From: Devosia sp. ZB163
GTDB lineage: Bacteria; Pseudomonadota; Alphaproteobacteria; Rhizobiales; Devosiaceae
Direction of reading: 5' to 3'
Assembly (NCBI RefSeq): GCF_028613635.1
Contig: NZ_JAQRMY010000003.1
Span: 12,787 to 76,786 of the forward strand
Length of the DNA: 64,000 nucleotides
The position numbers and the translations under genes are program-made. Positions 1 through 64,000 of the stretch are shown one piece after another. Within the stretch, counting starts at the first letter, position 1, and every line of letters begins with the position of its first letter. Under the pieces are notes generated by a model, which was not told where the DNA came from, made no database searches, and worked only from the letters and a program-made list of their open reading frames with translations.

Positions 1-2
1 TC

Positions 3-149
3 GTCAACGCCGGCAACGCCATCTACCGCCAGGTCGGGATCGGCTGCGCCGGCGCTTCTCCGCCGGTCCAGGCCGAAGAGAAAACCCCACCCGCCGATGC
101 CCCCACCGACAGTGCCCCGGGGGAAGGTTCTCCCGCAATCGCGCCGTAG
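3..149 (+). CDS. C-terminal end of an unidentified protein (partial)
   Basis: An open frame enters from the left edge and stops with TAG at 147-149. About 48 residues remain: a tract beginning VNAGNAIYRQVGIGC, then a low-complexity tail rich in Pro, Ala and Glu. The tail looks disordered. I do not recognise the family from this fragment. High-GC codon use and a clean stop support it being real coding sequence. The next feature is the promoter of the initiator tRNA, so transcription of this gene probably ends in the short gap after it. Confidence 0.5.
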   Translation, partial: VNAGNAIYRQVGIGCAGASPPVQAEEKTPPADAPTDSAPGEGSPAIAP

Positions 150-194
150 TTCCTGGCGCGGGTCAAAAAACTGTCACGGTCCGTGCTTTTTGCC

Positions 195-223
195 TTGAGG
201 TCTCCGAACTCACCACCTATATA
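195..223 (+). promoter_or_regulatory. Probable sigma70 promoter of the initiator tRNA
   Basis: A TTGAGG -35 box (195-200) is followed after 17 bases by TATATA (218-223). This is one of the best housekeeping-type promoter matches in the window. Transcription would begin near 230, giving a leader of about 60 bases before the tRNA. The leader contains a small hairpin (arms AAAGCC and GGCTTT, 265-279). Confidence 0.6.
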
Positions 224-290
224 CGCCCTGCGTCGCGGTTGATGGCCGCACCCAAAGGACGCAAAAAGCCCAAGGCTTTGATCTTCTTGG

Positions 291-367
<77 letters not shown>

Positions 368-381
368 AAGCTTGGCATTGG

Positions 382-410
382 AAAACCCCGCGAAAGCGGG
401 GTTTTTCGTT
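382..410 (+). terminator. Rho-independent terminator of the tRNA gene
   Basis: A perfect 10-bp stem (AAAACCCCGC and GCGGGGTTTT) is closed by a GAAA tetraloop and runs into TTTTTCGTTTT. It lies 15 bases after the tRNA CCA end. This is the clearest intrinsic terminator in the window. Confidence 0.9.
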
Positions 411-589
411 TTCTGCGCCATTGCATTGGAACGTCCTGCTGCCGCTGATGGGGCCGATCGTGGTGGGTATCGCGGTGGCCCTGCCGTGAAGAAGGCGTCG
501 CATCACAAGTAACCCGGTGTCGATCCGGCCGGGTTCCAATCGTCAAGTCGATGCGTTACCCCTTTCAACCCTCGCGCCGGATCGAAGCC

Positions 590-1936
590 ATGTCGCCGTT
601 CCACCAGATCCTGGGCAACAACCTCGTTGCCAATGTCACGAACTACACGGTGTGGTTCGCCGTCACCTTCTGGGTCTATCTCGAGACCCGGTCGGTGTTC
701 GCCACGGGCATGATCGCCGGCTACTACCTCGTGCTCACGGCCGCCTTCGGCATCTGGTTCGGCTCGATCGTCGATCACAATCCCAAAAAGCTCGCCATGC
801 TGGGCTCGAGCGTCGTCTCGCTCGGCTTCTATGCCCTGGCGCTGGCGGTGCTGCTGCTCGCCCCGGCGGAGAGCTTCACCACGCCCTACAGCGTGTTCCT
901 GTGGGTGTTCATCACGCTGGTGATGCTGGGCGTCATCGCCGGCAACATCCGCTCGATCGCGCTGCCCACCCTCGTCACCATCCTCGTCCCCGAGGACCAG
1001 CGCGACAAGGCCAACGGGCTCGTCGGCATGGTGGGCGGCATCGGCTTTCTCACCACCTCGGTCATCTCGGGCTTCCTCGTCGCGTGGGGCGGCATGACGG
1101 CCGTACTGGTCCTGGCGCTGGCGTTCACCGCGCTCGTCCTCGTCCACATCAACTTCGTCGCGCTCGACGAGAAGCGGGTCGAAGCGACACCCGAAGCGCC
1201 GGCCGAGCCCAAGCGCGTCGACATCAAGGGCACGATCAAGGTGGTCGCGGCGGTGCCGGGCCTCTTCGCGCTGATCCTGTTTGCCACCTTCAACAATTTC
1301 CTCGGCGGCATCTTCATGGCGCTGCTCGATGCCTATGGGCTGTCGCTGGTCTCGGTCGAGATCTGGGGCCTGCTGTTCGGCGTCCTCTCGACCGCCTTCA
1401 TCCTCAGCGGCATCGTCATCGCCAAGACCGGGCTCGGCAAGAAGCCGCTGCGCACGCTCCTCTTGGTCAACCTCATCAGCTGGACGGTGTGCTGTTTCTT
1501 CACCATCCAGCCCTCGATCTGGCTGCTCGCCGCCGGCATGTTCATCTGGATGCTGCTCGGCCCCTATGCCGAGGCGGCCGAGCATACGACGCTGCAGAAG
1601 GTCGTGCCGCTCGAGCGCCAGGGCCGCGTCTTCGGCTTCGCCCAGTCGGTCGAGCAGGCGGCGTCCCCGCTCACGGCCTTCCTCATCGGGCCGATCGCCG
1701 AGTTCATCTTCATCCCGTTCATGACGGTCGGCCTCGGCGCCGAGCTCATCGGCGGCTGGTTCGGCACCGGCCCCGACCGCGGTATCGCGCTGGTCTTCAC
1801 CCTCGCGGGCGTCGCCGGCGTCATCGTCACGATCCTCGCCTTCAACAGCAAGTACTACCACCAGCTGACCGCCGCCTACGCCGCCACCCCGGACGACGCC
1901 GAGGGCGGAACACCCGAGGCCAGTCCGGCGCAGTAA
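590..1936 (+). CDS. MFS transporter
   Basis: A 448-residue integral membrane protein with about 12 hydrophobic segments, typical of the major facilitator superfamily. The first helices (NNLVANVTNYTVWFAVTFWV) and the cytoplasmic loop with FGSIVDHNPKKLAM match the helix 2-3 signature region. A charged linker near residues 205-220 (KRVEATPEAPAEPKRVD) separates the two six-helix halves. It resembles the EntS/macrolide-efflux branch of exporters, but the substrate cannot be read from sequence. I chose ATG 590 because family members start directly with this sequence; an in-frame ATG at 551 would add 13 residues. Neither start has a strong Shine-Dalgarno. It is monocistronic or is followed by the broken GIY-YIG gene 18 bases on. 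Confidence 0.85.
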   Translation: MSPFHQILGNNLVANVTNYTVWFAVTFWVYLETRSVFATGMIAGYYLVLTAAFGIWFGSIVDHNPKKLAMLGSSVVSLGFYALALAVLLLAPAESFTTPYSVFLWVFITLVMLGVIAGNIRSIALPTLVTILVPEDQRDKANGLVGMVGGIGFLTTSVISGFLVAWGGMTAVLVLALAFTALVLVHINFVALDEKRVEATPEAPAEPKRVDIKGTIKVVAAVPGLFALILFATFNNFLGGIFMALLDAYGLSLVSVEIWGLLFGVLSTAFILSGIVIAKTGLGKKPLRTLLLVNLISWTVCCFFTIQPSIWLLAAGMFIWMLLGPYAEAAEHTTLQKVVPLERQGRVFGFAQSVEQAASPLTAFLIGPIAEFIFIPFMTVGLGAELIGGWFGTGPDRGIALVFTLAGVAGVIVTILAFNSKYYHQLTAAYAATPDDAEGGTPEASPAQ

Positions 1937-1954
1937 GGCAGGGACGGGCGCGCG

Positions 1955-2258
1955 GTGGAAAGCACCTACTTCGTGTATCTGCTGGCCTCGAAGCGCAACG
2001 GCACGCTCTACATCGGCGTCACCAACAACCTCGTGCGCCGTGTCGCCGAACACAAGGCGCGCGAGGTCCCCCGGCTTCACCAGCACGTACGGCGTCGATC
2101 GGCTGATCTGGTACGAAGTCCACAGCTCCATCGACGCTGCCATTGTGCGCGAAAAGCAGATCAAGGCCTGGAAACGCGCCTGGAAGCTCGAGTTGTTCCG
2201 TGATCTCAACCCGGACTGGAGCGACCTCTACCCGTCACTCGTCAAGGGGATCTGGTAG
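1955..2258 (+). pseudogene. GIY-YIG endonuclease-like protein, frameshifted
   Basis: A GTG start at 1955 opens STYFVYLLASKRNGTLYIGVTN, the GIY-YIG core in its usual YVYLL...GTLYIGVT form, then RRVAEHKAREVP. The expected continuation (GFTSTYGVDRLIWYE...KQIKAWKRAWKLELF...) is in the +1 frame and ends at TAG 2256-2258. The two frames join at a run of five C (2067-2072 region); four C would restore one protein of about 100 residues, the normal length for the small YhbQ/UPF0213-like family. So there is either a one-base insertion in the genome or a sequencing error in a homopolymer. Both halves are otherwise well conserved, which suggests a recent event or an error. Confidence 0.8.
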
Positions 2259-2293
2259 TTCCGGACGCCCCCCGTTTCTCCTCCATCACCGGC

Positions 2294-2669
2294 TGTCATC
2301 CCTGCGAAAGCAGGGACCCATCTCTCCTCCGGCACGATCTGCGAACTGGGTCCCAGCTTTCGCTGGGATGACATCGAGTCTTTCGGATCCGCCGTGGCGT
2401 GCCCTGACGCCAAAGGCCACAAACCGTCCCACCCACCAGCTGTCATCCCTGCGAAAGCAGGGACCCATCTCTCCCCTCGGCACGATCTGTGAGCTGGGTC
2501 CCAGCTTTCGCTGGGATGACATCGAGTCTTTCGGATCCGCCGTGGCGTGCCCTGACGCCAAAGGCCACAAACCGTCCCACCCACCAGCTGTCATCCCTGC
2601 GAAAGCAGGGACCCATCTCTCCCCCCGGCAAAGTCTGCGAACTGGGTCCCAGCTTTCGCTGGGATGACA
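2294..2669. repeat. Three-copy tandem array of a palindromic extragenic element
   Basis: Three copies of an 80-81 bp element (2294-2373, 2441-2521, 2589-2669) have inverted ends of about 27 bp. Each starts TGTCATCCCTGCGAAAGCAG and closes with CAGCTTTCGCTGGGATGACA. The two 67-bp spacers are identical as read, so the period is 147-148 bp and the array looks like a recent tandem duplication of element plus spacer. It fills most of the 588-bp gap between the GIY-YIG gene and the LacI gene. Open frames through it in both directions are artefacts. A fourth, diverged copy is at 18557-18636. Confidence 0.9.
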
Positions 2670-2723
2670 TCGAGATTGCCTCTCTTGACTCGCCATCCGC
2701 TCCCGCCGTACACAATCCATCTC

Positions 2724-2739
2724 GGTTTAACGTAAAACC
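2724..2739. promoter_or_regulatory. LacI-type operator, distal site
   Basis: GGTTTAACGTAAAACC is a 16-bp imperfect palindrome with the central CG typical of LacI/GalR-family operators. It lies 108 bp before the LacI-family start codon and differs from the second site (2804) by one base. Confidence 0.65.
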
Positions 2740-2803
2740 AGCATCTGCCTTTCCCGCCGCACTCACCACAACAAGAATAGTCGCGGGAAAACACGGGCTT
2801 GCT

Positions 2804-2819
2804 GGTTTAACGCAAAACC
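2804..2819. promoter_or_regulatory. LacI-type operator, proximal site
   Basis: GGTTTAACGCAAAACC lies 28 bp before the TTG start of the LacI-family gene and exactly 80 bp from the upstream site. Two near-identical sites upstream of a LacI-family gene suggest autoregulation, possibly with looping. No third copy was seen before the permease genes, so the transport genes may be read through from this promoter. Confidence 0.65.
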
Positions 2820-2846
2820 GCCGAGGGGATCGGGGAGGGTTTCTGC

Positions 2847-3869
2847 TTGGCTCGCGCCACCATCAAAGACATCGCGCTTGCCGCGAACGTGTCGCCGATG
2901 ACTGTCTCGAACGTCCTCAACGGGCGGCGGGCCAAGGCGTCGGACGAGACGGTCGAGCGCATCATGGTGGCGGTGCGCGAGCTCGGCTACCGGCCCAACA
3001 TGAGCGCCCGCAGCCTCGTGTCCAATGCTTCGCGCATGGTGGGCGTGGTGATCCCCTTCACCGAGACGCAGAACCAGCTGCTGCTCGACAATCCGTTCTA
3101 CGCCGAGATGATCTCGGGCATCGAGAGCGCGCTGCGCCAGAACGGCTACTACATGATGCTGTCGGGCGTGGGCGAGTCCAACGCCCAGCTCGATACGCTC
3201 TCGCACTGGAACATGGACGGGCTGATCGTCCTCGGCGTCTACCGAGAGGGGCTGTACCAGCACCTGCGCGAGCTCGACCTGCCGACGCTGCTCATCGACA
3301 GCTATATCGACGACGCGCATTTCCACCACCTGCGCCTCGACGACGAGGCGGCGGCCTACGCGGCGACCAGCCACCTGATCGCCCGCGGCCATACCGGTAT
3401 CGCGCTGGTCACCGGCGTCATCCGCACGAGCGGCGTCATCGAGCGCCGCCTCGCCGGCTACAAGCGGGCCCTCAGCGAAGCCGGCATCGGGTTCGATGCG
3501 GCCCGCGTACTCTCGGGCTCGGTCACCTTCGACTGGGGCGCCGAGGCGGCCGACCGGCTCACCCAGCTCCCCGGCGTCACCGCCGCCTTCTGCACCGCCG
3601 ATCTCATCGCCGCGGGACTGCTCGCCGGCCTCCATCGCCTCGGCAGGCGCATTCCCGAGGACTACTCGGTGATGGGCTTCGACAACCTGCCGGTGTCGCG
3701 CATGGTCTATCCGGCGCTGACCACGGTCGATCAGTCCATCCTCGAAAAGGGCAAGCTCGCCGGCGACCTCATCGCGAGAGTCCTCCGCAAGGAAGCCGCC
3801 CCGCGCGAAAGCACCACCGACGTGCGCATCGTCGAGCGCGACAGCGTGCTTGATCGGAGGCCGAAATGA
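2847..3869 (+). CDS. LacI-family transcriptional regulator
   Basis: A 340-residue regulator. Residues 4-25 (ATIKDIALAANVSPMTVSNV) are the LacI-family helix-turn-helix, followed by the hinge helix region near 45-58. A periplasmic-binding-protein-like effector domain starts with MVGVVIPF at about residue 65. The start is TTG at 2847, preceded by a GGGGAGGG Shine-Dalgarno; the frame opens directly into the HTH. Two operator-like sites lie within 125 bp upstream. The genes that follow on the same strand (permeases, binding protein, GH31 glycosidase) are the natural target, and a mono- or disaccharide released from the glycoside is a likely effector. Effector identity is inference. Confidence 0.92.
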   Translation: MARATIKDIALAANVSPMTVSNVLNGRRAKASDETVERIMVAVRELGYRPNMSARSLVSNASRMVGVVIPFTETQNQLLLDNPFYAEMISGIESALRQNGYYMMLSGVGESNAQLDTLSHWNMDGLIVLGVYREGLYQHLRELDLPTLLIDSYIDDAHFHHLRLDDEAAAYAATSHLIARGHTGIALVTGVIRTSGVIERRLAGYKRALSEAGIGFDAARVLSGSVTFDWGAEAADRLTQLPGVTAAFCTADLIAAGLLAGLHRLGRRIPEDYSVMGFDNLPVSRMVYPALTTVDQSILEKGKLAGDLIARVLRKEAAPRESTTDVRIVERDSVLDRRPK

Positions 3870-3894
3870 CCGCCCGGCCAAGCGGCTCCATCGC

Positions 3895-4080
3895 CCCCCT
3901 CCCCCTTGAGGGGAGGGGTTGGGGGCGGGGGTCGCCCGGTGGCGAACCGCGCCACCCCCACCCTCATTCCCTCCCCTCAGGGGGGAGGGAGGCGCCACTA
4001 CCCCGGCTGGTGCGGGACGATGACTTGCGAGCGCAGGTCACCTCCCCCCTTGCGGGGGAGGGACAGGGTGGGGGGTACCC
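3895..4080. repeat. Cluster of C-run/G-run palindromic elements
   Basis: The 247-bp gap between the LacI gene and the first permease gene is mostly repeat. An element at 3895-3992 is bounded by CCTCCCCCTTGAGGGGAGG and its near inverse, with a middle that itself pairs. A shorter hairpin lies at 4041-4063 (CCTCCCCCCTTGCGGGGGAGG). The same hairpin family recurs at 5022-5148, 7276-7449, 7736-7785 and 23515-23670. An 84-residue open frame across the gap consists of repeat sequence and is not called. Confidence 0.75.
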
Positions 4081-4116
4081 TCACGCACCGCTGCTCATGC
4101 GCCGACGGAGCCGGTC

Positions 4117-5001
4117 ATGAGCCCGGCCAACACCCGCCAGCGGTACCTCGCGCTCGCCGTGCTGCTCGGGCCGAGCCTTGCCGGCATGTTCGTCTTCCTG
4201 ATGCTGCCCGTCGCCTCGAGCTTCGTGCTCAGCTTTTCGAGCTGGGACCTGATCGGCGAGATCCAGTGGATCGGGCTCGACAACTACTGGAAGGCGCTGG
4301 CCGATCCGGCCGTCCTCGGCGCGCTCAGGAACACCGTCACCTTCATTGCCGGCTACATGCCGGCAACCGTCGGCATCGCGCTCGGGCTCGCGCTGCTGCT
4401 CAACCGGCGCATCCGCGGCCGGGTGGTGTTCCGCGCCATCTATTTCGTGCCGGTCGTTACCTCATGGGTCGCGGTGTCGCTGATCTGGAAGTGGCTGCTC
4501 AACCCGCAATACGGGCTCGTCAACGTCGCGCTCGGCTGGCTGGGCTTCAAAGGCCCCGGCTGGCTGTTCGATCCGCAGTGGGCGATGACCGGCGTCATCC
4601 TGACCTCGATCTGGAAGGATATCGGCTTCGTCACGGTGATCTACCTCGCGGGCCTGCAGGATATCCCCGAGCACCTCTACGAGGCGGCTTCGCTCGACGG
4701 CGCCACGCCCTGGCAGCGCTTCCGGCACATCACCCTGCCGATGCTGATGCCGACGACCTTCTTCGTCACCACCATCTCGCTGATCTCGTCGTTCCAGGTG
4801 TTCGACCAGGTCTGGGTGATGACCCAGGGTGGCCCGGCCGGCGCCACTTCGGTGATGGTCGAACTCATCTACAAGAACGCCTTCAGCTACTACCAGATGG
4901 GCTACGCCTCGGCGATTTCGTGGGTGCTCTTCGCCCTGATCTTCGCCGTCACCATCGCGCAGAACCTGCTGCAAAAGCGACTGGACCGGTCCGATGGCTG
5001 A
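4117..5001 (+). CDS. Sugar ABC transporter permease, MalF/UgpA type (CUT1)
   Basis: A 294-residue inner-membrane permease with six predicted helices. The first spans about residues 12-35 (ALAVLLGPSLAGMFVFLMLP). The EAA loop that docks the ATPase is at about residues 187-206 (YEAASLDGATPWQRFRHITL). It pairs with the next gene, whose ATG overlaps its stop by 8 bases. No ATPase is encoded in this unit, so the importer must borrow an MsmX/UgpC-type ATPase; two such genes lie further along (11646 and 20513). The substrate is probably the glycoside processed by the GH31 enzyme downstream (inference). Confidence 0.93.
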   Translation: MSPANTRQRYLALAVLLGPSLAGMFVFLMLPVASSFVLSFSSWDLIGEIQWIGLDNYWKALADPAVLGALRNTVTFIAGYMPATVGIALGLALLLNRRIRGRVVFRAIYFVPVVTSWVAVSLIWKWLLNPQYGLVNVALGWLGFKGPGWLFDPQWAMTGVILTSIWKDIGFVTVIYLAGLQDIPEHLYEAASLDGATPWQRFRHITLPMLMPTTFFVTTISLISSFQVFDQVWVMTQGGPAGATSVMVELIYKNAFSYYQMGYASAISWVLFALIFAVTIAQNLLQKRLDRSDG

Positions 5002-5986
5002 GCGGGTGCTTCTTGCTGGCCGAGACGGCCCCCTCCCATCCTCCCCCATGAAGGGGGAGGTGCCGGCCGGTGCGTCAGGCACAATCGAAGATCGAACCTC
5101 GACTCTTCACCTCCCCCTTCATGGGGGAGGCCGGGAGGGGGCCGTCTCTATCAGTCAGCGCAAGAAGACCCCGCTGCGGTTCGCCGACCTCGCCACCTAC
5201 ATCCTCCTCATCCTCGGCGCAGTGATCATGCTGCTCCCCTTCGCCTGGATGCTGTCGACCTCGCTCAAGACGCGTGGCGCGACTTTCGCGACGCCGCCGC
5301 AATGGATCCCCGATCCGGTCACGCTCGATAACTACGCCACCGTCTTCGACTCCGTCCCGGTCGGCCAGTTCCTCGTCAACTCGGCGTTCGTCTCGGTCAC
5401 GTCGACGGCGCTGATGGTCCTGTTCTGCGCCATGAGCGGCTATGCCTTCGCACGCATAGAATTCCGCGGCCGGACGCTGCTCTTCTATGCCTACCTCGCA
5501 ACGCTCATGATCCCGCAGCAGGTGACGCTCACCCCGCTGTTCATCATCATGAACTGGCTGGGCTGGACCAATACCTACCAGGCGCTGATCCTGCCCTCGA
5601 GCTTCGGCGCCTTCGGCACGTTCCTGCTCCGGCAGTTCTTCCTGCGCCTCCCCAGGGAGATCGAGGAGGCCGCCTTCATCGATGGCGCGGGCTACATCCG
5701 GATCTTCTTCACCATCGCCATCCACCTCGCGCGCCCGGCACTGGCGACGCTCGCCGTGTTCGCCTTCATGGCCAGCTGGAACAGCTTCCTGTGGCCGCTG
5801 ATCATCACCACCGACACCTCGATGATGACGCTGCCGCTCGGGCTCTCGGCGCTGCAGGGGCGCTGGTCGACCGTCTGGAACGTGCTGATGGCGGGCACGG
5901 TCATCGCCACCGTTCCCATCCTCGCCGTCTACGTCTTTGCCCAGCGCTTCATCATCAAGGGCATGTCCCACACGGGGCTCAAGTGA
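4994..5986 (+). CDS. Sugar ABC transporter permease, MalG/UgpE type, with repeat-derived N-terminus
   Basis: A 330-residue CUT1 permease. Homologues start near KKTPLRFADLATYILLILGA, here about residue 57. Residues 10-52 are instead encoded by a 127-bp palindromic repeat (5022-5148) and read as Pro/Gly-rich filler. The conserved part has six helices and the EAA loop (EEAAFIDGAGYIRIFF). ATG 4994 overlaps the previous gene's stop; in-frame alternatives are ATG 5048 and GTG 5060, both still within the repeat. The extra 40-odd residues would precede the first helix on the cytoplasmic side, where they could be tolerated. Confidence 0.9.
   Translation: MAERVLLAGRDGPLPSSPMKGEVPAGASGTIEDRTSTLHLPLHGGGREGAVSISQRKKTPLRFADLATYILLILGAVIMLLPFAWMLSTSLKTRGATFATPPQWIPDPVTLDNYATVFDSVPVGQFLVNSAFVSVTSTALMVLFCAMSGYAFARIEFRGRTLLFYAYLATLMIPQQVTLTPLFIIMNWLGWTNTYQALILPSSFGAFGTFLLRQFFLRLPREIEEAAFIDGAGYIRIFFTIAIHLARPALATLAVFAFMASWNSFLWPLIITTDTSMMTLPLGLSALQGRWSTVWNVLMAGTVIATVPILAVYVFAQRFIIKGMSHTGLK
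5022..5148. repeat. Palindromic repeat inserted within permease coding sequence
   Basis: Outer arms GAGACGGCCCCCTCCC (5022-5037) and GGGAGGGGGCCGTCTC (5133-5148) are exact inverses. Inside them the hairpins CCTCCCCCATGAAGGGGGAGG and its partner also pair. The element lies entirely within the open frame starting at 4994 and introduces no stop. Confidence 0.85.
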
Positions 5987-6018
5987 CCACCAAGGTTCAT
6001 AACAGGAGGAGAACCAAC

Positions 6019-7251
6019 ATGCTGCGTAGGACCTTCACCGGGCTGTTGCTCGCAACCGCCCTCGTCACCCCGGCAATCGCCCAGGACGTGACGATCAAGT
6101 ACATGACCTTCTCGGCCGCGCCGAACTACCTCAAGGAACTCGACGCCACGATCGCGGCCTTCGAGTCGGAGCATCCGGGCATCAAGGTGGAGTACGAAAC
6201 GGCCGCCTGGGACGCCTATTTCACCAAGCTGCAGACCGTCGTCGCCGCCAAGCAGGCGCCCGATGCCTTCGAGCTCAACTACGAGAACTTCGTCACCTAT
6301 GCCGACAAGGGCGCGCTGGCCGACCTGACGCCGATCATCGCGGCCGACACCGGTTTCTCGACCTCGGTCTACAACCCGACGGCGCTCGCCGCCTTCAGCC
6401 AGGACGGCAAGCAGCTCGGCCTTGTCGAGAGCTTCTCGAACGTCGTGCTGTTCTACAACAAGGACCTGTTCGACAAGGCCGGCGTCGCCTATCCGACGGC
6501 CGACTGGACCTGGACCGAGGAACTCGCCGCGGCGCAGAAGCTGACCGATCCGGCCAACGGCGTCTGGGGGAGCTTCGCCCCCATCCAGTTCTGGGAGTTC
6601 TACAAGACCATCGCCCAGAACGGCGGCTCGATCCTGTCGCCCGACAAGAAGTCCGTCACCATCGACTCGGCGCAGAACATCGAGACGCTGACGTGGATGA
6701 TCGACAAGGTGAACACCTACAAGGTCACCCCGTCCGACATCGAAATGGCCGGCCAGTCCTCCGAGGATCTGTTCAAGGCCGGCAAGATCGCCATGCTCCG
6801 CACCGGCATCTGGCTGCTCGGTGATTTCGCGCAGAACGCGCCGTTCAAGTGGGACATCGCGCTCGAGCCCGGCAAGACGCAGAAGGCGCACCACTTCTTC
6901 GCCAATGGCGTCGCGGTCTCGGCCAACTCGGCCCATCCGGACGAAGCCTACCAGTGGATCAAGTTCCTGACTTCGTCGAAGGCCGCAGTCGACCTCCGCA
7001 TCGCCGCCGGCTGGGAACTCCCCGCCGTCTCCGACGCCGCTGCCGTCCAGGGCTATCTCGACCAGCCGATCCCGGACAGCCGCGAAGTCGTGTTCCAGGC
7101 CCTCGACAGCGCGGTCGTCCCCCCCGTCATCGGCAACTGGAACCAGCTGACCGATGCCGTGGGCAAGGAACTCGAAGCCGCCAAGCTCGGCCAGAAGACC
7201 CCCGAACAGGCCCTCAAGGACGCCAAGGTCGCGATCGAGGGGCTGCTGTAA
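6019..7251 (+). CDS. Sugar ABC transporter substrate-binding protein (family 1)
   Basis: A 410-residue periplasmic binding protein. The signal peptide is residues 1-22 (basic MLRRT, hydrophobic core, AIAQ cleavage site). The mature protein starts VTIKYMTFSAAP and has the two-lobe family 1 pattern, including EFYKTIAQNGGSILSP. An AGGAGGA Shine-Dalgarno precedes ATG 6019 by a good distance. It follows the two permeases by 32 bp, so the order is permease-permease-binding protein. Because the transporter is adjacent to a GH31 glycosidase, an alpha-linked oligosaccharide or glycoside is the likely ligand (inference). Confidence 0.94.
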   Translation: MLRRTFTGLLLATALVTPAIAQDVTIKYMTFSAAPNYLKELDATIAAFESEHPGIKVEYETAAWDAYFTKLQTVVAAKQAPDAFELNYENFVTYADKGALADLTPIIAADTGFSTSVYNPTALAAFSQDGKQLGLVESFSNVVLFYNKDLFDKAGVAYPTADWTWTEELAAAQKLTDPANGVWGSFAPIQFWEFYKTIAQNGGSILSPDKKSVTIDSAQNIETLTWMIDKVNTYKVTPSDIEMAGQSSEDLFKAGKIAMLRTGIWLLGDFAQNAPFKWDIALEPGKTQKAHHFFANGVAVSANSAHPDEAYQWIKFLTSSKAAVDLRIAAGWELPAVSDAAAVQGYLDQPIPDSREVVFQALDSAVVPPVIGNWNQLTDAVGKELEAAKLGQKTPEQALKDAKVAIEGLL

Positions 7252-7275
7252 GGCGCCGAACCATCAGTCGGGCTG

Positions 7276-7449
7276 CCTTCTCCCCTTGTGGGAGAAGGTG
7301 GCGCGCAGCGCCGGATGAGGGGTGATCCTCCCCCGCGTGGCGGGGGAGGGGGACCGGCGTAGCCGGTGGAGGGGGCGGCCCCACGCGCCGGTGTTTGCTG
7401 CTTACCCCTCATCCGCCCTTCGGGCACCTTCTCCCACAAGGGGAGAAGG
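7276..7449. repeat. Composite palindromic repeat between binding-protein and glycosidase genes
   Basis: The ends are inverse copies of CCTTCTCCCCTTGTGGGAG, each itself a hairpin. Between them sits a second hairpin (CTCCCCCGCGTGGCGGGGGAG, 7327-7347). The element occupies most of the 276-bp gap and could act as a transcript-stabilising or attenuating structure. A sister element with the same outer hairpins lies at 23515-23670. Confidence 0.8.
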
Positions 7450-7527
7450 CCCGACTGCAACCAGTTTGCCTCCCAAGGGCAAGGCCGGGAGTTCCAGTGC
7501 TCCCGGCCACCACCACCGGAACCAGCC

Positions 7528-10500
7528 ATGACCACCGAAACCACTCGCGAAGCGCCGCTCGCTACCCTCCACCCCTGGTTCCTCGACCTCTATTCCCAGC
7601 TGCTGGCCAACCCCGTCGCCGCCGCGCCCGCGATCGCGTCCCGCCTTGCCGACGCCGACCCAACCGACCCAATCGAAGCCGCGCTGGCCCTCTATCTCGC
7701 CGCCCTCGATTCCCAGCCGCAGGCGCTGCAGTCGTCTCCCTCCCCCTCGGGGGGAGGGATCAAGGGTGGGGGGCAGCCCGCACCGGGTCACATGCTCCAC
7801 ACTCCCCACGCCCTCACCCTCCGCGACACCGTCGCGCGCCGCCTCGAGCGCGAGCTCTCGCCCAACCAGAACCACTTCACCGATACCTGGGTGGTCGCCC
7901 TGTGGGCCGCCGCCCTGCGCGAGGCCAATCATCTCGTCCGCCGTGAGGCCGATACGCGGCTCGTCGGCCGGGTGAAGAACCACGTCTATGCGCGCCATGT
8001 CCGCGCCGGCGGCCTCATGTCGTCGTCCGACAAGGCGACGCTCGATTTCGACGTCCTCCTCGCCGCCGTCCCGTTCGGCCTGTTCGATGTCGAGGATCTC
8101 GTCCTCGTCGACTCCGTCCGCGCCCTCGCTACGCCCGAGCGCATTGCCGCCGCCACGCCGGCCGATCGCCAGCTCCTCGCCTGGTACTGGGCCGAGCAGG
8201 GGAGCTATTCGCGGAGCCGCCAGCTTCTCGCCGAGACCCCGTCGGCCATCGTCGCCAACCGGCTCAAGGCGCATCGCCAGCTCGAAGCGCGCTTCATCCG
8301 CCATGCCCCCGATGGAAACGGCAATCGCTACGAGCCGCTGGTCGAGGAGCGCTTCCCGAAGCTCGTCACCGACACCGACGAGGTCACCGTCCGCGCCGTC
8401 GCCTCGCCGCTCTCGGCGGACGAGCCGCTGGAACTGCTGCTCGGCGACACCGTCCTCGCCGGCACGTTCAAGGGCGACTGCTGGGAGTTCATCCTGCCGC
8501 GCGCCGTTGGCGGATCGCTGGTCGAGTACCGTATCCGCTTCGCAAACCACCCGAACGTCGTTCAGGGACCGTTCATGTACGAGGTCCTGACCCGGATACG
8601 GAATGTCAGCGCCGCTGACCTCTCCGGCTCCCGCCTCGAGCTGCGGCCCGGCGCAAGTGCGGGAAACTTCTCGCCAATCCGCCTCGGCGCGGCGACGCTC
8701 ACCGCGGTCTCGTACCTCCACGATCGCGCCGGGAAAATCCGCGAAATCTCAGCCACTCTCAGCCATTCGCCCTGCGGCTGGTACGGCTTCGGCGAGCGCT
8801 ACAATGCGCTGGACCAGGCCGGCAATCGCATCGATCAGTTCGTCTACAACCAGTATAAGGAACAGGGGCTCAGGACCTACATGCCGATGCCGGTCGGCTA
8901 CACCGATGCCGGCTTCGGCCTCCACATCGCGACCGATTCCTACTCCTGGTTCGACCTCTCGACCCCCGGCGAGACCCGTTTCGGCGTCGAGGCCGATAGC
9001 CTCGCCATCGACCTGTTCACCGGCACCGTCGCCGAGCAGATCAGCCAGTTCATGGCCCTAACCGGCGACCCCGAGCCGGTGCCCGCCTGGGCACTAGGCC
9101 CCTGGATGTCCTCGAACAACTGGGACAGCGAGGCCGAGGTGCGAAAGCAGGTCGCCCTCACCCTCGAGCACCAGATCCCGGCCACCGTTCTGGTCATCGA
9201 GGCCTGGTCCGACGAGGCGACGTTCTACATCTTCAATGACGCGCAGTACGCCGAAAGGCCCGGCGCCGAGGCGTTTGCCTACGGCGATTTCAGCTTCCCC
9301 GAATGGGGCCGCTGGCCCGATCCCAAGGGTCTGGCCGATCACCTGCACGACAACGATCTCCGCCTGATCCTCTGGCAGATTCCCATCATCAAGCAGTCCC
9401 CGGCGCTGAAGCACGCGCAGAAGCGCAACGACGAAAGCCATTTCTTCGCTGAGGGTTATGGGGTGAAACACCCCGACGGCACGCCGCTCCGGTTGCCCGA
9501 GGGCTGGTTCAAGGACAGCCTGCTGATGGACTTCACCAATGCGGAAGGCCGCGACTGGTGGTTCTCGAAGCGCCAGTACCTGATCGACGATCTGGGCGTC
9601 GACGGCTTCAAGACCGACGGCGGCGAGATGGTGTGGGGCAGGGACCTCGTCTTCGCCGATGGACGCACCGGGCTCGAAAACCGCAACGCTTATCCCCGCG
9701 ACTATATCTCGGCGTATTATCGGTTCGCGCAACAGAACGGGGGCATCTGCTTTTCGCGCGCGGGCTACACGGGTGCGCAGACTTTCCCGGCGCATTGGGC
9801 CGGCGATGAACGATCGACGTGGGAAGCGTTCAAACGGTCCATCCTCGCCGGCCTCTCGGCCGGAATGTCGGGTGTGATCTTCTGGGGTTGGGACATGGCA
9901 GGCTTTTCGGGCGAAGTTCCGAGCGCCGAACTCTATGTCCGGTCGGCGCAGATGGCCTGCTTCTGCCCGATCATGCAGTACCACGCCGAGAGCAAGGCCG
10001 AGTTCAACCAGGACCGCACACCCTGGAACATTGCCGAGCGCTCGGGCGACGAGCGGGCGCTGAGCGGCTACCGGTTCTATGCGAACCTGCGCATGTCGCT
10101 GATGCCGTACCTCGTCCGCGAAGCCGCCTGGTGCGTCGCCGAGCGTCAGCCACTGATGCGCGCAATGCTGCTTGATTATCAATCAGATAGCGAGGTCGTC
10201 CCCCTCTGGGACCAGTACATGTTCGGCCGCGACCTGCTCGTTGCCCCGATCATCCGCGAGGGCGATACGAGCCGCTCGGTCGTCTTGCCAGAAGGGCGCT
10301 GGTGGCACCTGTTCCAGAACCGCTGGTACGAGCCCGGCACGCATCAAGTCACTGCGCCGCTTGAGGAAATCCCGGTCTTCCTGAGCGAAGGCAGCATCCT
10401 GCCGCTGGCCTTCGACCGCGAGGTTCACCTTGGCGCCAGCATGCCGTCCCGGCTCGATGCCCCGGGCACGCTCGTCCTGCTGGTCGCCGGCCTCGCCGAA

Positions 10501-10707
10501 GGTAGTCCCGCCCGCCACGAAGGCATCACGCTCGAACGTTCGGGCGATACCGTCCGCATCGTCGGCGAGGCTCCGCTCGTTCGTCGCTGCCTGCTGGTGT
10601 TCGCCGATCGACCCGCACAGGTGGAGGTCGATGGCGTCCCTCATGTCATTGGCGCGTTGTCACTTTCGGGCGTGCCGCTGCCGATGGTCGAGCTCAGCGC
10701 CGGTTGA
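7528..10707 (+). CDS. Glycoside hydrolase family 31 (alpha-glucosidase/alpha-xylosidase type)
   Basis: A 1059-residue enzyme without a signal peptide, hence cytoplasmic. The GH31 barrel is in the second half. The nucleophile motif DGFKTDGGE places the catalytic Asp at 697, and WAGDERSTW places the acid/base Asp at about 760. WGWDMAGFSG and the CPIMQYHAES loop are also typical. A beta-sandwich region precedes the barrel and another follows it. The first 280 residues or so are unlike the standard N-domain and I cannot assign them; residues about 70-86 come from a repeat element. It probably cleaves the substrate brought in by the upstream importer. The KTDGGE form leans towards alpha-xylosidase-like members, but specificity is uncertain. 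ATG 7528 was chosen because the upstream frame is repeat sequence. Confidence 0.92.
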   Translation: MTTETTREAPLATLHPWFLDLYSQLLANPVAAAPAIASRLADADPTDPIEAALALYLAALDSQPQALQSSPSPSGGGIKGGGQPAPGHMLHTPHALTLRDTVARRLERELSPNQNHFTDTWVVALWAAALREANHLVRREADTRLVGRVKNHVYARHVRAGGLMSSSDKATLDFDVLLAAVPFGLFDVEDLVLVDSVRALATPERIAAATPADRQLLAWYWAEQGSYSRSRQLLAETPSAIVANRLKAHRQLEARFIRHAPDGNGNRYEPLVEERFPKLVTDTDEVTVRAVASPLSADEPLELLLGDTVLAGTFKGDCWEFILPRAVGGSLVEYRIRFANHPNVVQGPFMYEVLTRIRNVSAADLSGSRLELRPGASAGNFSPIRLGAATLTAVSYLHDRAGKIREISATLSHSPCGWYGFGERYNALDQAGNRIDQFVYNQYKEQGLRTYMPMPVGYTDAGFGLHIATDSYSWFDLSTPGETRFGVEADSLAIDLFTGTVAEQISQFMALTGDPEPVPAWALGPWMSSNNWDSEAEVRKQVALTLEHQIPATVLVIEAWSDEATFYIFNDAQYAERPGAEAFAYGDFSFPEWGRWPDPKGLADHLHDNDLRLILWQIPIIKQSPALKHAQKRNDESHFFAEGYGVKHPDGTPLRLPEGWFKDSLLMDFTNAEGRDWWFSKRQYLIDDLGVDGFKTDGGEMVWGRDLVFADGRTGLENRNAYPRDYISAYYRFAQQNGGICFSRAGYTGAQTFPAHWAGDERSTWEAFKRSILAGLSAGMSGVIFWGWDMAGFSGEVPSAELYVRSAQMACFCPIMQYHAESKAEFNQDRTPWNIAERSGDERALSGYRFYANLRMSLMPYLVREAAWCVAERQPLMRAMLLDYQSDSEVVPLWDQYMFGRDLLVAPIIREGDTSRSVVLPEGRWWHLFQNRWYEPGTHQVTAPLEEIPVFLSEGSILPLAFDREVHLGASMPSRLDAPGTLVLLVAGLAEGSPARHEGITLERSGDTVRIVGEAPLVRRCLLVFADRPAQVEVDGVPHVIGALSLSGVPLPMVELSAG
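7736..7785. repeat. Palindromic repeat remnant inside the GH31 gene
   Basis: The tract CTCCCTCCCCCTCGGGGGGA and the G-rich sequence after it match the hairpin family seen at 3895 and 5022. Here it is read as a Ser/Pro/Gly-rich stretch (SPSPSGGGIKGGGQPAPG) in the N-terminal domain. Confidence 0.65.
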
Positions 10708-10729
10708 ACGCCGGCGTCCGGGTCAGGGG

Positions 10730-11404
10730 TCAGGCCGCGAAGGTGCGGTGTGTCGATGCCCGGAAATGGGCCTCCATCGCCGCAATGGCCCCCGCCACAT
10801 CGCGCTGCTCGAGCGCGGCGATGACGCGCATGTGCTCGTCTACCGTATCGACCAGATAGCCGCGGAAGCCAGGGCGGCGGTGGACGCGCTGCGCCATGCG
10901 GATGTTCTCCTGCAGGCGCTCGTGCGTATCGAGGATGGCGCGGTTGCCCAGTGAGGCGACGATCTCGCGATGCATGCGGCCATCGAGCTCGAGGAACGGG
11001 ATGTGCGCCGCCTCGAACGGGCTGCCGTCGGTGAGGCTGATGCGGCACTTCTCGTGGTTCAGGCGCATCTCGGCGAGCCAGGCATCCGAGACGGTGTCGC
11101 CGAAGCTCTTCAGCGCAAAGATCTCGATCATGATGCGGAACTGGTAGTTCTCGCGGATGAACGCCACCTCCGGGTAGACGATCTTGATGCCGGCGCGCGG
11201 CTTGATTTCGACGAGCCCGAACTCCTCCAGCAGCACCAGCGTTTCGCGCAGCGGCGAAAGCGACAGGCCGAGCAGTTCGCACAGCTCGGATTGGGTCACC
11301 ACCATGCCGGCCTCGAGCGTGCCGTCATTCATCGCCTTGCGGAAGCGGCGGTAACCTTCGTTGTCATTGCGGACGTCAGACATGTGCACCGGTGAACTGG
11401 TCAA
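10730..11404 (-). CDS. GntR-family transcriptional regulator (FadR/FCD type)
   Basis: A 224-residue regulator. The winged HTH is at about residues 17-75 (VTQSELCELLGLSLSPLRET, then the wing VEIKPRAGIKIV). The C-terminal all-helical FCD-like ligand domain has the metal-site pattern (ELDGRMHREI; DEHMRVIAALE). ATG 11404 or the internal ATG 11383 may be used. It is transcribed away from the sugar-acid operon that starts at 11601, and a perfect 11-bp inverted repeat in the shared 240-bp region is its probable operator. GntR-FCD proteins often sense sugar acids, which fits the enolase-superfamily dehydratase in the operon. Confidence 0.92.
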   Translation of the reverse strand: MTSSPVHMSDVRNDNEGYRRFRKAMNDGTLEAGMVVTQSELCELLGLSLSPLRETLVLLEEFGLVEIKPRAGIKIVYPEVAFIRENYQFRIMIEIFALKSFGDTVSDAWLAEMRLNHEKCRISLTDGSPFEAAHIPFLELDGRMHREIVASLGNRAILDTHERLQENIRMAQRVHRRPGFRGYLVDTVDEHMRVIAALEQRDVAGAIAAMEAHFRASTHRTFAA

Positions 11405-11548
11405 GAGGCGTTTTCGGACCTCTGTATATCAACAGGCGATTTGGAAATCTCACGAAAACGCCCGTGAACACAGGTTTCTGCGGAACCTGCGAGCTACCAG
11501 ACCCCCGCCGAAGGGCGAGATATCCACCCATTGGCACGCTGTAGCGCC

Positions 11549-11586
11549 TTGACTTGAGATATTATTGCCTCTCATTAATATCTCAA
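11549..11586 (+). promoter_or_regulatory. Promoter with overlapping perfect 11-bp inverted repeat (operator)
   Basis: A TTGACT -35 box (11549-11554) overlaps the left arm of an inverted repeat: TTGAGATATTA (11554-11564), 11 bases, then TAATATCTCAA (11576-11586). The likely -10 (TCATTA at 11572, or the adjacent TTAATA) lies in the spacer and right arm. This is the only AT-rich patch in the area. A repressor bound here would block the promoter of the importer operon. The divergent GntR regulator is the obvious candidate. The remainder of the 11405-11600 gap shows no gene. Confidence 0.7.
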
Positions 11587-11600
11587 CGGGGAGGGTCAGC

Positions 11601-11645
11601 ATGAAGCTGGTGATGGTGTCGCACTCGGCGGCCGGGGGCTGCTAG
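11601..11645 (+). CDS. 14-codon leader ORF coupled to the ATPase gene
   Basis: ATG at 11601 is preceded by a strong Shine-Dalgarno (GGGGAGGG, 11588-11595) and encodes MKLVMVSHSAAGGC before TAG 11643-11645. The stop codon directly abuts the GTG start of the ATPase gene (11646), which has no comparable ribosome site of its own. This points to translational coupling through a short leader peptide. It could instead be the degenerate start of a lost gene. There is no run of one regulatory codon as in classical attenuation leaders. Confidence 0.45.
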   Translation: MKLVMVSHSAAGGC

Positions 11646-12761
<1,116 letters not shown>

Positions 12762-12798
12762 ATCCGGCGCAAAACCGGAAACACAGGAGGAGAGACTA

Positions 12799-14064
12799 AT
12801 GCTTCGTACAAGGACCGCCGCGCTTGCCGGCGGTGTAGCGCTGAGCCTCGTGGCCGGTGCAGCGACGGCCCAGGATGCGGTGACGCTGAACGTCTGGTCG
12901 GACACGCCGCGCCTCACGATGTTCGATCTCTACGACAAAACGCACGACAACGTGACGCTCAACGTCACGACCGTCGCGCCGGCCGATCTGATCGCCAAGA
13001 TCCAGCTGGCGCTGCAGGCAAAGAGCGAGATCCCCGACGTGATCTTCATGTCGGATATCGGCTACACCGCGCAGCTCTCGACCCGCCGCTCGAACTACCT
13101 GCTCGATCTGACCGACAAGGTGCCGCAGGCGCTGCAGGACGAGTTCTACCCGAACGGCAACTCGCCGTGCCATGTGAACGGCAAACTGCTGTGCATGCGC
13201 AACGACCTCGCGCACATGATCGTCTGGTACGACAAGGACGCCATGGCGGCCCTCGGCAAGGCCGTGCCGACGACCTGGGAGGAGTTCCAGAAGCTCGGCG
13301 AGGAACTGGGGCCACAGGGCTACAGCCTGGGCACCGGCGTCGAGGCGTTCCCGCTCTACGCGATGCTGGTGTCCGACGGCTGCGACATGGTGATGCCGGT
13401 CGAAGGCAAGGAAGATACTGTCAAGATCGACCTCACCACCGACAAGTGCCTGAAGCCGGCGAAGATGGTCGACGCTATGCTGGCGAATGGCAGCCTGACC
13501 AAGATCGGGCCGTTCGAGCCGGATTTCGTGGCGAAGGCCAAGGATGGCAAGATCCCGCTGATGATCGGGCCGACCTGGTTCGGCGAATACGTGATCAAGC
13601 CGACCTATGAATGGCCGGCCGGCAAGCTCGCCGCGGCTCTGCCGCTGAAGTGGGACGACCAGAGCCAGCCGCTGACCTGGAGCTGGGGTGGCGGCACCTA
13701 CGGCGCCTGGAAGGACACCGCGCACCCGGCCGAAGCCGTCGACCTCGTGACCTGGATGTCGACCGACGTCGCCAACCAGACTGGGGCCGTGACGCTGCCG
13801 GCGCACCGTCCTTCGGCTGAAGCCTGGGGTGCGCGCCTCGCGAGCGATGCCTACTATGCCGATCCGAACGTCTTCCAGGTGGAAGCCGAGGCGGCGCAGT
13901 TCAGCCACCCGGGCTACGCGAGCCTGCGCTTCTCGGTCAGTGACGCGATCGCCAAGGTCGTGGTGCAGCCTCTCGCCAGCGGCGGCACGGTCGAGGGCGC
14001 CCTGCCGGCGCTGCAGACCGAACTCGTCAACCTCGCCAAGCTCAACGGCTACCAGGTCGAGTAA
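12799..14064 (+). CDS. Sugar ABC transporter substrate-binding protein (family 1)
   Basis: A 421-residue binding protein with a signal peptide of about 25 residues (MLRTRTAALAGG...AATAQ). An ACAGGAGGAGAG ribosome site precedes ATG 12799. The mature protein begins DAVTLNVWSDTPRL. It contains four cysteines: two close together at about residues 120-130 (SPCHVNGKLLCM) and two at 198 and 219. Two disulphides are possible, unusual for this class. Permeases follow at 14119 and 15062. The ligand is probably the sugar acid or its oligomer used by the dehydratase at 16022 (inference). Confidence 0.94.
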   Translation: MLRTRTAALAGGVALSLVAGAATAQDAVTLNVWSDTPRLTMFDLYDKTHDNVTLNVTTVAPADLIAKIQLALQAKSEIPDVIFMSDIGYTAQLSTRRSNYLLDLTDKVPQALQDEFYPNGNSPCHVNGKLLCMRNDLAHMIVWYDKDAMAALGKAVPTTWEEFQKLGEELGPQGYSLGTGVEAFPLYAMLVSDGCDMVMPVEGKEDTVKIDLTTDKCLKPAKMVDAMLANGSLTKIGPFEPDFVAKAKDGKIPLMIGPTWFGEYVIKPTYEWPAGKLAAALPLKWDDQSQPLTWSWGGGTYGAWKDTAHPAEAVDLVTWMSTDVANQTGAVTLPAHRPSAEAWGARLASDAYYADPNVFQVEAEAAQFSHPGYASLRFSVSDAIAKVVVQPLASGGTVEGALPALQTELVNLAKLNGYQVE

Positions 14065-14072
14065 CTGACCGG

Positions 14073-14098
14073 CCGGATGCGTCTTCGGGCGCGTCCGG
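14073..14098 (+). other. Stem-loop after the binding-protein gene
   Basis: CCGGATGCG and CGCGTCCGG pair (one G-U in RNA) around TCTTCGGG, directly after the binding-protein stop. There is no T-run, so it is better read as a 3' mRNA stabiliser or partial attenuator than as a full terminator. It can explain higher binding-protein than permease levels. Confidence 0.55.
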
Positions 14099-14118
14099 TC
14101 CTATCGGGCGGGGCATCC

Positions 14119-15054
14119 ATGAGCGCGACGGCAATGGCATCAGACGTGAGGGCGGCGGCGAGCGATCGCGTCCGCAGGGCCAGGCAGAAGGCACGGCGCG
14201 ATACGCGCATGTCGTATCTGCTCTTGGCGCCCTACCTGATCCTGCTGCTGATGTTCGGGCTGTTCCCGATCGCCTATGCGTTCGGGCTCAGTTTCTTCGA
14301 CACTATCGAAATGGTGTTCTGGGGCTTCACCAACTACCAGTTCGTGTTCGACGATTTCCGCGTGCCGGCGAGCGTCGTCAACGTCCTGGCGTTCGTTGCG
14401 ATCTGGGTGACGCTGACGATGATCGGCGTGGCGATGCTGTCGCTGATGCTGGACAGCATCAATCGCAAGACCGCCAACACGCTGAGGACGATCTATTTCC
14501 TGCCCGGCGCCGTCACCTCGTCGGCCATCGTGGTGCTGTGGCTGTTCGTGCTCGACCCTTCGGTCAGCCCGTTCCAGCCGGTGCTGCACACGCTGGGCTG
14601 GGGCACACGGGCGGACGTGATCTCGGGCATAGGCCTCGCCGGGGTGTTCGCCATCATGGCGTATTTCTCGGCCTCGGGCGGCTGGATCGTCGTGTTCGGC
14701 GGGGCGCTGTCGAGCCTCCCCACCGAAGTGATGGAAGCGGCGCGCATCGATGGCGCCAACCGGTTCCAGCTCGCGACACGGATCAAGCTGCCGATGATCT
14801 GGCGCTCGCTGGTGCTGATGGGGATTTTGAGCTTTGCCGGCGGGTTGCAGCTGTTCGTCGAGCCGCAACTGATGGGGCTCGCCGGCCCGCAGTTCGCGCA
14901 GAACGACTGGTCGCTGAACCAGATGGCGTTCCAGTACGCGTTCCGGATGGGCGATTTCGGTGCCTCGGCGGCGCTGTCGACGCTGCTTGTCGGGGCCTCG
15001 ATCGTCATCGCGCTGGTGATCGTCTTCGCCACCAAGTTCTACAAGATCGATTGA
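14119..15054 (+). CDS. Sugar ABC transporter permease, MalF type (CUT1)
   Basis: A 311-residue permease with a long basic N-terminal tail (about residues 14-32) before the first helix (SYLLLAPYLILLLMFGLFPI). Six helices are visible and the EAA loop reads MEAARIDGANRFQLATRIKL at about residues 210-229. ATG 14119 was preferred to an upstream in-frame ATG at 14077, which lies inside the stem-loop after the binding-protein gene. It is followed 7 bp later by the partner permease. Confidence 0.93.
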   Translation: MSATAMASDVRAAASDRVRRARQKARRDTRMSYLLLAPYLILLLMFGLFPIAYAFGLSFFDTIEMVFWGFTNYQFVFDDFRVPASVVNVLAFVAIWVTLTMIGVAMLSLMLDSINRKTANTLRTIYFLPGAVTSSAIVVLWLFVLDPSVSPFQPVLHTLGWGTRADVISGIGLAGVFAIMAYFSASGGWIVVFGGALSSLPTEVMEAARIDGANRFQLATRIKLPMIWRSLVLMGILSFAGGLQLFVEPQLMGLAGPQFAQNDWSLNQMAFQYAFRMGDFGASAALSTLLVGASIVIALVIVFATKFYKID

Positions 15055-15061
15055 GGGCGCA

Positions 15062-15949
15062 ATGAGCACCAGAACCGCACCGATGCGGATCAATCCCGGC
15101 AGGTTCGTGGTCTTTGCGACGCTGGCCTTCGCGGTGTGCTTCTACGGCATTCCGCTGCTCTGGCTGTTCATCGCGGGAACCCGGTCGGAATCCTCGCTGC
15201 TGACGCAATCGCCGTTCGCACTGGGCGACTGGGACTCGTTCGCCCGCACCTGGACCAACCTCACCACCTACAACAACTTCCAGATCCTCACCTGGACGGT
15301 GAACTCGCTGATCTACGTGGTGGGCGGGGTGCTGCTGTCGCTGATCGCCTGCATTCCTGCGGGCTACGCACTGGCGGCATCGGAGTTCCCGGGGCGCCGG
15401 CTCGTTCTGATCTTCACGCTGATCGCGATGATCACGCCATCGACGGCCGTGGTGCTGCCGATCTTCCTCGAGCTCAACATGCTCGGGCTCAGCAACACCT
15501 ATGCCGGGCTGATCCTCGCGTCGGGCTTTTTCCCGTTCGGCGTGTACCTGACCTACGTCTACTTTTCGACCTCGCTGCCCAAGGGCGTGATGGATTCCGC
15601 GCGGGTCGATGGGGCCAACCGGTTCCAGCTGTTCAGCCGGATCGCGCTGCCGCTGGCCCGGCCGATCATCGCGCTGGTGGCGTTCTTCAGCTTCCTTGGC
15701 ATCTGGTCGAACTACTTCCTCGCCTTCGTGCTGCTCAGCGACGACAAGCTCTACAACCTGCCGGTGGGGCTGACGGCGCTGGTGAGCGGTTCAGGCGCGC
15801 TCAGCAACCTGCCGTCCAACGATGTGCCGATCAAGAAACCGGAGGTGGTGCTCGCCGCCATCCTCGTGGTGCTGCCGGTGCTGCTGATTTTCATGGCCGC
15901 ACAGCGGTTCGTGCGCTCCGGCATGCTGTCGGGCGCGGAAAAGGGTTAG
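15062..15949 (+). CDS. Sugar ABC transporter permease, MalG type (CUT1)
   Basis: A 295-residue permease with six predicted helices. The EAA loop (MDSARVDGANRFQLFSRIAL) lies near residues 177-196 and the protein ends with the usual QRFVRSGMLSGAEKG-type tail. It completes the importer formed with the genes at 11646, 12799 and 14119. It is separated from the dehydratase gene by 72 bp that contain a short hairpin. Confidence 0.94.
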   Translation: MSTRTAPMRINPGRFVVFATLAFAVCFYGIPLLWLFIAGTRSESSLLTQSPFALGDWDSFARTWTNLTTYNNFQILTWTVNSLIYVVGGVLLSLIACIPAGYALAASEFPGRRLVLIFTLIAMITPSTAVVLPIFLELNMLGLSNTYAGLILASGFFPFGVYLTYVYFSTSLPKGVMDSARVDGANRFQLFSRIALPLARPIIALVAFFSFLGIWSNYFLAFVLLSDDKLYNLPVGLTALVSGSGALSNLPSNDVPIKKPEVVLAAILVVLPVLLIFMAAQRFVRSGMLSGAEKG

Positions 15950-15961
15950 CGGCCACGGGCG

Positions 15962-15980
15962 GACTTGGCGAGGCCAAGTC
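15962..15980. other. Short hairpin between permease and dehydratase genes
   Basis: GACTTGGC and GCCAAGTC are a perfect 8-bp stem with a GAG loop, flanked by GCGGCC-type outer pairing. There is no T-tract. It may modulate read-through into the dehydratase gene, which has its own strong AGGAGG ribosome site. Confidence 0.45.
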
Positions 15981-16021
15981 CTGCCTGGAGCGGCCGCATA
16001 GGATCTACCTAGGAGGACTGA

Positions 16022-17176
16022 ATGAAGATCACGGGGTTCACGGCATGGCTGGTCGAGCACGAGCCGGGACCGAAGTTCATCTGGCGCGACGGCATTCCCG
16101 GCTCGCACGGTGACATCCCGCGCGGTTCCAGGCCGCACAAGGCAGTCATCCGCATGGAGACCGATGCCGGCATCGACGGCGTCATCGAGATGGGGCGCGG
16201 CGAGGCGGTGATCGACCTGGTGCGGCGGCGCTACCACGAGTTCATCGGCGAGAACCCGTTGCTGACCGAGCGGATGTGGCGGCTGATCTGGGAACTCGAC
16301 CGCATCGAAGAGTTCCACATGCGCACGCTCGGCATGCTCGACATGCTGTGCTGGGACGTGAAATCGCAGCACGCCAGGATGCCGATCTACCAGATGCTGG
16401 GCGGCGACGACCGGGTAGTGCCGGCTTATGCCTCGACGGTCACCTGGCCGACGATGGATGAGTACGAGCGCTACATCAAGATGAGCCGCGACGTCGGCTT
16501 CAAGGCGTTCAAGCTGCACGCCTGGGGCGGTCCGGTGAAGCGCGACATCGAGCTCTGCAAGAACCTCCGCAAGTGGGTCGGGCCCGATGCGGACCTGATG
16601 TTCGACGGCTCGGCCGGCTGGGACTACGTCAACGCGCTGGAGTTCGGCAAGGCGATTCAGGACCTCGGTTTCCTCTGGTACGAGGAGCCGATGCGCGAGT
16701 TCCACCTCGGCAGCTACACCAAGCTCTGCGAGAAGCTCGATATCCCGATCCTCGCCGCCGAAACCTCGGACGGCGTGCATGGCAACATGGCGACCTGGAT
16801 CGAGAACAGGGCGCTCGACATGACGCGCGTCTCGACCTTCTACAAGGGCGGCTTCACCGGCTCGATGAAGGTGGCGCACCTCTCGGAAAGCCACGGCATG
16901 CGGGCCCAGGTGCACGGCATGGGACTCGAGAACGCGCAGATCTGCGCCGCCATCTCGAACAACGATTATTACGAGCAACTCGTGATGAACGAGGAGCAGA
17001 TCAAGGGCCTCGACAAGCTCGGGCCGCTGTCGATCGTCGACGGCAACCTGACGGTCAGCGACGAGCCCGGCATCGGCTACGAGTTCGATTTCAAGAAGCT
17101 CGACGAAACCGCGCTTGCCAAGATCGAGGTCACAGAGCGGCTGAGGCCGATCGGCGCGGAGGTGCCGTGGCACTGA
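16022..17176 (+). CDS. Enolase-superfamily sugar-acid dehydratase (mandelate racemase family)
   Basis: A 384-residue enzyme of the mandelate racemase/muconate lactonising group. Catalytic KxH is at K164-L-H166. The Mg ligands D195 (LMFDGS), E221 (LWYEEP) and E247 (AAETSDG) are spaced as in mandelate racemase, and a general-base His is at 298 (QVHGMG). This combination is typical of acid-sugar dehydratases, which convert an aldonic or uronic acid to a 2-keto-3-deoxy acid. KxH rather than KxK separates it from mandelate racemase itself. It is embedded between two complete sugar importers, so the transported compound is likely a sugar acid or is oxidised to one. The exact substrate is unknown. 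No aldolase or kinase for the product is in this window. Confidence 0.92.
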   Translation: MKITGFTAWLVEHEPGPKFIWRDGIPGSHGDIPRGSRPHKAVIRMETDAGIDGVIEMGRGEAVIDLVRRRYHEFIGENPLLTERMWRLIWELDRIEEFHMRTLGMLDMLCWDVKSQHARMPIYQMLGGDDRVVPAYASTVTWPTMDEYERYIKMSRDVGFKAFKLHAWGGPVKRDIELCKNLRKWVGPDADLMFDGSAGWDYVNALEFGKAIQDLGFLWYEEPMREFHLGSYTKLCEKLDIPILAAETSDGVHGNMATWIENRALDMTRVSTFYKGGFTGSMKVAHLSESHGMRAQVHGMGLENAQICAAISNNDYYEQLVMNEEQIKGLDKLGPLSIVDGNLTVSDEPGIGYEFDFKKLDETALAKIEVTERLRPIGAEVPWH

Positions 17177-17217
17177 CATATCCAAGTTCGTAACTGAGCA
17201 TCAGGAGGAGGACGCTC

Positions 17218-18471
17218 ATGACGACCAGGTTTGATAGACGATCAGTTCTGAAGATGGGTGGCGGCCTGTTGGCCGCCTCGGCGCTGCTGCCGGCCCGCGC
17301 CATGGCTCAGCAGACGGCGATCAACTACTGGCACACGTTCACCAGCCAGTCGGAGTTCGCTGGGCTGGAAGACGTGATGAAGCTGTTCGCGGCGGCGCAC
17401 CCCGATATCGCGGTGACGCAGGAGAACATCCCCAACCCCGAGTTCATGGCCAAGATCACCGCGGCGGTTGTGTCGGGCAGCCGCCCGGACTCCACCATGG
17501 TCTCGTCCGAACGCGTCGCCGACCTCGTCGCCATGGGCGGGCTCACCGACCTCACCGACCGGATCGCGGCGTGGGAGCGGCGGGGCGATTTCGACGACTC
17601 GCGCTTCGCCTCGATCACCAAGGACGGCAAGGTCTACGGCATCCCGGCGTTCACGTTTGTCGACTGGATGTACTACCGCAAGGACTGGTTCGACGAAGCC
17701 GGCCTCGCACCGCCGACCACTTATGCAGAGTTCCGTGACGCGGCGATCAAGCTGACCGACCCGGCCAAGGGCCGCTTCGGCTTCGGCATGCGCGGTGGTG
17801 CGGGTGGTCAGTCCTATGTGATCAACATCATGGAAGGCTTCGGCGCCAAGCTGATCCAGGACGACGGCTCGATCAGCCTCGATCGCGACAAGGCGATCGA
17901 AGCGGTGGACTGGTGGTCGGGCCTCCTGATCAAGGACGGCGCGGTGCCGCCCAGCGCGCCGAACGACGGCTTCCGCCAGATCATGGAAGCGTTCCAGACC
18001 GGCCAGACCGCGATGCTGTGGCACCACACCGGCTCGTTCCAGGACAACTCGAAGCTGCTGAAGGCCGGCGTCGAGTTCGCCACCGCCGCGATCCCGGCCG
18101 GTCCCGTCAACCGCGTGTCGCGCCTCGGCTATGCCTACAACACGGTGACCAAGCCCGAGACGATCGACGCCAGCTGGGAGTGGATCAAGTTCTGGGGTGA
18201 GCCCGACGCGGCCGTCGCGTTCCTCGAAAAGACCGGCTACTTCCCGGCCTCGACGGTGGCGGCGCAGGACGAGCGCATCTCCGGTAACCCACTCTACAAG
18301 CCGGCCGCCGATACGCTCGGCTTCGGTATTCCGGCGCCGAGCTTTGCCGGGTTTGCCGGTTGGTCGGAGAGCGTGGTGCTCCCCGCCTTCCAGCGCGTGC
18401 TGATCAAGGAAGCGACGCCCGAACAGGCGGTCGACGAGATGATCGACGGCCTCGCCCAGGCGATCGCCTGA
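17218..18471 (+). CDS. Sugar ABC transporter substrate-binding protein, Tat-type signal
   Basis: A 417-residue family 1 binding protein. The N-terminus has FDRRSVLKMGGGLLAASALL followed by an Ala-rich cleavage region ending in AMAQ. The twin arginine and the modest hydrophobicity indicate Tat export, unlike the Sec signals of the binding proteins at 6019 and 12799. ATG 17218 is preceded by CAGGAGGAGG. The mature protein starts TAINYWHTFTSQSEFAGLED. It begins the second importer of the operon (permeases 18704 and 19662, ATPase 20513). Confidence 0.93.
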   Translation: MTTRFDRRSVLKMGGGLLAASALLPARAMAQQTAINYWHTFTSQSEFAGLEDVMKLFAAAHPDIAVTQENIPNPEFMAKITAAVVSGSRPDSTMVSSERVADLVAMGGLTDLTDRIAAWERRGDFDDSRFASITKDGKVYGIPAFTFVDWMYYRKDWFDEAGLAPPTTYAEFRDAAIKLTDPAKGRFGFGMRGGAGGQSYVINIMEGFGAKLIQDDGSISLDRDKAIEAVDWWSGLLIKDGAVPPSAPNDGFRQIMEAFQTGQTAMLWHHTGSFQDNSKLLKAGVEFATAAIPAGPVNRVSRLGYAYNTVTKPETIDASWEWIKFWGEPDAAVAFLEKTGYFPASTVAAQDERISGNPLYKPAADTLGFGIPAPSFAGFAGWSESVVLPAFQRVLIKEATPEQAVDEMIDGLAQAIA

Positions 18472-18481
18472 GGTTGATCGA

Positions 18482-18507
18482 AGGCGGCCGGAGTCATCCG
18501 GCCGCCT
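18482..18507 (+). other. Stem-loop after the Tat-exported binding-protein gene
   Basis: AGGCGGCCGGA and TCCGGCCGCCT form a perfect 11-bp stem with a GTCA loop, 10 bases after the stop codon. The tail is ACTTGCC rather than a U-run. It is placed like the stem-loops after the binding-protein genes at 12799 and 55514. Confidence 0.6.
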
Positions 18508-18556
18508 ACTTGCCCGCTGTGGCAAAGGCTGAGCGCTGAACATCGCCCAAACTCGG

Positions 18557-18636
18557 TGTCATCCCCGCGAAAGCAGGGACCCATCTCTAAGCCGGCGCTT
18601 GCGGAAGCTTGGATCCCAGCTTTCGCTGGGATGACA
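18557..18636. repeat. Single copy of the TGTCATCC palindromic element
   Basis: An 80-bp element with ends TGTCATCCCCGCGAAAGCAG and CAGCTTTCGCTGGGATGACA, the same family as the tandem array at 2294-2669 but with a different middle. It lies in the 232-bp gap between the binding-protein and permease genes, inside a presumed operon. Confidence 0.85.
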
Positions 18637-18703
18637 GCCGGTGGGAGTGGGTACAGGCGGGCTACCCGATACGTTCGTCCGCCAAACAATCCAGGAGTAA
18701 CGC

Positions 18704-19657
18704 ATGGTTGAGGCGAGGATCAGCTACCCGCCACCGCTAACGCTGTGGGATCGCATCAATCCGGTCCGGATGATCGGCGAGCTCTCGGAGACGCGGTACT
18801 GGATGTACCTGCTGCTGATCCCGAGCGCGCTGCTGATCACCGCCGTGGTGATCTACCCGACGCTCTACGGCATGCAGATGAGCTTTCGCGAGATGCGGCT
18901 CAACCGGCCGGACCTCGGCACCGGCTGGGTCGGGCTGAAGCACTACCAGCGCATGCTGACCGACCCGATCTTCTGGGTTTCACTGCGCAACACCGCGGTG
19001 TGGGTGACCTCGGCCATCGCGCTCGAATTTCTCATCGGGTTGATCGCGGCGCTGGCGCTGAACCGGAACCTGCCGGGGAGCAAAGTGCTCGCGGTGCTGA
19101 TCCTGCTCCCATACTTCCTTCCCAACGTGGTCGCCGGCCATATGTGGGCGCTGATGCTCGATCCGCGGCTGGGGGTGATCAACGACCTCCTCGTCAAGAT
19201 CGGCTGGCTCGAGGGCTACAAAGCCTGGTTCGCCGACCCCTCGACCGCCATGGCGGCGGCGATCGTGGTCGAGGCCTGGCACAGTTTCCCGTTCTTCACG
19301 CTGCTGATCCTGGCGGGGCTGAAGGGCATTCCCTCCGACCTCTACAAGGCGGCCGACATCGATGGCGCGGGGCCGTTTGCGCAGCTCAGGCTGATCACCC
19401 TGCCGATGCTGAAGACCATTATCGCGGCGGCGGTGATCCTCAGGGTCATCGGGCTGGTAAACTCGCCCGACCTGCTGCTGATCCTGACCAGCGGCGGGCC
19501 GGGACGGTCGACCCAGGTGCTGAGCCTCTACGCGTTCCAGACCGCCTACAAGGATTTCAACTTCGGCTATGCCGGTGCCCTCTCGGTGGTGATGTTCATC
19601 CTCCTGATGGGTTTTGCCTGGGCCTATGTCCGGCTCTCCAAGGTGAACGAGGACTGA
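18704..19657 (+). CDS. Sugar ABC transporter permease, MalF type (CUT1)
   Basis: A 317-residue permease with a cytoplasmic N-terminal tail of about 32 residues, then six helices (first YWMYLLLIPSALLITAVVIY). The EAA loop is YKAADIDGAGPFAQLRLITL near residues 222-241. ATG 18704 has a CAGGAG ribosome site. The next gene begins 4 bp after its stop. Confidence 0.94.
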   Translation: MVEARISYPPPLTLWDRINPVRMIGELSETRYWMYLLLIPSALLITAVVIYPTLYGMQMSFREMRLNRPDLGTGWVGLKHYQRMLTDPIFWVSLRNTAVWVTSAIALEFLIGLIAALALNRNLPGSKVLAVLILLPYFLPNVVAGHMWALMLDPRLGVINDLLVKIGWLEGYKAWFADPSTAMAAAIVVEAWHSFPFFTLLILAGLKGIPSDLYKAADIDGAGPFAQLRLITLPMLKTIIAAAVILRVIGLVNSPDLLLILTSGGPGRSTQVLSLYAFQTAYKDFNFGYAGALSVVMFILLMGFAWAYVRLSKVNED

Positions 19658-19661
19658 CGCC

Positions 19662-20507
19662 ATGGCCGCCACCCGCTCACGTTCGAAACTTCTCTGGGAC
19701 GTCATCAGCTACGTCGTGCTGGTCGGCCTTGCCTTCATCGCCATCGCGCCGATCGTCTGGACCTTCCTCACCTCGCTGAAGTTCGAGGAGGACATCGTCA
19801 CCCGGACGATGCAGTACATCCCCTCGCGCATCACGTTCGAGAACTACGTCAAGCTCTGGAACCAGTCGGGCTATCCGGTGCTGGTGATCAACAGCCTGAT
19901 CGTCACCACGACCACGGTGCTCTTGTGCCTGCTCACCGGGACGGTCGCCGCCTATGCGTTCAGCCGCTTCCAGTTCAAGGGGCGCACGCAGCTGATGCTG
20001 GGGTACCTCGTGGTGCGGATGTTCCCGGCGGTGCTGATGATCATCCCGCTGTTCATCATCATGCGGCAGGTGGGGCTGCTCGACAGCACCATCGGGCTCG
20101 CCATCGCGTACACCAGCTTCCTGCTGCCGCTGTTCGTCTGGATGCTGAAGGGCTTCTTCGATGCGGCGCCCAAGGAGCTCGAAAGCGCCGCCCGCATCGA
20201 CGGCACGACACGGCTCGGCGCCATGTTCATGGTGGTGATCCCGATCGCGCGGAACGGACTGCTCGCCACCTGCGTGTTCGTCGCCATCGCGGCGTGGAAC
20301 GAGTTCCTGTTCGCGCTGATGCTGACCACCAGCCAGGGCTCGCGCACCTGGCCGGTGGGCTTGCAGCTGATGGTCGGCGAGTTCCAGCTGCCGTGGGGCA
20401 TGCTGGCGGCCGGCGGCATGATTTCCATCCTCCCCGTCATCGTGCTGTTCGCCATCGTGCAGCGGGCGATGGTCGCCGGCCTCACCGCCGGCGCAGTGAA
20501 AGGCTAG
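19662..20507 (+). CDS. Sugar ABC transporter permease, MalG type (CUT1)
   Basis: A 281-residue permease with six predicted helices. The EAA loop is LESAARIDGTTRLGAMF near residues 173-189, and the C-terminus is the usual QRAMVAGLTAGAVKG. Its neighbours are the partner permease upstream and the ATPase 5 bp downstream, so the three are surely co-translated. Confidence 0.95.
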   Translation: MAATRSRSKLLWDVISYVVLVGLAFIAIAPIVWTFLTSLKFEEDIVTRTMQYIPSRITFENYVKLWNQSGYPVLVINSLIVTTTTVLLCLLTGTVAAYAFSRFQFKGRTQLMLGYLVVRMFPAVLMIIPLFIIMRQVGLLDSTIGLAIAYTSFLLPLFVWMLKGFFDAAPKELESAARIDGTTRLGAMFMVVIPIARNGLLATCVFVAIAAWNEFLFALMLTTSQGSRTWPVGLQLMVGEFQLPWGMLAAGGMISILPVIVLFAIVQRAMVAGLTAGAVKG

Positions 20508-20512
20508 GTGCA

Positions 20513-21589
20513 ATGGCGACGCTTTCGATCAACTCGGTCCGCAAGAGTTTTGGCGCCGTCGAGGTGTTGAACAACATCGACATCGAGGTCGAGGATGGCG
20601 GCTTCCTGGTGCTGCTCGGGCCGTCAGGGTGCGGCAAGTCCACGCTCCTCGCCATTATCGCCGGGCTCGAGAACAGCTCGGGTGGCGACATCCTGATCGG
20701 CGACAAGAACGTCAACGACGTGCACCCCAAGGACCGCAACATCGCCATGGTGTTCCAGTCCTACGCGCTCTACCCGACCATGCCGGTGCGCAGGAACATC
20801 GGCTTCGGGCTCGAGATGCGGAAGGTGGCGCCGAAGGACAGGGAGGCGGCAGTCCAGCGAGCGGCGGAGTTGCTGCAGATCGAGCACCTGCTTGATCGGA
20901 AACCCGGGCAGCTGTCGGGTGGACAGCGCCAGCGCGTGGCGATGGGGCGGGCGATCGTCCGCAACCCCGACCTGTTCCTGTTCGACGAGCCGCTCAGCAA
21001 CCTCGATGCCAAGCTCCGGGTCGAGATGCGGACCGAGATCAAGCGGCTGCATGACAGGCTCGGTACCACCACCGTCTACGTCACACACGACCAGGTCGAG
21101 GCGCTGACGCTCGGCACCAAGGTGGCGGTGATGAAGGGCGGGGTGATCCAGCAGTTGGCCGACCCCGAAACGATCTATGATCGGCCCGCCAACATGTTCG
21201 TCGCGGGCTTCATCGGCTCGCCGACGATGAACTTCCTCAAGGGGACGCTGGAGCAGGGCGATGGCGGGCTGGTGCTGCGGCATGCGGCCGGGACGCTGGC
21301 GCTGGCGGGGCTGCAGCAGGATGTCGCCGGCTTCGTGGGCCGCGAAGTCACGGCCGGCATCCGGCCCGAGATGCTCGATTCGGGCGACGGCCCGGCATCG
21401 CTGACCGGTGTCGTCGACGTGGTCGAGCCGACCGGGCCTGACACCATGGTGATCGCAAGCGTCGGCGGGCAGCTGATCACCGCGCGGCTCGGGCCCAAGG
21501 ACCGGCCGAGACCGGGCGAGCCGCTGACACTGACCGTTGACACCACCGCCATCAATCTCTTCGACCCCGTATCGGGAAACCGGATCTAG
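20513..21589 (+). CDS. Sugar ABC transporter ATP-binding protein (MalK/UgpC type)
   Basis: A 358-residue ATPase. Walker A GPSGCGKST is near residues 37-45, the signature [14 protein letters not shown] near 134-147, Walker [14 protein letters not shown], and the H-loop [11 protein letters not shown]-terminal regulatory TOBE-like region runs from about 240 and ends in a short beta-rich domain. It completes the second importer and is a second candidate donor of ATPase function for the ATPase-less importer at 4117. Confidence 0.95.
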   Translation: MATLSINSVRKSFGAVEVLNNIDIEVEDGGFLVLLGPSGCGKSTLLAIIAGLENSSGGDILIGDKNVNDVHPKDRNIAMVFQSYALYPTMPVRRNIGFGLEMRKVAPKDREAAVQRAAELLQIEHLLDRKPGQLSGGQRQRVAMGRAIVRNPDLFLFDEPLSNLDAKLRVEMRTEIKRLHDRLGTTTVYVTHDQVEALTLGTKVAVMKGGVIQQLADPETIYDRPANMFVAGFIGSPTMNFLKGTLEQGDGGLVLRHAAGTLALAGLQQDVAGFVGREVTAGIRPEMLDSGDGPASLTGVVDVVEPTGPDTMVIASVGGQLITARLGPKDRPRPGEPLTLTVDTTAINLFDPVSGNRI

Positions 21590-21594
21590 CCACC

Positions 21595-23493
21595 ATGACA
21601 ACCGCCGACCTGAACCTGCCGTCCATCGAGGCGGCCGATATCGCCCCCTTGCCCGAATGGGCGCTGCTGCAGCGGCAGATATTCGCCATCCTCAACGAGG
21701 CGGCGATAGAGTTTGCCGACCGCTACACGCGGCCGGACGGCACGCTGATCTGGCGCGATCGCTGGCCGGGGATGGATGGTTCGGACGACCCCTATGAGGG
21801 GTTCATGAACATGCCGCTGTTCTACGCGCTGGGCGGCTCGGAGGAGGTGTACAAGCGCTCGCGCATCATCTGGGACGGCATCACCTGGCAATGGACCGAG
21901 TACGGCCAGATCCATCGCGAGTACGACGCCTATTACGACTGGATGCATCACGGCGAGAGCAACCTGTTCTTCTACTTCTTCGGTCTCGCCGACCCCTCGG
22001 TGCCGAAGGACCGGCAGCGCACGCGGCGGTTTGCCGGGTTCTACAATGGCGAGGATGCCGAGGCGCAGAACTGGGATGCAGAGAAGCGGCTGATCCGCTC
22101 GCCCATCACCGGCAGCCGGGGGCCACGGTTCGAGCAAACGGCAGAGGACTGGTCGACGCATCGCGAGATCCTCGACGAGTATCTGCCGCCGTTCGAGGAC
22201 CTGCCGGGGATCGACAAATACGGCATGAAGACGCCGTGGTCGGACGATGCCGTCTACGCGGAGATTCTGACCCGCATCAACCAGCGGCAATCGCGCGGCG
22301 ACGTGCCGCTGAACCTCGGCGCGACGTCGCTGATGACGCACGCCTTTGCCTACACGGGCGAGGAGAAATATCGCGCCTGGGTGCTCGACTATCTCGCGGC
22401 ATGGGAGGAGCGGACCCAGAAGAACGGCGGAACAACACCGGACAATGTCGGACTTTCGGGGGAAATCGGCGAGTACAATGACGGGAAGTGGTGGGGAGGC
22501 TATTACGGCTGGCGCTGGCCGCACGGCTCGTTCTCGCTGCTCGAACCGCTCTGCGTGTCGGGCGTCAATGCGGCGTTGCTGACCGGGGATATGAAGTATC
22601 TGGCGCTGGCGCGTTCGCAGCTCGACATGCTGTGGGGGCTCCGGCGCGAGGAGGGCGGCCAGCAACTGGTGCCGAACCGTCATTATGACGAGGGCTGGCG
22701 CGACTATCGCCGCTTCCACCCGATGTACGGGGTGTATCTGTGGAACGTCTCGATGGCCGATGAGGACGCCGAGCGGGCCGAGCGCGGCTGGGCCGGCGAC
22801 CTGTTCGACGAGGTGAACCCGGCCTATCACGGCTACGGCAAGACCAATGGCGGCCACATGGGCTTCAACGGCAACACCGCGCAGTGGTTCAGGTTCATGC
22901 GCGGCAACTACCCGGACTATCCGGAGCAGGTGCTGAAAGCCGACCTCAAGACCATCACCGAGCAGATCGCGAATTTCCGGAAGGCCGAGAACGATCCGCT
23001 GACCATGGATCACTTCCGCGAGTCGATGACCATCCACATGTGGCAACAGCTGACGCCGATGGTGGTGGAAGCGCTGACGCAGCTGACACTGGGCGGGCCG
23101 ATGCACGTCTATCACGGCGGCCTGCAGGTGGCGCGGTTCCGCTACTTCGATGCCGCGGGCAAGCGCCCGGGCTTGCCGCAGGGCGTGGCGGCGCTGGTCG
23201 ATGGCTTGAGCGACGATGGCGCGACGCTGACGCTGGTGAACACTGACGCGGTGCACGCGGCCGAAGTGGTGATCCAGGGCGGGGTGTTCGGCGAACACGA
23301 CTTCACGTCGGTGACGCTGGGCGACGGAGCGACGATACCCGTCAGCGGGCGATGGGTGACGGTAAAGCTGGCGGCCGGAGCGACGGCGCGGCTGTCGCTA
23401 GGAATGCGCCGTTACGCCAACGCGCCGAGCTACGACACGCCGTGGGCGCGGGCCGCCGATGGCCCGGCGGTGCTGCTGGGGCGGGAGGAGTAG
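21595..23493 (+). CDS. Conserved protein of unknown function, possibly an (alpha/alpha)-barrel carbohydrate enzyme
   Basis: A 632-residue soluble protein with no signal peptide or membrane segment, starting 5 bp after the ATPase gene. I cannot name the family. It is unusually rich in Trp, Tyr and His, with clusters such as YGQIHREYDAYYDWMHHGES, WWGGYYGWRWPHGSFS and HYDEGWRDYRRFHPMYG. Many of these sit in helical stretches, a pattern seen in alpha/alpha-barrel glycosidases and lyases. The last 110 residues look beta-rich (VTLGDGATIPVSGRWVTVKL), like a C-terminal sandwich domain. Its place at the end of the importer operon suggests it acts in the cytoplasm on the imported compound. The assignment as a carbohydrate-active enzyme is inference. 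Confidence 0.8.
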   Translation: MTTADLNLPSIEAADIAPLPEWALLQRQIFAILNEAAIEFADRYTRPDGTLIWRDRWPGMDGSDDPYEGFMNMPLFYALGGSEEVYKRSRIIWDGITWQWTEYGQIHREYDAYYDWMHHGESNLFFYFFGLADPSVPKDRQRTRRFAGFYNGEDAEAQNWDAEKRLIRSPITGSRGPRFEQTAEDWSTHREILDEYLPPFEDLPGIDKYGMKTPWSDDAVYAEILTRINQRQSRGDVPLNLGATSLMTHAFAYTGEEKYRAWVLDYLAAWEERTQKNGGTTPDNVGLSGEIGEYNDGKWWGGYYGWRWPHGSFSLLEPLCVSGVNAALLTGDMKYLALARSQLDMLWGLRREEGGQQLVPNRHYDEGWRDYRRFHPMYGVYLWNVSMADEDAERAERGWAGDLFDEVNPAYHGYGKTNGGHMGFNGNTAQWFRFMRGNYPDYPEQVLKADLKTITEQIANFRKAENDPLTMDHFRESMTIHMWQQLTPMVVEALTQLTLGGPMHVYHGGLQVARFRYFDAAGKRPGLPQGVAALVDGLSDDGATLTLVNTDAVHAAEVVIQGGVFGEHDFTSVTLGDGATIPVSGRWVTVKLAAGATARLSLGMRRYANAPSYDTPWARAADGPAVLLGREE

Positions 23494-23514
23494 GGCACGA
23501 TGGTGCGGTGATCG

Positions 23515-23670
23515 CCTTCTCCCCTTGTGGGAGAAGGCGCCCGAAGGGCGGATGAGGGGTATCTCTCCGTGCACTCAGTCGCTCGTCGCCTCGCTCCGAT
23601 CGCGCAAACCTTCGGGTTGCGTGACCCCTCATCCGGCCTGTCGGCCACCTTCTCCCACAAGGGGAGAAGG
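23515..23670. repeat. Composite palindromic repeat between convergent genes
   Basis: The ends are CCTTCTCCCCTTGTGGGAG and its inverse, as in the element at 7276-7449, with a different centre. It fills most of the 206-bp gap between two convergent genes and could serve as a bidirectional transcript end. There is no other feature in the gap. Confidence 0.8.
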
Positions 23671-23699
23671 CCCACGTGGCGAGATCGCGCCTCGACTAA

Positions 23700-24143
23700 C
23701 TACCCCCGCCGCTGCGCCAAGTAGATGTGCTGGCAGGCCAGCACGGTCTCGCCGCGCTGGTTCAGCACCCGCACTTCCTCGGTCACCCGCCCGTACTGGG
23801 GGCGCTTGGGGTCGTCGTCCAGCGCCGCAATCGTCAGTTCGGTGTGGATCGTATCGCCGATGAACACCGGCTTCGGAAACCGCAGGCGTTCATAGCCATA
23901 GGTGAAGGCGAGCGGGTTGATCTCCGTGGCCGTCAGCCCGATGCCGATGGCGAAGGTCATGGTGCCGTGGGCGATGCGCTGGCCGAATTCCGAGGCCTTC
24001 ATGAACTCGGCGTCCATGTGGTGCGGGAAGAAATCGCCGGTGTGGCCGGCGTGGACGACGAAGTCGGTCTCAGTGATGGTGCGGCCGGTGGTCTTCCTGA
24101 CCTCGCCGACGACGTAGTCCTCGAAGTGGCGCGGCCGCTCCAT
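23700..24143 (-). CDS. MaoC-like hot-dog dehydratase
   Basis: A 147-residue MaoC-type single hot-dog protein. GDFFPHHMD provides the Asp and His of the hydratase motif, followed by the conserved [14 protein letters not shown]. Enzymes of this kind add water to, or remove it from, an enoyl-CoA type substrate. The ATG at 24143 overlaps the stop of the next upstream gene (ATGA). It is the last gene of the leftward group with the CaiB-type CoA-transferase, so a CoA-thioester pathway is likely. The natural substrate is unknown. Confidence 0.9.
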
Positions 24144-25255
24144 CAGAAACTCTCCCGGAACATGCGGTTCAGATCGGCGACGATAGCCGCCGGCGTCTCG
24201 CCGCCGACGAGGCCAGCGCTGAGGCGTTTGCTCGCCGCATCCTGGAACGCCATGTAGCCGCGGTGGCGCGGGCGGACATAGGCGGCTTCGAGGGTGTTGC
24301 GGGTGTTGCGGTAGAAGTCGCCGGTCGCGGCATTCACCGCCGCGTCCGCCCAGGCATCGGCGTGGCCGGGCTGGCCGCCGGAGCTGGCGTAGAGGCCGGA
24401 TTGCACCGGGCCGGAGGCGACCCAGTAAGCGTAGTCGATGGCGGCATCGCGGTGCTGCGAGAACGCCGAGACGGCGATGCCGGTACCGCCGAGAGCCGAA
24501 CCTCTTGCCCCGGGCAGCGGGATATCGGTGAAGCTCAGGGTGTGGGGGCGGAAGCCCGGCATGGCATAGCTGACATAGCCGTAGCCGAGCGGCATCAGCG
24601 CGACCTTCGCATCCGGGCGGGCCATGGCTTCGGAGGCGGCGATGGGGTCCATGGCGAAGTTGGCGGGATCGATCAGCGCGGTGATTTCGGCCAGCCTGTC
24701 GACGACCTGAGCACCAATCGCCGGGTCGATCAGCTCGCCCTCGGCCGTAGCGCAGGGGTGGCCGAGATTGGCGGCGAGGGTGAAGAAGCTCATCATCGAG
24801 TGCGGCGCCAGCATGGGCAGCACGACTTGCCCGGCGCGCGCCAATGCAAGCACGCCGGCCCAGTCCTTCGGCGGCTCGATCAGGTCGGCGCGGAACGCCA
24901 TCACCTGCGCCGCAGCGTCGATCGGAAAGGCCCACTGGCGGCCGGCATATTCGTAGCTCGGGTAGCTCTGGCCGACCGAGGCCCTGGCCAGCGCGGCGCG
25001 CTCGGCCTCGCGGCCGGGAACGTCGAGCGGGGCGAGGCAGTGTTCGGCGACGATCTGGCCGACATGCGGGTGGTCGATGACGATCAGGTCGTATTGCCGG
25101 GCCAGTTCCTCGACCGGGAAGCTCTCGAAATCCTGCAGGCTGCGCTTGTCCCAGTGGATGGTGACGCCGCTTTGCTCGGCCCATGCCCTGGTGGTAGCAA
25201 CCATCGGGTCATAGCCGCGCGGATGGCTCCAGGTCATGCCCCTGAGTTCGATCAC
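24143..25255 (-). CDS. Extracellular-type solute-binding protein homologue lacking a signal peptide
   Basis: A 370-residue protein with the two-lobe family 1 binding-protein pattern: an early motif [15 protein letters not shown], then LAPLDV and FAPID-type segments, ending with [11 protein letters not shown] and a C-terminal helix. It starts at GTG 25255 with [17 protein letters not shown], so no export signal is present. The start overlaps the CoA-transferase stop (GTGA) and the end overlaps the MaoC start (ATGA), leaving no room for a missed leader. It therefore appears to be a cytoplasmic relative of ABC binding proteins inside an enzyme operon with no permeases. It may bind a pathway intermediate or have become an enzyme; neither can be shown from sequence. 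Confidence 0.82.
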
Positions 25256-26400
25256 AGGCCGAACTCCCTGCGGATGGCGGCGCTCTGTTCGCCGATCAAT
25301 GGGGCGGCCCGGCTGGTGGTGGTGCGTTCGCCGTCGATACGGAGCGGCGAGCGGGTGGTGAGGATGGAGACGCCATCGTCGCGGGTCACCGTCTGCAGCA
25401 TGTCGAGGGCCTTGAAGCCGTCGCTCTCCAGCAGCTCGGGCCATTCCAGCACCTTGGCGCACCAGATGTCGGCCGGCTCCAGCAGTGCGAGCCAGTGCGC
25501 GGTAGGCCGGGTTTCGAGCGCGTTCGAGATGATGGTCTTGATGGCGTCGCGTTCGCGGAACCAGCTCTTGGGATCGCCGGCATAGGGGTCGAGCGCCGCC
25601 AGTTGCAGCAGGTCGCGGAGCTTGCCGAGCGGGGTCATGGCGAGGGCGAGGTAGCCGTCGGCGGTGGGATAGACCCCGTAGGGTGCCGAGAGATAGGCGT
25701 GGGCGGAGCGGAACTCCGAACGCTTCGGCTTGCGCCGGCCATCGTTGAGATGGGTGGTCAGCACCTCGAACTGGAAGTCCACCAGCGCTTCGAGGAGGCT
25801 CGTCTCGACATGGGCGCCCTGACCGGTTCGGCCTTTCCTGACCAGCGAGGCGAGGATGCCCTGCGCCACGGCGGCGCCGGCCAGCATGTCGGCGATGGCG
25901 AGGCCGAAGGGGACCGGACCCTGGTCGTGGTCGCCGTTGAGCCACATGACGCCGGAGCGGGCCTGCGCGAGGAGATCCTGGCCGGGGCGCTGCACCCACG
26001 GTCCCTCCTCGCCATAACCTGTTATGGAGGCGTAGACGATGCCCGGGTTGATTGCCCTCGCGCTGCCGTAGTCGAGGCCGAGCCGCTCGATGACGCCAGG
26101 GCGGAAGTTCTGCAGCATGACGTCGGCCCGGCCGATGAGCTTCTTCAGCGCAGCGAGGTCGTCGGGGTTCTTCAGGTCGAGCGCCAGGCTCTCCTTGGAC
26201 CGGTTGATGGCGTGGAAGATGGTAGAGTCGCCGCCGATCTCCGTGTCGCTCAGATAGAGCCGCCGGCTGAGGTCGCCGCCATCGGGCCGCTCGATCTTGA
26301 TGACGCGGGCGCCAAGGTCCTGCAGGCGCAGCGAGGCGTAGGGACCGCTCAGGAACTGGCAGAGATCGACGACGAGCACGCCATCGAGGGGCAAGGTCAT
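25252..26400 (-). CDS. CaiB/BaiF family CoA-transferase (family III)
   Basis: A 382-residue class III CoA-transferase. The N-terminal GVLVVDLCQFLSGPYASL and LGARVIKIERPDGGD are typical, and the catalytic Asp is in GQDLLAQARSG at about residue 165. These enzymes move CoA between acids through aspartyl-CoA intermediates. It overlaps the oxidoreductase gene upstream by 4 bases and the binding-protein homologue downstream by 4. With the MaoC protein it suggests activation and hydration of an organic acid produced by the oxidoreductase and lactonase-like enzymes. Confidence 0.92.
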   Translation of the reverse strand: MTLPLDGVLVVDLCQFLSGPYASLRLQDLGARVIKIERPDGGDLSRRLYLSDTEIGGDSTIFHAINRSKESLALDLKNPDDLAALKKLIGRADVMLQNFRPGVIERLGLDYGSARAINPGIVYASITGYGEEGPWVQRPGQDLLAQARSGVMWLNGDHDQGPVPFGLAIADMLAGAAVAQGILASLVRKGRTGQGAHVETSLLEALVDFQFEVLTTHLNDGRRKPKRSEFRSAHAYLSAPYGVYPTADGYLALAMTPLGKLRDLLQLAALDPYAGDPKSWFRERDAIKTIISNALETRPTAHWLALLEPADIWCAKVLEWPELLESDGFKALDMLQTVTRDDGVSILTTRSPLRIDGERTTTSRAAPLIGEQSAAIRREFGL

Positions 26401-27461
26401 GGCTTTGCTTTCACGGGGGTGGCGGGCTTGGCGGCGGATTCGAAGGCGGCTTCGGCCAGCGCCATGGTGTGCCAGGCGTCCTCAACGGAACTGATTAGCG
26501 CCGCGTCCTCGCCGGCGGCGTAGCGCTGCAGATTGCTCATCGTGCCGATGAACGCGTGGGGGAACCAGCGGCCCTGCAGGGGGACTTGGGTCCAGTCGTC
26601 ACCCTTGCGAGTGATCCAGAGTTCGTCGGACTCGCCCTCGGGATAGTTGAGCAGCAGGCCGAGCTTCACCATCGCGGCGCCGTCGGTGCCTTCGAAGCGG
26701 AAGCTCGCGTCCTGGAAGCGGCGGCCGAAATCGTGGTTGTGATTGATCGAGAATGTGACTCGCTGATCCGGGGCGAAATCGAACAGCGCCGAGGTGCGGG
26801 TCTGCGCGAGATCGGTCGAGGGGTGCCCGAGGGTGCGGGCATGGACACCGGTGGGGTTGCCGAGAAGAGCGCGCAACGTGTCGAGATAATGGATCGAGTG
26901 CACCGCGATCTCGACGCGCGGCATGCCGACGAGGAACGGGAACAGGTGCCAGGGGGTGACGAGGTTGAGATGCACCTCGACATCGATCAGCCGGCCGAGC
27001 CAGCCGCGCGCGAGCGCATCGGCGACGGCCAGCATCATGGGCGAGAAGCGGAGCTGGAAGTTGACCGCGGCCTTGAGCGACTTGGCGCGGCAGAGTTCGA
27101 GGATAGCGGTGGCCTCGACAAGGTCCCGGCCCATCGGCTTCTGCAGCAGCACGGCCGCGCCGTCCGGCAGTTTCGGCAGCACGTCGAGATGTGCCCCGGG
27201 GGGCAAGGCGAGGTCGAAGACGGCGTCGGGTGTGGCGATGGCCTGGTCGAGGCTCTCAAATCCTCGCGTGTTCCACTGTGTGGCTACCGTTCGGGTCCGT
27301 TCAGCGTCGAGATCGTAGACGCCGGCCACCGGCAAGTTTGCGAGGCGGTAGGCCGGCAGGTGCGCATCGGTGACGATGCCGCCGGCGCCGATGATGACGA
27401 TCGGGCGGGGAAAAGAGGGCCGCGGCCAGCTCTGGCGCAGCGCTGTTGTGTCGATGCTCAC
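26397..27461 (-). CDS. Gfo/Idh/MocA-family oxidoreductase
   Basis: A 354-residue NAD(P)-dependent sugar dehydrogenase-type protein. The Rossmann loop is IIGAGGIVTDAHLPAY near residues 24-39. The usual EKP catalytic motif appears as QKP (LLQKPMGRDL), so the lysine is kept while the Glu is replaced by Gln. The C-terminal half has the expected open beta-sheet substrate domain. It is the first gene of the leftward operon with the CoA-transferase. The 80-bp gap upstream contains an AT-rich patch (near 27505-27525) that may hold the promoter. Confidence 0.92.
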   Translation of the reverse strand: MSIDTTALRQSWPRPSFPRPIVIIGAGGIVTDAHLPAYRLANLPVAGVYDLDAERTRTVATQWNTRGFESLDQAIATPDAVFDLALPPGAHLDVLPKLPDGAAVLLQKPMGRDLVEATAILELCRAKSLKAAVNFQLRFSPMMLAVADALARGWLGRLIDVEVHLNLVTPWHLFPFLVGMPRVEIAVHSIHYLDTLRALLGNPTGVHARTLGHPSTDLAQTRTSALFDFAPDQRVTFSINHNHDFGRRFQDASFRFEGTDGAAMVKLGLLLNYPEGESDELWITRKGDDWTQVPLQGRWFPHAFIGTMSNLQRYAAGEDAALISSVEDAWHTMALAEAAFESAAKPATPVKAKP

Positions 27462-27541
27462 ACGGGGCCTCCGGGACCGCTCGCGGTCATTCTTATTTGA
27501 ATGCTCTCTTCATATATAGGTCAGACGGCCGCTCTGATAGA

Positions 27542-28366
27542 TCAGATGCGGTAGATGCGCTCAGCGTTGCGATGGAACAGGCGGGCCTGTTCGTCCGGGC
27601 TGGCGCCCGCGACGATCTCCTTGAGCGCGGTGACCCAGCGGGTGAGGTCGGCGGTCACAGTCAGGACCGGATAGTCGGAGCCGAACACCACCCGGTCCCA
27701 GCCGAAGCAGGCGATGGTGTGCTCGACGAAGGGCCGCAGATCATCGACCGTCCAGTCGTTTCCGGCATAGGCGACGATGCCCGAAATCTTGGCGGCGACG
27801 TTGGGTCGCTCGGACAGGGCCTCGATGTCGCGACGCCAGGGATCGAGCGCCTTGGCGGCCACATCGGGGACGCCGCAGTGATTGAGCACGAACTGGACGT
27901 CCGGGCATCTGGTCACGAGTTCCAGCCCGATCGGCAGTTGTCTCGCCAGCAGGCCCAGATCGAATGGGTGCCCCGTTGCCGCGAGCCGGCGGAGGTTCTG
28001 GGCGAAGATCGGTCTCTGGCTCAGTTCGTCCGGCGAAGTATGAAGAATGCGCCGAAATCCCTTCACCCCGTCAAGCGCCGCCATTCGCTCGAGATAGGCG
28101 GGAAACTCCGTCGACTCTGGGCGGCAGGCGGCGATGGCGCCCACCACCCCCGGGTGCGCGCCGAGCATGTGGCGGGTCTCGGCTTCCATGTCGGCTTCAG
28201 CGACATCGACCTCCATGTGCAGCGCCGCTTCTATCCCCAGTTTGCCGGCTTCGGCGAAGTAGACGTCGGCGGGCCAGTCGCGGTTGAGTGTGCCGGCATC
28301 GGCCAGCCACGGGTAGGAGAAGCGGGCCATATCGACTAGGTGCAGGTGCGTATCGACAATGCGCAT
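27542..28366 (-). CDS. Amidohydrolase family 2 protein (lactonase-like)
   Basis: A 274-residue TIM-barrel metal-dependent hydrolase. It has the metal motif DTHLHL at residues 5-10, a His in LNHCG near 165, and the catalytic Asp in FGSDYP near 227. Length and motifs fit the fuconolactonase/rhamnonolactonase branch, which opens sugar lactones made by Gfo/Idh-type dehydrogenases. The next gene on this strand is such a dehydrogenase, supporting that pairing. The 256-bp gap to the divergent TamA gene shows no further gene. Confidence 0.9.
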   Translation of the reverse strand: MRIVDTHLHLVDMARFSYPWLADAGTLNRDWPADVYFAEAGKLGIEAALHMEVDVAEADMEAETRHMLGAHPGVVGAIAACRPESTEFPAYLERMAALDGVKGFRRILHTSPDELSQRPIFAQNLRRLAATGHPFDLGLLARQLPIGLELVTRCPDVQFVLNHCGVPDVAAKALDPWRRDIEALSERPNVAAKISGIVAYAGNDWTVDDLRPFVEHTIACFGWDRVVFGSDYPVLTVTADLTRWVTALKEIVAGASPDEQARLFHRNAERIYRI

Positions 28367-28622
28367 GTGATCCCCTCATTTGTTAACTGGCGCGGACGAT
28401 AGTCCGCGCCGGCCGAGGCGGCCATATTGCGTTCGTCGATGAACGGATTGGGCAGGTTTGTGAACGACTTGCCCCATTGTCGCCTCATAGTGGCCGCCCT
28501 TTGCCGGTCGATTGCGAAATCGCGACAGGGTGCGGCGGGTCGGCCGGAACTCATCAGCATCCACCAGGCCACGGTGGAGCGGGTGGGGCGCCGGGGCGCC
28601 GAAGTGGGGGTAGTCGGGACTG

Positions 28623-30521
28623 TTGGTGCGGCAGGTTCGTTTCGGTTTGGCCGTTCTGGCCCTTATGCCGTTGCTCGTGACGGGGGCGGCCGGCTTCGAA
28701 CTGTTCGGCTTCAAGCTGTTCGAGGACCAGAGCGAAATCGACGCTGACGCCGTGATCGGCGACCCGCAGCCCTACACCGCAACGCTGCAGACCAATGCGA
28801 CCGGCGATATCGAATCAGCGATCCGCAAAGCCTCGAGCCTGATCGCCGACCAGGGAACGCCCGCCTCCGGAGCTTCTGGGCTCCTCGCCAAAGCGCGCGC
28901 CGACTACCGGCGCATCCTCGCCGCGCTCTACAACCAGGGCTACTATGGCGGGATGATCAGCATCCTTGTCGGCGGCAGGGAGGCCGCCAACCTGCCCCCC
29001 GATACGTCGCTGCCCGATCCGGTCGCCGTCGTGCTCAGGGTCGAATCGGGCCCGCTGTTCCGATTCGGCCAGGTCCGCATTACCCAGAGCGCGCCTCCTC
29101 CAATCAGTGACGACGATGTCGTCGAGAGCCCCGTCGAAGCTGGCTTCGGCGCGGGGCTCGTGGCCAGGGCGACGGTGATCGCGAAAGCGGAGCAACTCGC
29201 GCTCGAGGCGTGGCGCCAGCAGGGATTTGCCGAGGCAGAGGTGATCAAGCGCGATGTCGTCGCCGACCATGCGACGGACACGGTCGATGTCGTCATCACT
29301 GTCTCGCCCGGCCGGCGCGCCTATGTCGGGAGCATCGGGGTCAGCGGGACCGACCGCATGGATCCGCAGTTCGTGGCTGAGCAGACAGGGCTGATCTACG
29401 GCGAAGAGTACGATCCGGACGACGTCACGCGAGCCCAGAAGCGGCTGGCCCGGCTCGATGTGTTCCGCGCCATGCGGATCGAGGCGGCGAGCATCGGCAA
29501 GGAAGGGGTCATGCCGTTCGACGTGATCGTCGAAGAGCAGGCGCAGCGCCGCTTCGGCGTCGGTGCGACCTATTCGAGCATCGACGGGCTGGGCATCGAG
29601 GGCTTTCACCTGTGGCGCAACCTGTTCGGTCGCGCGGAGCGGCTGCGGCTCGATGCCAAGATTGCCGGCATCAACTGGCCGGTGAACACGGCCGAGTTCG
29701 ACTATGCCTTCGGCGGCACCTTCACCAAGCCCGGCTTCCTCAACCCGGACAACGACCTCGTCGCGGCAGTCTCGGCCGAGCGCAGCGTGCTGCCGGCCTA
29801 TACCGAGACCTCGGCCTCGGCCCGGGTGGGCATGACGCAGTTTCTCAACGACCAGATCACGCTGGACGGCTTGGCCTACTATGAGCGCTCGCTGTTCGAC
29901 GACGATTTCGGCGATCGCAACTTCTCGCTGGTCGGGCTCACGAGTGGGCTCGTCTGGGATGCGCGCGACGATGCGACCGACGCAACCAGGGGCTTCTACC
30001 TCAACCTGACGGGGGAGCCGTTCTACGAGTTCTTCTACGGCAACCCCGCCTTCCGAACGACTGCGGAGGTGCGCGGCTACCTCAGTCTCATGGCCGACAG
30101 CCAGCTTGTCCTTGCCGGACGCGCCAAGGTCGGCGTGCTGGTGGGGCCGGAGCTCGCTGAGATCCCGCCGGACCGCCTGTTCTTTGCCGGCGGCGGCGGA
30201 TCGGTGCGCGGCTATGCCTACAAGAGCATCGGCGTCGAGCAGCCCAATGGCACGCTCACCGGCGGGCGCTACCTCGTCGAGGGTTCGGTCGAGGCACGCT
30301 ACAGGGCTACCAATGAAATCGGAGTCGTCGGCTTCGTCGATGCCGGCTATGTCGCCGACGACACATTCCCGGGCCTAAACGAGTTGCGGGTCGGGGTGGG
30401 CGCCGGCCTGCGCTACTATACCGGCCTCGGTCCCCTGCGGCTCGACGTTGCGTTTCCGCTCAACAAGGGTCCGGACGATCCGGACTATGCGCTCTATGTC
30501 GGGATAGGACAGGCATTTTGA
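28623..30521 (+). CDS. tamA: TamA-like outer-membrane assembly protein
   Basis: A 632-residue BamA/TamA-family protein. A short signal peptide (VRFGLAVLALMPLLVTGAAG) is followed by about three POTRA-like domains to residue 310. A C-terminal Omp85 barrel has the diagnostic GGGGSVRGY near residue 530 and ends in a terminal Phe (IGQAF), as needed for barrel insertion. The start is TTG 28623 or GTG 28626, both after a GGGGG ribosome site. It forms the Tam complex with the next gene, which links inner and outer membrane for autotransporter and lipid-related assembly. Confidence 0.93.
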   Translation: MVRQVRFGLAVLALMPLLVTGAAGFELFGFKLFEDQSEIDADAVIGDPQPYTATLQTNATGDIESAIRKASSLIADQGTPASGASGLLAKARADYRRILAALYNQGYYGGMISILVGGREAANLPPDTSLPDPVAVVLRVESGPLFRFGQVRITQSAPPPISDDDVVESPVEAGFGAGLVARATVIAKAEQLALEAWRQQGFAEAEVIKRDVVADHATDTVDVVITVSPGRRAYVGSIGVSGTDRMDPQFVAEQTGLIYGEEYDPDDVTRAQKRLARLDVFRAMRIEAASIGKEGVMPFDVIVEEQAQRRFGVGATYSSIDGLGIEGFHLWRNLFGRAERLRLDAKIAGINWPVNTAEFDYAFGGTFTKPGFLNPDNDLVAAVSAERSVLPAYTETSASARVGMTQFLNDQITLDGLAYYERSLFDDDFGDRNFSLVGLTSGLVWDARDDATDATRGFYLNLTGEPFYEFFYGNPAFRTTAEVRGYLSLMADSQLVLAGRAKVGVLVGPELAEIPPDRLFFAGGGGSVRGYAYKSIGVEQPNGTLTGGRYLVEGSVEARYRATNEIGVVGFVDAGYVADDTFPGLNELRVGVGAGLRYYTGLGPLRLDVAFPLNKGPDDPDYALYVGIGQAF

Positions 30522-33500
30522 GACGGCTCGTCGCGCTTTTCATGCTGATCGGTCTCGGCCTCCTCGCCGCGATGCCGCTTGTCGCGCAGGACCAGGCGCA
30601 GATGACGCCTGAGCAGCAGAAAGACTGGTTCGTCCAGTTCGTCGAAGGCCAGCTGTCGACGCCCGAGCGGCAGATCCGCATCTCCAACATCGATGGCGCG
30701 CTGTCCTCCACCGCCTCGATCCGAGAAGTAACGATCTCGGACAAGGAAGGCGTCTGGCTGCGTATCAACAATGCGGCCATCGACTGGGACCAGGGTGCCC
30801 TGTTCACCGGCCGCCTGCTCGTCAGGTCCCTGAGCGCCGACAGCATCGACTACATCCGCAACGCCATTCCGACGGGCGATCGCAACCTGCCTGGCCCCGA
30901 GGCCGCGCCGATGCAGGTGCCGGAGTTCCCCGTCGCCGTCCAACTCGACAAGCTGAGCGTGCCCAAGGTGACGTTCGGCGAAAGCGTGTTCGGTCTCGGC
31001 TCCGAGATTTCGGTCGAGGGCAACCTGCGTCTCGAGGGTGGCTCGCTCGATACTGCGCTCGACATCGTGCGCCTCGACGGCCCGGGCGGCCGGCTCGATG
31101 CCGATATCGCCTATCGCAAGGGTGACAACACGATCGATATCGGCGTGACCCTCACCGAGCCGCCGAACGGCATCCTCGCCAACCTCCTCAACATCGAAGG
31201 CCGCCCCGAAGTGGCGCTGGCCATCACCGGGTCGGGGCCGGTCGCCGACCTTCGCACGACGATGACGCTGGATGCGGACGGCAAGCGCGCGCTCACGGGC
31301 GAGGCAACGCTGGTGCAGGCGGCGGACGGGTTGAAGGTCGATGCCGATCTCGGCGGTCCGATCGGCGATCTTGTTGCGCCGGCCTACCGGCCGTTCTTCG
31401 GTGCCGAGAGCGCGTTGAAGGCCTCGGCGCTGGTGCGGTCCTCCGGCGGTGTCGAGATATCGGCTTTCCAGCTCTCGGGCGGCCAGCTCTCCGTCGCGGG
31501 TTCGGGCGCAACGACCGAGGACGGGTTCCTGAACCGGCTGCAGCTTTCGGCGGCCATCGCCGATACCGCGGGCGGAGTTGTCACTCTCCCTGTGCCGGGT
31601 GCGGCGACTACCATCGAAGGCGCGATCCTGGAGGTCGACTACGGCACCGGGAGCAGCGACGGCTGGACGGCCAACCTCGTGGCAAAGGGCTTCGTCAATG
31701 GCGGGCTCCGGGCTGAGCAGGTGACGCTGAAGGGCAGCGGCGTTGCCGCGAACCTCGAGGATCCGGCGACGCGCCGCGTCACCTTCAATGCCGACGGTGC
31801 CATCAGCGGCATCGTGTCGGAAGACCCGGATGTACAGGCGGCTCTGGGCACGAGCGCCGGCCTCGGGCTGGCCGGATTGTGGAACGCCGGCGAGCCCGTA
31901 CAGCTGGCCGAACTCCGCATCAGCGGCGAGGCACTCAGCCTCGCGATGAGGGGCAACGTCGACAACTGGGTGTTCGACGGCAAGGTCGGCATCGAGACCA
32001 GTTCGATCGCACCATTCTCGGGCGTCGCCGGCCGCGATCTCGACGGTGCGCTGACGCTCGACGCAACGGGCACCATCAGCCCGCTGATCGGCGGCTTCAA
32101 CCTGACCCTCGACGGCACCGCCGAGAACCTCGCGCTGGCGGAGCCTGCCCTCGACAAGGTACTGGCGGGCACGGTGCGGATGACCGGCCGTGTCGCGCGC
32201 ACCGAGAAAGGGCTCGAGGCGGAGGCGTTCCGGCTCGGCAACGATCGCGTGCAGATCGTGGCTGACGGGACGTTTGCGACCGGCGCTGCCGACTTCACCT
32301 TCACCGCTGACCTCACCGACCTGGCGCTGGTTTCGGATCAGGCCAAGGGTGCCCTCAACCTGACGGGCACGGCCAAGGGGCAGGGCAGTATCGCGCTCGA
32401 CGTCACGGCTACGGTGCCGAGTGGCCGGCTGGCCGGCAAGGTGCTCAACAACGCGTCGTTTGGCTTCAAAGGTACCCTCGCCGAGAAGGGCACGCTGAAT
32501 GGCGCCCTCACTGGTGACGCGTTCCTCGATCGCTTCCGGGTCGAGCTCACCGGCGATGTCGCGACCGATACAGAGACGCGACGGCTTAGCGGACTGCGCC
32601 TGACGGCAGGGCCGACCCAACTGACCGGCGACATCGTGCAGGATGGCGCGGGACTCCTGACCGGTCAGCTGATCCTCGCCTCGAGCGACATCTCGACGGC
32701 CGCGGCACTCATGCTGGTTGATGCGACGGGCAGCGCGAACGCGCGGATCACGTTCACACCGGAAGGCGGCAAGCAGGGCGTGCAGATCACCGGCACCGCG
32801 CGCGAGATTCGCGCCTCCGACGTCCGCGTTGCATCGGCCGACATCAATGCCCAACTCGCCGATCTCTTCGGCAATCTCGCAATCGATGGCAGCTTCAATG
32901 CACGCTCGATCAGCACGGGCGAACTTTCCATTTCCGAGCTCACCGGCACGGCCACGCAGCGGGGTGGGCAGACGAGCTTCGTCGTCGATGGCACCGCCAG
33001 CGGTTATGGATTGTCATCGCTGACAGTCGCCGCGCGGGGCAGTATCGCGGGACAGATAGTGACCCTCGACAGCGCAACTGCCGATGGCGGCAGCGGCCTG
33101 AGAGTGCAGGCCAGCGGCCGCGTCCCCCTGAGTGGGCCCGGGCTGCAGATCGCTGTCTCAGGGGCGGCACCGCTCGCCTTCGCCAACCGGTTCGTCTCGG
33201 ATCGCGGCGGGCAGTTCAGCGGCACGGCGACACTCGATGCCAATGTCACCGGCAGCCTTTCGTCGCCCCAGTTCGTGGGCACCGTCTCGACCAGCGGATC
33301 GGGATACATCGATCCCGAGCTCAACATTCGGCTGGTCGACATCAACGGTCGAGCCAGCCTCCGGGGCGACACGGTTTTCATCGACAGCCTGACCGCTGGG
33401 CTGGCAACCGGCGGATCGGTTTCCGCCTCCGGCTCGGTGGGGCTGGGCGCGGGTAATCCGGTCGATGTGGCAGTGCGGCTCAACTCGGCCCGCTATGCCG

Positions 33501-34438
33501 ATGGCACCTTGTTCGTGGCCACGGTGTCGGGCGATCTCGCACTACGCGGTCGCATGGATCGAGATCCTGTGCTCAGCGGCAACGTACTGGTCGAGAAGGC
33601 CGACATCACGGTGCCGGATTCCTTCGGCGGTGCCGGGGCGCTGGTCGATGTCCGGAACGTCAACACGCCGCCCGCGGTAGTTGCAACGCTCAAGCGGGCT
33701 GCGGTGACGCCATCGGGTGCGCCCATGCCGCAACGGCGGCCCTCGGTGGTGCAACTCGACGTCAATGTTGCTGCACCCAACCAGATCTTCGTGCGCGGTC
33801 GCGGGCTCGATGCCGAGGTCGGCGGCTCTGTCCGCCTCACAGGATCGGTGAACGACATCCACCCGGTCGGCGGCTTCGAGCTCAACCGGGGACGCCTCGC
33901 CATCCTGGGACAGAGGGTCACGTTCGAAGAGGGGTTGGTGACGCTGGTTGGCGACCTCGATCCCTTCCTCGACTTCACCGCGCGGACCGAGGGCGACGAC
34001 ATCACCGTGGTCGTCAACGTCACCGGCCGGGTCTCGGAACTGGACGTTTCGTTCAGCTCAAATCCGCCGCTGCCGCAGGATGAGGTGATGTCACGGCTGC
34101 TGTTCAAGCGCTCGATGGGAGAACTGACGCCGCTCCAGCTTGCCAAGCTCGCCGGTGCGGCGGCCGAACTCGCAGGTGGCGGCAGCTCGCTGGCGGAGTC
34201 GCTCCGCGCCCGGGCTGGGCTCGACGATTTCGATATCGTCACCAATGAGGAGGGCGGATTGGCGGTGCAGGCCGGTACCTACCTGCAGGACAATATCTAC
34301 CTGGGCGTCCAGGCCGGTGCCGACGGCAACTCGCGCGTGACCGTCAACCTCGACATCACGAACGACCTCAAGGCCAAGGTCTCGACCGGCACGGACGGCG
34401 ATACCAGCGTCGGCGTCTTCTACGAGACCGACTACTAG
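30518..34438 (+). CDS. tamB: TamB-like translocation and assembly module protein
   Basis: A 1306-residue protein with an N-terminal membrane anchor (LVALFMLIGLGLLAAMPLV). A very long beta-rich repeated middle is typical of AsmA/TamB bridges. The C-terminal DUF490 region has ITVVVNVTGRVSELDVSFSS and PLPQDEVMSRLLF. Its TTG start overlaps the TamA stop (TTGA), so the two are translationally coupled. The beta-helical body would span the periplasm to contact TamA. Length is normal for alphaproteobacterial members. Confidence 0.94.
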   Translation: MRRLVALFMLIGLGLLAAMPLVAQDQAQMTPEQQKDWFVQFVEGQLSTPERQIRISNIDGALSSTASIREVTISDKEGVWLRINNAAIDWDQGALFTGRLLVRSLSADSIDYIRNAIPTGDRNLPGPEAAPMQVPEFPVAVQLDKLSVPKVTFGESVFGLGSEISVEGNLRLEGGSLDTALDIVRLDGPGGRLDADIAYRKGDNTIDIGVTLTEPPNGILANLLNIEGRPEVALAITGSGPVADLRTTMTLDADGKRALTGEATLVQAADGLKVDADLGGPIGDLVAPAYRPFFGAESALKASALVRSSGGVEISAFQLSGGQLSVAGSGATTEDGFLNRLQLSAAIADTAGGVVTLPVPGAATTIEGAILEVDYGTGSSDGWTANLVAKGFVNGGLRAEQVTLKGSGVAANLEDPATRRVTFNADGAISGIVSEDPDVQAALGTSAGLGLAGLWNAGEPVQLAELRISGEALSLAMRGNVDNWVFDGKVGIETSSIAPFSGVAGRDLDGALTLDATGTISPLIGGFNLTLDGTAENLALAEPALDKVLAGTVRMTGRVARTEKGLEAEAFRLGNDRVQIVADGTFATGAADFTFTADLTDLALVSDQAKGALNLTGTAKGQGSIALDVTATVPSGRLAGKVLNNASFGFKGTLAEKGTLNGALTGDAFLDRFRVELTGDVATDTETRRLSGLRLTAGPTQLTGDIVQDGAGLLTGQLILASSDISTAAALMLVDATGSANARITFTPEGGKQGVQITGTAREIRASDVRVASADINAQLADLFGNLAIDGSFNARSISTGELSISELTGTATQRGGQTSFVVDGTASGYGLSSLTVAARGSIAGQIVTLDSATADGGSGLRVQASGRVPLSGPGLQIAVSGAAPLAFANRFVSDRGGQFSGTATLDANVTGSLSSPQFVGTVSTSGSGYIDPELNIRLVDINGRASLRGDTVFIDSLTAGLATGGSVSASGSVGLGAGNPVDVAVRLNSARYADGTLFVATVSGDLALRGRMDRDPVLSGNVLVEKADITVPDSFGGAGALVDVRNVNTPPAVVATLKRAAVTPSGAPMPQRRPSVVQLDVNVAAPNQIFVRGRGLDAEVGGSVRLTGSVNDIHPVGGFELNRGRLAILGQRVTFEEGLVTLVGDLDPFLDFTARTEGDDITVVVNVTGRVSELDVSFSSNPPLPQDEVMSRLLFKRSMGELTPLQLAKLAGAAAELAGGGSSLAESLRARAGLDDFDIVTNEEGGLAVQAGTYLQDNIYLGVQAGADGNSRVTVNLDITNDLKAKVSTGTDGDTSVGVFYETDY

Positions 34439-34479
34439 CGGGGATTGCGGCGCAGCGAGTGCGGCCCTAGCGTTCGCAC

Positions 34480-36957
34480 ATGGCCGACAAAAAGCTCAGC
34501 AGCTACCGCGGGAAGCGCGACTTTTCCAAAACCTCGGAGCCCGCCGGTGAGGTCGTCGCGACCGGCGGCAGCCGCTTCGTCGTGCACAAGCACTCGGCGA
34601 CGGCGGATCACTACGACCTGAGGCTCGAGCATGGAGGCGTGCTCTTGAGCTGGGCGGTGCCGCGCGGGCCCTCGCTCAACCCGGCCGACAAGCGGCTGGC
34701 GGTCCACACCGAGGACCATCCGCTCGAATACATCGACTTCGAGGGCGTGATCCCCGAGGGCGAGTATGGCGGCGGGCCGATGATCGTCTGGGATGCCGGC
34801 GACTGGGCGCCGATGGAGGATGTCGACGCAGGGCTGAGGAAGGGCGGGTTCAAGTTCCGGCTGTGGGGCGAAAAGCTCAAGGGCGGTTGGATGCTGACCA
34901 AGCTCAAGGGTCGCTCCGGCGACAACGACAAGGAGAACTGGCTGCTCATCAAGGAGCACGATCCTGCCGTCGATCGCGAGACCGACATTCTCGCGGCGCG
35001 GCCGGAGAGCGTCAAATCCGGGATGACCACCGAGGAACTGGTCGCAGCTTCGAAGCCCAAACCGAAGCCTGCTGCCGCCGAGCTGAAGCCGGCCAAGCTC
35101 GACGGTGCGGTGAAGGCGCCACCGCCGGGTCAGGTCGAGCCGCAACTGGCGACGGCGGCGCAGAAGCCGCCCGAGGAAACGCGGGCAGCGAACTGGGTGC
35201 ATGAGATCAAGTTCGATGGCTACCGCACCATCGCCCATGTCATCGACGGCAAGGTGCAGCTGATCACGCGTAGCGGTATCGACTGGACCAAGCGCTACGG
35301 CGACCTGCCCAAGGAGTTCGCCAGGCTCCCGGTGAAACAGGCGATCATCGACGGCGAGATCGTGGTGCTGGACGAGCACGGCATCTCGCGCTTTGCCGCG
35401 CTGCAGGATGCCCTCTCGGAAGGGGCGGGCAACAAGCTCCATTTCTACGCCTTCGACCTGCTCTACCTCGATGGCTACGACCTGCGCGGGGCGGAGCTGA
35501 TCGCGCGCAAGCAGCTGCTCGCGCAACTGCTCGGCGGGCACGTCACGGGGCGGTCGGCGATCCAGCTCAGCGACCATGTCGACGGCGACGGCGAGGCGCT
35601 CTACGAGCGGGCGTCGGAGATGGGGCTCGAGGGGATTGTCTCGAAGCGGACCAAGGCGACCTATCAGTCGGGTCGCACGACGACTTGGATGAAGATCAAG
35701 GCGCTCAACACCGGCGACTTCGTCATTGCGGGTTACACGATTTCCGATCGCGCGGAGGGGCTGGCGTCGCTGGCACTGGCGGAGTGGGTCGGAGACGACC
35801 TGCAGTATCGCGGCAAGGTCGGAACGGGGTTCGATGCAGCGATGCTCGGCCAACTGTTGCGCCGGCTCGGGCCGCTGCAGGACCCGACGCTGAAGCTCGA
35901 TGGCGCGCCCAAGGACATTGTCTGGGTGCAACCAGTTCTGCGCTGCCACGTGCACTATGCCAACCGAACCACCGACAACATGCTGCGGCACGCCGTGTTC
36001 AAGGGCCTGCTGGAGGCGGAGCTGACCGCTTCGGCGGCGCCGCGGCAACGGCTGATCACCGATGCCGACCTCGCATCGATCTCGATCACCAACCCGACGC
36101 GCCGGCTGTTCGGCAAAAGCGGGCCGACCAAGCTCGACATCGCGGTCTATTATGCGGCCGTGGGCGACTTCATGCTGCCGCACCTGTTCAACCGTCCGGT
36201 GTCGCTGTTCCGCTGCCCGAGCGGGCTGCCGAAGGACTGCTTCTTCCAGCGGCACGCGTTCAAGGGCATGCCGCCGAGCATCAACGTATTCGAGACGCAG
36301 AACTCGGACGAAGAGGACAAGACCTACCTCACGGTCGAGGACGCCAAGGGGTACCTCGCGCTCGCTCAGTTCGGGGTGGTGGAGTTCCACGCCTGGGGCT
36401 GTCACCTCACCCATGTCGAAAAGCCGGACAGGGTGACGTTCGATCTCGATCCCGGCGAGGGCATCGAGTGGCGCGAGGTGGTCGAGGCCGCTGTTCACCT
36501 GCGCGGCGAACTGGAGGCGATGGGGGTCGTGCCGTTCGTCAAGACGTCGGGCGGCAAGGGCCTGCACCTCGTCGTCCCGATCAACCCCAAGCAGACCTGG
36601 AAGCAGGTCCATGCGATCACCGGCGAGATGGCTGCCGTTCTGGCCAAAACTGCCCCTGACACGTTCGTCACGGTTATCGGCGCACAAAACCGGAAGCGTC
36701 GCATTCTTATCGATATCCATCGAAATGCGCGAAGCGCGACGGCCGTGTCGCCCTACTCGCTGCGGGCCCGCACCAACCTGCCGGCCTCGACGCCGCTCGA
36801 CTGGCGCGACCTCGAGAGCATCGACGCTCCGATCGATCTCAACTATTCTACCCTTCCGGGTCTATTAACCACTTCGGGCGATCCCTGGTCCGAAATTAAC
36901 GAGTCCGCCCGGGATTTGCCTGCATTCTCGAAGGCTGGACGCAGTATGCGCACGTAG
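34480..36957 (+). CDS. ligD: DNA ligase D (end-joining ligase/polymerase/phosphoesterase)
   Basis: An 825-residue three-domain enzyme for non-homologous end joining. Residues about 20-165 are the 3'-phosphoesterase domain (VVHKHSATADHYDLRLEHGG). Residues about 235-530 are the ATP-dependent ligase, with adenylated Lys244 in EIKFDGYR and an OB-fold after it. Residues about 560-815 are the primase-polymerase domain, with metal-binding Asp655 and Asp657 in TFDLDPGEG. The order PE-LIG-POL is common in alphaproteobacteria. It lies 9 bp before ku, its recruitment partner, so the pair forms a complete minimal NHEJ system. Confidence 0.97.
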   Translation: MADKKLSSYRGKRDFSKTSEPAGEVVATGGSRFVVHKHSATADHYDLRLEHGGVLLSWAVPRGPSLNPADKRLAVHTEDHPLEYIDFEGVIPEGEYGGGPMIVWDAGDWAPMEDVDAGLRKGGFKFRLWGEKLKGGWMLTKLKGRSGDNDKENWLLIKEHDPAVDRETDILAARPESVKSGMTTEELVAASKPKPKPAAAELKPAKLDGAVKAPPPGQVEPQLATAAQKPPEETRAANWVHEIKFDGYRTIAHVIDGKVQLITRSGIDWTKRYGDLPKEFARLPVKQAIIDGEIVVLDEHGISRFAALQDALSEGAGNKLHFYAFDLLYLDGYDLRGAELIARKQLLAQLLGGHVTGRSAIQLSDHVDGDGEALYERASEMGLEGIVSKRTKATYQSGRTTTWMKIKALNTGDFVIAGYTISDRAEGLASLALAEWVGDDLQYRGKVGTGFDAAMLGQLLRRLGPLQDPTLKLDGAPKDIVWVQPVLRCHVHYANRTTDNMLRHAVFKGLLEAELTASAAPRQRLITDADLASISITNPTRRLFGKSGPTKLDIAVYYAAVGDFMLPHLFNRPVSLFRCPSGLPKDCFFQRHAFKGMPPSINVFETQNSDEEDKTYLTVEDAKGYLALAQFGVVEFHAWGCHLTHVEKPDRVTFDLDPGEGIEWREVVEAAVHLRGELEAMGVVPFVKTSGGKGLHLVVPINPKQTWKQVHAITGEMAAVLAKTAPDTFVTVIGAQNRKRRILIDIHRNARSATAVSPYSLRARTNLPASTPLDWRDLESIDAPIDLNYSTLPGLLTTSGDPWSEINESARDLPAFSKAGRSMRT

Positions 36958-36966
36958 GAGGCGAGG

Positions 36967-37860
36967 GTGGCACCAAGAGCGAGCTGGAAGGGCTATATCA
37001 AGCTTAGCCTCGTTAGCTGTCCGGTGAAGATGTATCCGGCGACGAGTACGTCGGAGCGCATCACCTTCAACCAACTGCACAAGGACACGCACAACCGGAT
37101 CAACATGAAGCCGGTGGATCCCGAGCTTGGGCTCGTGGAGCGTTCCGACCTCGTCAAAGGCTACGAGTACGAGGACAAGCAGTACGTCATCATCGATGAC
37201 AGCGATCTCGATGCCGTGCGGATCGAGTCCAGCCACACGATGAACATCGAGGCTTTCGTCGACGAGGACGAGGTGGACGTCATCTACCAGGATGCGCCCT
37301 ATTACCTCGCGCCCGATGGGGCGATGGCCGAGGAAACCTTCGCCGTGTTGCGCGAAGCGATGCGGCGTTCGGGCAAGCTCGCCATTGCGCGCCTCGTGCT
37401 TTCGAGCCGCGAGCGGGTGATCACGATCGGCGCGCGCGAGAAGGGCATGTTCGTAACGACGCTGCGCAACCCCAGCGAGGTGCGCGGCACGGCCGAGTAT
37501 TTCGGCAACATTCCGGATGTGAAGGCCGACGAGGAGATGCTGGATCTGGCTGAAAAGCTGATCGAGCAGAAGGTGAAGCCCTTCAACCCGAAGGACTACG
37601 AAGATCGCTACGAGGTCGCGCTGATGGCGATGATCCGCGAGAAGCTCAAGGGCCACAAGCCGATCATCGCGGCGGCGCCTGAGCGCGGCAACGTCATCAA
37701 TCTCATGGATGCACTCAAGGCCAGCCTCGGCACGGCCAAGCCGGCAGCCGCCAGCAAATCCAAGACCGAGGCGCCCGCCGCCAAGAAACCCTCGCTCAAA
37801 GAGGCCGTCGCTGCCTCCAAGGCCGCCGCGGCCAAGCCCGCTGCAAAGAAGAAGGCCTGA
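36967..37860 (+). CDS. ku: Ku homodimeric DNA end-binding protein
   Basis: A 297-residue bacterial Ku. The N-terminal ASWKGYIKLSLVSCPVKMYP is diagnostic. The core Ku barrel covers roughly residues 8-190, and a Lys/Ala-rich tail (AKPAAKKKA) at the C-terminus resembles the basic extensions that tether DNA. The start is GTG 36967. It binds double-strand ends and recruits LigD. The next gene begins 8 bp after its stop. Confidence 0.96.
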   Translation: MAPRASWKGYIKLSLVSCPVKMYPATSTSERITFNQLHKDTHNRINMKPVDPELGLVERSDLVKGYEYEDKQYVIIDDSDLDAVRIESSHTMNIEAFVDEDEVDVIYQDAPYYLAPDGAMAEETFAVLREAMRRSGKLAIARLVLSSRERVITIGAREKGMFVTTLRNPSEVRGTAEYFGNIPDVKADEEMLDLAEKLIEQKVKPFNPKDYEDRYEVALMAMIREKLKGHKPIIAAAPERGNVINLMDALKASLGTAKPAAASKSKTEAPAAKKPSLKEAVAASKAAAAKPAAKKKA

Positions 37861-37868
37861 CGAGCTAG

Positions 37869-38948
37869 ATGCGGAAGCCGGACACCACCTTCGGCATCGT
37901 GGGAGGCCTCAGTGCCTTCCCGCGACGGCTGGCGGCGCGTGCGCTGGCAAGCAAGGGCGGTCGGCTCAGGCGCGGCATCACCCGGCACACGGCAAGCGTG
38001 GTGCTGGGGCGGACGATGCTCGACAAGCTCAGCGATGCCGAGATCGAGGCGCGCGTCGAAAAGCTGCGCGAGAGCGGCACGACACTGATGAGCGAGAACG
38101 GGTTCCTGCGCGCCCTCGGACTCATGTCGGCGCCGGAGCAATCCAACCTCACCCGGCAGTCGCTGCTCGATCAATCCCGCCTCGACCGGCACGCCTTCGA
38201 CATGCTCGTGCTGTTCGATGCGTTCGAGCACGATGTCGAGCCCTTCTCGTTCCGCGACCTGATCCTGTCGCGCAAGTATGCCGGGCTTGTTGCCGGCGGC
38301 GCGACCTGGGGCGCGATAGCCCGGTCCGTGCATCGCTCGGGACCGGTCCAGTCGCTGACGGCGAAGTCCCTGCATCCAGGTGGGCCGTCGCGCATCCATG
38401 CGCTCGAGGGCGACCAGCGGACCGAACTCGACGGGCAGCGGCTGCTGCCGCTGCAGCCGATCGAGGATGAGTCCGAGGAGTATTTCTCGCTCGCAGAGGC
38501 GGCGGAAGGCGCAGGGCTATTTGCCGAAGCGGCCGTGCTTTATGGGCACTGCCTCGCCATCGATCCCAACGATTCCGTTGCGGCCTTCAACCGGGCCAAC
38601 TGCCTCAAGGCGACGCACGACAATTCCGAGGCGGCCGTGGCCTACATGCTCGCGATCAAGCGCGACCCGGAGTTCGTCGAAGCCTGGTTCAACTATGCCG
38701 GGCTCCTGCGCGAGGAGGGCAAGATCCAGACGGCGCGTGAACACCTGGCGCGTGCCATCGAGATCGACCCCGACTATGCCGATGCGGTCTACAATCTGGC
38801 GACGCTCGAGTACGATGCCGGCCGCCTGGCGGAGGCGCGGCGCTGGTGGGCGCGCTATCTCGAGCTCGACCAGAACACCGAGTGGGCACGGACAGCTGCG
38901 CGCGGCATCGCCTATGCCGACAGCCAGTTGCGGAAATCGGCGGGCTGA
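37869..38948 (+). CDS. BRCT-like/TPR protein next to the NHEJ genes
   Basis: A 359-residue protein. Residues about 7-55 (TTFGIVGGLSAFPRRLAARA, LASKGGRLRRGITRHTASVV) have the shape of a BRCT domain: strand, glycine turn, long helix, GG before the second strand. A helical segment near 124-150 (RDLILSRKYAGLVAGGATWG) recalls a small DNA-binding helix-turn-helix. From about 203 to the end are four TPR-type repeats (AEAAVLYGHCLAIDPNDSVA and similar). Eight bp behind ku and overlapping the hydrolase downstream, it is probably co-transcribed with ligD-ku. A role in end joining is inference. Confidence 0.75.
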   Translation: MRKPDTTFGIVGGLSAFPRRLAARALASKGGRLRRGITRHTASVVLGRTMLDKLSDAEIEARVEKLRESGTTLMSENGFLRALGLMSAPEQSNLTRQSLLDQSRLDRHAFDMLVLFDAFEHDVEPFSFRDLILSRKYAGLVAGGATWGAIARSVHRSGPVQSLTAKSLHPGGPSRIHALEGDQRTELDGQRLLPLQPIEDESEEYFSLAEAAEGAGLFAEAAVLYGHCLAIDPNDSVAAFNRANCLKATHDNSEAAVAYMLAIKRDPEFVEAWFNYAGLLREEGKIQTAREHLARAIEIDPDYADAVYNLATLEYDAGRLAEARRWWARYLELDQNTEWARTAARGIAYADSQLRKSAG

Positions 38949-39589
38949 TGGCGACGAACTTCCTTTTCGATGGTTCCGAGGATGCCCGGGTAACGATCCT
39001 GCTGGCGCACGGCGCCGGTGCGCCGATGGACTCGGCGTCGATGAACGCAACGGCCAGGGCGCTGGCGGCGGCCGGGTTCCGCGTGGCGCGCTTCGAGTTC
39101 GGCTACATGGCAGGCCGACGGACGGGGACGCGGAAGCCACCGCCCAAGGCCGAGACGGTGATGCCGGAATACGTCGCGGCGGTGGACGACCTCGGGCCGA
39201 CTGACGGGCCGCTGATCATCGGGGGCAAGTCGATGGGTGGGCGCGTCGCCAGCATGGTGGCCGACGCGCTCCATGATGCCGGCCGCATCGCGGGCCTCCT
39301 CTGCCTCGGCTATCCGTTCCATCCGCCCGGGCGGCCGACGCAGCTGCGCACCAAGCACCTCATCGGACTCAAGACACCGGCGCTGATCTGCCAGGGCACG
39401 CGCGACGAGTTCGGCGTGCCGGACGAGGTGGCAACCTACGGGCTGTCACCCTCGATCGAGGTGAAGTGGCTCGAGGACGGCGACCACGACCTCAAGCCGC
39501 GCAAGGCCATCTCCGGCTTTTCGACAGCAGATCACCTGAAGACGGTGGCTGACACAGCGACGGCATGGGTCGGGCGCATCGCGCCTTGA
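38948..39589 (+). CDS. Alpha/beta hydrolase of the KANL3/Tex30-like group
   Basis: A 213-residue alpha/beta hydrolase. LLAHGAGAPMDS is the oxyanion segment, GGKSMGGRVAS carries the nucleophile Ser near residue 99, an Asp lies in CQGTRDEFG, and the catalytic His is in EDGDHDLKP. The compact form fits bacterial relatives of KANL3/Tex30. The ATG 38948 shares its first base with the stop of the TPR gene (TGATG). The physiological substrate is unknown. Confidence 0.87.
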   Translation: MATNFLFDGSEDARVTILLAHGAGAPMDSASMNATARALAAAGFRVARFEFGYMAGRRTGTRKPPPKAETVMPEYVAAVDDLGPTDGPLIIGGKSMGGRVASMVADALHDAGRIAGLLCLGYPFHPPGRPTQLRTKHLIGLKTPALICQGTRDEFGVPDEVATYGLSPSIEVKWLEDGDHDLKPRKAISGFSTADHLKTVADTATAWVGRIAP

Positions 39590-40359
39590 AGATCGCCACC
39601 TTCAACGTCAACAACATCAACAGGCGGCTGGACAACCTCTTGGCCTGGCTGGACGAGGCGGAGCCGGACGTCGTCTGCCTGCAGGAGTTGAAGGCGAGGG
39701 ACCATCAGTTTCCGGCAACGGCGCTGGCCAATGCCGGCTATGGCGCGGTGTGGCGCGGCGAGGCGAGCTGGAATGGCGTCGCGATCCTCGCACGCGGGGC
39801 GGAGCCAGTACTGACCGCCGACGAGCTGCCGGGAGACCCCGAGGACAAGCAGGCCCGCTACATCGAGGCGGCAGTGAACGGGGTGGTGATCGCCTCGCTC
39901 TATGCGCCCAACGGGAACCCGCAGCCGGGGCCGAAGTTCGACTACAAGCTCAACTGGGGCACGCGGCTGATCGAGCATGCGGCGGAATTGCTCGACAGCG
40001 GCCTGCCGGTCGTCCTCGCCGGCGACTACAACATCGTCCCCGAGCCGCGCGACATCTACGTCACCACCTCATACAGGGATAACGCGTTGGTCCAGCCGGC
40101 GCCACGCGCGCAGTTCGCGCGGTTGATCGAGCAGGGGTGGACGGATGCCCTGAGGAAGCGCTTCCCTGATGAGACGCTCTACACCTTCTGGGACTACATG
40201 CGGAACCGCTGGGAGCGTGACGCGGGCCTGAGGCTCGACCACCTGCTCATCTCGAAGAAGTTGGTCCGCAAGCTCAAGGACGCGGGAATCGATCGAGACG
40301 TCCGGAGCGAGGAGGGCGCAAGCGACCATGCTCCCGTCTGGATCGAGCTGGACGTTTAA
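39586..40359 (+). CDS. xthA: Exodeoxyribonuclease III
   Basis: A 257-residue AP endonuclease/3'-exonuclease. The N-terminal KIATFNVNNINRRL, the catalytic Glu in VCLQELKA, GDYNIVPEPRDIY and the C-terminal SDHAPVW cover all signature motifs of the EEP fold. The TTG at 39586 overlaps the hydrolase stop (TTGA) and begins exactly where family members start. An ATG at 39565 would add seven residues. Its position in the ligD-ku stretch makes the region a DNA-repair group. Confidence 0.93.
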   Translation: MKIATFNVNNINRRLDNLLAWLDEAEPDVVCLQELKARDHQFPATALANAGYGAVWRGEASWNGVAILARGAEPVLTADELPGDPEDKQARYIEAAVNGVVIASLYAPNGNPQPGPKFDYKLNWGTRLIEHAAELLDSGLPVVLAGDYNIVPEPRDIYVTTSYRDNALVQPAPRAQFARLIEQGWTDALRKRFPDETLYTFWDYMRNRWERDAGLRLDHLLISKKLVRKLKDAGIDRDVRSEEGASDHAPVWIELDV

Positions 40360-40360
40360 G

Positions 40361-40377
40361 TTGACTACGTTAGTCAA
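40361..40377. promoter_or_regulatory. Iron-responsive operator (RirA-type TGA-N9-TCA box)
   Basis: TTGACTACGTTAGTCAA has perfect 7-bp arms and contains TGA-N9-TCA, the rhizobial IRO box recognised by RirA. It starts 2 bases after the xthA stop and 62 bp before the siderophore-interacting protein gene. TTGACT in its left arm may double as the -35 box. A Fur- or MarR-type site is an alternative reading. Confidence 0.65.
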
Positions 40378-40422
40378 AATTAGTAGCCCAGACCCATAGC
40401 TTTACGACGATGGGTTTGAGTG

Positions 40423-41310
40423 ATGGCGCCGCTGAGACTGATCAAGGGCACGGTCCTGAACCGGCAGATGGTCACGCCGGGAATGGTCCGGGTGACGCTG
40501 GGGGGCGACGATATCAAGGCGCTCAAGACGACCGGCGTCGGCGACGAATACGTTCGCCTGTTCTTCCCGGATCCTGAGACCGGCGAGCTGGTCCTGCCCG
40601 ACGTGGACGAGAAGGGGTTCTGGAAGTACCCCGAGGGCAAGAAGCCGGCCCATTGCGAGTGCTACACCATCCGCTATTTCCGCGACGGCGAGATCGACCT
40701 CGATTTCGTGGTGCATGAGCATGGCCGGGCCAGCGAGTGGGCACAGGCAGCCGAGCCCGGCGACGAGATCGTCATCCGCGAACCTTACGGTATCTACGAG
40801 GCTCCCGCCGATGCGGACTGGCAGCTGTTCGTCTGCGATGCAACGGGGCTGCCGGCGCTTGGTCGGCTGCTGGAAGGGCTGGGCGAAAATGTCGAGGCGC
40901 GGGTCATCGTCGAGGTGCCCGATGCGAGCCACGAGCAGGCGTTCGAGAGCAAGGCCAACCTGAAGCTGGTCTGGCTGCATGGCGCCGGCAACGGCATAGC
41001 GCCCAGCCAGCTGGAAGCCGCCGTGCGGGGGATCACATTCCCGGCCGATCGGTCGGTTTATGTCTGGGTTGCGTCCGAGGCCAAGGCGGTGCGGCCGATC
41101 CGCAAGTACCTGCGGCATGAGCTCAAGTGGCCGGCGACGCGCTACTCGATCACCGGCTACTGGACCGACAAGCTGACCGAGTGGGAGAAGGGTTGGGAAG
41201 CGCTCGATCCGACGATCAAGAAGCGGATCGACGACCTGTGGCGTTCCGATCGCGACCCGCAGGACGTGCGGGATGAGGTCGAGGCCGTGATGGAGAAGTT
41301 CGGCCTCTAG
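40423..41310 (+). CDS. Siderophore-interacting protein (ViuB-type ferric reductase)
   Basis: A 295-residue flavoprotein of the SIP/ViuB family. The FAD-binding segment ECYTIRYFRDGEIDLDFVVH and HGRASEWAQAAEPGDEI match the family core (RxYT-like, then GPAxxWA-like). The C-terminal half is the nucleotide-binding lobe with FVCDATGLPALGRLLE, and YVWVASEAKAVRPIRKYL is typical. It reduces ferric siderophores in the cytoplasm to release iron. ATG 40423 directly follows an in-frame GTG at 40420. The IRO box upstream fits iron repression. No siderophore transporter is nearby. Confidence 0.92.
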   Translation: MAPLRLIKGTVLNRQMVTPGMVRVTLGGDDIKALKTTGVGDEYVRLFFPDPETGELVLPDVDEKGFWKYPEGKKPAHCECYTIRYFRDGEIDLDFVVHEHGRASEWAQAAEPGDEIVIREPYGIYEAPADADWQLFVCDATGLPALGRLLEGLGENVEARVIVEVPDASHEQAFESKANLKLVWLHGAGNGIAPSQLEAAVRGITFPADRSVYVWVASEAKAVRPIRKYLRHELKWPATRYSITGYWTDKLTEWEKGWEALDPTIKKRIDDLWRSDRDPQDVRDEVEAVMEKFGL

Positions 41311-41341
41311 GACCCACCGCACCCGGCAGGCGAGAGTGGAA

Positions 41342-41364
41342 CGCGGGGGCTGGGGTCCCCCGCG
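41342..41364. terminator. Bidirectional stem-loop between convergent genes
   Basis: CGCGGGGG and CCCCCGCG form a perfect 8-bp stem around CTGGGGT, in the 67-bp gap between the SIP gene and the leftward aminotransferase gene. There is no long T-run on either strand, so termination would be weak or Rho-aided. Confidence 0.55.
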
Positions 41365-41377
41365 CTCTCTGCTCCGG

Positions 41378-42721
41378 CTAGAGCGTGCCCTTGGTCTTGA
41401 GCTCGCGCACGGCGCCGTCCATGGCATCGATGGTGGCTTCGATGACATCGGAGCTGTGTTCGCTGGACACGAACCAGGCGCCACGCTCGAGGGCGCGCAC
41501 GCCGCGGTGCATCAGCGCCGTGGTCAGCGCGACGTAGGCCGGGCGGTTCATCCTCGCGAGGTCGCGGTAGTTCCGGGCCGGCTGCTCGAGTCCGAGCGCG
41601 ACGTGGAAGACCTGCCCGAAGCCTGCGACCGAAGCCTTGACGTCGTGGCGCGCAAACACGGCCTTGAAGCCTTCCATCAACTGCGTGCCGGACTTGCCCA
41701 CGCGCTCATAGAGATCGGGCGTCAGCGACTTCAGCGTGGCGACGGTCGCGGCCATGGCGATGGGCTGGGCATTGTAGGTGCCACCGTGGACGACGCCGCC
41801 CGAGACGAACATGTCCATCAGATCAGCGCGCCCGGCGATGGCGGCAACGGGGAAGCCGTTGGCGATGGCCTTGCCGAAGGTCGAGAGGTCGGGCGTGACG
41901 CCGAATTTCTCCTGAGCGCCGCCTGCTGCGAGACGGAAGCCGGTGATCACCTCGTCGAAGATGAGGATCGTGCCGGTCTTCGTGCAGGCCTCGCGCACGC
42001 CTTCGAGATAGCCCGCGGCCGGGTGGATCGAGCCCTGGTTGCACATGGCCGCTTCCATGATGACGGCGGCGATGTCGCCCTGGCTGAGGCGAGCCTCGAG
42101 GATGGCGAGGTCGTTCCACGGCAAGACGACGAGGTCATCTGCGGTGCTGGGGAGTTGACCCTTGCTGCCGATCACCGGGACCGGCGCATCGGCGGGGCCG
42201 GCCGCATCGACGGACGGCGCGGTCGACCACAGCACGTTGTCGAACCAGCCGTGGTAGTGGCCTTCGAACTTGATCACCTTGGTGCGCCCAGTGGCAGCCC
42301 GGGCGAGACGCAAAGCAGCCTGATCGACTTCGGAGCCCGAGGAGCCGAAACGCATGCGCTCGGCCGAGGGCACCATCTGGCAGACGAGGCGCGCGGCCTC
42401 GGCCTCGATGGCGGTCTGGCCGGCAAACAGGATGCCGCTGTCGATCTGGCTCTTCACCGCATCGACGAGCGCCTTGGGCTTGTGCCCCAGGATCATCGGC
42501 CCCATGCCGAGGTAGTAGTCGATCAGCTTGTTGCCATCGACGTCGAAGAGGTAGGGGCCTTCGCCGCGCTCGAACACCAGCGGGGTGGGCGCGATGTTGA
42601 GGCGGAAGTTGCTGTTCACGCCGCCCGCGATCCACTGCGAGTTGGTCCGGATGGTCTCGGCCGACTTGTCGAAGCTCAGGAGCGACGACGCCGACGGATT
42701 GGCGGGGGAGGTAACGGACAA
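41378..42721 (-). CDS. Class-III aminotransferase, glutamate-1-semialdehyde aminomutase-like
   Basis: A 447-residue PLP enzyme. It has the GSA-aminomutase-like WIAGGVNSNFR opening, MRFGSSGSEVDQAALRLAR (cofactor phosphate site), FEGHYHGWFD, the Asp of IFDEVITGFR, and the lysine in STFGKAIANGFP. I chose TTG 42721 because an AGGAG site precedes it at ideal spacing; a longer ATG start at 42823 would add 34 unlikely residues. Position in an operon with RidA, an M81 peptidase and IclR argues against the haem role of true HemL. A transaminase or racemase acting on an amino acid is more likely. Confidence 0.88.
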   Translation of the reverse strand: MSVTSPANPSASSLLSFDKSAETIRTNSQWIAGGVNSNFRLNIAPTPLVFERGEGPYLFDVDGNKLIDYYLGMGPMILGHKPKALVDAVKSQIDSGILFAGQTAIEAEAARLVCQMVPSAERMRFGSSGSEVDQAALRLARAATGRTKVIKFEGHYHGWFDNVLWSTAPSVDAAGPADAPVPVIGSKGQLPSTADDLVVLPWNDLAILEARLSQGDIAAVIMEAAMCNQGSIHPAAGYLEGVREACTKTGTILIFDEVITGFRLAAGGAQEKFGVTPDLSTFGKAIANGFPVAAIAGRADLMDMFVSGGVVHGGTYNAQPIAMAATVATLKSLTPDLYERVGKSGTQLMEGFKAVFARHDVKASVAGFGQVFHVALGLEQPARNYRDLARMNRPAYVALTTALMHRGVRALERGAWFVSSEHSSDVIEATIDAMDGAVRELKTKGTL

Positions 42722-42752
42722 GGCAGGACTCCTGAAAGATCGTAGTCCAAGT

Positions 42753-42821
42753 GGCCCCAGGGGCCGGTTGATGTAAATGCCGGCCAGTTCCGCGAGGCGA
42801 AAAAATGCCCGCGGACTGGCC
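42753..42821. other. Two stem-loops between the RidA and aminotransferase genes
   Basis: GGCCCCAGGGGCC (42753-42765) is one small hairpin. GGCCAGTTCCGCG with CGCGGACTGGCC (42782-42821) is a second, with one bulged base. Both fall in the 112-bp gap and may reduce read-through or protect the upstream message. Confidence 0.5.
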
Positions 42822-42833
42822 AAACTCCACGGA

Positions 42834-43220
42834 CTATTCTTTGGCCTTCTTGGCCACGGCGATGCATTCGATCTCGTACCTCAACGCCGCACCGAGGCAA
42901 TTGGTTATGGTCGTCCGCGCGGGGAACGGCGCCTTGAAGTATTCTGGGTAGATCTGGTTGAAGCGAACGAGATCGTCGTTGTCGCGCACATAGTTACGGG
43001 TCTGGACGACATGGTCGAGATCGCTGCCGGCGTCCTCGAGGACCTTCCGCAGGTTCTCGATGGAGCGCCGCATCTCGCCCTCGAACGAGTCCGAGACAAT
43101 CTTGCCGGTCTTGTCGACCGAGGCCTGGCCGGAGACGAAGATGAGGTCGCCGACCTTGGTCGCGGGGCTGAACGGCAGGTGCGAGCGCGGGGTGTCCGGC
43201 GCGCTTGGGTATTCGATCAT
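42834..43220 (-). CDS. RidA family (YjgF/YER057c/UK114) protein
   Basis: A 128-residue RidA-type protein with PFSPATKVGDLIFVSGQ at the N-terminus. A long helix SIENLRKVLEDAGSDLDHVV and FPARTTITNC carry the conserved Arg of the active site. RidA members hydrolyse reactive enamine/imine intermediates such as 2-aminoacrylate made by PLP-dependent dehydratases. A D-serine-dehydratase-like enzyme is encoded 2.5 kb away under the same type of operator, a functional match. It sits between the M81 and aminotransferase genes on the same strand. Confidence 0.92.
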   Translation of the reverse strand: MIEYPSAPDTPRSHLPFSPATKVGDLIFVSGQASVDKTGKIVSDSFEGEMRRSIENLRKVLEDAGSDLDHVVQTRNYVRDNDDLVRFNQIYPEYFKAPFPARTTITNCLGAALRYEIECIAVAKKAKE

Positions 43221-43236
43221 TTTTCGGTTCCGATCG

Positions 43237-44715
43237 TCAGCTGACGGGAAAGACCGGCTGACGCAGCCGGCGGTAGGGCAGGGTCTTCAGTGCGCTGGTG
43301 CACGGGCCCGGGGTGGTTACGGTGTAGCTCGCCCTCGCGATCTTGTCGTAGGCGCGGCGGTGGGCAACGGCTGCCTTCACGCCGATCAGCGACAGGTCCT
43401 CGGGGATGATCCCCTGCGAGCGGAACTGGCCGAGGTCGAAGGGTGGCGTCTTGCGGCTGTTGAGCAGGATCTTGATGCCCTGTGCCTCGACGACAGCGCT
43501 GGGGCCCATCGAGATGTGGACGCCCTGCATGGCGGCGAGGTGGCTGTTGCGATCCTCGAGGGTGAACTCGCCATCGCTGCGGGAGATGAAGGTCACGTCG
43601 AGTTCGACCGGCCCCGGATCGAGCCGGCTGCCCTTCCCGCCGATGGAGAGCCGAACGATGTCGCCCGGCCTGGCGTCGTCTAAGGCGCGAACGGACTCGG
43701 CGTCGGCGATCGCAACTGCGGCGTTCGTCACGCCATGGCGGAGGAAGCCGCGCAGCACGGACGTGCAGTCGCCCGGTGCCCCGCCGCCGATGTTGTCTGC
43801 CGGCTCGACGATGACGACAGGCCCGGGCTTGCCCTTGGCGTCAGCCAGAGCGGCGTCGAGGTCCCATTCCTCTGGCAGGCCGAGTTCGCGGAGCGAAGTC
43901 GCAAGCTGCTCCAGGTCGGTGAGGGCCGCGGTGGCCTCGTCTTCGCTGCCCGCGGTGATGAGGGAGAAGGCGACGCCAGCAAAGGGGACGTCGGAGAAGG
44001 AATAGCCGGCGATGATGTTCACCGCCCAGATGTCGGAGTGCTCCGCCTCGATCTGCCGTGCCAATGCCTCGAGGTCGCGCATGGGGCTATCGGCAGTGCC
44101 GGTTCCGGTCGGCGGCCAGATCAGGGCCGCGTTGCGGACATGCATGCGCGGGATGACGCCTTCGCGCAGCGTGCGGGCCAGGAGGTCGGCAGAGCGCACT
44201 GCCGACTCGCGGGCATCGGTATGGGGGTTCTCGCGATAGCCGACGAGGCCGGTGGCATGCTCGGCCATCAGCGGCGTGAACGTGGCATGGAGGTCGAACA
44301 CGCCGTAGATCGGCAGGCTCTCGGCGCCGGGCACAGCCCGAATACGGCGGAGGAGTTCGCCCTCGGGGTCGACGCTGCCGGTGGTCACCATCGCGCCGTG
44401 GAGGCCAAGCCAGACGCCGTCCAGACCGCCATCGGCGAGCGCTGCCCGCAAACCAGCATCGAGCTCGTTCCAGAACTTCTCGAACACGGCTTGGTCTGCG
44501 GTCCCCGAGGGAAGGGCCGAGTAGTCCGAGACCGGTACGACTTCCCACCCCTCGCGTTCGGCGACCTCGAGGAAGCCGTCGATGGTCGAGCCGTCGCCGC
44601 GCCGGGCGAGGATCGCGTCGCCGCGATTGATGTCGAAGTCGGCGAGACCGGTGATCTCGTCAACGAAGGTGTGGGTCTCGTGGTACAGGCTGGCGAGCAG
44701 GATACGTTTGGTCAT
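43237..44715 (-). CDS. M81 family metallopeptidase (MlrC-like)
   Basis: A 492-residue member of the MlrC/M81 group. Metal-binding motifs YHETHTF at residues 11-17 and FDLHATFTPLMAEHATGLVG near 140-160 are conserved, and the C-terminal MlrC domain includes GGGAPGDCTSVL and ARASYTVTTPGPC. MlrC of Sphingomonas degrades linearised microcystin, which contains D-amino acids. Most family members act on unknown substrates. The ATG 44715 overlaps the IclR stop, so this gene is coupled to its regulator. Confidence 0.92.
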   Translation of the reverse strand: MTKRILLASLYHETHTFVDEITGLADFDINRGDAILARRGDGSTIDGFLEVAEREGWEVVPVSDYSALPSGTADQAVFEKFWNELDAGLRAALADGGLDGVWLGLHGAMVTTGSVDPEGELLRRIRAVPGAESLPIYGVFDLHATFTPLMAEHATGLVGYRENPHTDARESAVRSADLLARTLREGVIPRMHVRNAALIWPPTGTGTADSPMRDLEALARQIEAEHSDIWAVNIIAGYSFSDVPFAGVAFSLITAGSEDEATAALTDLEQLATSLRELGLPEEWDLDAALADAKGKPGPVVIVEPADNIGGGAPGDCTSVLRGFLRHGVTNAAVAIADAESVRALDDARPGDIVRLSIGGKGSRLDPGPVELDVTFISRSDGEFTLEDRNSHLAAMQGVHISMGPSAVVEAQGIKILLNSRKTPPFDLGQFRSQGIIPEDLSLIGVKAAVAHRRAYDKIARASYTVTTPGPCTSALKTLPYRRLRQPVFPVS

Positions 44716-45527
44716 CGGGCGGCAGTGCGTGTCATTTCGGTGGTGATTTCGGCGAGTGCGGCGACAAGGAGCTTGCCCAGCCGCTCGATATTGTCGGGCT
44801 CGAACCGGGCCGACGGCCCGGCGATGCTGACTGCGGCGATCGCATCGCCGCTGGGTCCGAATATGGGCGCGGCCACGCAGGCGCTCCCCATCTCGTTCTC
44901 TTCGTACTCGGTGGCCCAGCCGACGGATCGGCAGCTTTCGAGGATATGCTCCAACTCCTCGGGATCGGTGATGGTCCGGCTGGTGGCCGGTGGCAGCGGG
45001 CCGACAGAGTAAATGATCTTGCGGAAGCCGGGAGACTGATGTGCCAACAGGGCGCGGCCGCAGGCCGTGGAGTGGTACGCGGCGCGGGTACCCGAGTACG
45101 AGGATACACGCAGCGACTGCGTGCCTTCGAGGCTCTCGACGATCACGGCATCAGTCGGGCCGGGCAGTGCGAGGTTCACCGTCTCGCGCGTCGTCGCACA
45201 GAGGCGGATGAGGTGGGGTCGGGCAATCGCCGCGATGTCGAGGCGGCGCTCGACCGCCTTGCCATAGACGAGGTGCTGCAGGCTGAGGCGGTAGGCGCCC
45301 GCCTTGGGGTCGCGCTCGGTAAGGCCTACGTCGACGAGGGCGCTGACGAGGTTGAAGGCCGTCGTCTTGGCCAATCCCGTGCGGGCGGCAAGGTCGCGTA
45401 GCGACACCCATTCGCCGCCGGCCATGGCGTCAAGCAGGGCCTTGGCCCGCGCTACGGACTGGATGCGGGCCTCGGCGGCTGGCAGATTGGTCTGAGCGTC
45501 ACGAGGGGGACCGGCGGTCCTGGGCAT
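44712..45527 (-). CDS. IclR-family transcriptional regulator
   Basis: A 271-residue IclR-type regulator. The winged HTH is at about residues 23-85 (VSLRDLAARTGLAKTTAFNL). The effector domain has the conserved TTRETVNLAL and SGTRAAYHSTACGRALLAH, with a C-terminal subdomain around CVAAPIFGPSGDAIAAVSIAG. It heads the leftward operon with M81, RidA and the aminotransferase. Palindromes at 45553 and 45709 flank the divergent promoters, so it likely represses itself and the gene at 45739. The effector is unknown. Confidence 0.93.
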   Translation of the reverse strand: MPRTAGPPRDAQTNLPAAEARIQSVARAKALLDAMAGGEWVSLRDLAARTGLAKTTAFNLVSALVDVGLTERDPKAGAYRLSLQHLVYGKAVERRLDIAAIARPHLIRLCATTRETVNLALPGPTDAVIVESLEGTQSLRVSSYSGTRAAYHSTACGRALLAHQSPGFRKIIYSVGPLPPATSRTITDPEELEHILESCRSVGWATEYEENEMGSACVAAPIFGPSGDAIAAVSIAGPSARFEPDNIERLGKLLVAALAEITTEMTRTAAR

Positions 45528-45552
45528 GCGAGGGACTCCGCGTTAGTCGTTG

Positions 45553-45569
45553 GTTCCACAGTATAGGAC
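45553..45569. promoter_or_regulatory. Degenerate IclR-type operator at the leftward operon
   Basis: GTTCCACAGTATAGGAC has the same 6-5-6 layout as the site at 45709, with imperfect arms. It lies 26 bp upstream of the IclR start on the minus strand, consistent with autoregulation. Confidence 0.4.
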
Positions 45570-45653
45570 GAAGTTCGGCGCTCCAGCGTGGCCAATTAGG
45601 CACGAACATGGCTCATGTGCAACCTCGGAATCCCCTTATTCCGCGTACTCCTG

Positions 45654-45683
45654 TTGACATGGTGCGACCGGGTGCCGTTACAT
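45654..45683 (+). promoter_or_regulatory. Promoter of the D-serine-dehydratase-like operon
   Basis: A perfect -35 box TTGACA (45654-45659) is followed after 18 bases by TTACAT (45678-45683). The expected start is near 45690, so the palindrome at 45709-45725 lies just downstream, where a bound repressor would block elongation. Confidence 0.6.
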
Positions 45684-45708
45684 CGACGGCGCTGAACACA
45701 AATCAAAC

Positions 45709-45725
45709 GTCCCATCATGTGGGAC
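45709..45725. promoter_or_regulatory. IclR-type operator, perfect 6-5-6 palindrome
   Basis: GTCCCATCATGTGGGAC has arms GTCCCA and TGGGAC around five bases. It ends 13 bp before the ATG at 45739. A close copy (14 of 17 bases) lies at 57145-57161 before the Dpp-type importer, and a related one at 63462-63478. Confidence 0.7.
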
Positions 45726-45738
45726 AGCGTCGGACCTC

Positions 45739-47037
45739 ATGACCCATCTTCCCCGCCTCGATCTTTCCTCCCTTGACGCCCTGCCGCTCGATGCCTCGAC
45801 CAAGGGCCTGCCATACGCCACTTCGCCGCTGACGGTCGGCGAAGTCGGAACTCGTGGATGGAACGTTCTCGACGGCGATCTGCCTATGCCGCTGGCGGTG
45901 ATCCGCCAGCAGGTGGTCGAGGCCAACAGCGCCTGGATGAGCGCGTTCACGGGCGCCAACGACCTGGTCATCGCCCCGCACGGCAAGACGACGATGTCGC
46001 CGCATCTGTTCGACCTGCAGGTTCGGGACGGGGCCTGGGCGATCACGGTCGCCACCGTCCAACAGCTCGAGGTCTGCCTGCGCTTCGGAGTGAAGCGGGT
46101 GCTCATCGCCAACCAGCCGGTTGGGCAGCAGGCGATCGATGCCTGTTTCAGGGCCCTGCAGCGAGACGGCGTCGAGCTCTATTGCCTCGCAGACAGTCCA
46201 GCAGGACTGGCGCTCCTCGCCGAGGGTGCCGGCAGGCTGGCGCCTCCGCAGGGCAACCCGCTGCGCGTCCTGGTCGAGATGGGATTTGCAGGTGGCCGGA
46301 CCGGCGCCCGCAGCCGCGATCAGGCCATCGACGTCGCGCGCGCGGTAGCGCGAACGCCGGGCATGGTCCTTGGCGGGTTCGAGTGCTTCGAGGGGCTGTT
46401 GCCGACAGCCGAGGCCGCCGATGGGCTTATCGATGACGTCGCGGCGCTCACCGTCGCTGCGCTGGAAGAGGGGCTGTTCGTTGACGGCCAGCCGGTGGTG
46501 CTGAGTGCCGGCGGCTCGTCCTTCTTCGATCGCGTCGGCGAGCGTTTCAACCGGGTGCAGTTCAATCGGCCGGTGGTCAAGGTGCTCCGCTCCGGCTGCT
46601 ACCTCACGCACGACTCCATCTCCTACGCCGCGGCGTTCGAGCGGATCATCAGCGATACGTCATTGAAGCTGCCGGCCGGCCGCCTCGAAGCGGCGCTCGA
46701 GGTCTGGGCGCAGGTACAGTCGCGGCCCGAGGACGGGCGCGCGATGCTCAACATGGGCAAGCGGGACGTGAGCTTCGATGCGGGCATGCCGTTGCCGCTG
46801 CGCTGGTTCCGGCCGGGAGAAATGACGAAGCCCGAGGCCATTGCGGCCGGGCACAAGGTGGTGGCGCTCAACGACCAGCACTGTCACCTCGAGACGCCTG
46901 CCGACAGTCCGCTACGGCCCGGCGACATGGTGGCTTTCGGCATTGGGCACCCCTGCACGACCTTCGACAAGTGGCAGATGCTGGTGCTGGTGGACGAGGA
47001 CTACCGCGTGACCAAGGCGTTGAAGACGTTCTTCTAG
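45739..47037 (+). CDS. D-serine dehydratase-like PLP enzyme (fold-type III)
   Basis: A 432-residue PLP-dependent protein of the D-serine dehydratase/D-threonine aldolase-like group. The PLP lysine is K83 in APHGKTTMSP. The barrel carries VLVEMGFAGGRTGARS, and the C-terminal domain ends with NDQHCHL near residues 377-383, a His/Cys pair like the metal site of this family. Such enzymes eliminate water from D-serine-type substrates or deaminate D-amino acids, giving an enamine that RidA proteins remove. It starts the rightward operon with an IclR regulator and an Ldh-type dehydrogenase. Exact substrate unknown. Confidence 0.9.
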   Translation: MTHLPRLDLSSLDALPLDASTKGLPYATSPLTVGEVGTRGWNVLDGDLPMPLAVIRQQVVEANSAWMSAFTGANDLVIAPHGKTTMSPHLFDLQVRDGAWAITVATVQQLEVCLRFGVKRVLIANQPVGQQAIDACFRALQRDGVELYCLADSPAGLALLAEGAGRLAPPQGNPLRVLVEMGFAGGRTGARSRDQAIDVARAVARTPGMVLGGFECFEGLLPTAEAADGLIDDVAALTVAALEEGLFVDGQPVVLSAGGSSFFDRVGERFNRVQFNRPVVKVLRSGCYLTHDSISYAAAFERIISDTSLKLPAGRLEAALEVWAQVQSRPEDGRAMLNMGKRDVSFDAGMPLPLRWFRPGEMTKPEAIAAGHKVVALNDQHCHLETPADSPLRPGDMVAFGIGHPCTTFDKWQMLVLVDEDYRVTKALKTFF

Positions 47038-47047
47038 GGAGGGAAGG

Positions 47048-47821
47048 ATGGGCGACGACTACATTGTGCAGCCGGTGATCAAGGCGCTGCAGGTGCTCGA
47101 GTATGTAGCGCGGCAGGGCCGCGACGTGACGCTCACGGAAACAGTCCACGAACTCGGGCTACCCAAGACCACCGTGTTCCGCTACCTGCAGACGCTGTCG
47201 GCGGCGAACTACCTCGAGCACGATGTTGGTCGCGACCGCTATCGCGTGGGGCGCAAGTTCCGCGACATGGCGCGGGTCGACCAGGACCTGACCGGCCTGC
47301 GCCAGGTGGCGCAACCCGAGATGCGCAAGCTCGTCGACACCTTCCACGAGACGGTCAACCTCGCCGTGCTGACAGACAGCCAGGTGGTCTACATCGACAT
47401 GTTGGAGCCGGATGCGCGCGCGCTGAAGGCGAGCGCACGGGTCGGCTATCGCCACCCGGCGCATTCGACGTCACTGGGCAAGGCGATGATGGCCTTCCTG
47501 CCTGATGCCGATCAGCGTCTGCTTGCCGAGGGCATGCTGTCGCAGATGACATTCCGCACGCTCACCGATGCGGGCCAGCTTCGCCGCCAGGCCGACGACG
47601 TGCGGCGGCGGGGCTACGCCATCGAGATCGGCGAGAACGAGGACGGCGTCATGTGCATCGGCGTACCCATCCTCGACCGGAGCGGCTACCCTGTAGCGGC
47701 GATGAGCTTGTCGGCCCCCGAGCGACGGATGAAACCCGAGTTGACGACGGTGGCCGCCGATGCCCTAAAAGGCGCGGCGCGCCGCATCTCGACCAATCTG
47801 CGCTCCAACTTCAGCCGCTAA
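47048..47821 (+). CDS. IclR-family transcriptional regulator (second)
   Basis: A 257-residue IclR-type regulator. The HTH is at about residues 8-70 (VTLTETVHELGLPKTTVFRY), and the effector domain has TFHETVNLAVL and SARVGYRHPAHSTSLGKAMM. A GGGAGGGAAGG ribosome site precedes ATG 47048, 10 bp after the dehydratase-like gene. It is clearly not a duplicate of the IclR at 44712, differing in most positions. Which of the two binds the shared palindromes is unknown. Confidence 0.93.
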   Translation: MGDDYIVQPVIKALQVLEYVARQGRDVTLTETVHELGLPKTTVFRYLQTLSAANYLEHDVGRDRYRVGRKFRDMARVDQDLTGLRQVAQPEMRKLVDTFHETVNLAVLTDSQVVYIDMLEPDARALKASARVGYRHPAHSTSLGKAMMAFLPDADQRLLAEGMLSQMTFRTLTDAGQLRRQADDVRRRGYAIEIGENEDGVMCIGVPILDRSGYPVAAMSLSAPERRMKPELTTVAADALKGAARRISTNLRSNFSR

Positions 47822-47830
47822 GAGGACTTC

Positions 47831-48880
47831 ATGACTCAATCGAACATGCGCCTTGTCCCCTGGGACCGGCTGCAGGCCAGCACGGTTGCGCTCTTTCGCG
47901 CGGCCGGCTCGGAAGCCCGCGAAGCACGGCTGATCGCCGAGCATCTGGTCGAGGCAAACCTGCGCGGGCACGACTCGCACGGGGTGGGCGTCGTGCCGAT
48001 GTACATCAACGGCCTTGTCGCCGGTGGTCTCGTGCTCAACCAGAGTCTCAATGTTGCCGTCGATACGGGCGCGATGCTGATCTGCGACGCGGGGCAGGGT
48101 GCTGGTCAGGTCATGGCGCATGACGCGATGGAACTCGGCATCGCGCGGGCGCGCGATACTGGCAGCGCCATCGTCAGCCTGCGCAACAGCCACCATATCG
48201 GCCGCATTGGCCACTGGGCCGAGCAGTGCGCGTCGGCGGGTCTGGTGTCGATCCACTTCGTCAATGTCGTCGCGGGAGCGATCGTCGCGCCGTTCGGTGG
48301 CACGCGGGCGAGGCTCGGGACCAATCCCTTCGCCGCGGCCTTCCCGCGCAAGGACGCGCCGCCGGTGGTGGTGGATTTCGCCACCAGCAAGCTCGCCTCG
48401 GGCAAGGTGCGCGTCGCGCACAACAAGGGTGTCGAAATCCCGCCGGGAGCGCTGCTGGACAACATGGGCCAGCCGACCACCGATCCGGGCAAGCTGTTCG
48501 AAACGCCGCCGGGTTCGCTGATGACGTTCGGCGAGCACAAGGGCTGGGGCATGATGCTGGCCTGCGAGCTTCTCGGCGCGGCGCTGGTCGGGGCGCCCAC
48601 GCAGCATCAGGCCGCCGGCAACGGCGCGGTGATCAACTCGATGTTCTCGGTCATCGTGTCGCCGGACCGGCTGGGTACCGGCGGTCCCTTCGGCGAGGAG
48701 CTCGAGGCCGTCCTCGGCTGGGTGTCGTCGGAGGATACGGTGAAGCTTCCCGGCGAACCGGAGCTCGAAACACGCCAGCAGCGCATCATCGACGGCATCC
48801 CGATCGATGCAGCGACCCTCGAGCAGCTCGATGCCGCGGCGCGGCAGGTCGGGCTAGAGAAGGGCTTCGGGATCGTCTAG
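47831..48880 (+). CDS. Ldh-family (malate/L-lactate/sulfolactate-type) dehydrogenase
   Basis: A 349-residue NAD(P)-dependent oxidoreductase of the type II malate/L-lactate dehydrogenase fold. The N-terminal helix has EANLRGHDSHGVGVVP. The catalytic His is in LRNSHHIGRIGHW, and PVVVDFATSKLASGKVRVA and GEHKGWGMMLACELL are the cofactor and C-terminal signatures. Substrates in this family include malate, lactate, ureidoglycolate, sulfolactate and delta-1-piperideine-2-carboxylate. The last is a D-amino acid product, notable beside a D-serine-dehydratase-like enzyme. It ends 15 bp before a convergent gene. Confidence 0.9.
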   Translation: MTQSNMRLVPWDRLQASTVALFRAAGSEAREARLIAEHLVEANLRGHDSHGVGVVPMYINGLVAGGLVLNQSLNVAVDTGAMLICDAGQGAGQVMAHDAMELGIARARDTGSAIVSLRNSHHIGRIGHWAEQCASAGLVSIHFVNVVAGAIVAPFGGTRARLGTNPFAAAFPRKDAPPVVVDFATSKLASGKVRVAHNKGVEIPPGALLDNMGQPTTDPGKLFETPPGSLMTFGEHKGWGMMLACELLGAALVGAPTQHQAAGNGAVINSMFSVIVSPDRLGTGGPFGEELEAVLGWVSSEDTVKLPGEPELETRQQRIIDGIPIDAATLEQLDAAARQVGLEKGFGIV

Positions 48881-48895
48881 GCGGGGCGGGGCGGC

Positions 48896-49381
48896 TCAGA
48901 CCTTGTGTCCGGGCCAACCCATCAGCAGCTTCACGTCCTTTTCGGCCTCTTTCGCCTTGGCGGCGTCCTTGAACACCCGCATGACGCATTGCGGCTGGTT
49001 GCGGTCGATCACGTCGTAGACGAGGTGATAGCCGGTCTTGTCCATGATCGGCCCGATCCAGCCGGCGCAGTGGTCGCAGTAGCGGCGCATCGGCTCGGCG
49101 TCGTTGTCGAGGACCTTGGAGAGGCTGGGGCAGACATTCATCCGCAACTCGAGGCGATCCTCGTTGCGGTCGATGTCCATGTCGCAGTTTTCCTCGATCT
49201 TGATGTGCGACCAGTACTCGTCCATGCCCTCGAGGCCGCGGGTCTGGATGAGCTCGAGGATGTGCTTTTCCTGGTTCTTCGAGATGGCGAGGAAGTAGGC
49301 CTCGAGCTCGGCTTCGCCCTGCTGCTCGAGGAACTTGAAGACCTCGTTGTAGAAGCGGGTGAAGTGATCGGACGGGATCAT
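48896..49381 (-). CDS. Small Cys-containing protein of unknown function (paired)
   Basis: A 161-residue soluble protein I do not recognise with certainty. The N-terminal half is helical (YNEVFKFLEQQGEAELEAYF). Six cysteines include ENCDMDID, MNVCPSLSKV, RYCDHCAGW and QPQCVMRV. The next upstream gene encodes a 149-residue protein of similar plan (FFSRENCDYDIEV, CTAWHHV), so the two look like paralogues forming a heterodimer. The L-2-amino-thiazoline-4-carboxylate hydrolase family is a possible match; this is a weak guess. The ATG 49381 overlaps the partner's stop. It is the last gene of the Dpp-type operon. Confidence 0.75.
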   Translation of the reverse strand: MIPSDHFTRFYNEVFKFLEQQGEAELEAYFLAISKNQEKHILELIQTRGLEGMDEYWSHIKIEENCDMDIDRNEDRLELRMNVCPSLSKVLDNDAEPMRRYCDHCAGWIGPIMDKTGYHLVYDVIDRNQPQCVMRVFKDAAKAKEAEKDVKLLMGWPGHKV

Positions 49382-49827
49382 GCGCGCTTCCTCAGGACCT
49401 GCCGGCAACTGCCGGGACCGGTGATCTCGGTGTCGATGGCGTAGGGCGAGCCCTCGGCCATTGCTTCGTTGGTGCGGATCGTCTGGTCGCAGAACTGGGC
49501 CGACGGCTGGCCGACGAGCTTGGCGACATGGTGCCAGGCGGTGCAGTGACGGACCGTGAGGATGATCTCCTCGCTGCCGACCTCGATATCGTAGTCGCAG
49601 TTCTCGCGGCTGAAGAAATGGCGCCAATGGGCGACGAGCTGTTCGGTGTCGCCGGCGACGAGGTCGTCGTGGATTGAGCGATAGACGTCGCGGCCGACCT
49701 TGCGGAAGATGTCGTCGAGCGCCTCGATGCCGTAGCGGCCGATGATGAAGTCGATCGTGGTGTTGGTGGCGCCGTGGAAGTCGAGGTGGACCTCGCCGCC
49801 TTCGGCGTAGCGCAGCTTCTCGCTCAT
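49378..49827 (-). CDS. Small Cys-containing protein of unknown function (partner)
   Basis: A 149-residue soluble protein, paired with the gene at 48896. The shared frame is an N-terminal helical region (IIGRYGIEALDDIFRKVGRD), then FSRENCDYDIEVGSEEIILT, and CTAWHH followed by FCDQTIRT and a terminal GSCRQVL. ATG 49827 overlaps the NagA-like stop (ATGA), so it is preferred to ATG 49842. The Cys and His positions shared with its partner suggest a metal or redox site. No function can be assigned. Confidence 0.75.
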   Translation of the reverse strand: MSEKLRYAEGGEVHLDFHGATNTTIDFIIGRYGIEALDDIFRKVGRDVYRSIHDDLVAGDTEQLVAHWRHFFSRENCDYDIEVGSEEIILTVRHCTAWHHVAKLVGQPSAQFCDQTIRTNEAMAEGSPYAIDTEITGPGSCRQVLRKRA

Positions 49828-50999
49828 GCTGCCTTGCTCCACATTTCTTTCCCGCCGACCCAGGTCGCGGTCACGTCGAGCGAGGCGCGATCGAGGACGG
49901 CGAAGTCGGCGAGCTTGCCGCGCTCGAGACTGCCGAGGTCGCGTTCCATGCCGAGGACGCGCGCCGGCACCAGGCTCGTGGCGTTGGCGACCTGTGCGAG
50001 GTCCTTGCCGGAGAAACGGAGGTAGTTGCGCATGGCCTCGTCGGGGGTGAGGGAGGAGCCGCAGAGGCCGCCGCCCTTTGCCTCGCGCACTGCCTTGCCG
50101 GGCGCGCTGGTGACGACATAGCCCGGGTAGAACTCGAACGTTGCGCCGGGCGTGCCGGCATACTTCATCGCATCGGTCTCTAGGAACACCCGGTCATCAG
50201 GGAGCTGCGCGAGCAGCCGCACGAGCTGCGGTTCGACATGGATGCCATCGCAGACCAGGCCGAGCGCGAGGCTGGGCTCGGCGAGCAGGGCGTCGGTCAG
50301 AGAAAGCACATGGACGCCCATGTTCCCCGGCGGATAGGTGGGCATCACGTTGTACATGTGGGTCACGGCGTCGATGCCCCAACTCACGTAGCGCGGGATG
50401 TCTTCCGGCCGAGCCTGGCTATGGCCGAGATGGATGGAAACGCCCGCGGCCTTGAGGGTCTTGATGAAGCCTTCGGCTCCGGGCTTCTCGGGGGCCAGCG
50501 TCACAGCCTTCAGTCGCCCGTCCGTCGCGGCGAGCATCCGCTCCGCCAGCTCGACGCTGGGCAACTGGATGTTCTCGGGATTGTGCGCGCCGGGTGAACC
50601 GAACACCGGGCCCTCGCTGTGGACGCCAAGCGCGCGGGCGCCGGTTGCCTCCACAGTCTGAGCCGAGAGTCGGCTCAGCGTCGGCTCCATCTTCATTGGT
50701 GGCAGGCAGGAGATCGACGGCAGGAAGCCGGTAACACCGTTCTTCAGCAGCAGCTGCGAGTTGCTCGCGACGGCGCCCTCCTCGGTGTCGTTGTAGAGAT
50801 GCTCGCCATAGCCGTGCTGCAGCAGGTCGATGCTGCCGGGAAAGAGGATGGCGCCGGCGCCATCGATCACGCGCCAGTCGTCGCCGACGGCAGTCCCCGA
50901 AGGAACAAGGCCGGCGATCCGGTCCCCATCGACAAGCAAGTCGTTGGCGACCTCGGCCTGCGGGGTGACGACGGTGACATTGGTCCAGCGGGATTTCAT
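49824..50999 (-). CDS. N-acetylglucosamine-6-phosphate deacetylase-like amidohydrolase
   Basis: A 391-residue amidohydrolase of the NagA group. Its metal and catalytic residues are E in GVHSEGPVFGSPGAHN, H in SIHLGHSQA, H in AVTHMYNVM, H in LVCDGIHVE and D in LETDAMKY. The first metal motif is IDLLQHGYG instead of IDLHVHG, so one His is lost, as in single-metal NagA enzymes. Other members of this fold deacylate N-acyl-D-amino acids. Given the Dpp-type importer and D-amino-acid-type genes nearby, an N-acyl amino compound is as likely as GlcNAc-6-P. The ATG 50999 was chosen since the upstream extension is shadow sequence. Confidence 0.87.
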   Translation of the reverse strand: MKSRWTNVTVVTPQAEVANDLLVDGDRIAGLVPSGTAVGDDWRVIDGAGAILFPGSIDLLQHGYGEHLYNDTEEGAVASNSQLLLKNGVTGFLPSISCLPPMKMEPTLSRLSAQTVEATGARALGVHSEGPVFGSPGAHNPENIQLPSVELAERMLAATDGRLKAVTLAPEKPGAEGFIKTLKAAGVSIHLGHSQARPEDIPRYVSWGIDAVTHMYNVMPTYPPGNMGVHVLSLTDALLAEPSLALGLVCDGIHVEPQLVRLLAQLPDDRVFLETDAMKYAGTPGATFEFYPGYVVTSAPGKAVREAKGGGLCGSSLTPDEAMRNYLRFSGKDLAQVANATSLVPARVLGMERDLGSLERGKLADFAVLDRASLDVTATWVGGKEMWSKAA

Positions 51000-51015
51000 C
51001 GGTAGGTCCGGGTGG

Positions 51016-51777
51016 TCATGTCGCGGGCTCCCACGACATCTGGTTGGCGAGGATGCCGCCGTCGACATAGAGCATCTGTCCGGTGATGTAGCGGGCGGCG
51101 GGGGAGGCGAGGAACACGGCGGCGCCGCCAATTTCGTCGGGCACGCCGACGCGACCGAGAGGGATCTGTTTTTCGAGGGCAGGGCGGACGCCCGGCGCCG
51201 CCAGCCCCTTCGCGGACAGCGGCGTCTCGATGATCCCCGGCCCGATGCCGTTTACGCGGATGCCGCGCTCGGCGAGCGTGACCGCAAGGTTGCGGACCAG
51301 CATCAGCACCGCGCCCTTCGACGTGTCGTAGATGACGCTGTTCTTTTCGGCCGCCAGTGAGTTGGTCGAGCCGGTGCAGATGATGCTCGGGTTCTCCTGC
51401 TCCGGCGCCAGACCTTTGACGAAGGCCTGCGCGGCGAACAGGTAGCCCTTCACGTTGAGGTTGAAGGTGCGGTCGAACACCGCCTCGGTGAGGTCGTCGA
51501 AATTGGTGTCGAGGTAGGTGCCCGCGTTGTTGACCAGCGTATCGAGCCGACCGAGTTTCGCGCGCGCCGCCGCGACGAAGCCCTGCGCACCAGCCACCGT
51601 CGAGAGATCGGCCTGCACGAAATGGCACTCAGTCAGCGCGCCGAGGCGTTCCGCCGCCCCGCCATCATCAGCAAGGTGCGAGTTGATCGCCAGCCGCGCG
51701 CCGGCATGCGCGAAGGCTTCGGCGATGGCATAGCCGATGCCGGTGGTAGAACCTGTTATGGCGACGCACTGGCTCAT
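51016..51777 (-). CDS. Short-chain dehydrogenase/reductase
   Basis: A 253-residue SDR. Cofactor loop ITGSTTGIGYA is at residues 7-17, NNAGTY near 88, catalytic Ser in CTGSTNS, and YDTSK with the active Tyr and Lys near 158-162. PGIIETPLSA and the terminal YVDGGILANQ are also classical. It overlaps the ATPase gene by 4 bases and so is translated with the importer. The substrate cannot be predicted. Confidence 0.93.
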   Translation of the reverse strand: MSQCVAITGSTTGIGYAIAEAFAHAGARLAINSHLADDGGAAERLGALTECHFVQADLSTVAGAQGFVAAARAKLGRLDTLVNNAGTYLDTNFDDLTEAVFDRTFNLNVKGYLFAAQAFVKGLAPEQENPSIICTGSTNSLAAEKNSVIYDTSKGAVLMLVRNLAVTLAERGIRVNGIGPGIIETPLSAKGLAAPGVRPALEKQIPLGRVGVPDEIGGAAVFLASPAARYITGQMLYVDGGILANQMSWEPAT

Positions 51778-52613
51778 GCTAGCGCGTTCCCGGCCAGCCC
51801 AGCTTCGACGCTGAGTACGGCGCCAACAAGCGCCTGCGTGGCCTCCGCTTGCGGGTTGCGGAACAGGTCGAGCGGTTTGCCCACCTCGACGATCTTGCCC
51901 GATGACATCACGTAAACCTTGCTGGTTGTGTAGGCGACTACCGACAGGTCGTGCGCGATGAACACGAGGCCCAGCCCGAGGTCGCGGACGAGGTCCTTCA
52001 AGAGGTTCAGCACCTGCGCCTGGATCGAGACGTCGAGCGCGGAAACCGGCTCGTCGGCGATCAGCACTTTCGGGCCGGGCATCAAGGCGCGGGCGATGGC
52101 GATGCGCTGCAACTGGCCGCCGGAGAACTCGTGCGGGAAACGCTCGAGCGCGCTCTTCTGCAGCCCGACCTGGTCCAGCACTTCGAGGACGCGGGCGGCA
52201 TGATCGCCTTCGATCTTGAGGCTGCGGAGCGGCTCGAGCAGCGAAGTGCCGACGCGCATGCGCGGATCGAGCGAGGAGCGCGGGTTCTGCAGCACGACCT
52301 GCACCGAGCGGCGGAAGAGCTTGCGATGCGCTTCGCCGCCGGTCCAAACGTCGAGACCGTCATAAAGGACGTTCCCGCTCATGGGCTTTTCGACACCCGT
52401 CAGCATGCGGGTCAGCGTCGTCTTGCCCGAGCCGGACTCGCCGACGAGTCCGACGGCCTCGCCGGGGCGGACCGAGAGATCGATCGTGTCGAGGACGCGG
52501 AGCGTCGGACGAGACGCGAACAGCTTCTGGCGGCGCAGATTGTAGGTCTGGCTCAGTTGTCGGACTTCGAGCAGCGGACGTGCATCGGCGGGAAAAGGGG
52601 TGACGGCAGTCAT
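51774..52613 (-). CDS. Dipeptide/oligopeptide ABC transporter ATPase, DppF/OppF type
   Basis: A 279-residue ATPase. Walker A GESGSGKTT is near residues 61-69, the signature FSGGQLQRIAIARA near 160-173, Walker B VLIADEPVSALD, and the H-loop IAHDLSVVAY. It pairs with the DppD-type gene upstream, whose stop it overlaps. It lacks the long C-terminal cysteine domain of DppD, as expected for DppF. Confidence 0.94.
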   Translation of the reverse strand: MTAVTPFPADARPLLEVRQLSQTYNLRRQKLFASRPTLRVLDTIDLSVRPGEAVGLVGESGSGKTTLTRMLTGVEKPMSGNVLYDGLDVWTGGEAHRKLFRRSVQVVLQNPRSSLDPRMRVGTSLLEPLRSLKIEGDHAARVLEVLDQVGLQKSALERFPHEFSGGQLQRIAIARALMPGPKVLIADEPVSALDVSIQAQVLNLLKDLVRDLGLGLVFIAHDLSVVAYTTSKVYVMSSGKIVEVGKPLDLFRNPQAEATQALVGAVLSVEAGLAGNALA

Positions 52614-53596
52614 TGCGCGGCCACCTCGCTGGAGTTGGGCACCGGGTGCCAGCAGGCCGATTTCAGCGTATCGCCGGAAAGTTCGGGCATCTCGGCACGG
52701 CACCTGTCGGTGGCGACGGCACAGCGCGGGTTGAAGGCGCAGCCGGTCGGGAGGTCGTGCAGGGGCGGCACCATGCCGGGGATGGAGACGAGGCGCGACG
52801 TGCCATCGAGCGCGATGTTGTCCATGGTCGGCTGGCTGTCGAGCAGGCCGCGCGTGTAGTGGTGGCGCGGGTTGCGGAACACTTCCGCCACCGGGCCCAT
52901 CTCGACGATACGGCCGGCGTACATGACCGCGACGGTGTCGCACATGGCGGCGATGATGGGCAGATCGTGGGTGATCATCAGCAGGGCAGAGCCCCGATCG
53001 TGCGCCGCGCCGTTGAGGAGGCGGAGCACCTGCTTCTGCACCGTCACGTCGAGGGCCGTCGTCGGCTCGTCGGCGATGATCAGCTGCGGATAGCAGGCAA
53101 GCGCCATGGCGATCATGATGCGCTGGCGCTGACCGCCCGAGATCTCGTGCGGATAGGCACGGACGAGCTGCTCGGGACGCGGTAGTTTCATCTGCGTGAT
53201 GAGTTCGATCGTCTGCTGCTCGGCGGTCTTCTTGTCGACGCCCATGTGCTTGCGGATCACCCAGCTGATCTGGTCGCCGACCCGGCGGACCGGGTTGAGC
53301 GAGGAGAGGGGATCCTGGAACACCATCGAGATGGTGCGGCCGCGACGGCTCGACAGCGCCTTGTCGGATTGGGTGACGAGATCGACGCCGTCGTGGAGGA
53401 CGGAGCCATGCGTGCTCCAGCCCATGGGCAGCAGTCCCATCAGCGCGAGTGCGGTCATCGACTTGCCCGAACCGCTCTCGCCGACGAGGCCCATGCGGCC
53501 GCCCTGCGGGATGGTGAAGGAGACGCCGCGCACGGCGGTGACGTCGCCGTTGCCGACGACGAGGTCCCTGACCTCGATGGCGTTGCGGGAGGTCAT
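52610..53596 (-). CDS. Dipeptide/oligopeptide ABC transporter ATPase, DppD/OppD type
   Basis: A 328-residue ATPase. Walker [10 protein letters not shown], signature [14 protein letters not shown], Walker [13 protein letters not shown] and H-loop [10 protein letters not shown] are all intact. The C-terminal oligopeptide domain has the Cys motif [15 protein letters not shown], which in OppD/DppD binds an iron-sulphur cluster or metal. It overlaps the DppC-type gene upstream by 4 bases. Confidence 0.95.
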
Positions 53597-54462
53597 GCGC
53601 TCCTCCGCTTGAGCTTGGGATCGAGCACGTCGCGCAGGCCGTCACCGAGCAGGTTCAGCCCGAGCACCACGAGGACGATGGCGAGGCCGGGCCAGATGGC
53701 GAGCGGCGATGAGATGCCGACCGTCTGCTGGGCCTCGTTGAGCATCATGCCCCAGGAGATCGAGGGACGCGTGACGCCGACGCCGAGGTAGGACAGGCCA
53801 GCCTCGGTGAGGATGCCGGCGGCGAAGTAGAGGGTGAACTGGACGATCATGACGCCGGCGATGTTGGGGATGACGTGGCGCGCGAGGATGAAAAGCCGCC
53901 CGCGGCCATAGAGCTTGGCCGACGTGATGAAATCCTCCTGCAGCACACCCATCGCCGCCGAACGGATGACACGGGTGAAGGAGGGGGTGAAGAAGGCCGA
54001 GAGCGCGAGGATGGTAGTGAACGCGCCTGAGCCCATCGTGGCGGCCAGCACCAGCGCGGTCACCATGCCGGGGATCGACAGCAGGATGTCGGCGCCACGC
54101 GAGATCGCCTCGTCGGCGAACTTGCCATAGGCAGCGGCGACGAGACCGGTGATGGTCCCGAGGACGAGCGCAATGGACGCGCCACCGGCGCCGACGAGAA
54201 TCGACGTGCGAGCGCCAACCATCAGTTGGGCGACGATGTCGCGACCGAGCCCGTCCGTCCCCAGCCAGTGGTTCGGGGAGAAGGGCGGCATCATGCGCGC
54301 CTTGATGTTGGGGATGTTCGGGTTGGAAGGCAGCCAGAAGAAAGAGATGATGGCGATGGCGAGAAAGCCGATCGTCAGGACGACGCCGACGACCAGCGAG
54401 GCGTTGAGGTCGAGGCGGCGGCGCCTTTTCGGCACTGAGACGGCGGGGGCTGTAATGGTCAT
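53593..54462 (-). CDS. Dipeptide/oligopeptide ABC transporter permease, DppC type
   Basis: A 289-residue permease with an N-terminal cytoplasmic segment, a first helix near residues 24-46 ([20 protein letters not shown]), and the typical [20 protein letters not shown] motif. Four to five further helices follow, ending [15 protein letters not shown]. It pairs with the DppB-type gene 10 bp upstream. Confidence 0.95.
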
Positions 54463-54472
54463 CTGAGCCTCC

Positions 54473-55420
54473 TCACGCGGCGTTGCGGATGCGGGGGTCG
54501 AGGATGCCGTAGAGCAGGTCGACCACGAAGTTCACGAAGATCACGAAGACGATGATCAGCATCACCGTTGACTGCACGACGATCACCTCGCGCGCGGCAA
54601 CGTTGGCGAGGATCATGCGGCTGAGGCCGGGCAGCGAAAACACCATCTCGATGATCACGGTGCCGCCGATCAACTCGGCGATCTGCAGCCCGACAATGGT
54701 GACGATGGGGAGCGCGGCGTTGCGCAGGCCGACCTGCAGCAGCGCCTGCGTGCGCGTCATGCCGACGGCGCGAGCGGTGCGGACATAGTCCTGGTTCATC
54801 ACGTCGAGCACGGCGGAGCGTACGTAGCGGATCAGCACCGCGGCCATGATGAGTCCGAGCGACAGGACGGGAAGAACGAGCGAGCGGATCGAGCCGACCC
54901 AGTCATCAGACCAGTCCACCCAGCCGCCGGTGGGCAACCAGCCGAGGCGCACCCCGAAGAGGACGGAGAGCAGGATGCCGGCCCAGAATACGGGGATGGC
55001 GATGCCGATCTGGCTGATCAGTGCGAGTACTGCACCCGATGGCTTGCCGACGTTCCGCGCGGCGTAGGTGCCGACGGGGATGGCGATGATGAGACCAAGA
55101 AGCAGGCCGGAAAGGGCGAGCGGAATGGAAACGCTCAGTCGTCCGACGACGAGATCGGCCACGGCCTCCTTGGTGCGGAAGGACTGGCCGAGGTCGCCCT
55201 GCAGCATGCCGAGGATCCAGTCGAAGTACTGGACCGGCAGTGGGCGGTCGAGACCGTAGGCAGTGGCGAGGGCGTTGATGGCGTCGGCAGTAGCGTCCTT
55301 GCCGAGCACGATGGCCGCGACGTTGCCGCCGGCGGCGCGGATCAGGAGGAAGATGGCTACGGAGGCGACGAAGACTGCGCCGATAAAGAAGACCAGTTTG
55401 CGTAGCGCGTATAATGCCAT
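54473..55420 (-). CDS. Dipeptide/oligopeptide ABC transporter permease, DppB type
   Basis: A 315-residue permease with six predicted helices. The early motif AYGLDRPLPVQYFDWILGML, the EAA-like loop DYVRTARAVGMTRTQALL, and the terminal VDLLYGILDPRIR are diagnostic of DppB/OppB. It lies 93 bp after the binding-protein gene; that gap contains a strong stem-loop. Confidence 0.95.
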   Translation of the reverse strand: MALYALRKLVFFIGAVFVASVAIFLLIRAAGGNVAAIVLGKDATADAINALATAYGLDRPLPVQYFDWILGMLQGDLGQSFRTKEAVADLVVGRLSVSIPLALSGLLLGLIIAIPVGTYAARNVGKPSGAVLALISQIGIAIPVFWAGILLSVLFGVRLGWLPTGGWVDWSDDWVGSIRSLVLPVLSLGLIMAAVLIRYVRSAVLDVMNQDYVRTARAVGMTRTQALLQVGLRNAALPIVTIVGLQIAELIGGTVIIEMVFSLPGLSRMILANVAAREVIVVQSTVMLIIVFVIFVNFVVDLLYGILDPRIRNAA

Positions 55421-55461
55421 TCTGCATGCCTCTGCGGTGACCGGACAGACTGCGGTCGGTT

Positions 55462-55489
55462 GCGGGCCGCCGGTTAGCCGGCGGCCCGC
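55462..55489 (-). other. Stem-loop between the peptide binding-protein and permease genes
   Basis: GCGGGCCGCCGG and CCGGCGGCCCGC form a perfect 12-bp stem with a four-base loop. There is no U-run downstream on the minus strand. The position matches the stem-loops after the binding-protein genes at 12799 and 17218, consistent with differential expression of binding protein over permease. Confidence 0.6.
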
Positions 55490-55513
55490 GAGTTTCGTGT
55501 CAGAACACCAGCC

Positions 55514-57037
55514 TTACCAGCTGAGGTTCTTGAACTCGATTGCCACGGCGACGCGGGGCTCGATGAAGCCCTTGAGGTCCTGCTCGAACAGGCCCACGCC
55601 CTTCTTGGCGATCAGCGGGACGATGACGGCATCATCACGCAGGATCTTGGCGGCCAGCTTCATCTTGGCGAGGTAGTCCTCGTCAGAGGTCGCTGCGTCG
55701 GCATCGGACAGGGCCTGGGTGTACTCGGCGCTGCAGTAGGTGCTCCAGCCGGCCTTGGCCGGATCGGTGCAGTTCCACTGGGTCGGATCGGCGTCGCCCG
55801 ACATCACGGTGATGTCGAACTGCGGCGGACGGCCCTGGAAGATCAGCTGCGAGTAGCGTGCCAGGTCGATGGCATTGCGGGTGACGTTGAAGCCGGCACC
55901 CTGCATGGCCGGGACCATGATGTCAGCCGGCAGCGACAGATCGGGAACGTCGCTGAGCGAAGCGTATTCGAGCGGCGTCGAAGCATATGCCGAGGCCTTG
56001 GCCATGGCGCCTTCGAAGTCATACGGATACGGGCAGCTCTCGGCGCTCTCGGGTTCGTACCAGGGCTGGTTCGGCAGAGCGAAGGTGCAGGTGTTCTCGG
56101 CACCCCAGGAGGCGCCGAAGGCGTCGTTGTAGGACTGGCGGTCGAGCGTCGCGGCAAGTGCCTTGCGCAGTTCCGGGTCGAGCTTCTGGTTGAGCACGGC
56201 ATAGGTCGGCTCGCCGACCTGGGGATAGGTCAGCAGCGTGAACTTCTTGTCGAGCTCGCGCTTGGTCACCTGCTCCCACAGGTCGATGGTGATGACCGGC
56301 AGGGAGTCGACTTCGCCGGCTTCGAGGGCGTTGAGCCCCGCGCTGCCGTCGGTGATGACGCGAACGGTCACGTCCTTGATCGACGGAGCGTCGCCCCAGT
56401 ACTGGTCGTTGGCGGTGAACTCGAACGCGCTGTTGGTGGTGTACTTCACCAGCTTGTACGGGCCGGTGCCGATCGGATTGGTGGCGATCGTGCCGGCGGC
56501 GTGTTCGGGCTGGATCAGGCCGGCGGTGCCGCCCATGCCCAGCCAGAAGTTCTGGCTCGGACGCGACAGGGTCACCTTGACGGTCTTGTCGTCGACCTTC
56601 TCCATCGAGGCGACAGCCGCATAGGCTGCCGAGTTCTGCGAGACCGGGCTGCCCTTCATGGTGTTGAGCGAGTACAGCACGTCCTCGACGGTCACCGGGG
56701 TGCCGTCGGAGAATTTCGCCTCGCGGATGACGAAGGTGTAGACCAGCTTGTCGTCGCTGATGGTCCAGGACTCGGCAACGCCCGGGGAGACCGAGCCGTC
56801 CTTGTTGAAGTAGACCAGCGGCTCGACCACGTTGGCCGGAATCCACAGGCGTAGCGCCGTGAGGTTGCTGGTGACGTAGTCAAGCGTGCCCGGATCCTGG
56901 CGGGCGACCAGAACCACCTTGTTCTCGGCTGCGCGCGGCGAAGCGGCCATGGCCTCGGCGCCGCCGAAGGCAGCCAGCATGACCGTCGCGGCGGCGATCG
57001 CGCCGAGCCGTTGGCCGAACTTGTACGAAGATTGCAT
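55514..57037 (-). CDS. Peptide/nickel-type ABC transporter substrate-binding protein (family 5)
   Basis: A 507-residue SBP family 5 protein. A signal peptide of about 31 residues (AIAAATVMLAAFGGAEAMAA) is followed by VVLVARQDPGTLDYVTSN. Family motifs include EPLVYFNKDGSVSPGVAESW and KFSDGTPVTVEDVLYSL. The mature domain has a few cysteines, including one in NTCTFALP and SCPYP. ATG 57037 has an AAGGGA site. It heads the leftward operon of importer, SDR, NagA-like enzyme and two small proteins. A 17-bp IclR-type palindrome lies 108 bp upstream. The ligand is probably a modified peptide or amino acid conjugate (inference). Confidence 0.94.
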   Translation of the reverse strand: MQSSYKFGQRLGAIAAATVMLAAFGGAEAMAASPRAAENKVVLVARQDPGTLDYVTSNLTALRLWIPANVVEPLVYFNKDGSVSPGVAESWTISDDKLVYTFVIREAKFSDGTPVTVEDVLYSLNTMKGSPVSQNSAAYAAVASMEKVDDKTVKVTLSRPSQNFWLGMGGTAGLIQPEHAAGTIATNPIGTGPYKLVKYTTNSAFEFTANDQYWGDAPSIKDVTVRVITDGSAGLNALEAGEVDSLPVITIDLWEQVTKRELDKKFTLLTYPQVGEPTYAVLNQKLDPELRKALAATLDRQSYNDAFGASWGAENTCTFALPNQPWYEPESAESCPYPYDFEGAMAKASAYASTPLEYASLSDVPDLSLPADIMVPAMQGAGFNVTRNAIDLARYSQLIFQGRPPQFDITVMSGDADPTQWNCTDPAKAGWSTYCSAEYTQALSDADAATSDEDYLAKMKLAAKILRDDAVIVPLIAKKGVGLFEQDLKGFIEPRVAVAIEFKNLSW

Positions 57038-57144
57038 GAAGAATCGTCCCTTCCGATTGTCCCTGAGATTCAATGTGCCACGCGGTGGCTCCACAAGATG
57101 CCCCTGCTCACTCGACGGTGCGCCGCGCCGCACGCTTCGAAAAT

Positions 57145-57161
57145 GTCCCATAATGTGGAAT
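57145..57161. promoter_or_regulatory. IclR-type operator upstream of the peptide importer operon
   Basis: GTCCCATAATGTGGAAT matches the perfect operator at 45709 in 14 of 17 bases. It lies 108 bp upstream of the binding-protein start. The rest of the 430-bp divergent region (57038-57467) contains the palindromes at 57273-57300 and no gene I can support. Confidence 0.65.
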
Positions 57162-57272
57162 GCAAAGTCTTTTTGCATTTGATTAGTCTGCATAGTGTGT
57201 GGGCGACATGCAAGTAGGTATACGTGTTCTGGCGAATTCAGCGCCCGTTTCTGGGCATTCTCACAGGGATGC

Positions 57273-57300
57273 GTTCCGTTCCATGGAACGCAATGCGTTC
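57273..57300. promoter_or_regulatory. Overlapping palindromes in the divergent promoter region
   Basis: GTTCCGTTCCATGGAAC (57273-57289, 6-5-6 layout) contains the perfect CGTTCCATGGAACG (57277-57290) and overlaps GAACGCAATGCGTTC (57286-57300, perfect 6-bp arms with three bases between). At least two protein-binding registers are possible, for either divergent unit. The sugar-importer gene starts 168 bp further right. Confidence 0.5.
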
Positions 57301-57467
57301 TACCTTGTGAAACGGCCGTGGTTTCTTCAGGAAAATCATGACCTGCGCCAGGTCCCCTCCAGGGCAAGTGCTCCGCCACGGGCGCACCGCGATTTTTCTC
57401 CCCAACGAGGGCTTTGCGGCCAATCGCGCCGTCGATAATGTCGCGCGGATTTCAGGAGGATCCTTCC

Positions 57468-58397
57468 ATGCACAAAACCATCGCAGTCTTGGGGCTCGCG
57501 GCCGCACTCGCACTCGGCGTCTCGTCGGTAGCGCTTGCGGCAGGCGAGAAAGTGTCGGTGATCACCCCGTACCTCGCCGCCACGGCGACGGGTGAGATGA
57601 TCGAGGCGTTCAAGGCCAAGGCTGCCGAGTACCAGTGGACTGTCGATGTGGTCGACACCGCCGGCGACATGGGCGCCTTTGCGAGCCGCGTCGAGGACGC
57701 GACTACCAGCGGGGCCAATGCCATCGTGCTCGTCTCGGTCGACCCGGCGCAGATCCAGGACCAGGTCGACAAGGCCAAGGCCGCGAGCATCCCCGTCGTC
57801 ACCATCGACGGCGCCAAGAACGCTGCGACCGCTCTGAATGTCACGTCCGACAACTACGTGCTGGGCGAGACGATGACCAAGTTCCTGTTCGAGCAGCTTG
57901 GCGGCAAGGGCAACATAGTGCGCTTCTTCCACTCGGCGCACCCGGGAGTGCACCAGCGCGAGATCGCGCTCGACGACGCGCTCAAAGCCAATGCCGAGAT
58001 CAAGCAGGTCGGCGAGCATTACGTGCAGGTGCCGGGCCAGATCGACGACAGCCGTTCCGCCATGGATGCGCTACTGCTCGCCAACCCGGGCGATGGTGCG
58101 ATCAACGCCGTGTGGGCTGCGTGGGACGAGCCGGGGATCGGCGCCAACCTCGCCATCGAGGCGGCTGGCCGCAAGGGCATCATCATTGCCGGCATCGACG
58201 GCAACCCGCAGGCGATCGAGCTGATCAAGGGCTGCACCGCCTATGTCGGTACGGTCCGCCAGGGCTTCGGCGAGATGGCCAACATCGCTGCCGATCAGCT
58301 CAACGCGATCCTTGCCGGCGGTCCGCCGGAGAAGGATGAACTCTTTGCGCCGGTCGAGCTCATCACGCGCGACAGCCTCGGCGTCACCTGCAACTGA
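57468..58397 (+). CDS. Ribose-class sugar ABC transporter substrate-binding protein (CUT2)
   Basis: A 309-residue periplasmic binding protein of the RbsB/XylF type. A signal peptide of about 24 residues (VLGLAAALALGVSSVALA) is followed by two Rossmann-like lobes. Motifs are DTAGDMGAFASRVEDATTSG, VVTIDGAKN, AVWAAWDEPGIGA and IAGIDGNPQAIELIKG. ATG 57468 is preceded by CAGGAGGAT. It begins the operon with the ATPase at 58400, the permease at 59884 and the kinase at 60813. A pentose, pentitol or similar monosaccharide is likely. Confidence 0.94.
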   Translation: MHKTIAVLGLAAALALGVSSVALAAGEKVSVITPYLAATATGEMIEAFKAKAAEYQWTVDVVDTAGDMGAFASRVEDATTSGANAIVLVSVDPAQIQDQVDKAKAASIPVVTIDGAKNAATALNVTSDNYVLGETMTKFLFEQLGGKGNIVRFFHSAHPGVHQREIALDDALKANAEIKQVGEHYVQVPGQIDDSRSAMDALLLANPGDGAINAVWAAWDEPGIGANLAIEAAGRKGIIIAGIDGNPQAIELIKGCTAYVGTVRQGFGEMANIAADQLNAILAGGPPEKDELFAPVELITRDSLGVTCN

Positions 58398-58399
58398 CG

Positions 58400-59887
58400 G
58401 TGCTCGAGCTCAGGGGCATCAGCCGGCGGTTCGGCGCCACCCACGCGCTCGATGACGTGAGCCTCGCCCTTTCCGAGGGCGAGGTGCTCGGGCTTGTCGG
58501 GCCGAACGGGGCCGGCAAGTCTACGCTGATCAAGATCGTCGCCGGCGCGGATCAGCCGGATGCCGGGGAGATCCTGATCGACGGCAAGCCGGTGCAGTTC
58601 CACTCGGCGCACGACGCGTATGCCGCGGGCATCCGTGTGATCCACCAGGACGCGCCGCTGGTGCCCGGGTTCGATACGGTCGAGAACTGCTATCTCGGCC
58701 GGCACTATCCGCGACGGGCTGGACTGATCGACCGCAGGGCGATGCGCGAGGCCATCGCCGAAGTGGCGGCCGACATCGCGCCGGATCTCGATCTCGACCT
58801 GCCGGTGATGTTCCTGCCGCCGGCCGAGCGGCAGTTCGTGCGCCTCCTGCGCGCCATCGCCGACAAGGGACGGCTGCTCATCCTCGACGAGCCGACGGCG
58901 GCATTGCCGGCCGAAGACGCGGAGCGCTTCTACGAAGTCCTGCGCCGCACGCGCGAGCGTGGCACCGCCATCGTGCTCGTCAGCCACCGTCTCGACGAGA
59001 TCGCCGATTTCTGCGGACGTGCGGTGGTAATCCGCGACGGGCGCATCGTCGCCCGGTTCGGCACTGGAGAGGTGAAGCCCGAAGCGATGATCGCCGCGAT
59101 GGGTGGGAGTACCACCGAACGCTCGACCAGAGCCACCGACACGACCGCACCCAGGATCATCGAACTCGACGGCGTAACGGCAGGCGACCTGTCGCGGGCG
59201 GCATCGCTTCATGTGCATGCCGGCGAGGTCATGGCGCTCTACGGCCTTGCAGGATCGGGCCGGTCGAGCCTTCTCAATGCCATCTGGGGCGCGATCCCGT
59301 CGACAGGCGCGATGCGTCTCGAAGGAGCGGCCTACGCTCCGCGCTCGCCGCGCGATGCCATCGCACGCGGCGTGTCGTGCGTGCCGGCGGACCGGCATCG
59401 CAGCGGGCTGTTCCTCGACCAGGACCTCGTCTTCAACAAGACCCTGCCGCTGCTTTCGACCTATCGCCGAGCGAGGGGATTGCCGGTACCGGACACCATG
59501 GCAGAGCATGCCGAGTTCCTCGTTGCGGCCGAGCGTGTGTCGCTCACCTATCGCGACCCGCAGCAACTGGCGCGAACCCTCTCGGGCGGCAACCAGCAGA
59601 AGCTGATCTTCTCGCGCTGGGCCAACCGGCACTCCCGGGTGATGCTGCTCGACGAGCCGACCGAGGGGGTCGACGTGATGGCCAAGGCGACGATCAAGGA
59701 GATCATCCGCACCATCGCGGCGGATGGCAACGCCGTGCTGGTGTCGACCTCCGATCGCGACGAGGCGCTGGAGCTCGGTGATCGCATCGCGGTGTTCCGC
59801 AACGGCGGCATCGTCAGGATTTTCTCGCGGGCGGAGGCGAGCGCGGAAGCGCTGTCGGCCGCTGCGCAATCGAGGGAGGCGGCGTGA
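58400..59887 (+). CDS. Ribose-class sugar ABC transporter ATPase, two-domain
   Basis: A 495-residue RbsA/XylG-type protein with two nucleotide-binding domains. Domain 1 (1-240) has Walker A GPNGAGKST and Walker B LLILDEPTAAL, but its signature is LPPAERQFVRLLRA rather than the usual LSVAxQQ form. Domain 2 (250-495) has the usual degenerate Walker A (GLAGSGRSS), with an intact signature LSGGNQQKLIFSRW and Walker B VMLLDEPTEGVD. The start is GTG 58400, 2 bp after the binding-protein stop. It overlaps the permease gene by 4 bases (GTGA). Confidence 0.94.
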   Translation: MLELRGISRRFGATHALDDVSLALSEGEVLGLVGPNGAGKSTLIKIVAGADQPDAGEILIDGKPVQFHSAHDAYAAGIRVIHQDAPLVPGFDTVENCYLGRHYPRRAGLIDRRAMREAIAEVAADIAPDLDLDLPVMFLPPAERQFVRLLRAIADKGRLLILDEPTAALPAEDAERFYEVLRRTRERGTAIVLVSHRLDEIADFCGRAVVIRDGRIVARFGTGEVKPEAMIAAMGGSTTERSTRATDTTAPRIIELDGVTAGDLSRAASLHVHAGEVMALYGLAGSGRSSLLNAIWGAIPSTGAMRLEGAAYAPRSPRDAIARGVSCVPADRHRSGLFLDQDLVFNKTLPLLSTYRRARGLPVPDTMAEHAEFLVAAERVSLTYRDPQQLARTLSGGNQQKLIFSRWANRHSRVMLLDEPTEGVDVMAKATIKEIIRTIAADGNAVLVSTSDRDEALELGDRIAVFRNGGIVRIFSRAEASAEALSAAAQSREAA

Positions 59888-60816
59888 CCCGCACCAATCT
59901 CAATCGCTTCGGCACGCTGATCGCGTTCGTCCTGCTGTGCGTCGGCTTTTCCATCGCGGCGCCGCAGGCCTTCGCCTCGCCGGCCAACGTGTTCAACCTC
60001 GTCCAGCAGATGGCGACGCTCGCCATTGTCGCGACGGCGGCGACGCTGGTCATGACGATATCCGAGTTCGACCTGTCGGTCGGCTTTTCGGCGTCGCTCG
60101 CCGCGGTGATCTGCTTCGTGCTGTTCGGGCAGGGCTATGACGTATGGCTCGCGGTGCCCGCGGCGCTGCTGGCAGGCCTCGCTGGCGGGGCGGCGAACGG
60201 CGTTCTTGTCGCGCGTTTCGGCATTCCATCCTTCGTCGCGACACTGGCGCTGGGCACGATCCTCTCCGGCTTCGCTTTCGGGCTCAGCGGCGGGCAGAGC
60301 TTGTTCCAGTCGGTGCCGGATACGTTCAAGGCGCTGGCGCGGGGCGAGGTACTCGGCATCCCGGTACTCGGCTTCTGGATTGTCGGCGTGCTCGGTGTCG
60401 CGGCGTTCGTGCTGACGCAGACCGAGTTCGGGCGGCGCCTCAAGGCCATTGGTGGCAATGCGCAGGCAGCACGGCTCGCTGGCCTGCCGATCATGCGCGA
60501 TGTCATCGTCACCTTCGCCATTGCCGGCGGGTTGTCCGCCCTGGCGGGCCTGCTGCTCGCCGCGCGGCTGGGCAGTGTGCAGCACACGATGGGCGAGCCG
60601 CTGCTGCTGCCGGCCTATGCCGCGGTGTTCATCGGCACGACCGCGTCACCGACCGGAGCGCCGACCGTGGCTGGAACGCTGCTCGGCGTCGCCATCACCG
60701 GCGTGATGGTCAACGGCATGACCATCGTCGGCGTCGAGCCCTTCGTGCAGAAGATCATGACCGGCGGGATCATCCTCGTGGCGGTGCTGCTGCGCCGGGT
60801 CGGGCGGGCCAAGTGA
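59884..60816 (+). CDS. Ribose-class sugar ABC transporter permease
   Basis: A 310-residue RbsC/XylH-type permease with about eight to ten helices. ISEFDLSVGFSASLAAVI near residues 60-77 and GGNAQAARLAGLPI near 198-211 are family motifs. The start is GTG 59884, overlapping the ATPase stop, and its stop overlaps the kinase start. It is the only permease of the unit and would form a homodimer. Confidence 0.94.
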   Translation: MTRTNLNRFGTLIAFVLLCVGFSIAAPQAFASPANVFNLVQQMATLAIVATAATLVMTISEFDLSVGFSASLAAVICFVLFGQGYDVWLAVPAALLAGLAGGAANGVLVARFGIPSFVATLALGTILSGFAFGLSGGQSLFQSVPDTFKALARGEVLGIPVLGFWIVGVLGVAAFVLTQTEFGRRLKAIGGNAQAARLAGLPIMRDVIVTFAIAGGLSALAGLLLAARLGSVQHTMGEPLLLPAYAAVFIGTTASPTGAPTVAGTLLGVAITGVMVNGMTIVGVEPFVQKIMTGGIILVAVLLRRVGRAK

Positions 60817-62210
60817 ACGTCCTCGTTCTCGATTGCGGAAGCTCGGCGCTCAAGGCCACGATCTTTGCGGCGGATGGCCGCGTGATTGCCACCATCGATG
60901 CGGCCTATCCCGAACCTGCCGGTCCGCACCGGCGCGACCCGGCCGACTGGTGGCAGGCAGCGGTCAAGGCCGTGGGGAAGCTGCCTCGCGACGACGTCGG
61001 CGCGATCGCCCTGACGGGAATGATGGAGAACCTCATTCCGGCCGGTGCCGACGGCGGCTCCGTCGGCGACGCGGTAATCTACTCCGACCCGGTGGGGGCG
61101 GGCGTTCATGCGGGCCTCTCGCCTCGACTGGACGCGCTCGGTGCGACGGCGATCCTCGGCAATGCACCGGAGCCGTTGATGACGGCGTTCAAGCTGCTCG
61201 CGGTCGGAGCCAACGGTGCCCGGTGGATTCTGCCGGGATCGAAAGACTACCTGGCGCTGAAACTCACCGGAGTGGCGGCGACGGACCCGAGTTGTGCGAG
61301 CACCAGCGGGCTCATGGACATCAGCCTGCGCGACTGGTCGCCGGCGCTGCTCGACATGTTCGAGATCGACCGGGGACAGTTCCCCGCCATCCTCGCCGCC
61401 GACGCGGTAGTGGGTCCCCTGACAGAGGCGGCGGCGTCGCATCTGGGGCTGATTGCCGGAATTCCTGTGATCAACGGCTGCGGCGATGGCGCGGCCACGA
61501 CCATCGGCAGTGGGGCCGAGCGACCCGACGAAGTGAGCATCTACCTCGGCACGAGCGGGTGGGTCGCTGGCGTGACGGCCGAGACGGACCGGTCGCCGCG
61601 CCCCTACTACCGGCTTGCTCATCCGTTGCACGGCGGGCTGATCGAGATCGCGCCGATCCTTTCGGCGGGGGCGGCGGCGCAATGGGCGCGTGACACGCTG
61701 GGGCTGGCGCTGCCGGAGGCGGAGAGGCTGGCAGCGGATGCCGATAGGGCACCCGGGTCGGCACTGTTCCTGCCCTATCTCAACGGCGAGCGCTCACCAT
61801 TCGTCGACCTCGAGCTCCGGGCCGGGTTTGCCAATGTGTCGGCCGCGGACGGAACTGGGGCGCTTTACTATGCGACGCTTGAGGGCGTGGCCTTTGCCAT
61901 TGCCGCCAATGTCAGGGCGATGGGTGCCAGGGGGTCAGTGTACCTTGTCGGCGGCGGGGCGCGCAGCGCGATCTGGCCGCAGGTCGTGGCCGACGTGCTT
62001 GGGCGTGACGTAACCGTGCCGGAGCATCCGGTACTGGCGGCGAGCCTCGGCGCATACCGGGTTGCGGCAAAGGCGCTGGGCCTGGCTGTCGGGTCGGCCG
62101 CGCAGGGCAGGGTGTACCGGCCGAGACCCGAGCGCGCCGAGCGCATCGGGCGTCAGACCCGTGCGTTCGAGCGCGCAACGACGATGCTGCGTGAGCTCGC
62201 CCGGGACTAG
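60813..62210 (+). CDS. FGGY-family carbohydrate kinase (xylulokinase-like)
   Basis: A 465-residue FGGY kinase. The N-terminal phosphate loop is VLDCGSSALKATIFAADG. GCGDGAATTIGSGAERPDEV is the family signature near 220-240, and LVGGGARSAIWPQVVADVLG the second nucleotide motif near 376. Length fits xylulokinase and close relatives. The start is GTG 60813, overlapping the permease stop. It phosphorylates the sugar brought in by the upstream importer. Its stop TAG 62208-62210 lies in a CTAG that is also the stop of the convergent ROK gene. Confidence 0.93.
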   Translation: MNVLVLDCGSSALKATIFAADGRVIATIDAAYPEPAGPHRRDPADWWQAAVKAVGKLPRDDVGAIALTGMMENLIPAGADGGSVGDAVIYSDPVGAGVHAGLSPRLDALGATAILGNAPEPLMTAFKLLAVGANGARWILPGSKDYLALKLTGVAATDPSCASTSGLMDISLRDWSPALLDMFEIDRGQFPAILAADAVVGPLTEAAASHLGLIAGIPVINGCGDGAATTIGSGAERPDEVSIYLGTSGWVAGVTAETDRSPRPYYRLAHPLHGGLIEIAPILSAGAAAQWARDTLGLALPEAERLAADADRAPGSALFLPYLNGERSPFVDLELRAGFANVSAADGTGALYYATLEGVAFAIAANVRAMGARGSVYLVGGGARSAIWPQVVADVLGRDVTVPEHPVLAASLGAYRVAAKALGLAVGSAAQGRVYRPRPERAERIGRQTRAFERATTMLRELARD

Positions 62211-63415
62211 GGTATCTCGGCGGCCAGCATGTCCTCGAGCTGGCGGGAGAAGTGCCGGCGGAACATGATGAGCTGCGCGGCCCCCAGGGCCGGAGCGCGA
62301 TCGCCCAGTACCCCGGCAGAGACGCGCGGCAAGAGGTGATCCTTGAACACCGCCAGCGCCGCGAGCGCGGCGGTCGTTGCCTCAACGAGGCGCGCCACTA
62401 TGGCGGGGGGCGCGACGCTGTCGATGATGACCCGATCGACTTCCAGTACTGCCGCAGTATTGAAGACGATCTCGGCCAGGGCCGAGCCGGAGGCCTCGAT
62501 CCAGGCGGCGACATGCGGCTCCCACGCGTCCCATGGCCAGTCGGCCGGATCGCCCTCCGGCAGCTCAACGCCTGCGGCTGCGAGGCGATGTTCGAGCGCG
62601 ATCATGGAGGCGACATCGTGGCCGAAAGCGCGGCGCCCGTTCTCGCCGTTCACCAGCATGGACCCGAGGTCGGCAGAGTTGCCCGTCGGTCCTTCGTAGA
62701 GCGTGTGTTCGGCAGCGATGCCTGCGCCGAGGAAGGTGGTGACGTACAGGTGAACGAGGTTGGCAGGGCGCGGCGGATCGGACATCACCATCGTGGCGAA
62801 ACAGGCGCTGCTGCCGTCGTTGGACCAACTGGCGGGGAGGCCCGTCTCGCGTGCGATGGCCGTGCGGATGTCGAGGGCGCGCCACAGGTCGGACTGCTCG
62901 GCGGGAGCGCCGAGGCGCTTTATGCCGCGCCACACCTGGCTGGGGGACGTGATGCCGAGTCCTACCATCCGTGCGCGCTGACGCGGATCCAGCTTTTCGA
63001 GCAGCTCGGCGACCACATTGGCGACCTCGGCGACGATGGTAGCGGCATCGGGGTAGCGGTAGTCGCGCCGGTAGCGGCCGATCACTTCGCTGCCGAGATT
63101 GATGAGAACGACATCAACGTGGCGCCAGGAAATATCGCAGCCGATGCCGAAGGCGCCGGAGTAGTCGAGATAGAGCGGGGTGGCGGGCTGGCCGCGGCGG
63201 CCGCGCAAAACTTCGCCGCGGGTGATGAGGCCGTCTTCCTCGAGCTCGCTGACGATGGCGGAGGCTGTCTGCGGGGCGAGGCCGGTGCGCCGGGAGACGT
63301 CGGCATTGGAGATGCCGGGGTTGAAGCTGATGGTGTTCAGAACTGCCCGACGGTTCGCGGCGCGCAAGCTGGCATGCTGCACGCCGCGTCCGGCAGGCTC
63401 AAAGAAGTCCGACAC
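62207..63415 (-). CDS. ROK-family transcriptional repressor (NagC/XylR type)
   Basis: A 402-residue ROK regulator. The N-terminal winged HTH is at about residues 17-70 (ISNADVSRRTGLAPQTASAI, then GLITRGEVLRGRRGQPATPL). A sugar-kinase-like effector domain follows with GIGCDISWRHVDVVLIN. I chose GTG 63415 with a GGGGGG ribosome site; the longer ATG 63502 start would overlay a perfect palindrome (63458-63482). It ends convergent with the FGGY kinase gene. It probably controls itself and the sugar genes (57468-62210), with the imported sugar as inducer. Confidence 0.9.
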   Translation of the reverse strand: MSDFFEPAGRGVQHASLRAANRRAVLNTISFNPGISNADVSRRTGLAPQTASAIVSELEEDGLITRGEVLRGRRGQPATPLYLDYSGAFGIGCDISWRHVDVVLINLGSEVIGRYRRDYRYPDAATIVAEVANVVAELLEKLDPRQRARMVGLGITSPSQVWRGIKRLGAPAEQSDLWRALDIRTAIARETGLPASWSNDGSSACFATMVMSDPPRPANLVHLYVTTFLGAGIAAEHTLYEGPTGNSADLGSMLVNGENGRRAFGHDVASMIALEHRLAAAGVELPEGDPADWPWDAWEPHVAAWIEASGSALAEIVFNTAAVLEVDRVIIDSVAPPAIVARLVEATTAALAALAVFKDHLLPRVSAGVLGDRAPALGAAQLIMFRRHFSRQLEDMLAAEIP

Positions 63416-63457
63416 TGCAATTGCCCCCCGCGACCCAGACCACGCAAAAGCAACGTC

Positions 63458-63482
63458 GCCCATTCCACGTTGTGGAATGGGC
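63458..63482. promoter_or_regulatory. Perfect 11-bp inverted repeat at the ROK promoter
   Basis: Arms GCCCATTCCAC (63458-63468) and GTGGAATGGGC (63472-63482) flank three bases. It lies 43 bp upstream of the chosen ROK start. The central ATTCCACGTTGTGGAAT shares the 6-5-6 layout of the IclR-type sites at 45709 and 57145. It could be autoregulatory for ROK or a further member of the IclR regulon. Confidence 0.65.
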
Positions 63483-63546
63483 GCCGATTCCTGCGTCCGC
63501 AAGTAATAGATGGGTCAGAGCGACGGGCAGTCAACCCGCCCCTATG

Positions 63547-64000
63547 CTACCAATTGGTCACCGAGCCATCCCGCCGGTAGAGCATGGGGGCCTGCCAGTA
63601 CTTGAAGCTCTGCTTCTTGATCAGTTCCTCGTTCACTTCAATGCCGAGACCGGGAGCATCACTGACGGGATAGTAGGCGCCCTCAAGTCGCGGTTGCACC
63701 GGGAAATAGTCGGAATTGTCGAAGCCCAGATGAGTTTCGGCCGGGCTCGATCGTGTTTCCAGCCACGCGAAATTGGGCACCGCCGCGGCGAAGTGGACTG
63801 TAGCTGCGGTACAGATCGGGCCGAGCGGATTGTGCGGCATCATGTCCACATAATGCGCCTCGCTCCAGCCTGCGACCTTCATCGATTCCGTCAATCCGCC
63901 GACATTGCACACGTCGAGGCGGTTGAACTGATGAATGCCGCGCTCGATGTAGGGCAGGAACTGCCACTTGGACGCGAACTCCTCGCCGATGGCGAAGGGA
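63547..64000 (-). CDS. Enolase-superfamily (mandelate racemase-type) enzyme, C-terminal part
   Basis: Partial gene; its start is beyond the window. The visible 150 residues read PFAIGEEFASKWQFLPYIER, HQFNRLDVCNVGGLTESMKV, then VDMMPHNPLGPICTAATVHF and a C-terminal barrel-closing segment with YFPVQPRLEGAYYP. IGEE carries the third metal-ligand Glu, and the HNPLGP His is the base of the galactonate/gluconate dehydratase-like branch of acid-sugar dehydratases. It is on the same strand as the ROK gene, 65 bp upstream of the palindrome, and is the second such enzyme here (the first is at 16022). Confidence 0.88.
   Translation of the reverse strand, partial: PFAIGEEFASKWQFLPYIERGIHQFNRLDVCNVGGLTESMKVAGWSEAHYVDMMPHNPLGPICTAATVHFAAAVPNFAWLETRSSPAETHLGFDNSDYFPVQPRLEGAYYPVSDAPGLGIEVNEELIKKQSFKYWQAPMLYRRDGSVTNW

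Follow-up and report, generated by a model that had tools for sequence, protein, structure and literature searches.

Three neighbouring operons of Devosia sp. ZB163, located within the 64,000-nucleotide stretch of DNA that was analysed (the window), are predicted to form a single IclR regulon for the catabolism of an N-acylated 2-amino sugar acid, a reading which we favour on sequence grounds and to which we assign a probability of approximately 50%. That the import and breakdown genes share a DNA switch is well supported, the operators themselves being predicted. Among described systems, its nearest analogue is the ong cluster of Pseudoalteromonas prydzensis ACAM 620, a pathway for N-acetylglucosaminic acid (GlcNAc1A) (PMC9537276).

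The gene content claimed for the three units in the original prediction was confirmed, all named genes being present with open reading frames where predicted:

44712–45527, minus strand: iclR1, IclR-family regulator 1 (HTH domain PF09339, effector domain PF01614)
43237–44715, minus: M81 (MlrC-like) metallo-hydrolase, overlapping iclR1 by 4 bp (PF07364, PF07171; PDB 3iuu and 7ylq)
42834–43220, minus: RidA-family protein (PF01042)
41378–42823, minus: class III aminotransferase, glutamate-semialdehyde-aminomutase-like (PF00202)
45739–47037, plus: DSD, D-serine-dehydratase-like fold-III PLP enzyme (PF14031; PDB 3gwq, E 2e-90)
47048–47821, plus: iclR2, IclR-family regulator 2 (HTH and effector domains PF09339 and PF01614)
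47831–48880, plus: Ldh_2-family 2-oxo/2-hydroxy acid dehydrogenase (NF007504, 445 bits against a cut-off of 336; PF02615; PDB 2g8y)
48896–49381, minus: SmB, small protein, SmA paralogue (no family match; profile match to SmA)
49378–49827, minus: SmA, small protein (model weakly like BcsD, TRAPP and V4R-like sensor folds)
49824–50999, minus: NagA-like amidohydrolase, lacking an arginine where the alignment puts that of the NagA phosphate segment
51016–51777, minus: SDR oxidoreductase
51774–57037, minus: oppABCDF-type ABC importer, whole
55514–57037, minus: oppA
54473–55420, minus: oppB
53593–54462, minus: oppC
52610–53596, minus: oppD
51774–52610, minus: oppF

The aminotransferase frame opens with TTG, and its true start may lie further downstream. 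No known family was matched by SmA or SmB; fold searches returned nothing convincing for SmB and, for the SmA model, possible resemblances at E >1e-3 only.

Candidate operators and their conservation

The palindromes which the original prediction had placed before the three units, at 45553, 45709 and 57145, are all present in the sequence. A refined pattern, RTYCYAYNNNRTRGRAY, was derived from other Devosia loci, and the following sites are proposed:

45553–45569: operator 1 (candidate), GTTCCACAGTATAGGAC, approximately 25 bp upstream of iclR1; exact match to the refined pattern
45709–45725: operator 2 (candidate), GTCCCATCATGTGGGAC, 13 bp ahead of the DSD start; exact match to the refined pattern
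57145–57161: operator 3 (candidate), GTCCCATAATGTGGAAT, approximately 110 bp ahead of oppA; exact match to the refined pattern, in a block conserved when the upstream regions are aligned
57273–57289: operator 4 (candidate), GTTCCGTTCCATGGAAC, 128 bp from operator 3; absent from the original list
63462–63478: possible further operator, ATTCCACGTTGTGGAAT, at the start of a ROK gene; exact match to the refined pattern

The motif first proposed was not enriched, either in the window (16 matches with up to two mismatches against 17.9 expected) or genome-wide (64 matches with up to one mismatch against 61 for a reversed control), and was therefore rejected as proof of a regulon when taken alone. It has five exact matches in the genome, three of them in the window (45709, 57145 and 63462), while site 45553 differs from it by one mismatch. 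All four exact matches of the refined pattern in the 4.59 Mb genome fall inside the window (45553, 45709, 57145 and 63462), its reversed control has none there, and operator 4 departs from it by one mismatch. Outside the cluster, single matches to it were detected in each of two relatives (G151 and G153); 11 genomes without the cluster contained eight altogether, and the reversed control gave five over 19 genomes. The operator list omits further pattern matches that fall within genes in relatives (L053 17225, L057 13703 and 18610, L007 4843, L071 2376).

The candidate operators are 17-bp palindromes resembling the group-1 IclR consensus GTTYCRYW3RYGRAAC (PMC8222616), with two to three mismatches in the window and zero to four in relatives. 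They differ from the group-1 regulons as described in that source in their spacing, the tandem sites there being 18–22 bp apart against 128 and 156–167 bp here, and in the presence of two linked IclR genes.

Both iclR genes and both pairs of sites occur in all eight Devosia genomes with the cluster, including that of the window and G160, which was counted in contig pieces whose ends hide its DSD and oppA. The sites ahead of iclR1 are 156 bp apart in the window and 156–167 bp in relatives; those on the oppA side are separated by exactly 128 bp in all eight, and the counterpart of operator 4 is an exact group-1 consensus in 7/7 relatives. A Microvirga plasmid carries two sites spaced by 165 bp, of which one is exact and the other has one mismatch, and a third, exact site that separates Opp-type genes from a displaced iclR1. 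The claim of a three-unit regulon thus gains support from sites conserved at fixed spacing, and the claimed link between the units from co-occurrence of their genes among genomes. That the palindromes are chance occurrences and the operons regulated independently is very improbable in view of these eight genomes, the Microvirga sites and the specificity of the refined pattern, even though the first pattern is unenriched and the window's count of near-matches to the published consensus was reached by 7 of 60 shuffles.

The neighbouring sugar ABC/FGGY unit was considered as a further member of the regulon and is not supported by site positions in relatives: in four genomes (G151, G153, G154 and G157) the sites lie approximately 105–250 bp from oppA and more than 1.3 kb from the sugar ABC start, and in G161 the sites are present and the unit is absent from the 20 kb examined. 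The site at the ROK gene (63462) was not found before the ROK gene of G153, the one relative compared at that gene.

Enzymes of the cluster and comparison with the ong pathway

The structures matched by DSD were 3gwq, 7dib and 6qkb, and together with PF14031 they mark it as a fold-III PLP deaminase of the kind used in ong-type catabolism; PF01042 likewise identifies the RidA component. Residues K83 and H404/C406, which we take to be functional, are invariant in all ten DSD homologues compared. The NagA-like enzyme is an amidohydrolase relative of NagA with invariant residues at the motifs that presumably provide the metal ligands, and all nine solved structures matched are named NagA. It differs in scoring below the NCBIfam nagA cut-off (198.3 against 225.65) and in having no arginine at the aligned place. 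The M81 enzyme has both Pfam M81 domains in common with microcystinase MlrC, but reaches 99.8 bits against the MlrC cut-off of 999.

A conserved arginine of NagA has been implicated in binding of the 6-phosphate (PMC6016474), and the aligned residue in the phosphate segment of E. coli NagA is probably its counterpart. None of the 10 NagA-like homologues has arginine at this place (in L047 one stands five positions earlier), which is consistent with a substrate that carries no phosphate. Another phosphate contact of NagA, an asparagine, is retained in eight of the ten, L056 and L076 having aspartate, and this tells to some extent against the favoured reading.

As described in PMC9537276, a deacetylase acts first in the ong pathway, followed by a fold-III PLP deaminase whose reported products are KDG and ammonia; growth requires a RidA protein, and the cluster includes a repressor. 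The window follows the same deacetylase, deaminase and RidA logic, with a NagA-like enzyme instead of the D-aminoacylase-like OngB and an Opp ABC importer in place of an SSS symporter. A KDG kinase lies inside the ong cluster, whereas none is found among the genes of the window's three units; the neighbouring FGGY kinase is xylulokinase-like. The ong system is linked to an LPMO, and a chitin-LPMO version of it was rejected here, no LPMO being found in the genome. The M81 enzyme, SDR, aminotransferase and SmA/SmB are features of the window not named in the ong description. The original statement that no described pathway has this composition accordingly calls for some qualification: the underlying logic is that of the ong pathway, and the exact gene set was not found in the literature searched. 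The genome also carries two GH20 and an Eda scoring above its cut-off.

In the proposed pathway, one or both linked IclR proteins would bind the paired group-1-like palindromes, observed to be conserved, in the iclR1–dsd intergenic region and ahead of oppA. The Opp-type importer would take up a conjugated compound, from which the M81 and NagA-like enzymes would strip the N-acyl group to leave a 2-amino-3-hydroxy acid of D configuration, most probably a 2-amino-2-deoxy sugar acid. By family chemistry and the ong precedent, DSD would eliminate ammonia to give a 2-keto-3-deoxy acid and RidA would hydrolyse the enamine or imine, whereas SDR and Ldh_2 would adjust the redox state. Carbon would enter central metabolism via an aldolase, HpcH/HpaI in relatives and here perhaps Eda, for which a KDG kinase would be needed. 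If true, this would broaden the reach of the ong-type logic (deacylation, PLP elimination, RidA) to include terrestrial alphaproteobacteria, in which deacylase and importer differ, point to a metabolic function of M81 hydrolases beyond microcystin breakdown, and provide a testable home for two small conserved proteins without a family match. A concrete candidate operator is also supplied for the linked IclR pair.

More tentatively, and on the unlikely side, the cluster might represent a novel route, without phosphorylation, for the use of an N-acylated amino-sugar acid or conjugate, with a substrate-shifted NagA-family enzyme, an M81 enzyme acting on a non-peptide, and a heteromeric V4R-like SmA/SmB pair serving as an enzyme or carrier of a new kind; the complete cluster (some 15–20 genes) would then reside in further Devosia and in two alphaproteobacteria at greater distance, the window holding an IclR-controlled version.

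Distribution in relatives and the nature of the substrate

The 13 of 19 genomes of the genus that carry the NagA-like enzyme are also those that carry DSD, the two often being unlinked; likewise, the NagA-like enzyme and SmB share the same two of 385 genomes of the class, one being the window's. In a sister cluster the NagA-like enzyme and DSD are found together with an SDR, RidA, SmA and SmB; also encoded there are BNR (sialidase-like) proteins, an HpcH/HpaI aldolase and oxidoreductases of the Gfo/Idh and SDR types, M81 being near by in 4/7 genomes. The set is split in five genomes, with the NagA-like gene beside the aldolase, Gfo/Idh, SDR and BNR genes, while the IclR cluster contains DSD, RidA, another SDR, SmA and SmB; it is united, whole or nearly so, in G051, in G327 and in five further Devosia genomes, two of which are in pieces. 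The HpcH/HpaI aldolase and BNR proteins were not found in the window genome, G161 or G164 at the thresholds used, which counts against the favoured reading and leaves the downstream route here hypothetical.

Some DSD homologues adjoin genes for KDGal kinase, gluconolactonase or aldolase/citrate-lyase, and others amino-acid importers or racemases. Among ten annotated plasmid neighbourhoods, hand-picked rather than drawn at random from 191 records, RidA was present in seven, an Opp-type importer in three, an amino-acid importer in three, an aldolase/citrate-lyase gene in two and M81 in one. On a Comamonas plasmid, a DSD homologue is accompanied by D-aminoacylase, RidA, KDGal kinase and an Opp-type importer; this context, the operators, the co-occurrence, the ong precedent and the missing arginine all count in favour of the proposed regulon and pathway.

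The substrate originally suggested, a D-amino acid or modified peptide, is partly borne out. The regulon might degrade a D-amino-acid-containing or modified peptide, imported by Opp and cleaved by the M81 and NagA-like enzymes, with DSD eliminating ammonia from D-serine- or D-threonine-like residues. M81 genes accompany Opp-type importers in Microvirga (three M81 genes) and Phyllobacterium, the closest solved DSD structure, 3gwq, is named a D-serine deaminase, and OngC deaminates D-serine and D-threonine as well (PMC9537276). We nevertheless consider this alternative unlikely, because the sister cluster carries an aldolase, sugar-type oxidoreductases (Gfo/Idh, SDR) and BNR genes, and some DSDs adjoin sugar-acid genes. 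In the DSD tree a clade of 12 rows unites the window with sugar-acid contexts and excludes the sister-cluster DSDs; the Pantoea, Pseudomonas and Chelatococcus forms, which accompany amino-acid importers, fall outside it, but a racemase-linked Sinorhizobium row falls inside and, like the importer and racemase contexts generally and the position of the sister-cluster DSDs, argues against the sugar acid.

Quite unlikely, in our view, is that one regulator system serves two pathways, units 1 and 2 (M81, RidA, aminotransferase, DSD) being an older module which Devosia extended with the NagA-like/SDR/SmA/SmB unit to handle a second substrate. The 29-kb Microvirga plasmid stretch, which has no annotation and was mapped by tblastn, contains M81, RidA, aminotransferase and DSD with operator sites, and no NagA-like enzyme, SDR or SmA/SmB was found in it; the sugar-acid link may thus cover only part of the regulon. 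Searches of the plasmid collection likewise returned nothing for the NagA-like enzyme or SmB at the limits used. However, the Microvirga search covered the plasmid stretch, the NagA-like enzyme keeps company with DSD across the genus even where unlinked, and the sister cluster unites DSD, RidA, the NagA-like enzyme, SmA and SmB.

A pathway resembling the beta-hydroxyaspartate cycle (PMC11323563) is hardly credible and was rejected: BhcR is the best NCBIfam model of both IclR proteins and BhcC the only one of DSD, but the scores fall far short of the cut-offs (174 and 158 against 350; 75 against 690), and DSD is far nearer to 3gwq (E 2e-90) than to the D-3-hydroxyaspartate aldolase 6qkb (E 1e-13). 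At the mycobacterial loci L012–L016, DSD is the only one in common among the proteins mapped.

Gene units and a refined palindromic pattern

The genome that holds the window comprises 4.59 Mb in 10 contigs. The original prediction had grouped the genes for a peptide-like substrate into three units, and this gene content was borne out, with the named genes present:

Unit 1, minus strand: iclR1, M81, ridA and a class III aminotransferase gene
Unit 2, plus strand: a D-serine-dehydratase-like fold-III PLP enzyme gene (DSD), iclR2 and an Ldh_2 dehydrogenase gene
Unit 3, minus strand: oppABCDF, an SDR gene, a NagA-like amidohydrolase gene and the genes of two small proteins, SmA and SmB

The iclR1 and M81 genes overlap by 4 bp. 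No match to Ldh_2 was found in the stretches taken from two relatives, G161 and Devosia RYN_483, and this gene is thus not part of the core. Relatives of DSD among 12 named loci comprised seven from Devosia (76–84% identity) and five from Mycobacteriaceae (36–38%). In several relatives, iclR2 is followed by a second, divergent M81 gene (L058:12799-14394), which adjoins another Opp-type importer. A divergent neighbour unit at 57414-63999 encodes a ribose-type ABC importer, a xylulokinase-like FGGY kinase, a ROK regulator and a galactonate-dehydratase-like protein; its ABC genes adjoin oppA in several Devosia genomes.

A palindrome, RTYCCA-N5-TGGRAY, had been predicted in front of each unit. This pattern was enriched neither in the window (16 places with up to two mismatches vs 17.9 expected) nor genome-wide (64 with up to one mismatch vs 61 in the reversed control), and orthologous promoters of other Devosia were therefore examined, from which a refined pattern, RTYCYAYNNNRTRGRAY, was derived. 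Its four exact matches in the genome all lie inside the window, and the reversed control gave none. The eight cluster-bearing genomes among 19 of the genus (window included) hold 27 exact matches, with 24 at three conserved places (three per genome), one at 63462, by the start of the ROK gene, and two elsewhere (in G151 and G153); conservation extends to a fourth place, on the oppA side, with one mismatch. Eight exact matches in total occur in the 11 genomes without the cluster, and the reversed control yielded five over all 19. Exact matches at L072:1870 and L073:2967 belong to Devosia genomes without the cluster (G159 and G162), and the 12 kb taken around them contained no homologues of window genes. 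The refined pattern depends on the predicted one, having arisen from matches to it, but neither its genome-wide specificity nor the fixed spacing of the sites does.

The oppA-side sites (57145 and 57273) are exactly 128 bp apart in all eight genomes, and those before iclR1 (45553 and 45709) are 156, 156, 164, 165, 165, 165, 166 and 167 bp apart. In one genome (G160) the short contigs bearing the sites do not reach as far as DSD and oppA, so that these genes were seen as site neighbours in seven of the eight; both IclRs are present in every one. When the region upstream of oppA was aligned for six genomes, blocks of conservation covered both sites, the segment immediately ahead of the second one and the leader, amid DNA that had otherwise diverged.

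The published IclR group-1 consensus is GTTYCRYW3RYGRAAC (PMC8222616). Seven places in the window lie within three mismatches of it, namely the five sites named above (45553, 45709, 57145, 57273 and 63462) and two more, 42787 and 57297, a number reached in 7 of 60 shuffles (mean 3.3); what is unusual is the placing of these near-matches, not their count. The outer oppA-side site matches the consensus without mismatch in seven of seven relatives. A near-palindrome at 57297-57313, GTTCTACCTTGTGAAAC, differs from the consensus at two positions and lies 24 bp away from the site at 57273.

Displaced genes and a sister cluster

Within 20.7 kb of Devosia RYN_483 (L008), M81, ridA and DSD are present and no match to iclR1 or iclR2 was found; the M81-DSD gap has no site within one mismatch of either pattern, and the contig ends before the oppA promoter. 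A Microvirga lotononidis plasmid encodes homologues of the aminotransferase (75%), RidA (80%), M81 (71%), DSD (65%) and IclR2 (62%), with two sites, one exact and one with a single mismatch, 165 bp apart between the divergent units. Its IclR1 homologue (72%) is displaced by 12 kb and preceded, at about 230 bp, by an exact site beyond which lie Opp-type genes.

Of the 19 genus genomes, 13 have matches to both the NagA-like protein and DSD and the other six to neither (E 1e-60), a coincidence with a raw chance of 1 in 27,132 if shared ancestry is ignored. The DSD matches in the 13 are of two kinds, 77–100% identical in window-type clusters and 41–43% in a sister cluster. Across 385 genomes of the class, the NagA-like protein was detected in two, one being the window genome, and SmB in those two alone.

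The sister cluster is carried by five other Devosia genomes (in two of them in contig pieces), by G051, from another family of the order, and by G327, a 1.6 Mb genome of the same class. It unites Gfo/Idh and SDR oxidoreductases, an HpcH/HpaI aldolase, DSD, RidA, SDR and NagA-like proteins with SmA, SmB, BNR (sialidase-like) proteins and an MFS protein with HEAT repeats; several copies of the cluster additionally contain GntR, AraC, PhyH and M81 genes. The MFS and HEAT parts form a single, recurrent protein of 753 residues (L051:15811-18072). G327, which is alphaproteobacterial, has most of the cluster (L076 and L077), adjoined by M81 and Opp-type genes. In five genomes (G151, G153, G154, G157 and G160) the gene set is split between one place with NagA-like, aldolase, oxidoreductase and BNR genes and another with SDR, SmA, SmB, DSD, RidA, M81, aminotransferase and the IclR sites. 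The window's subgroup (G000, its own genome, G161 and G164) holds NagA-like, SDR, SmA, SmB, DSD and RidA all within the IclR cluster, and sister-type aldolase and BNR proteins were not found in these three genomes. In-frame stop codons in the aldolase copy of G152 (L084) and one BNR copy of G153 (L092) possibly reflect decay or sequencing error.

Candidate substrates and the small proteins

The original prediction's remark that no described pathway has this gene set held for the open-access literature searched, in which no description of the set was found; a related pathway has, however, been described, that of N-acetylglucosaminic acid (ong; PMC9537276), and it is the nearest to the set. There, OngB deacetylates N-acetylglucosaminic acid, and OngC, a fold-III PLP enzyme also acting on D-serine and D-threonine, converts glucosaminic acid to 2-keto-3-deoxygluconate and ammonia; deletion of the RidA gene ongD abolished growth, its role being called unknown by the authors (PMC9537276). 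The pathway is also treated in PMC12017989. The window differs in the deacetylase, with a NagA-like enzyme in place of OngB.

This enzyme scores below the nagA cut-off. Motif residues that we take to be metal ligands are invariant in 10 homologues. The place aligned to an E. coli NagA arginine lacks arginine in all 10, one (L047) having an arginine five places earlier, and eight of them retain an asparagine that makes a further contact with phosphate. A conserved arginine of mycobacterial NagA is implicated in phosphate binding (PMC6016474); we infer that it would occupy the same position as the E. coli residue. The substrate is therefore likely to be unphosphorylated.

We give an amino-sugar acid as substrate a probability of roughly one half; peptides containing D-amino acids appear rather unlikely. 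Some plasmid DSD homologues adjoin sugar-acid genes and others amino-acid importers or racemases. In a tree of 22 proteins, the window DSD falls in a 12-member clade (96/93) with sugar-acid contexts, which also includes, on a long branch, a Sinorhizobium protein linked to a racemase; the sister-cluster DSDs lie just outside it.

An hhalign comparison of shallow alignments (probability 93%, E 5e-7) suggests that SmA and SmB are paralogues; family searches with either gave no match. A fold search with the SmB model (pLDDT 75) gave no clear match, and the order of its elements is similar to that of the SmA model (pLDDT 81), which shows a weak likeness to BcsD, TRAPP and V4R-type sensor folds. Both proteins have invariant Cys and His positions across 12 sequences each.
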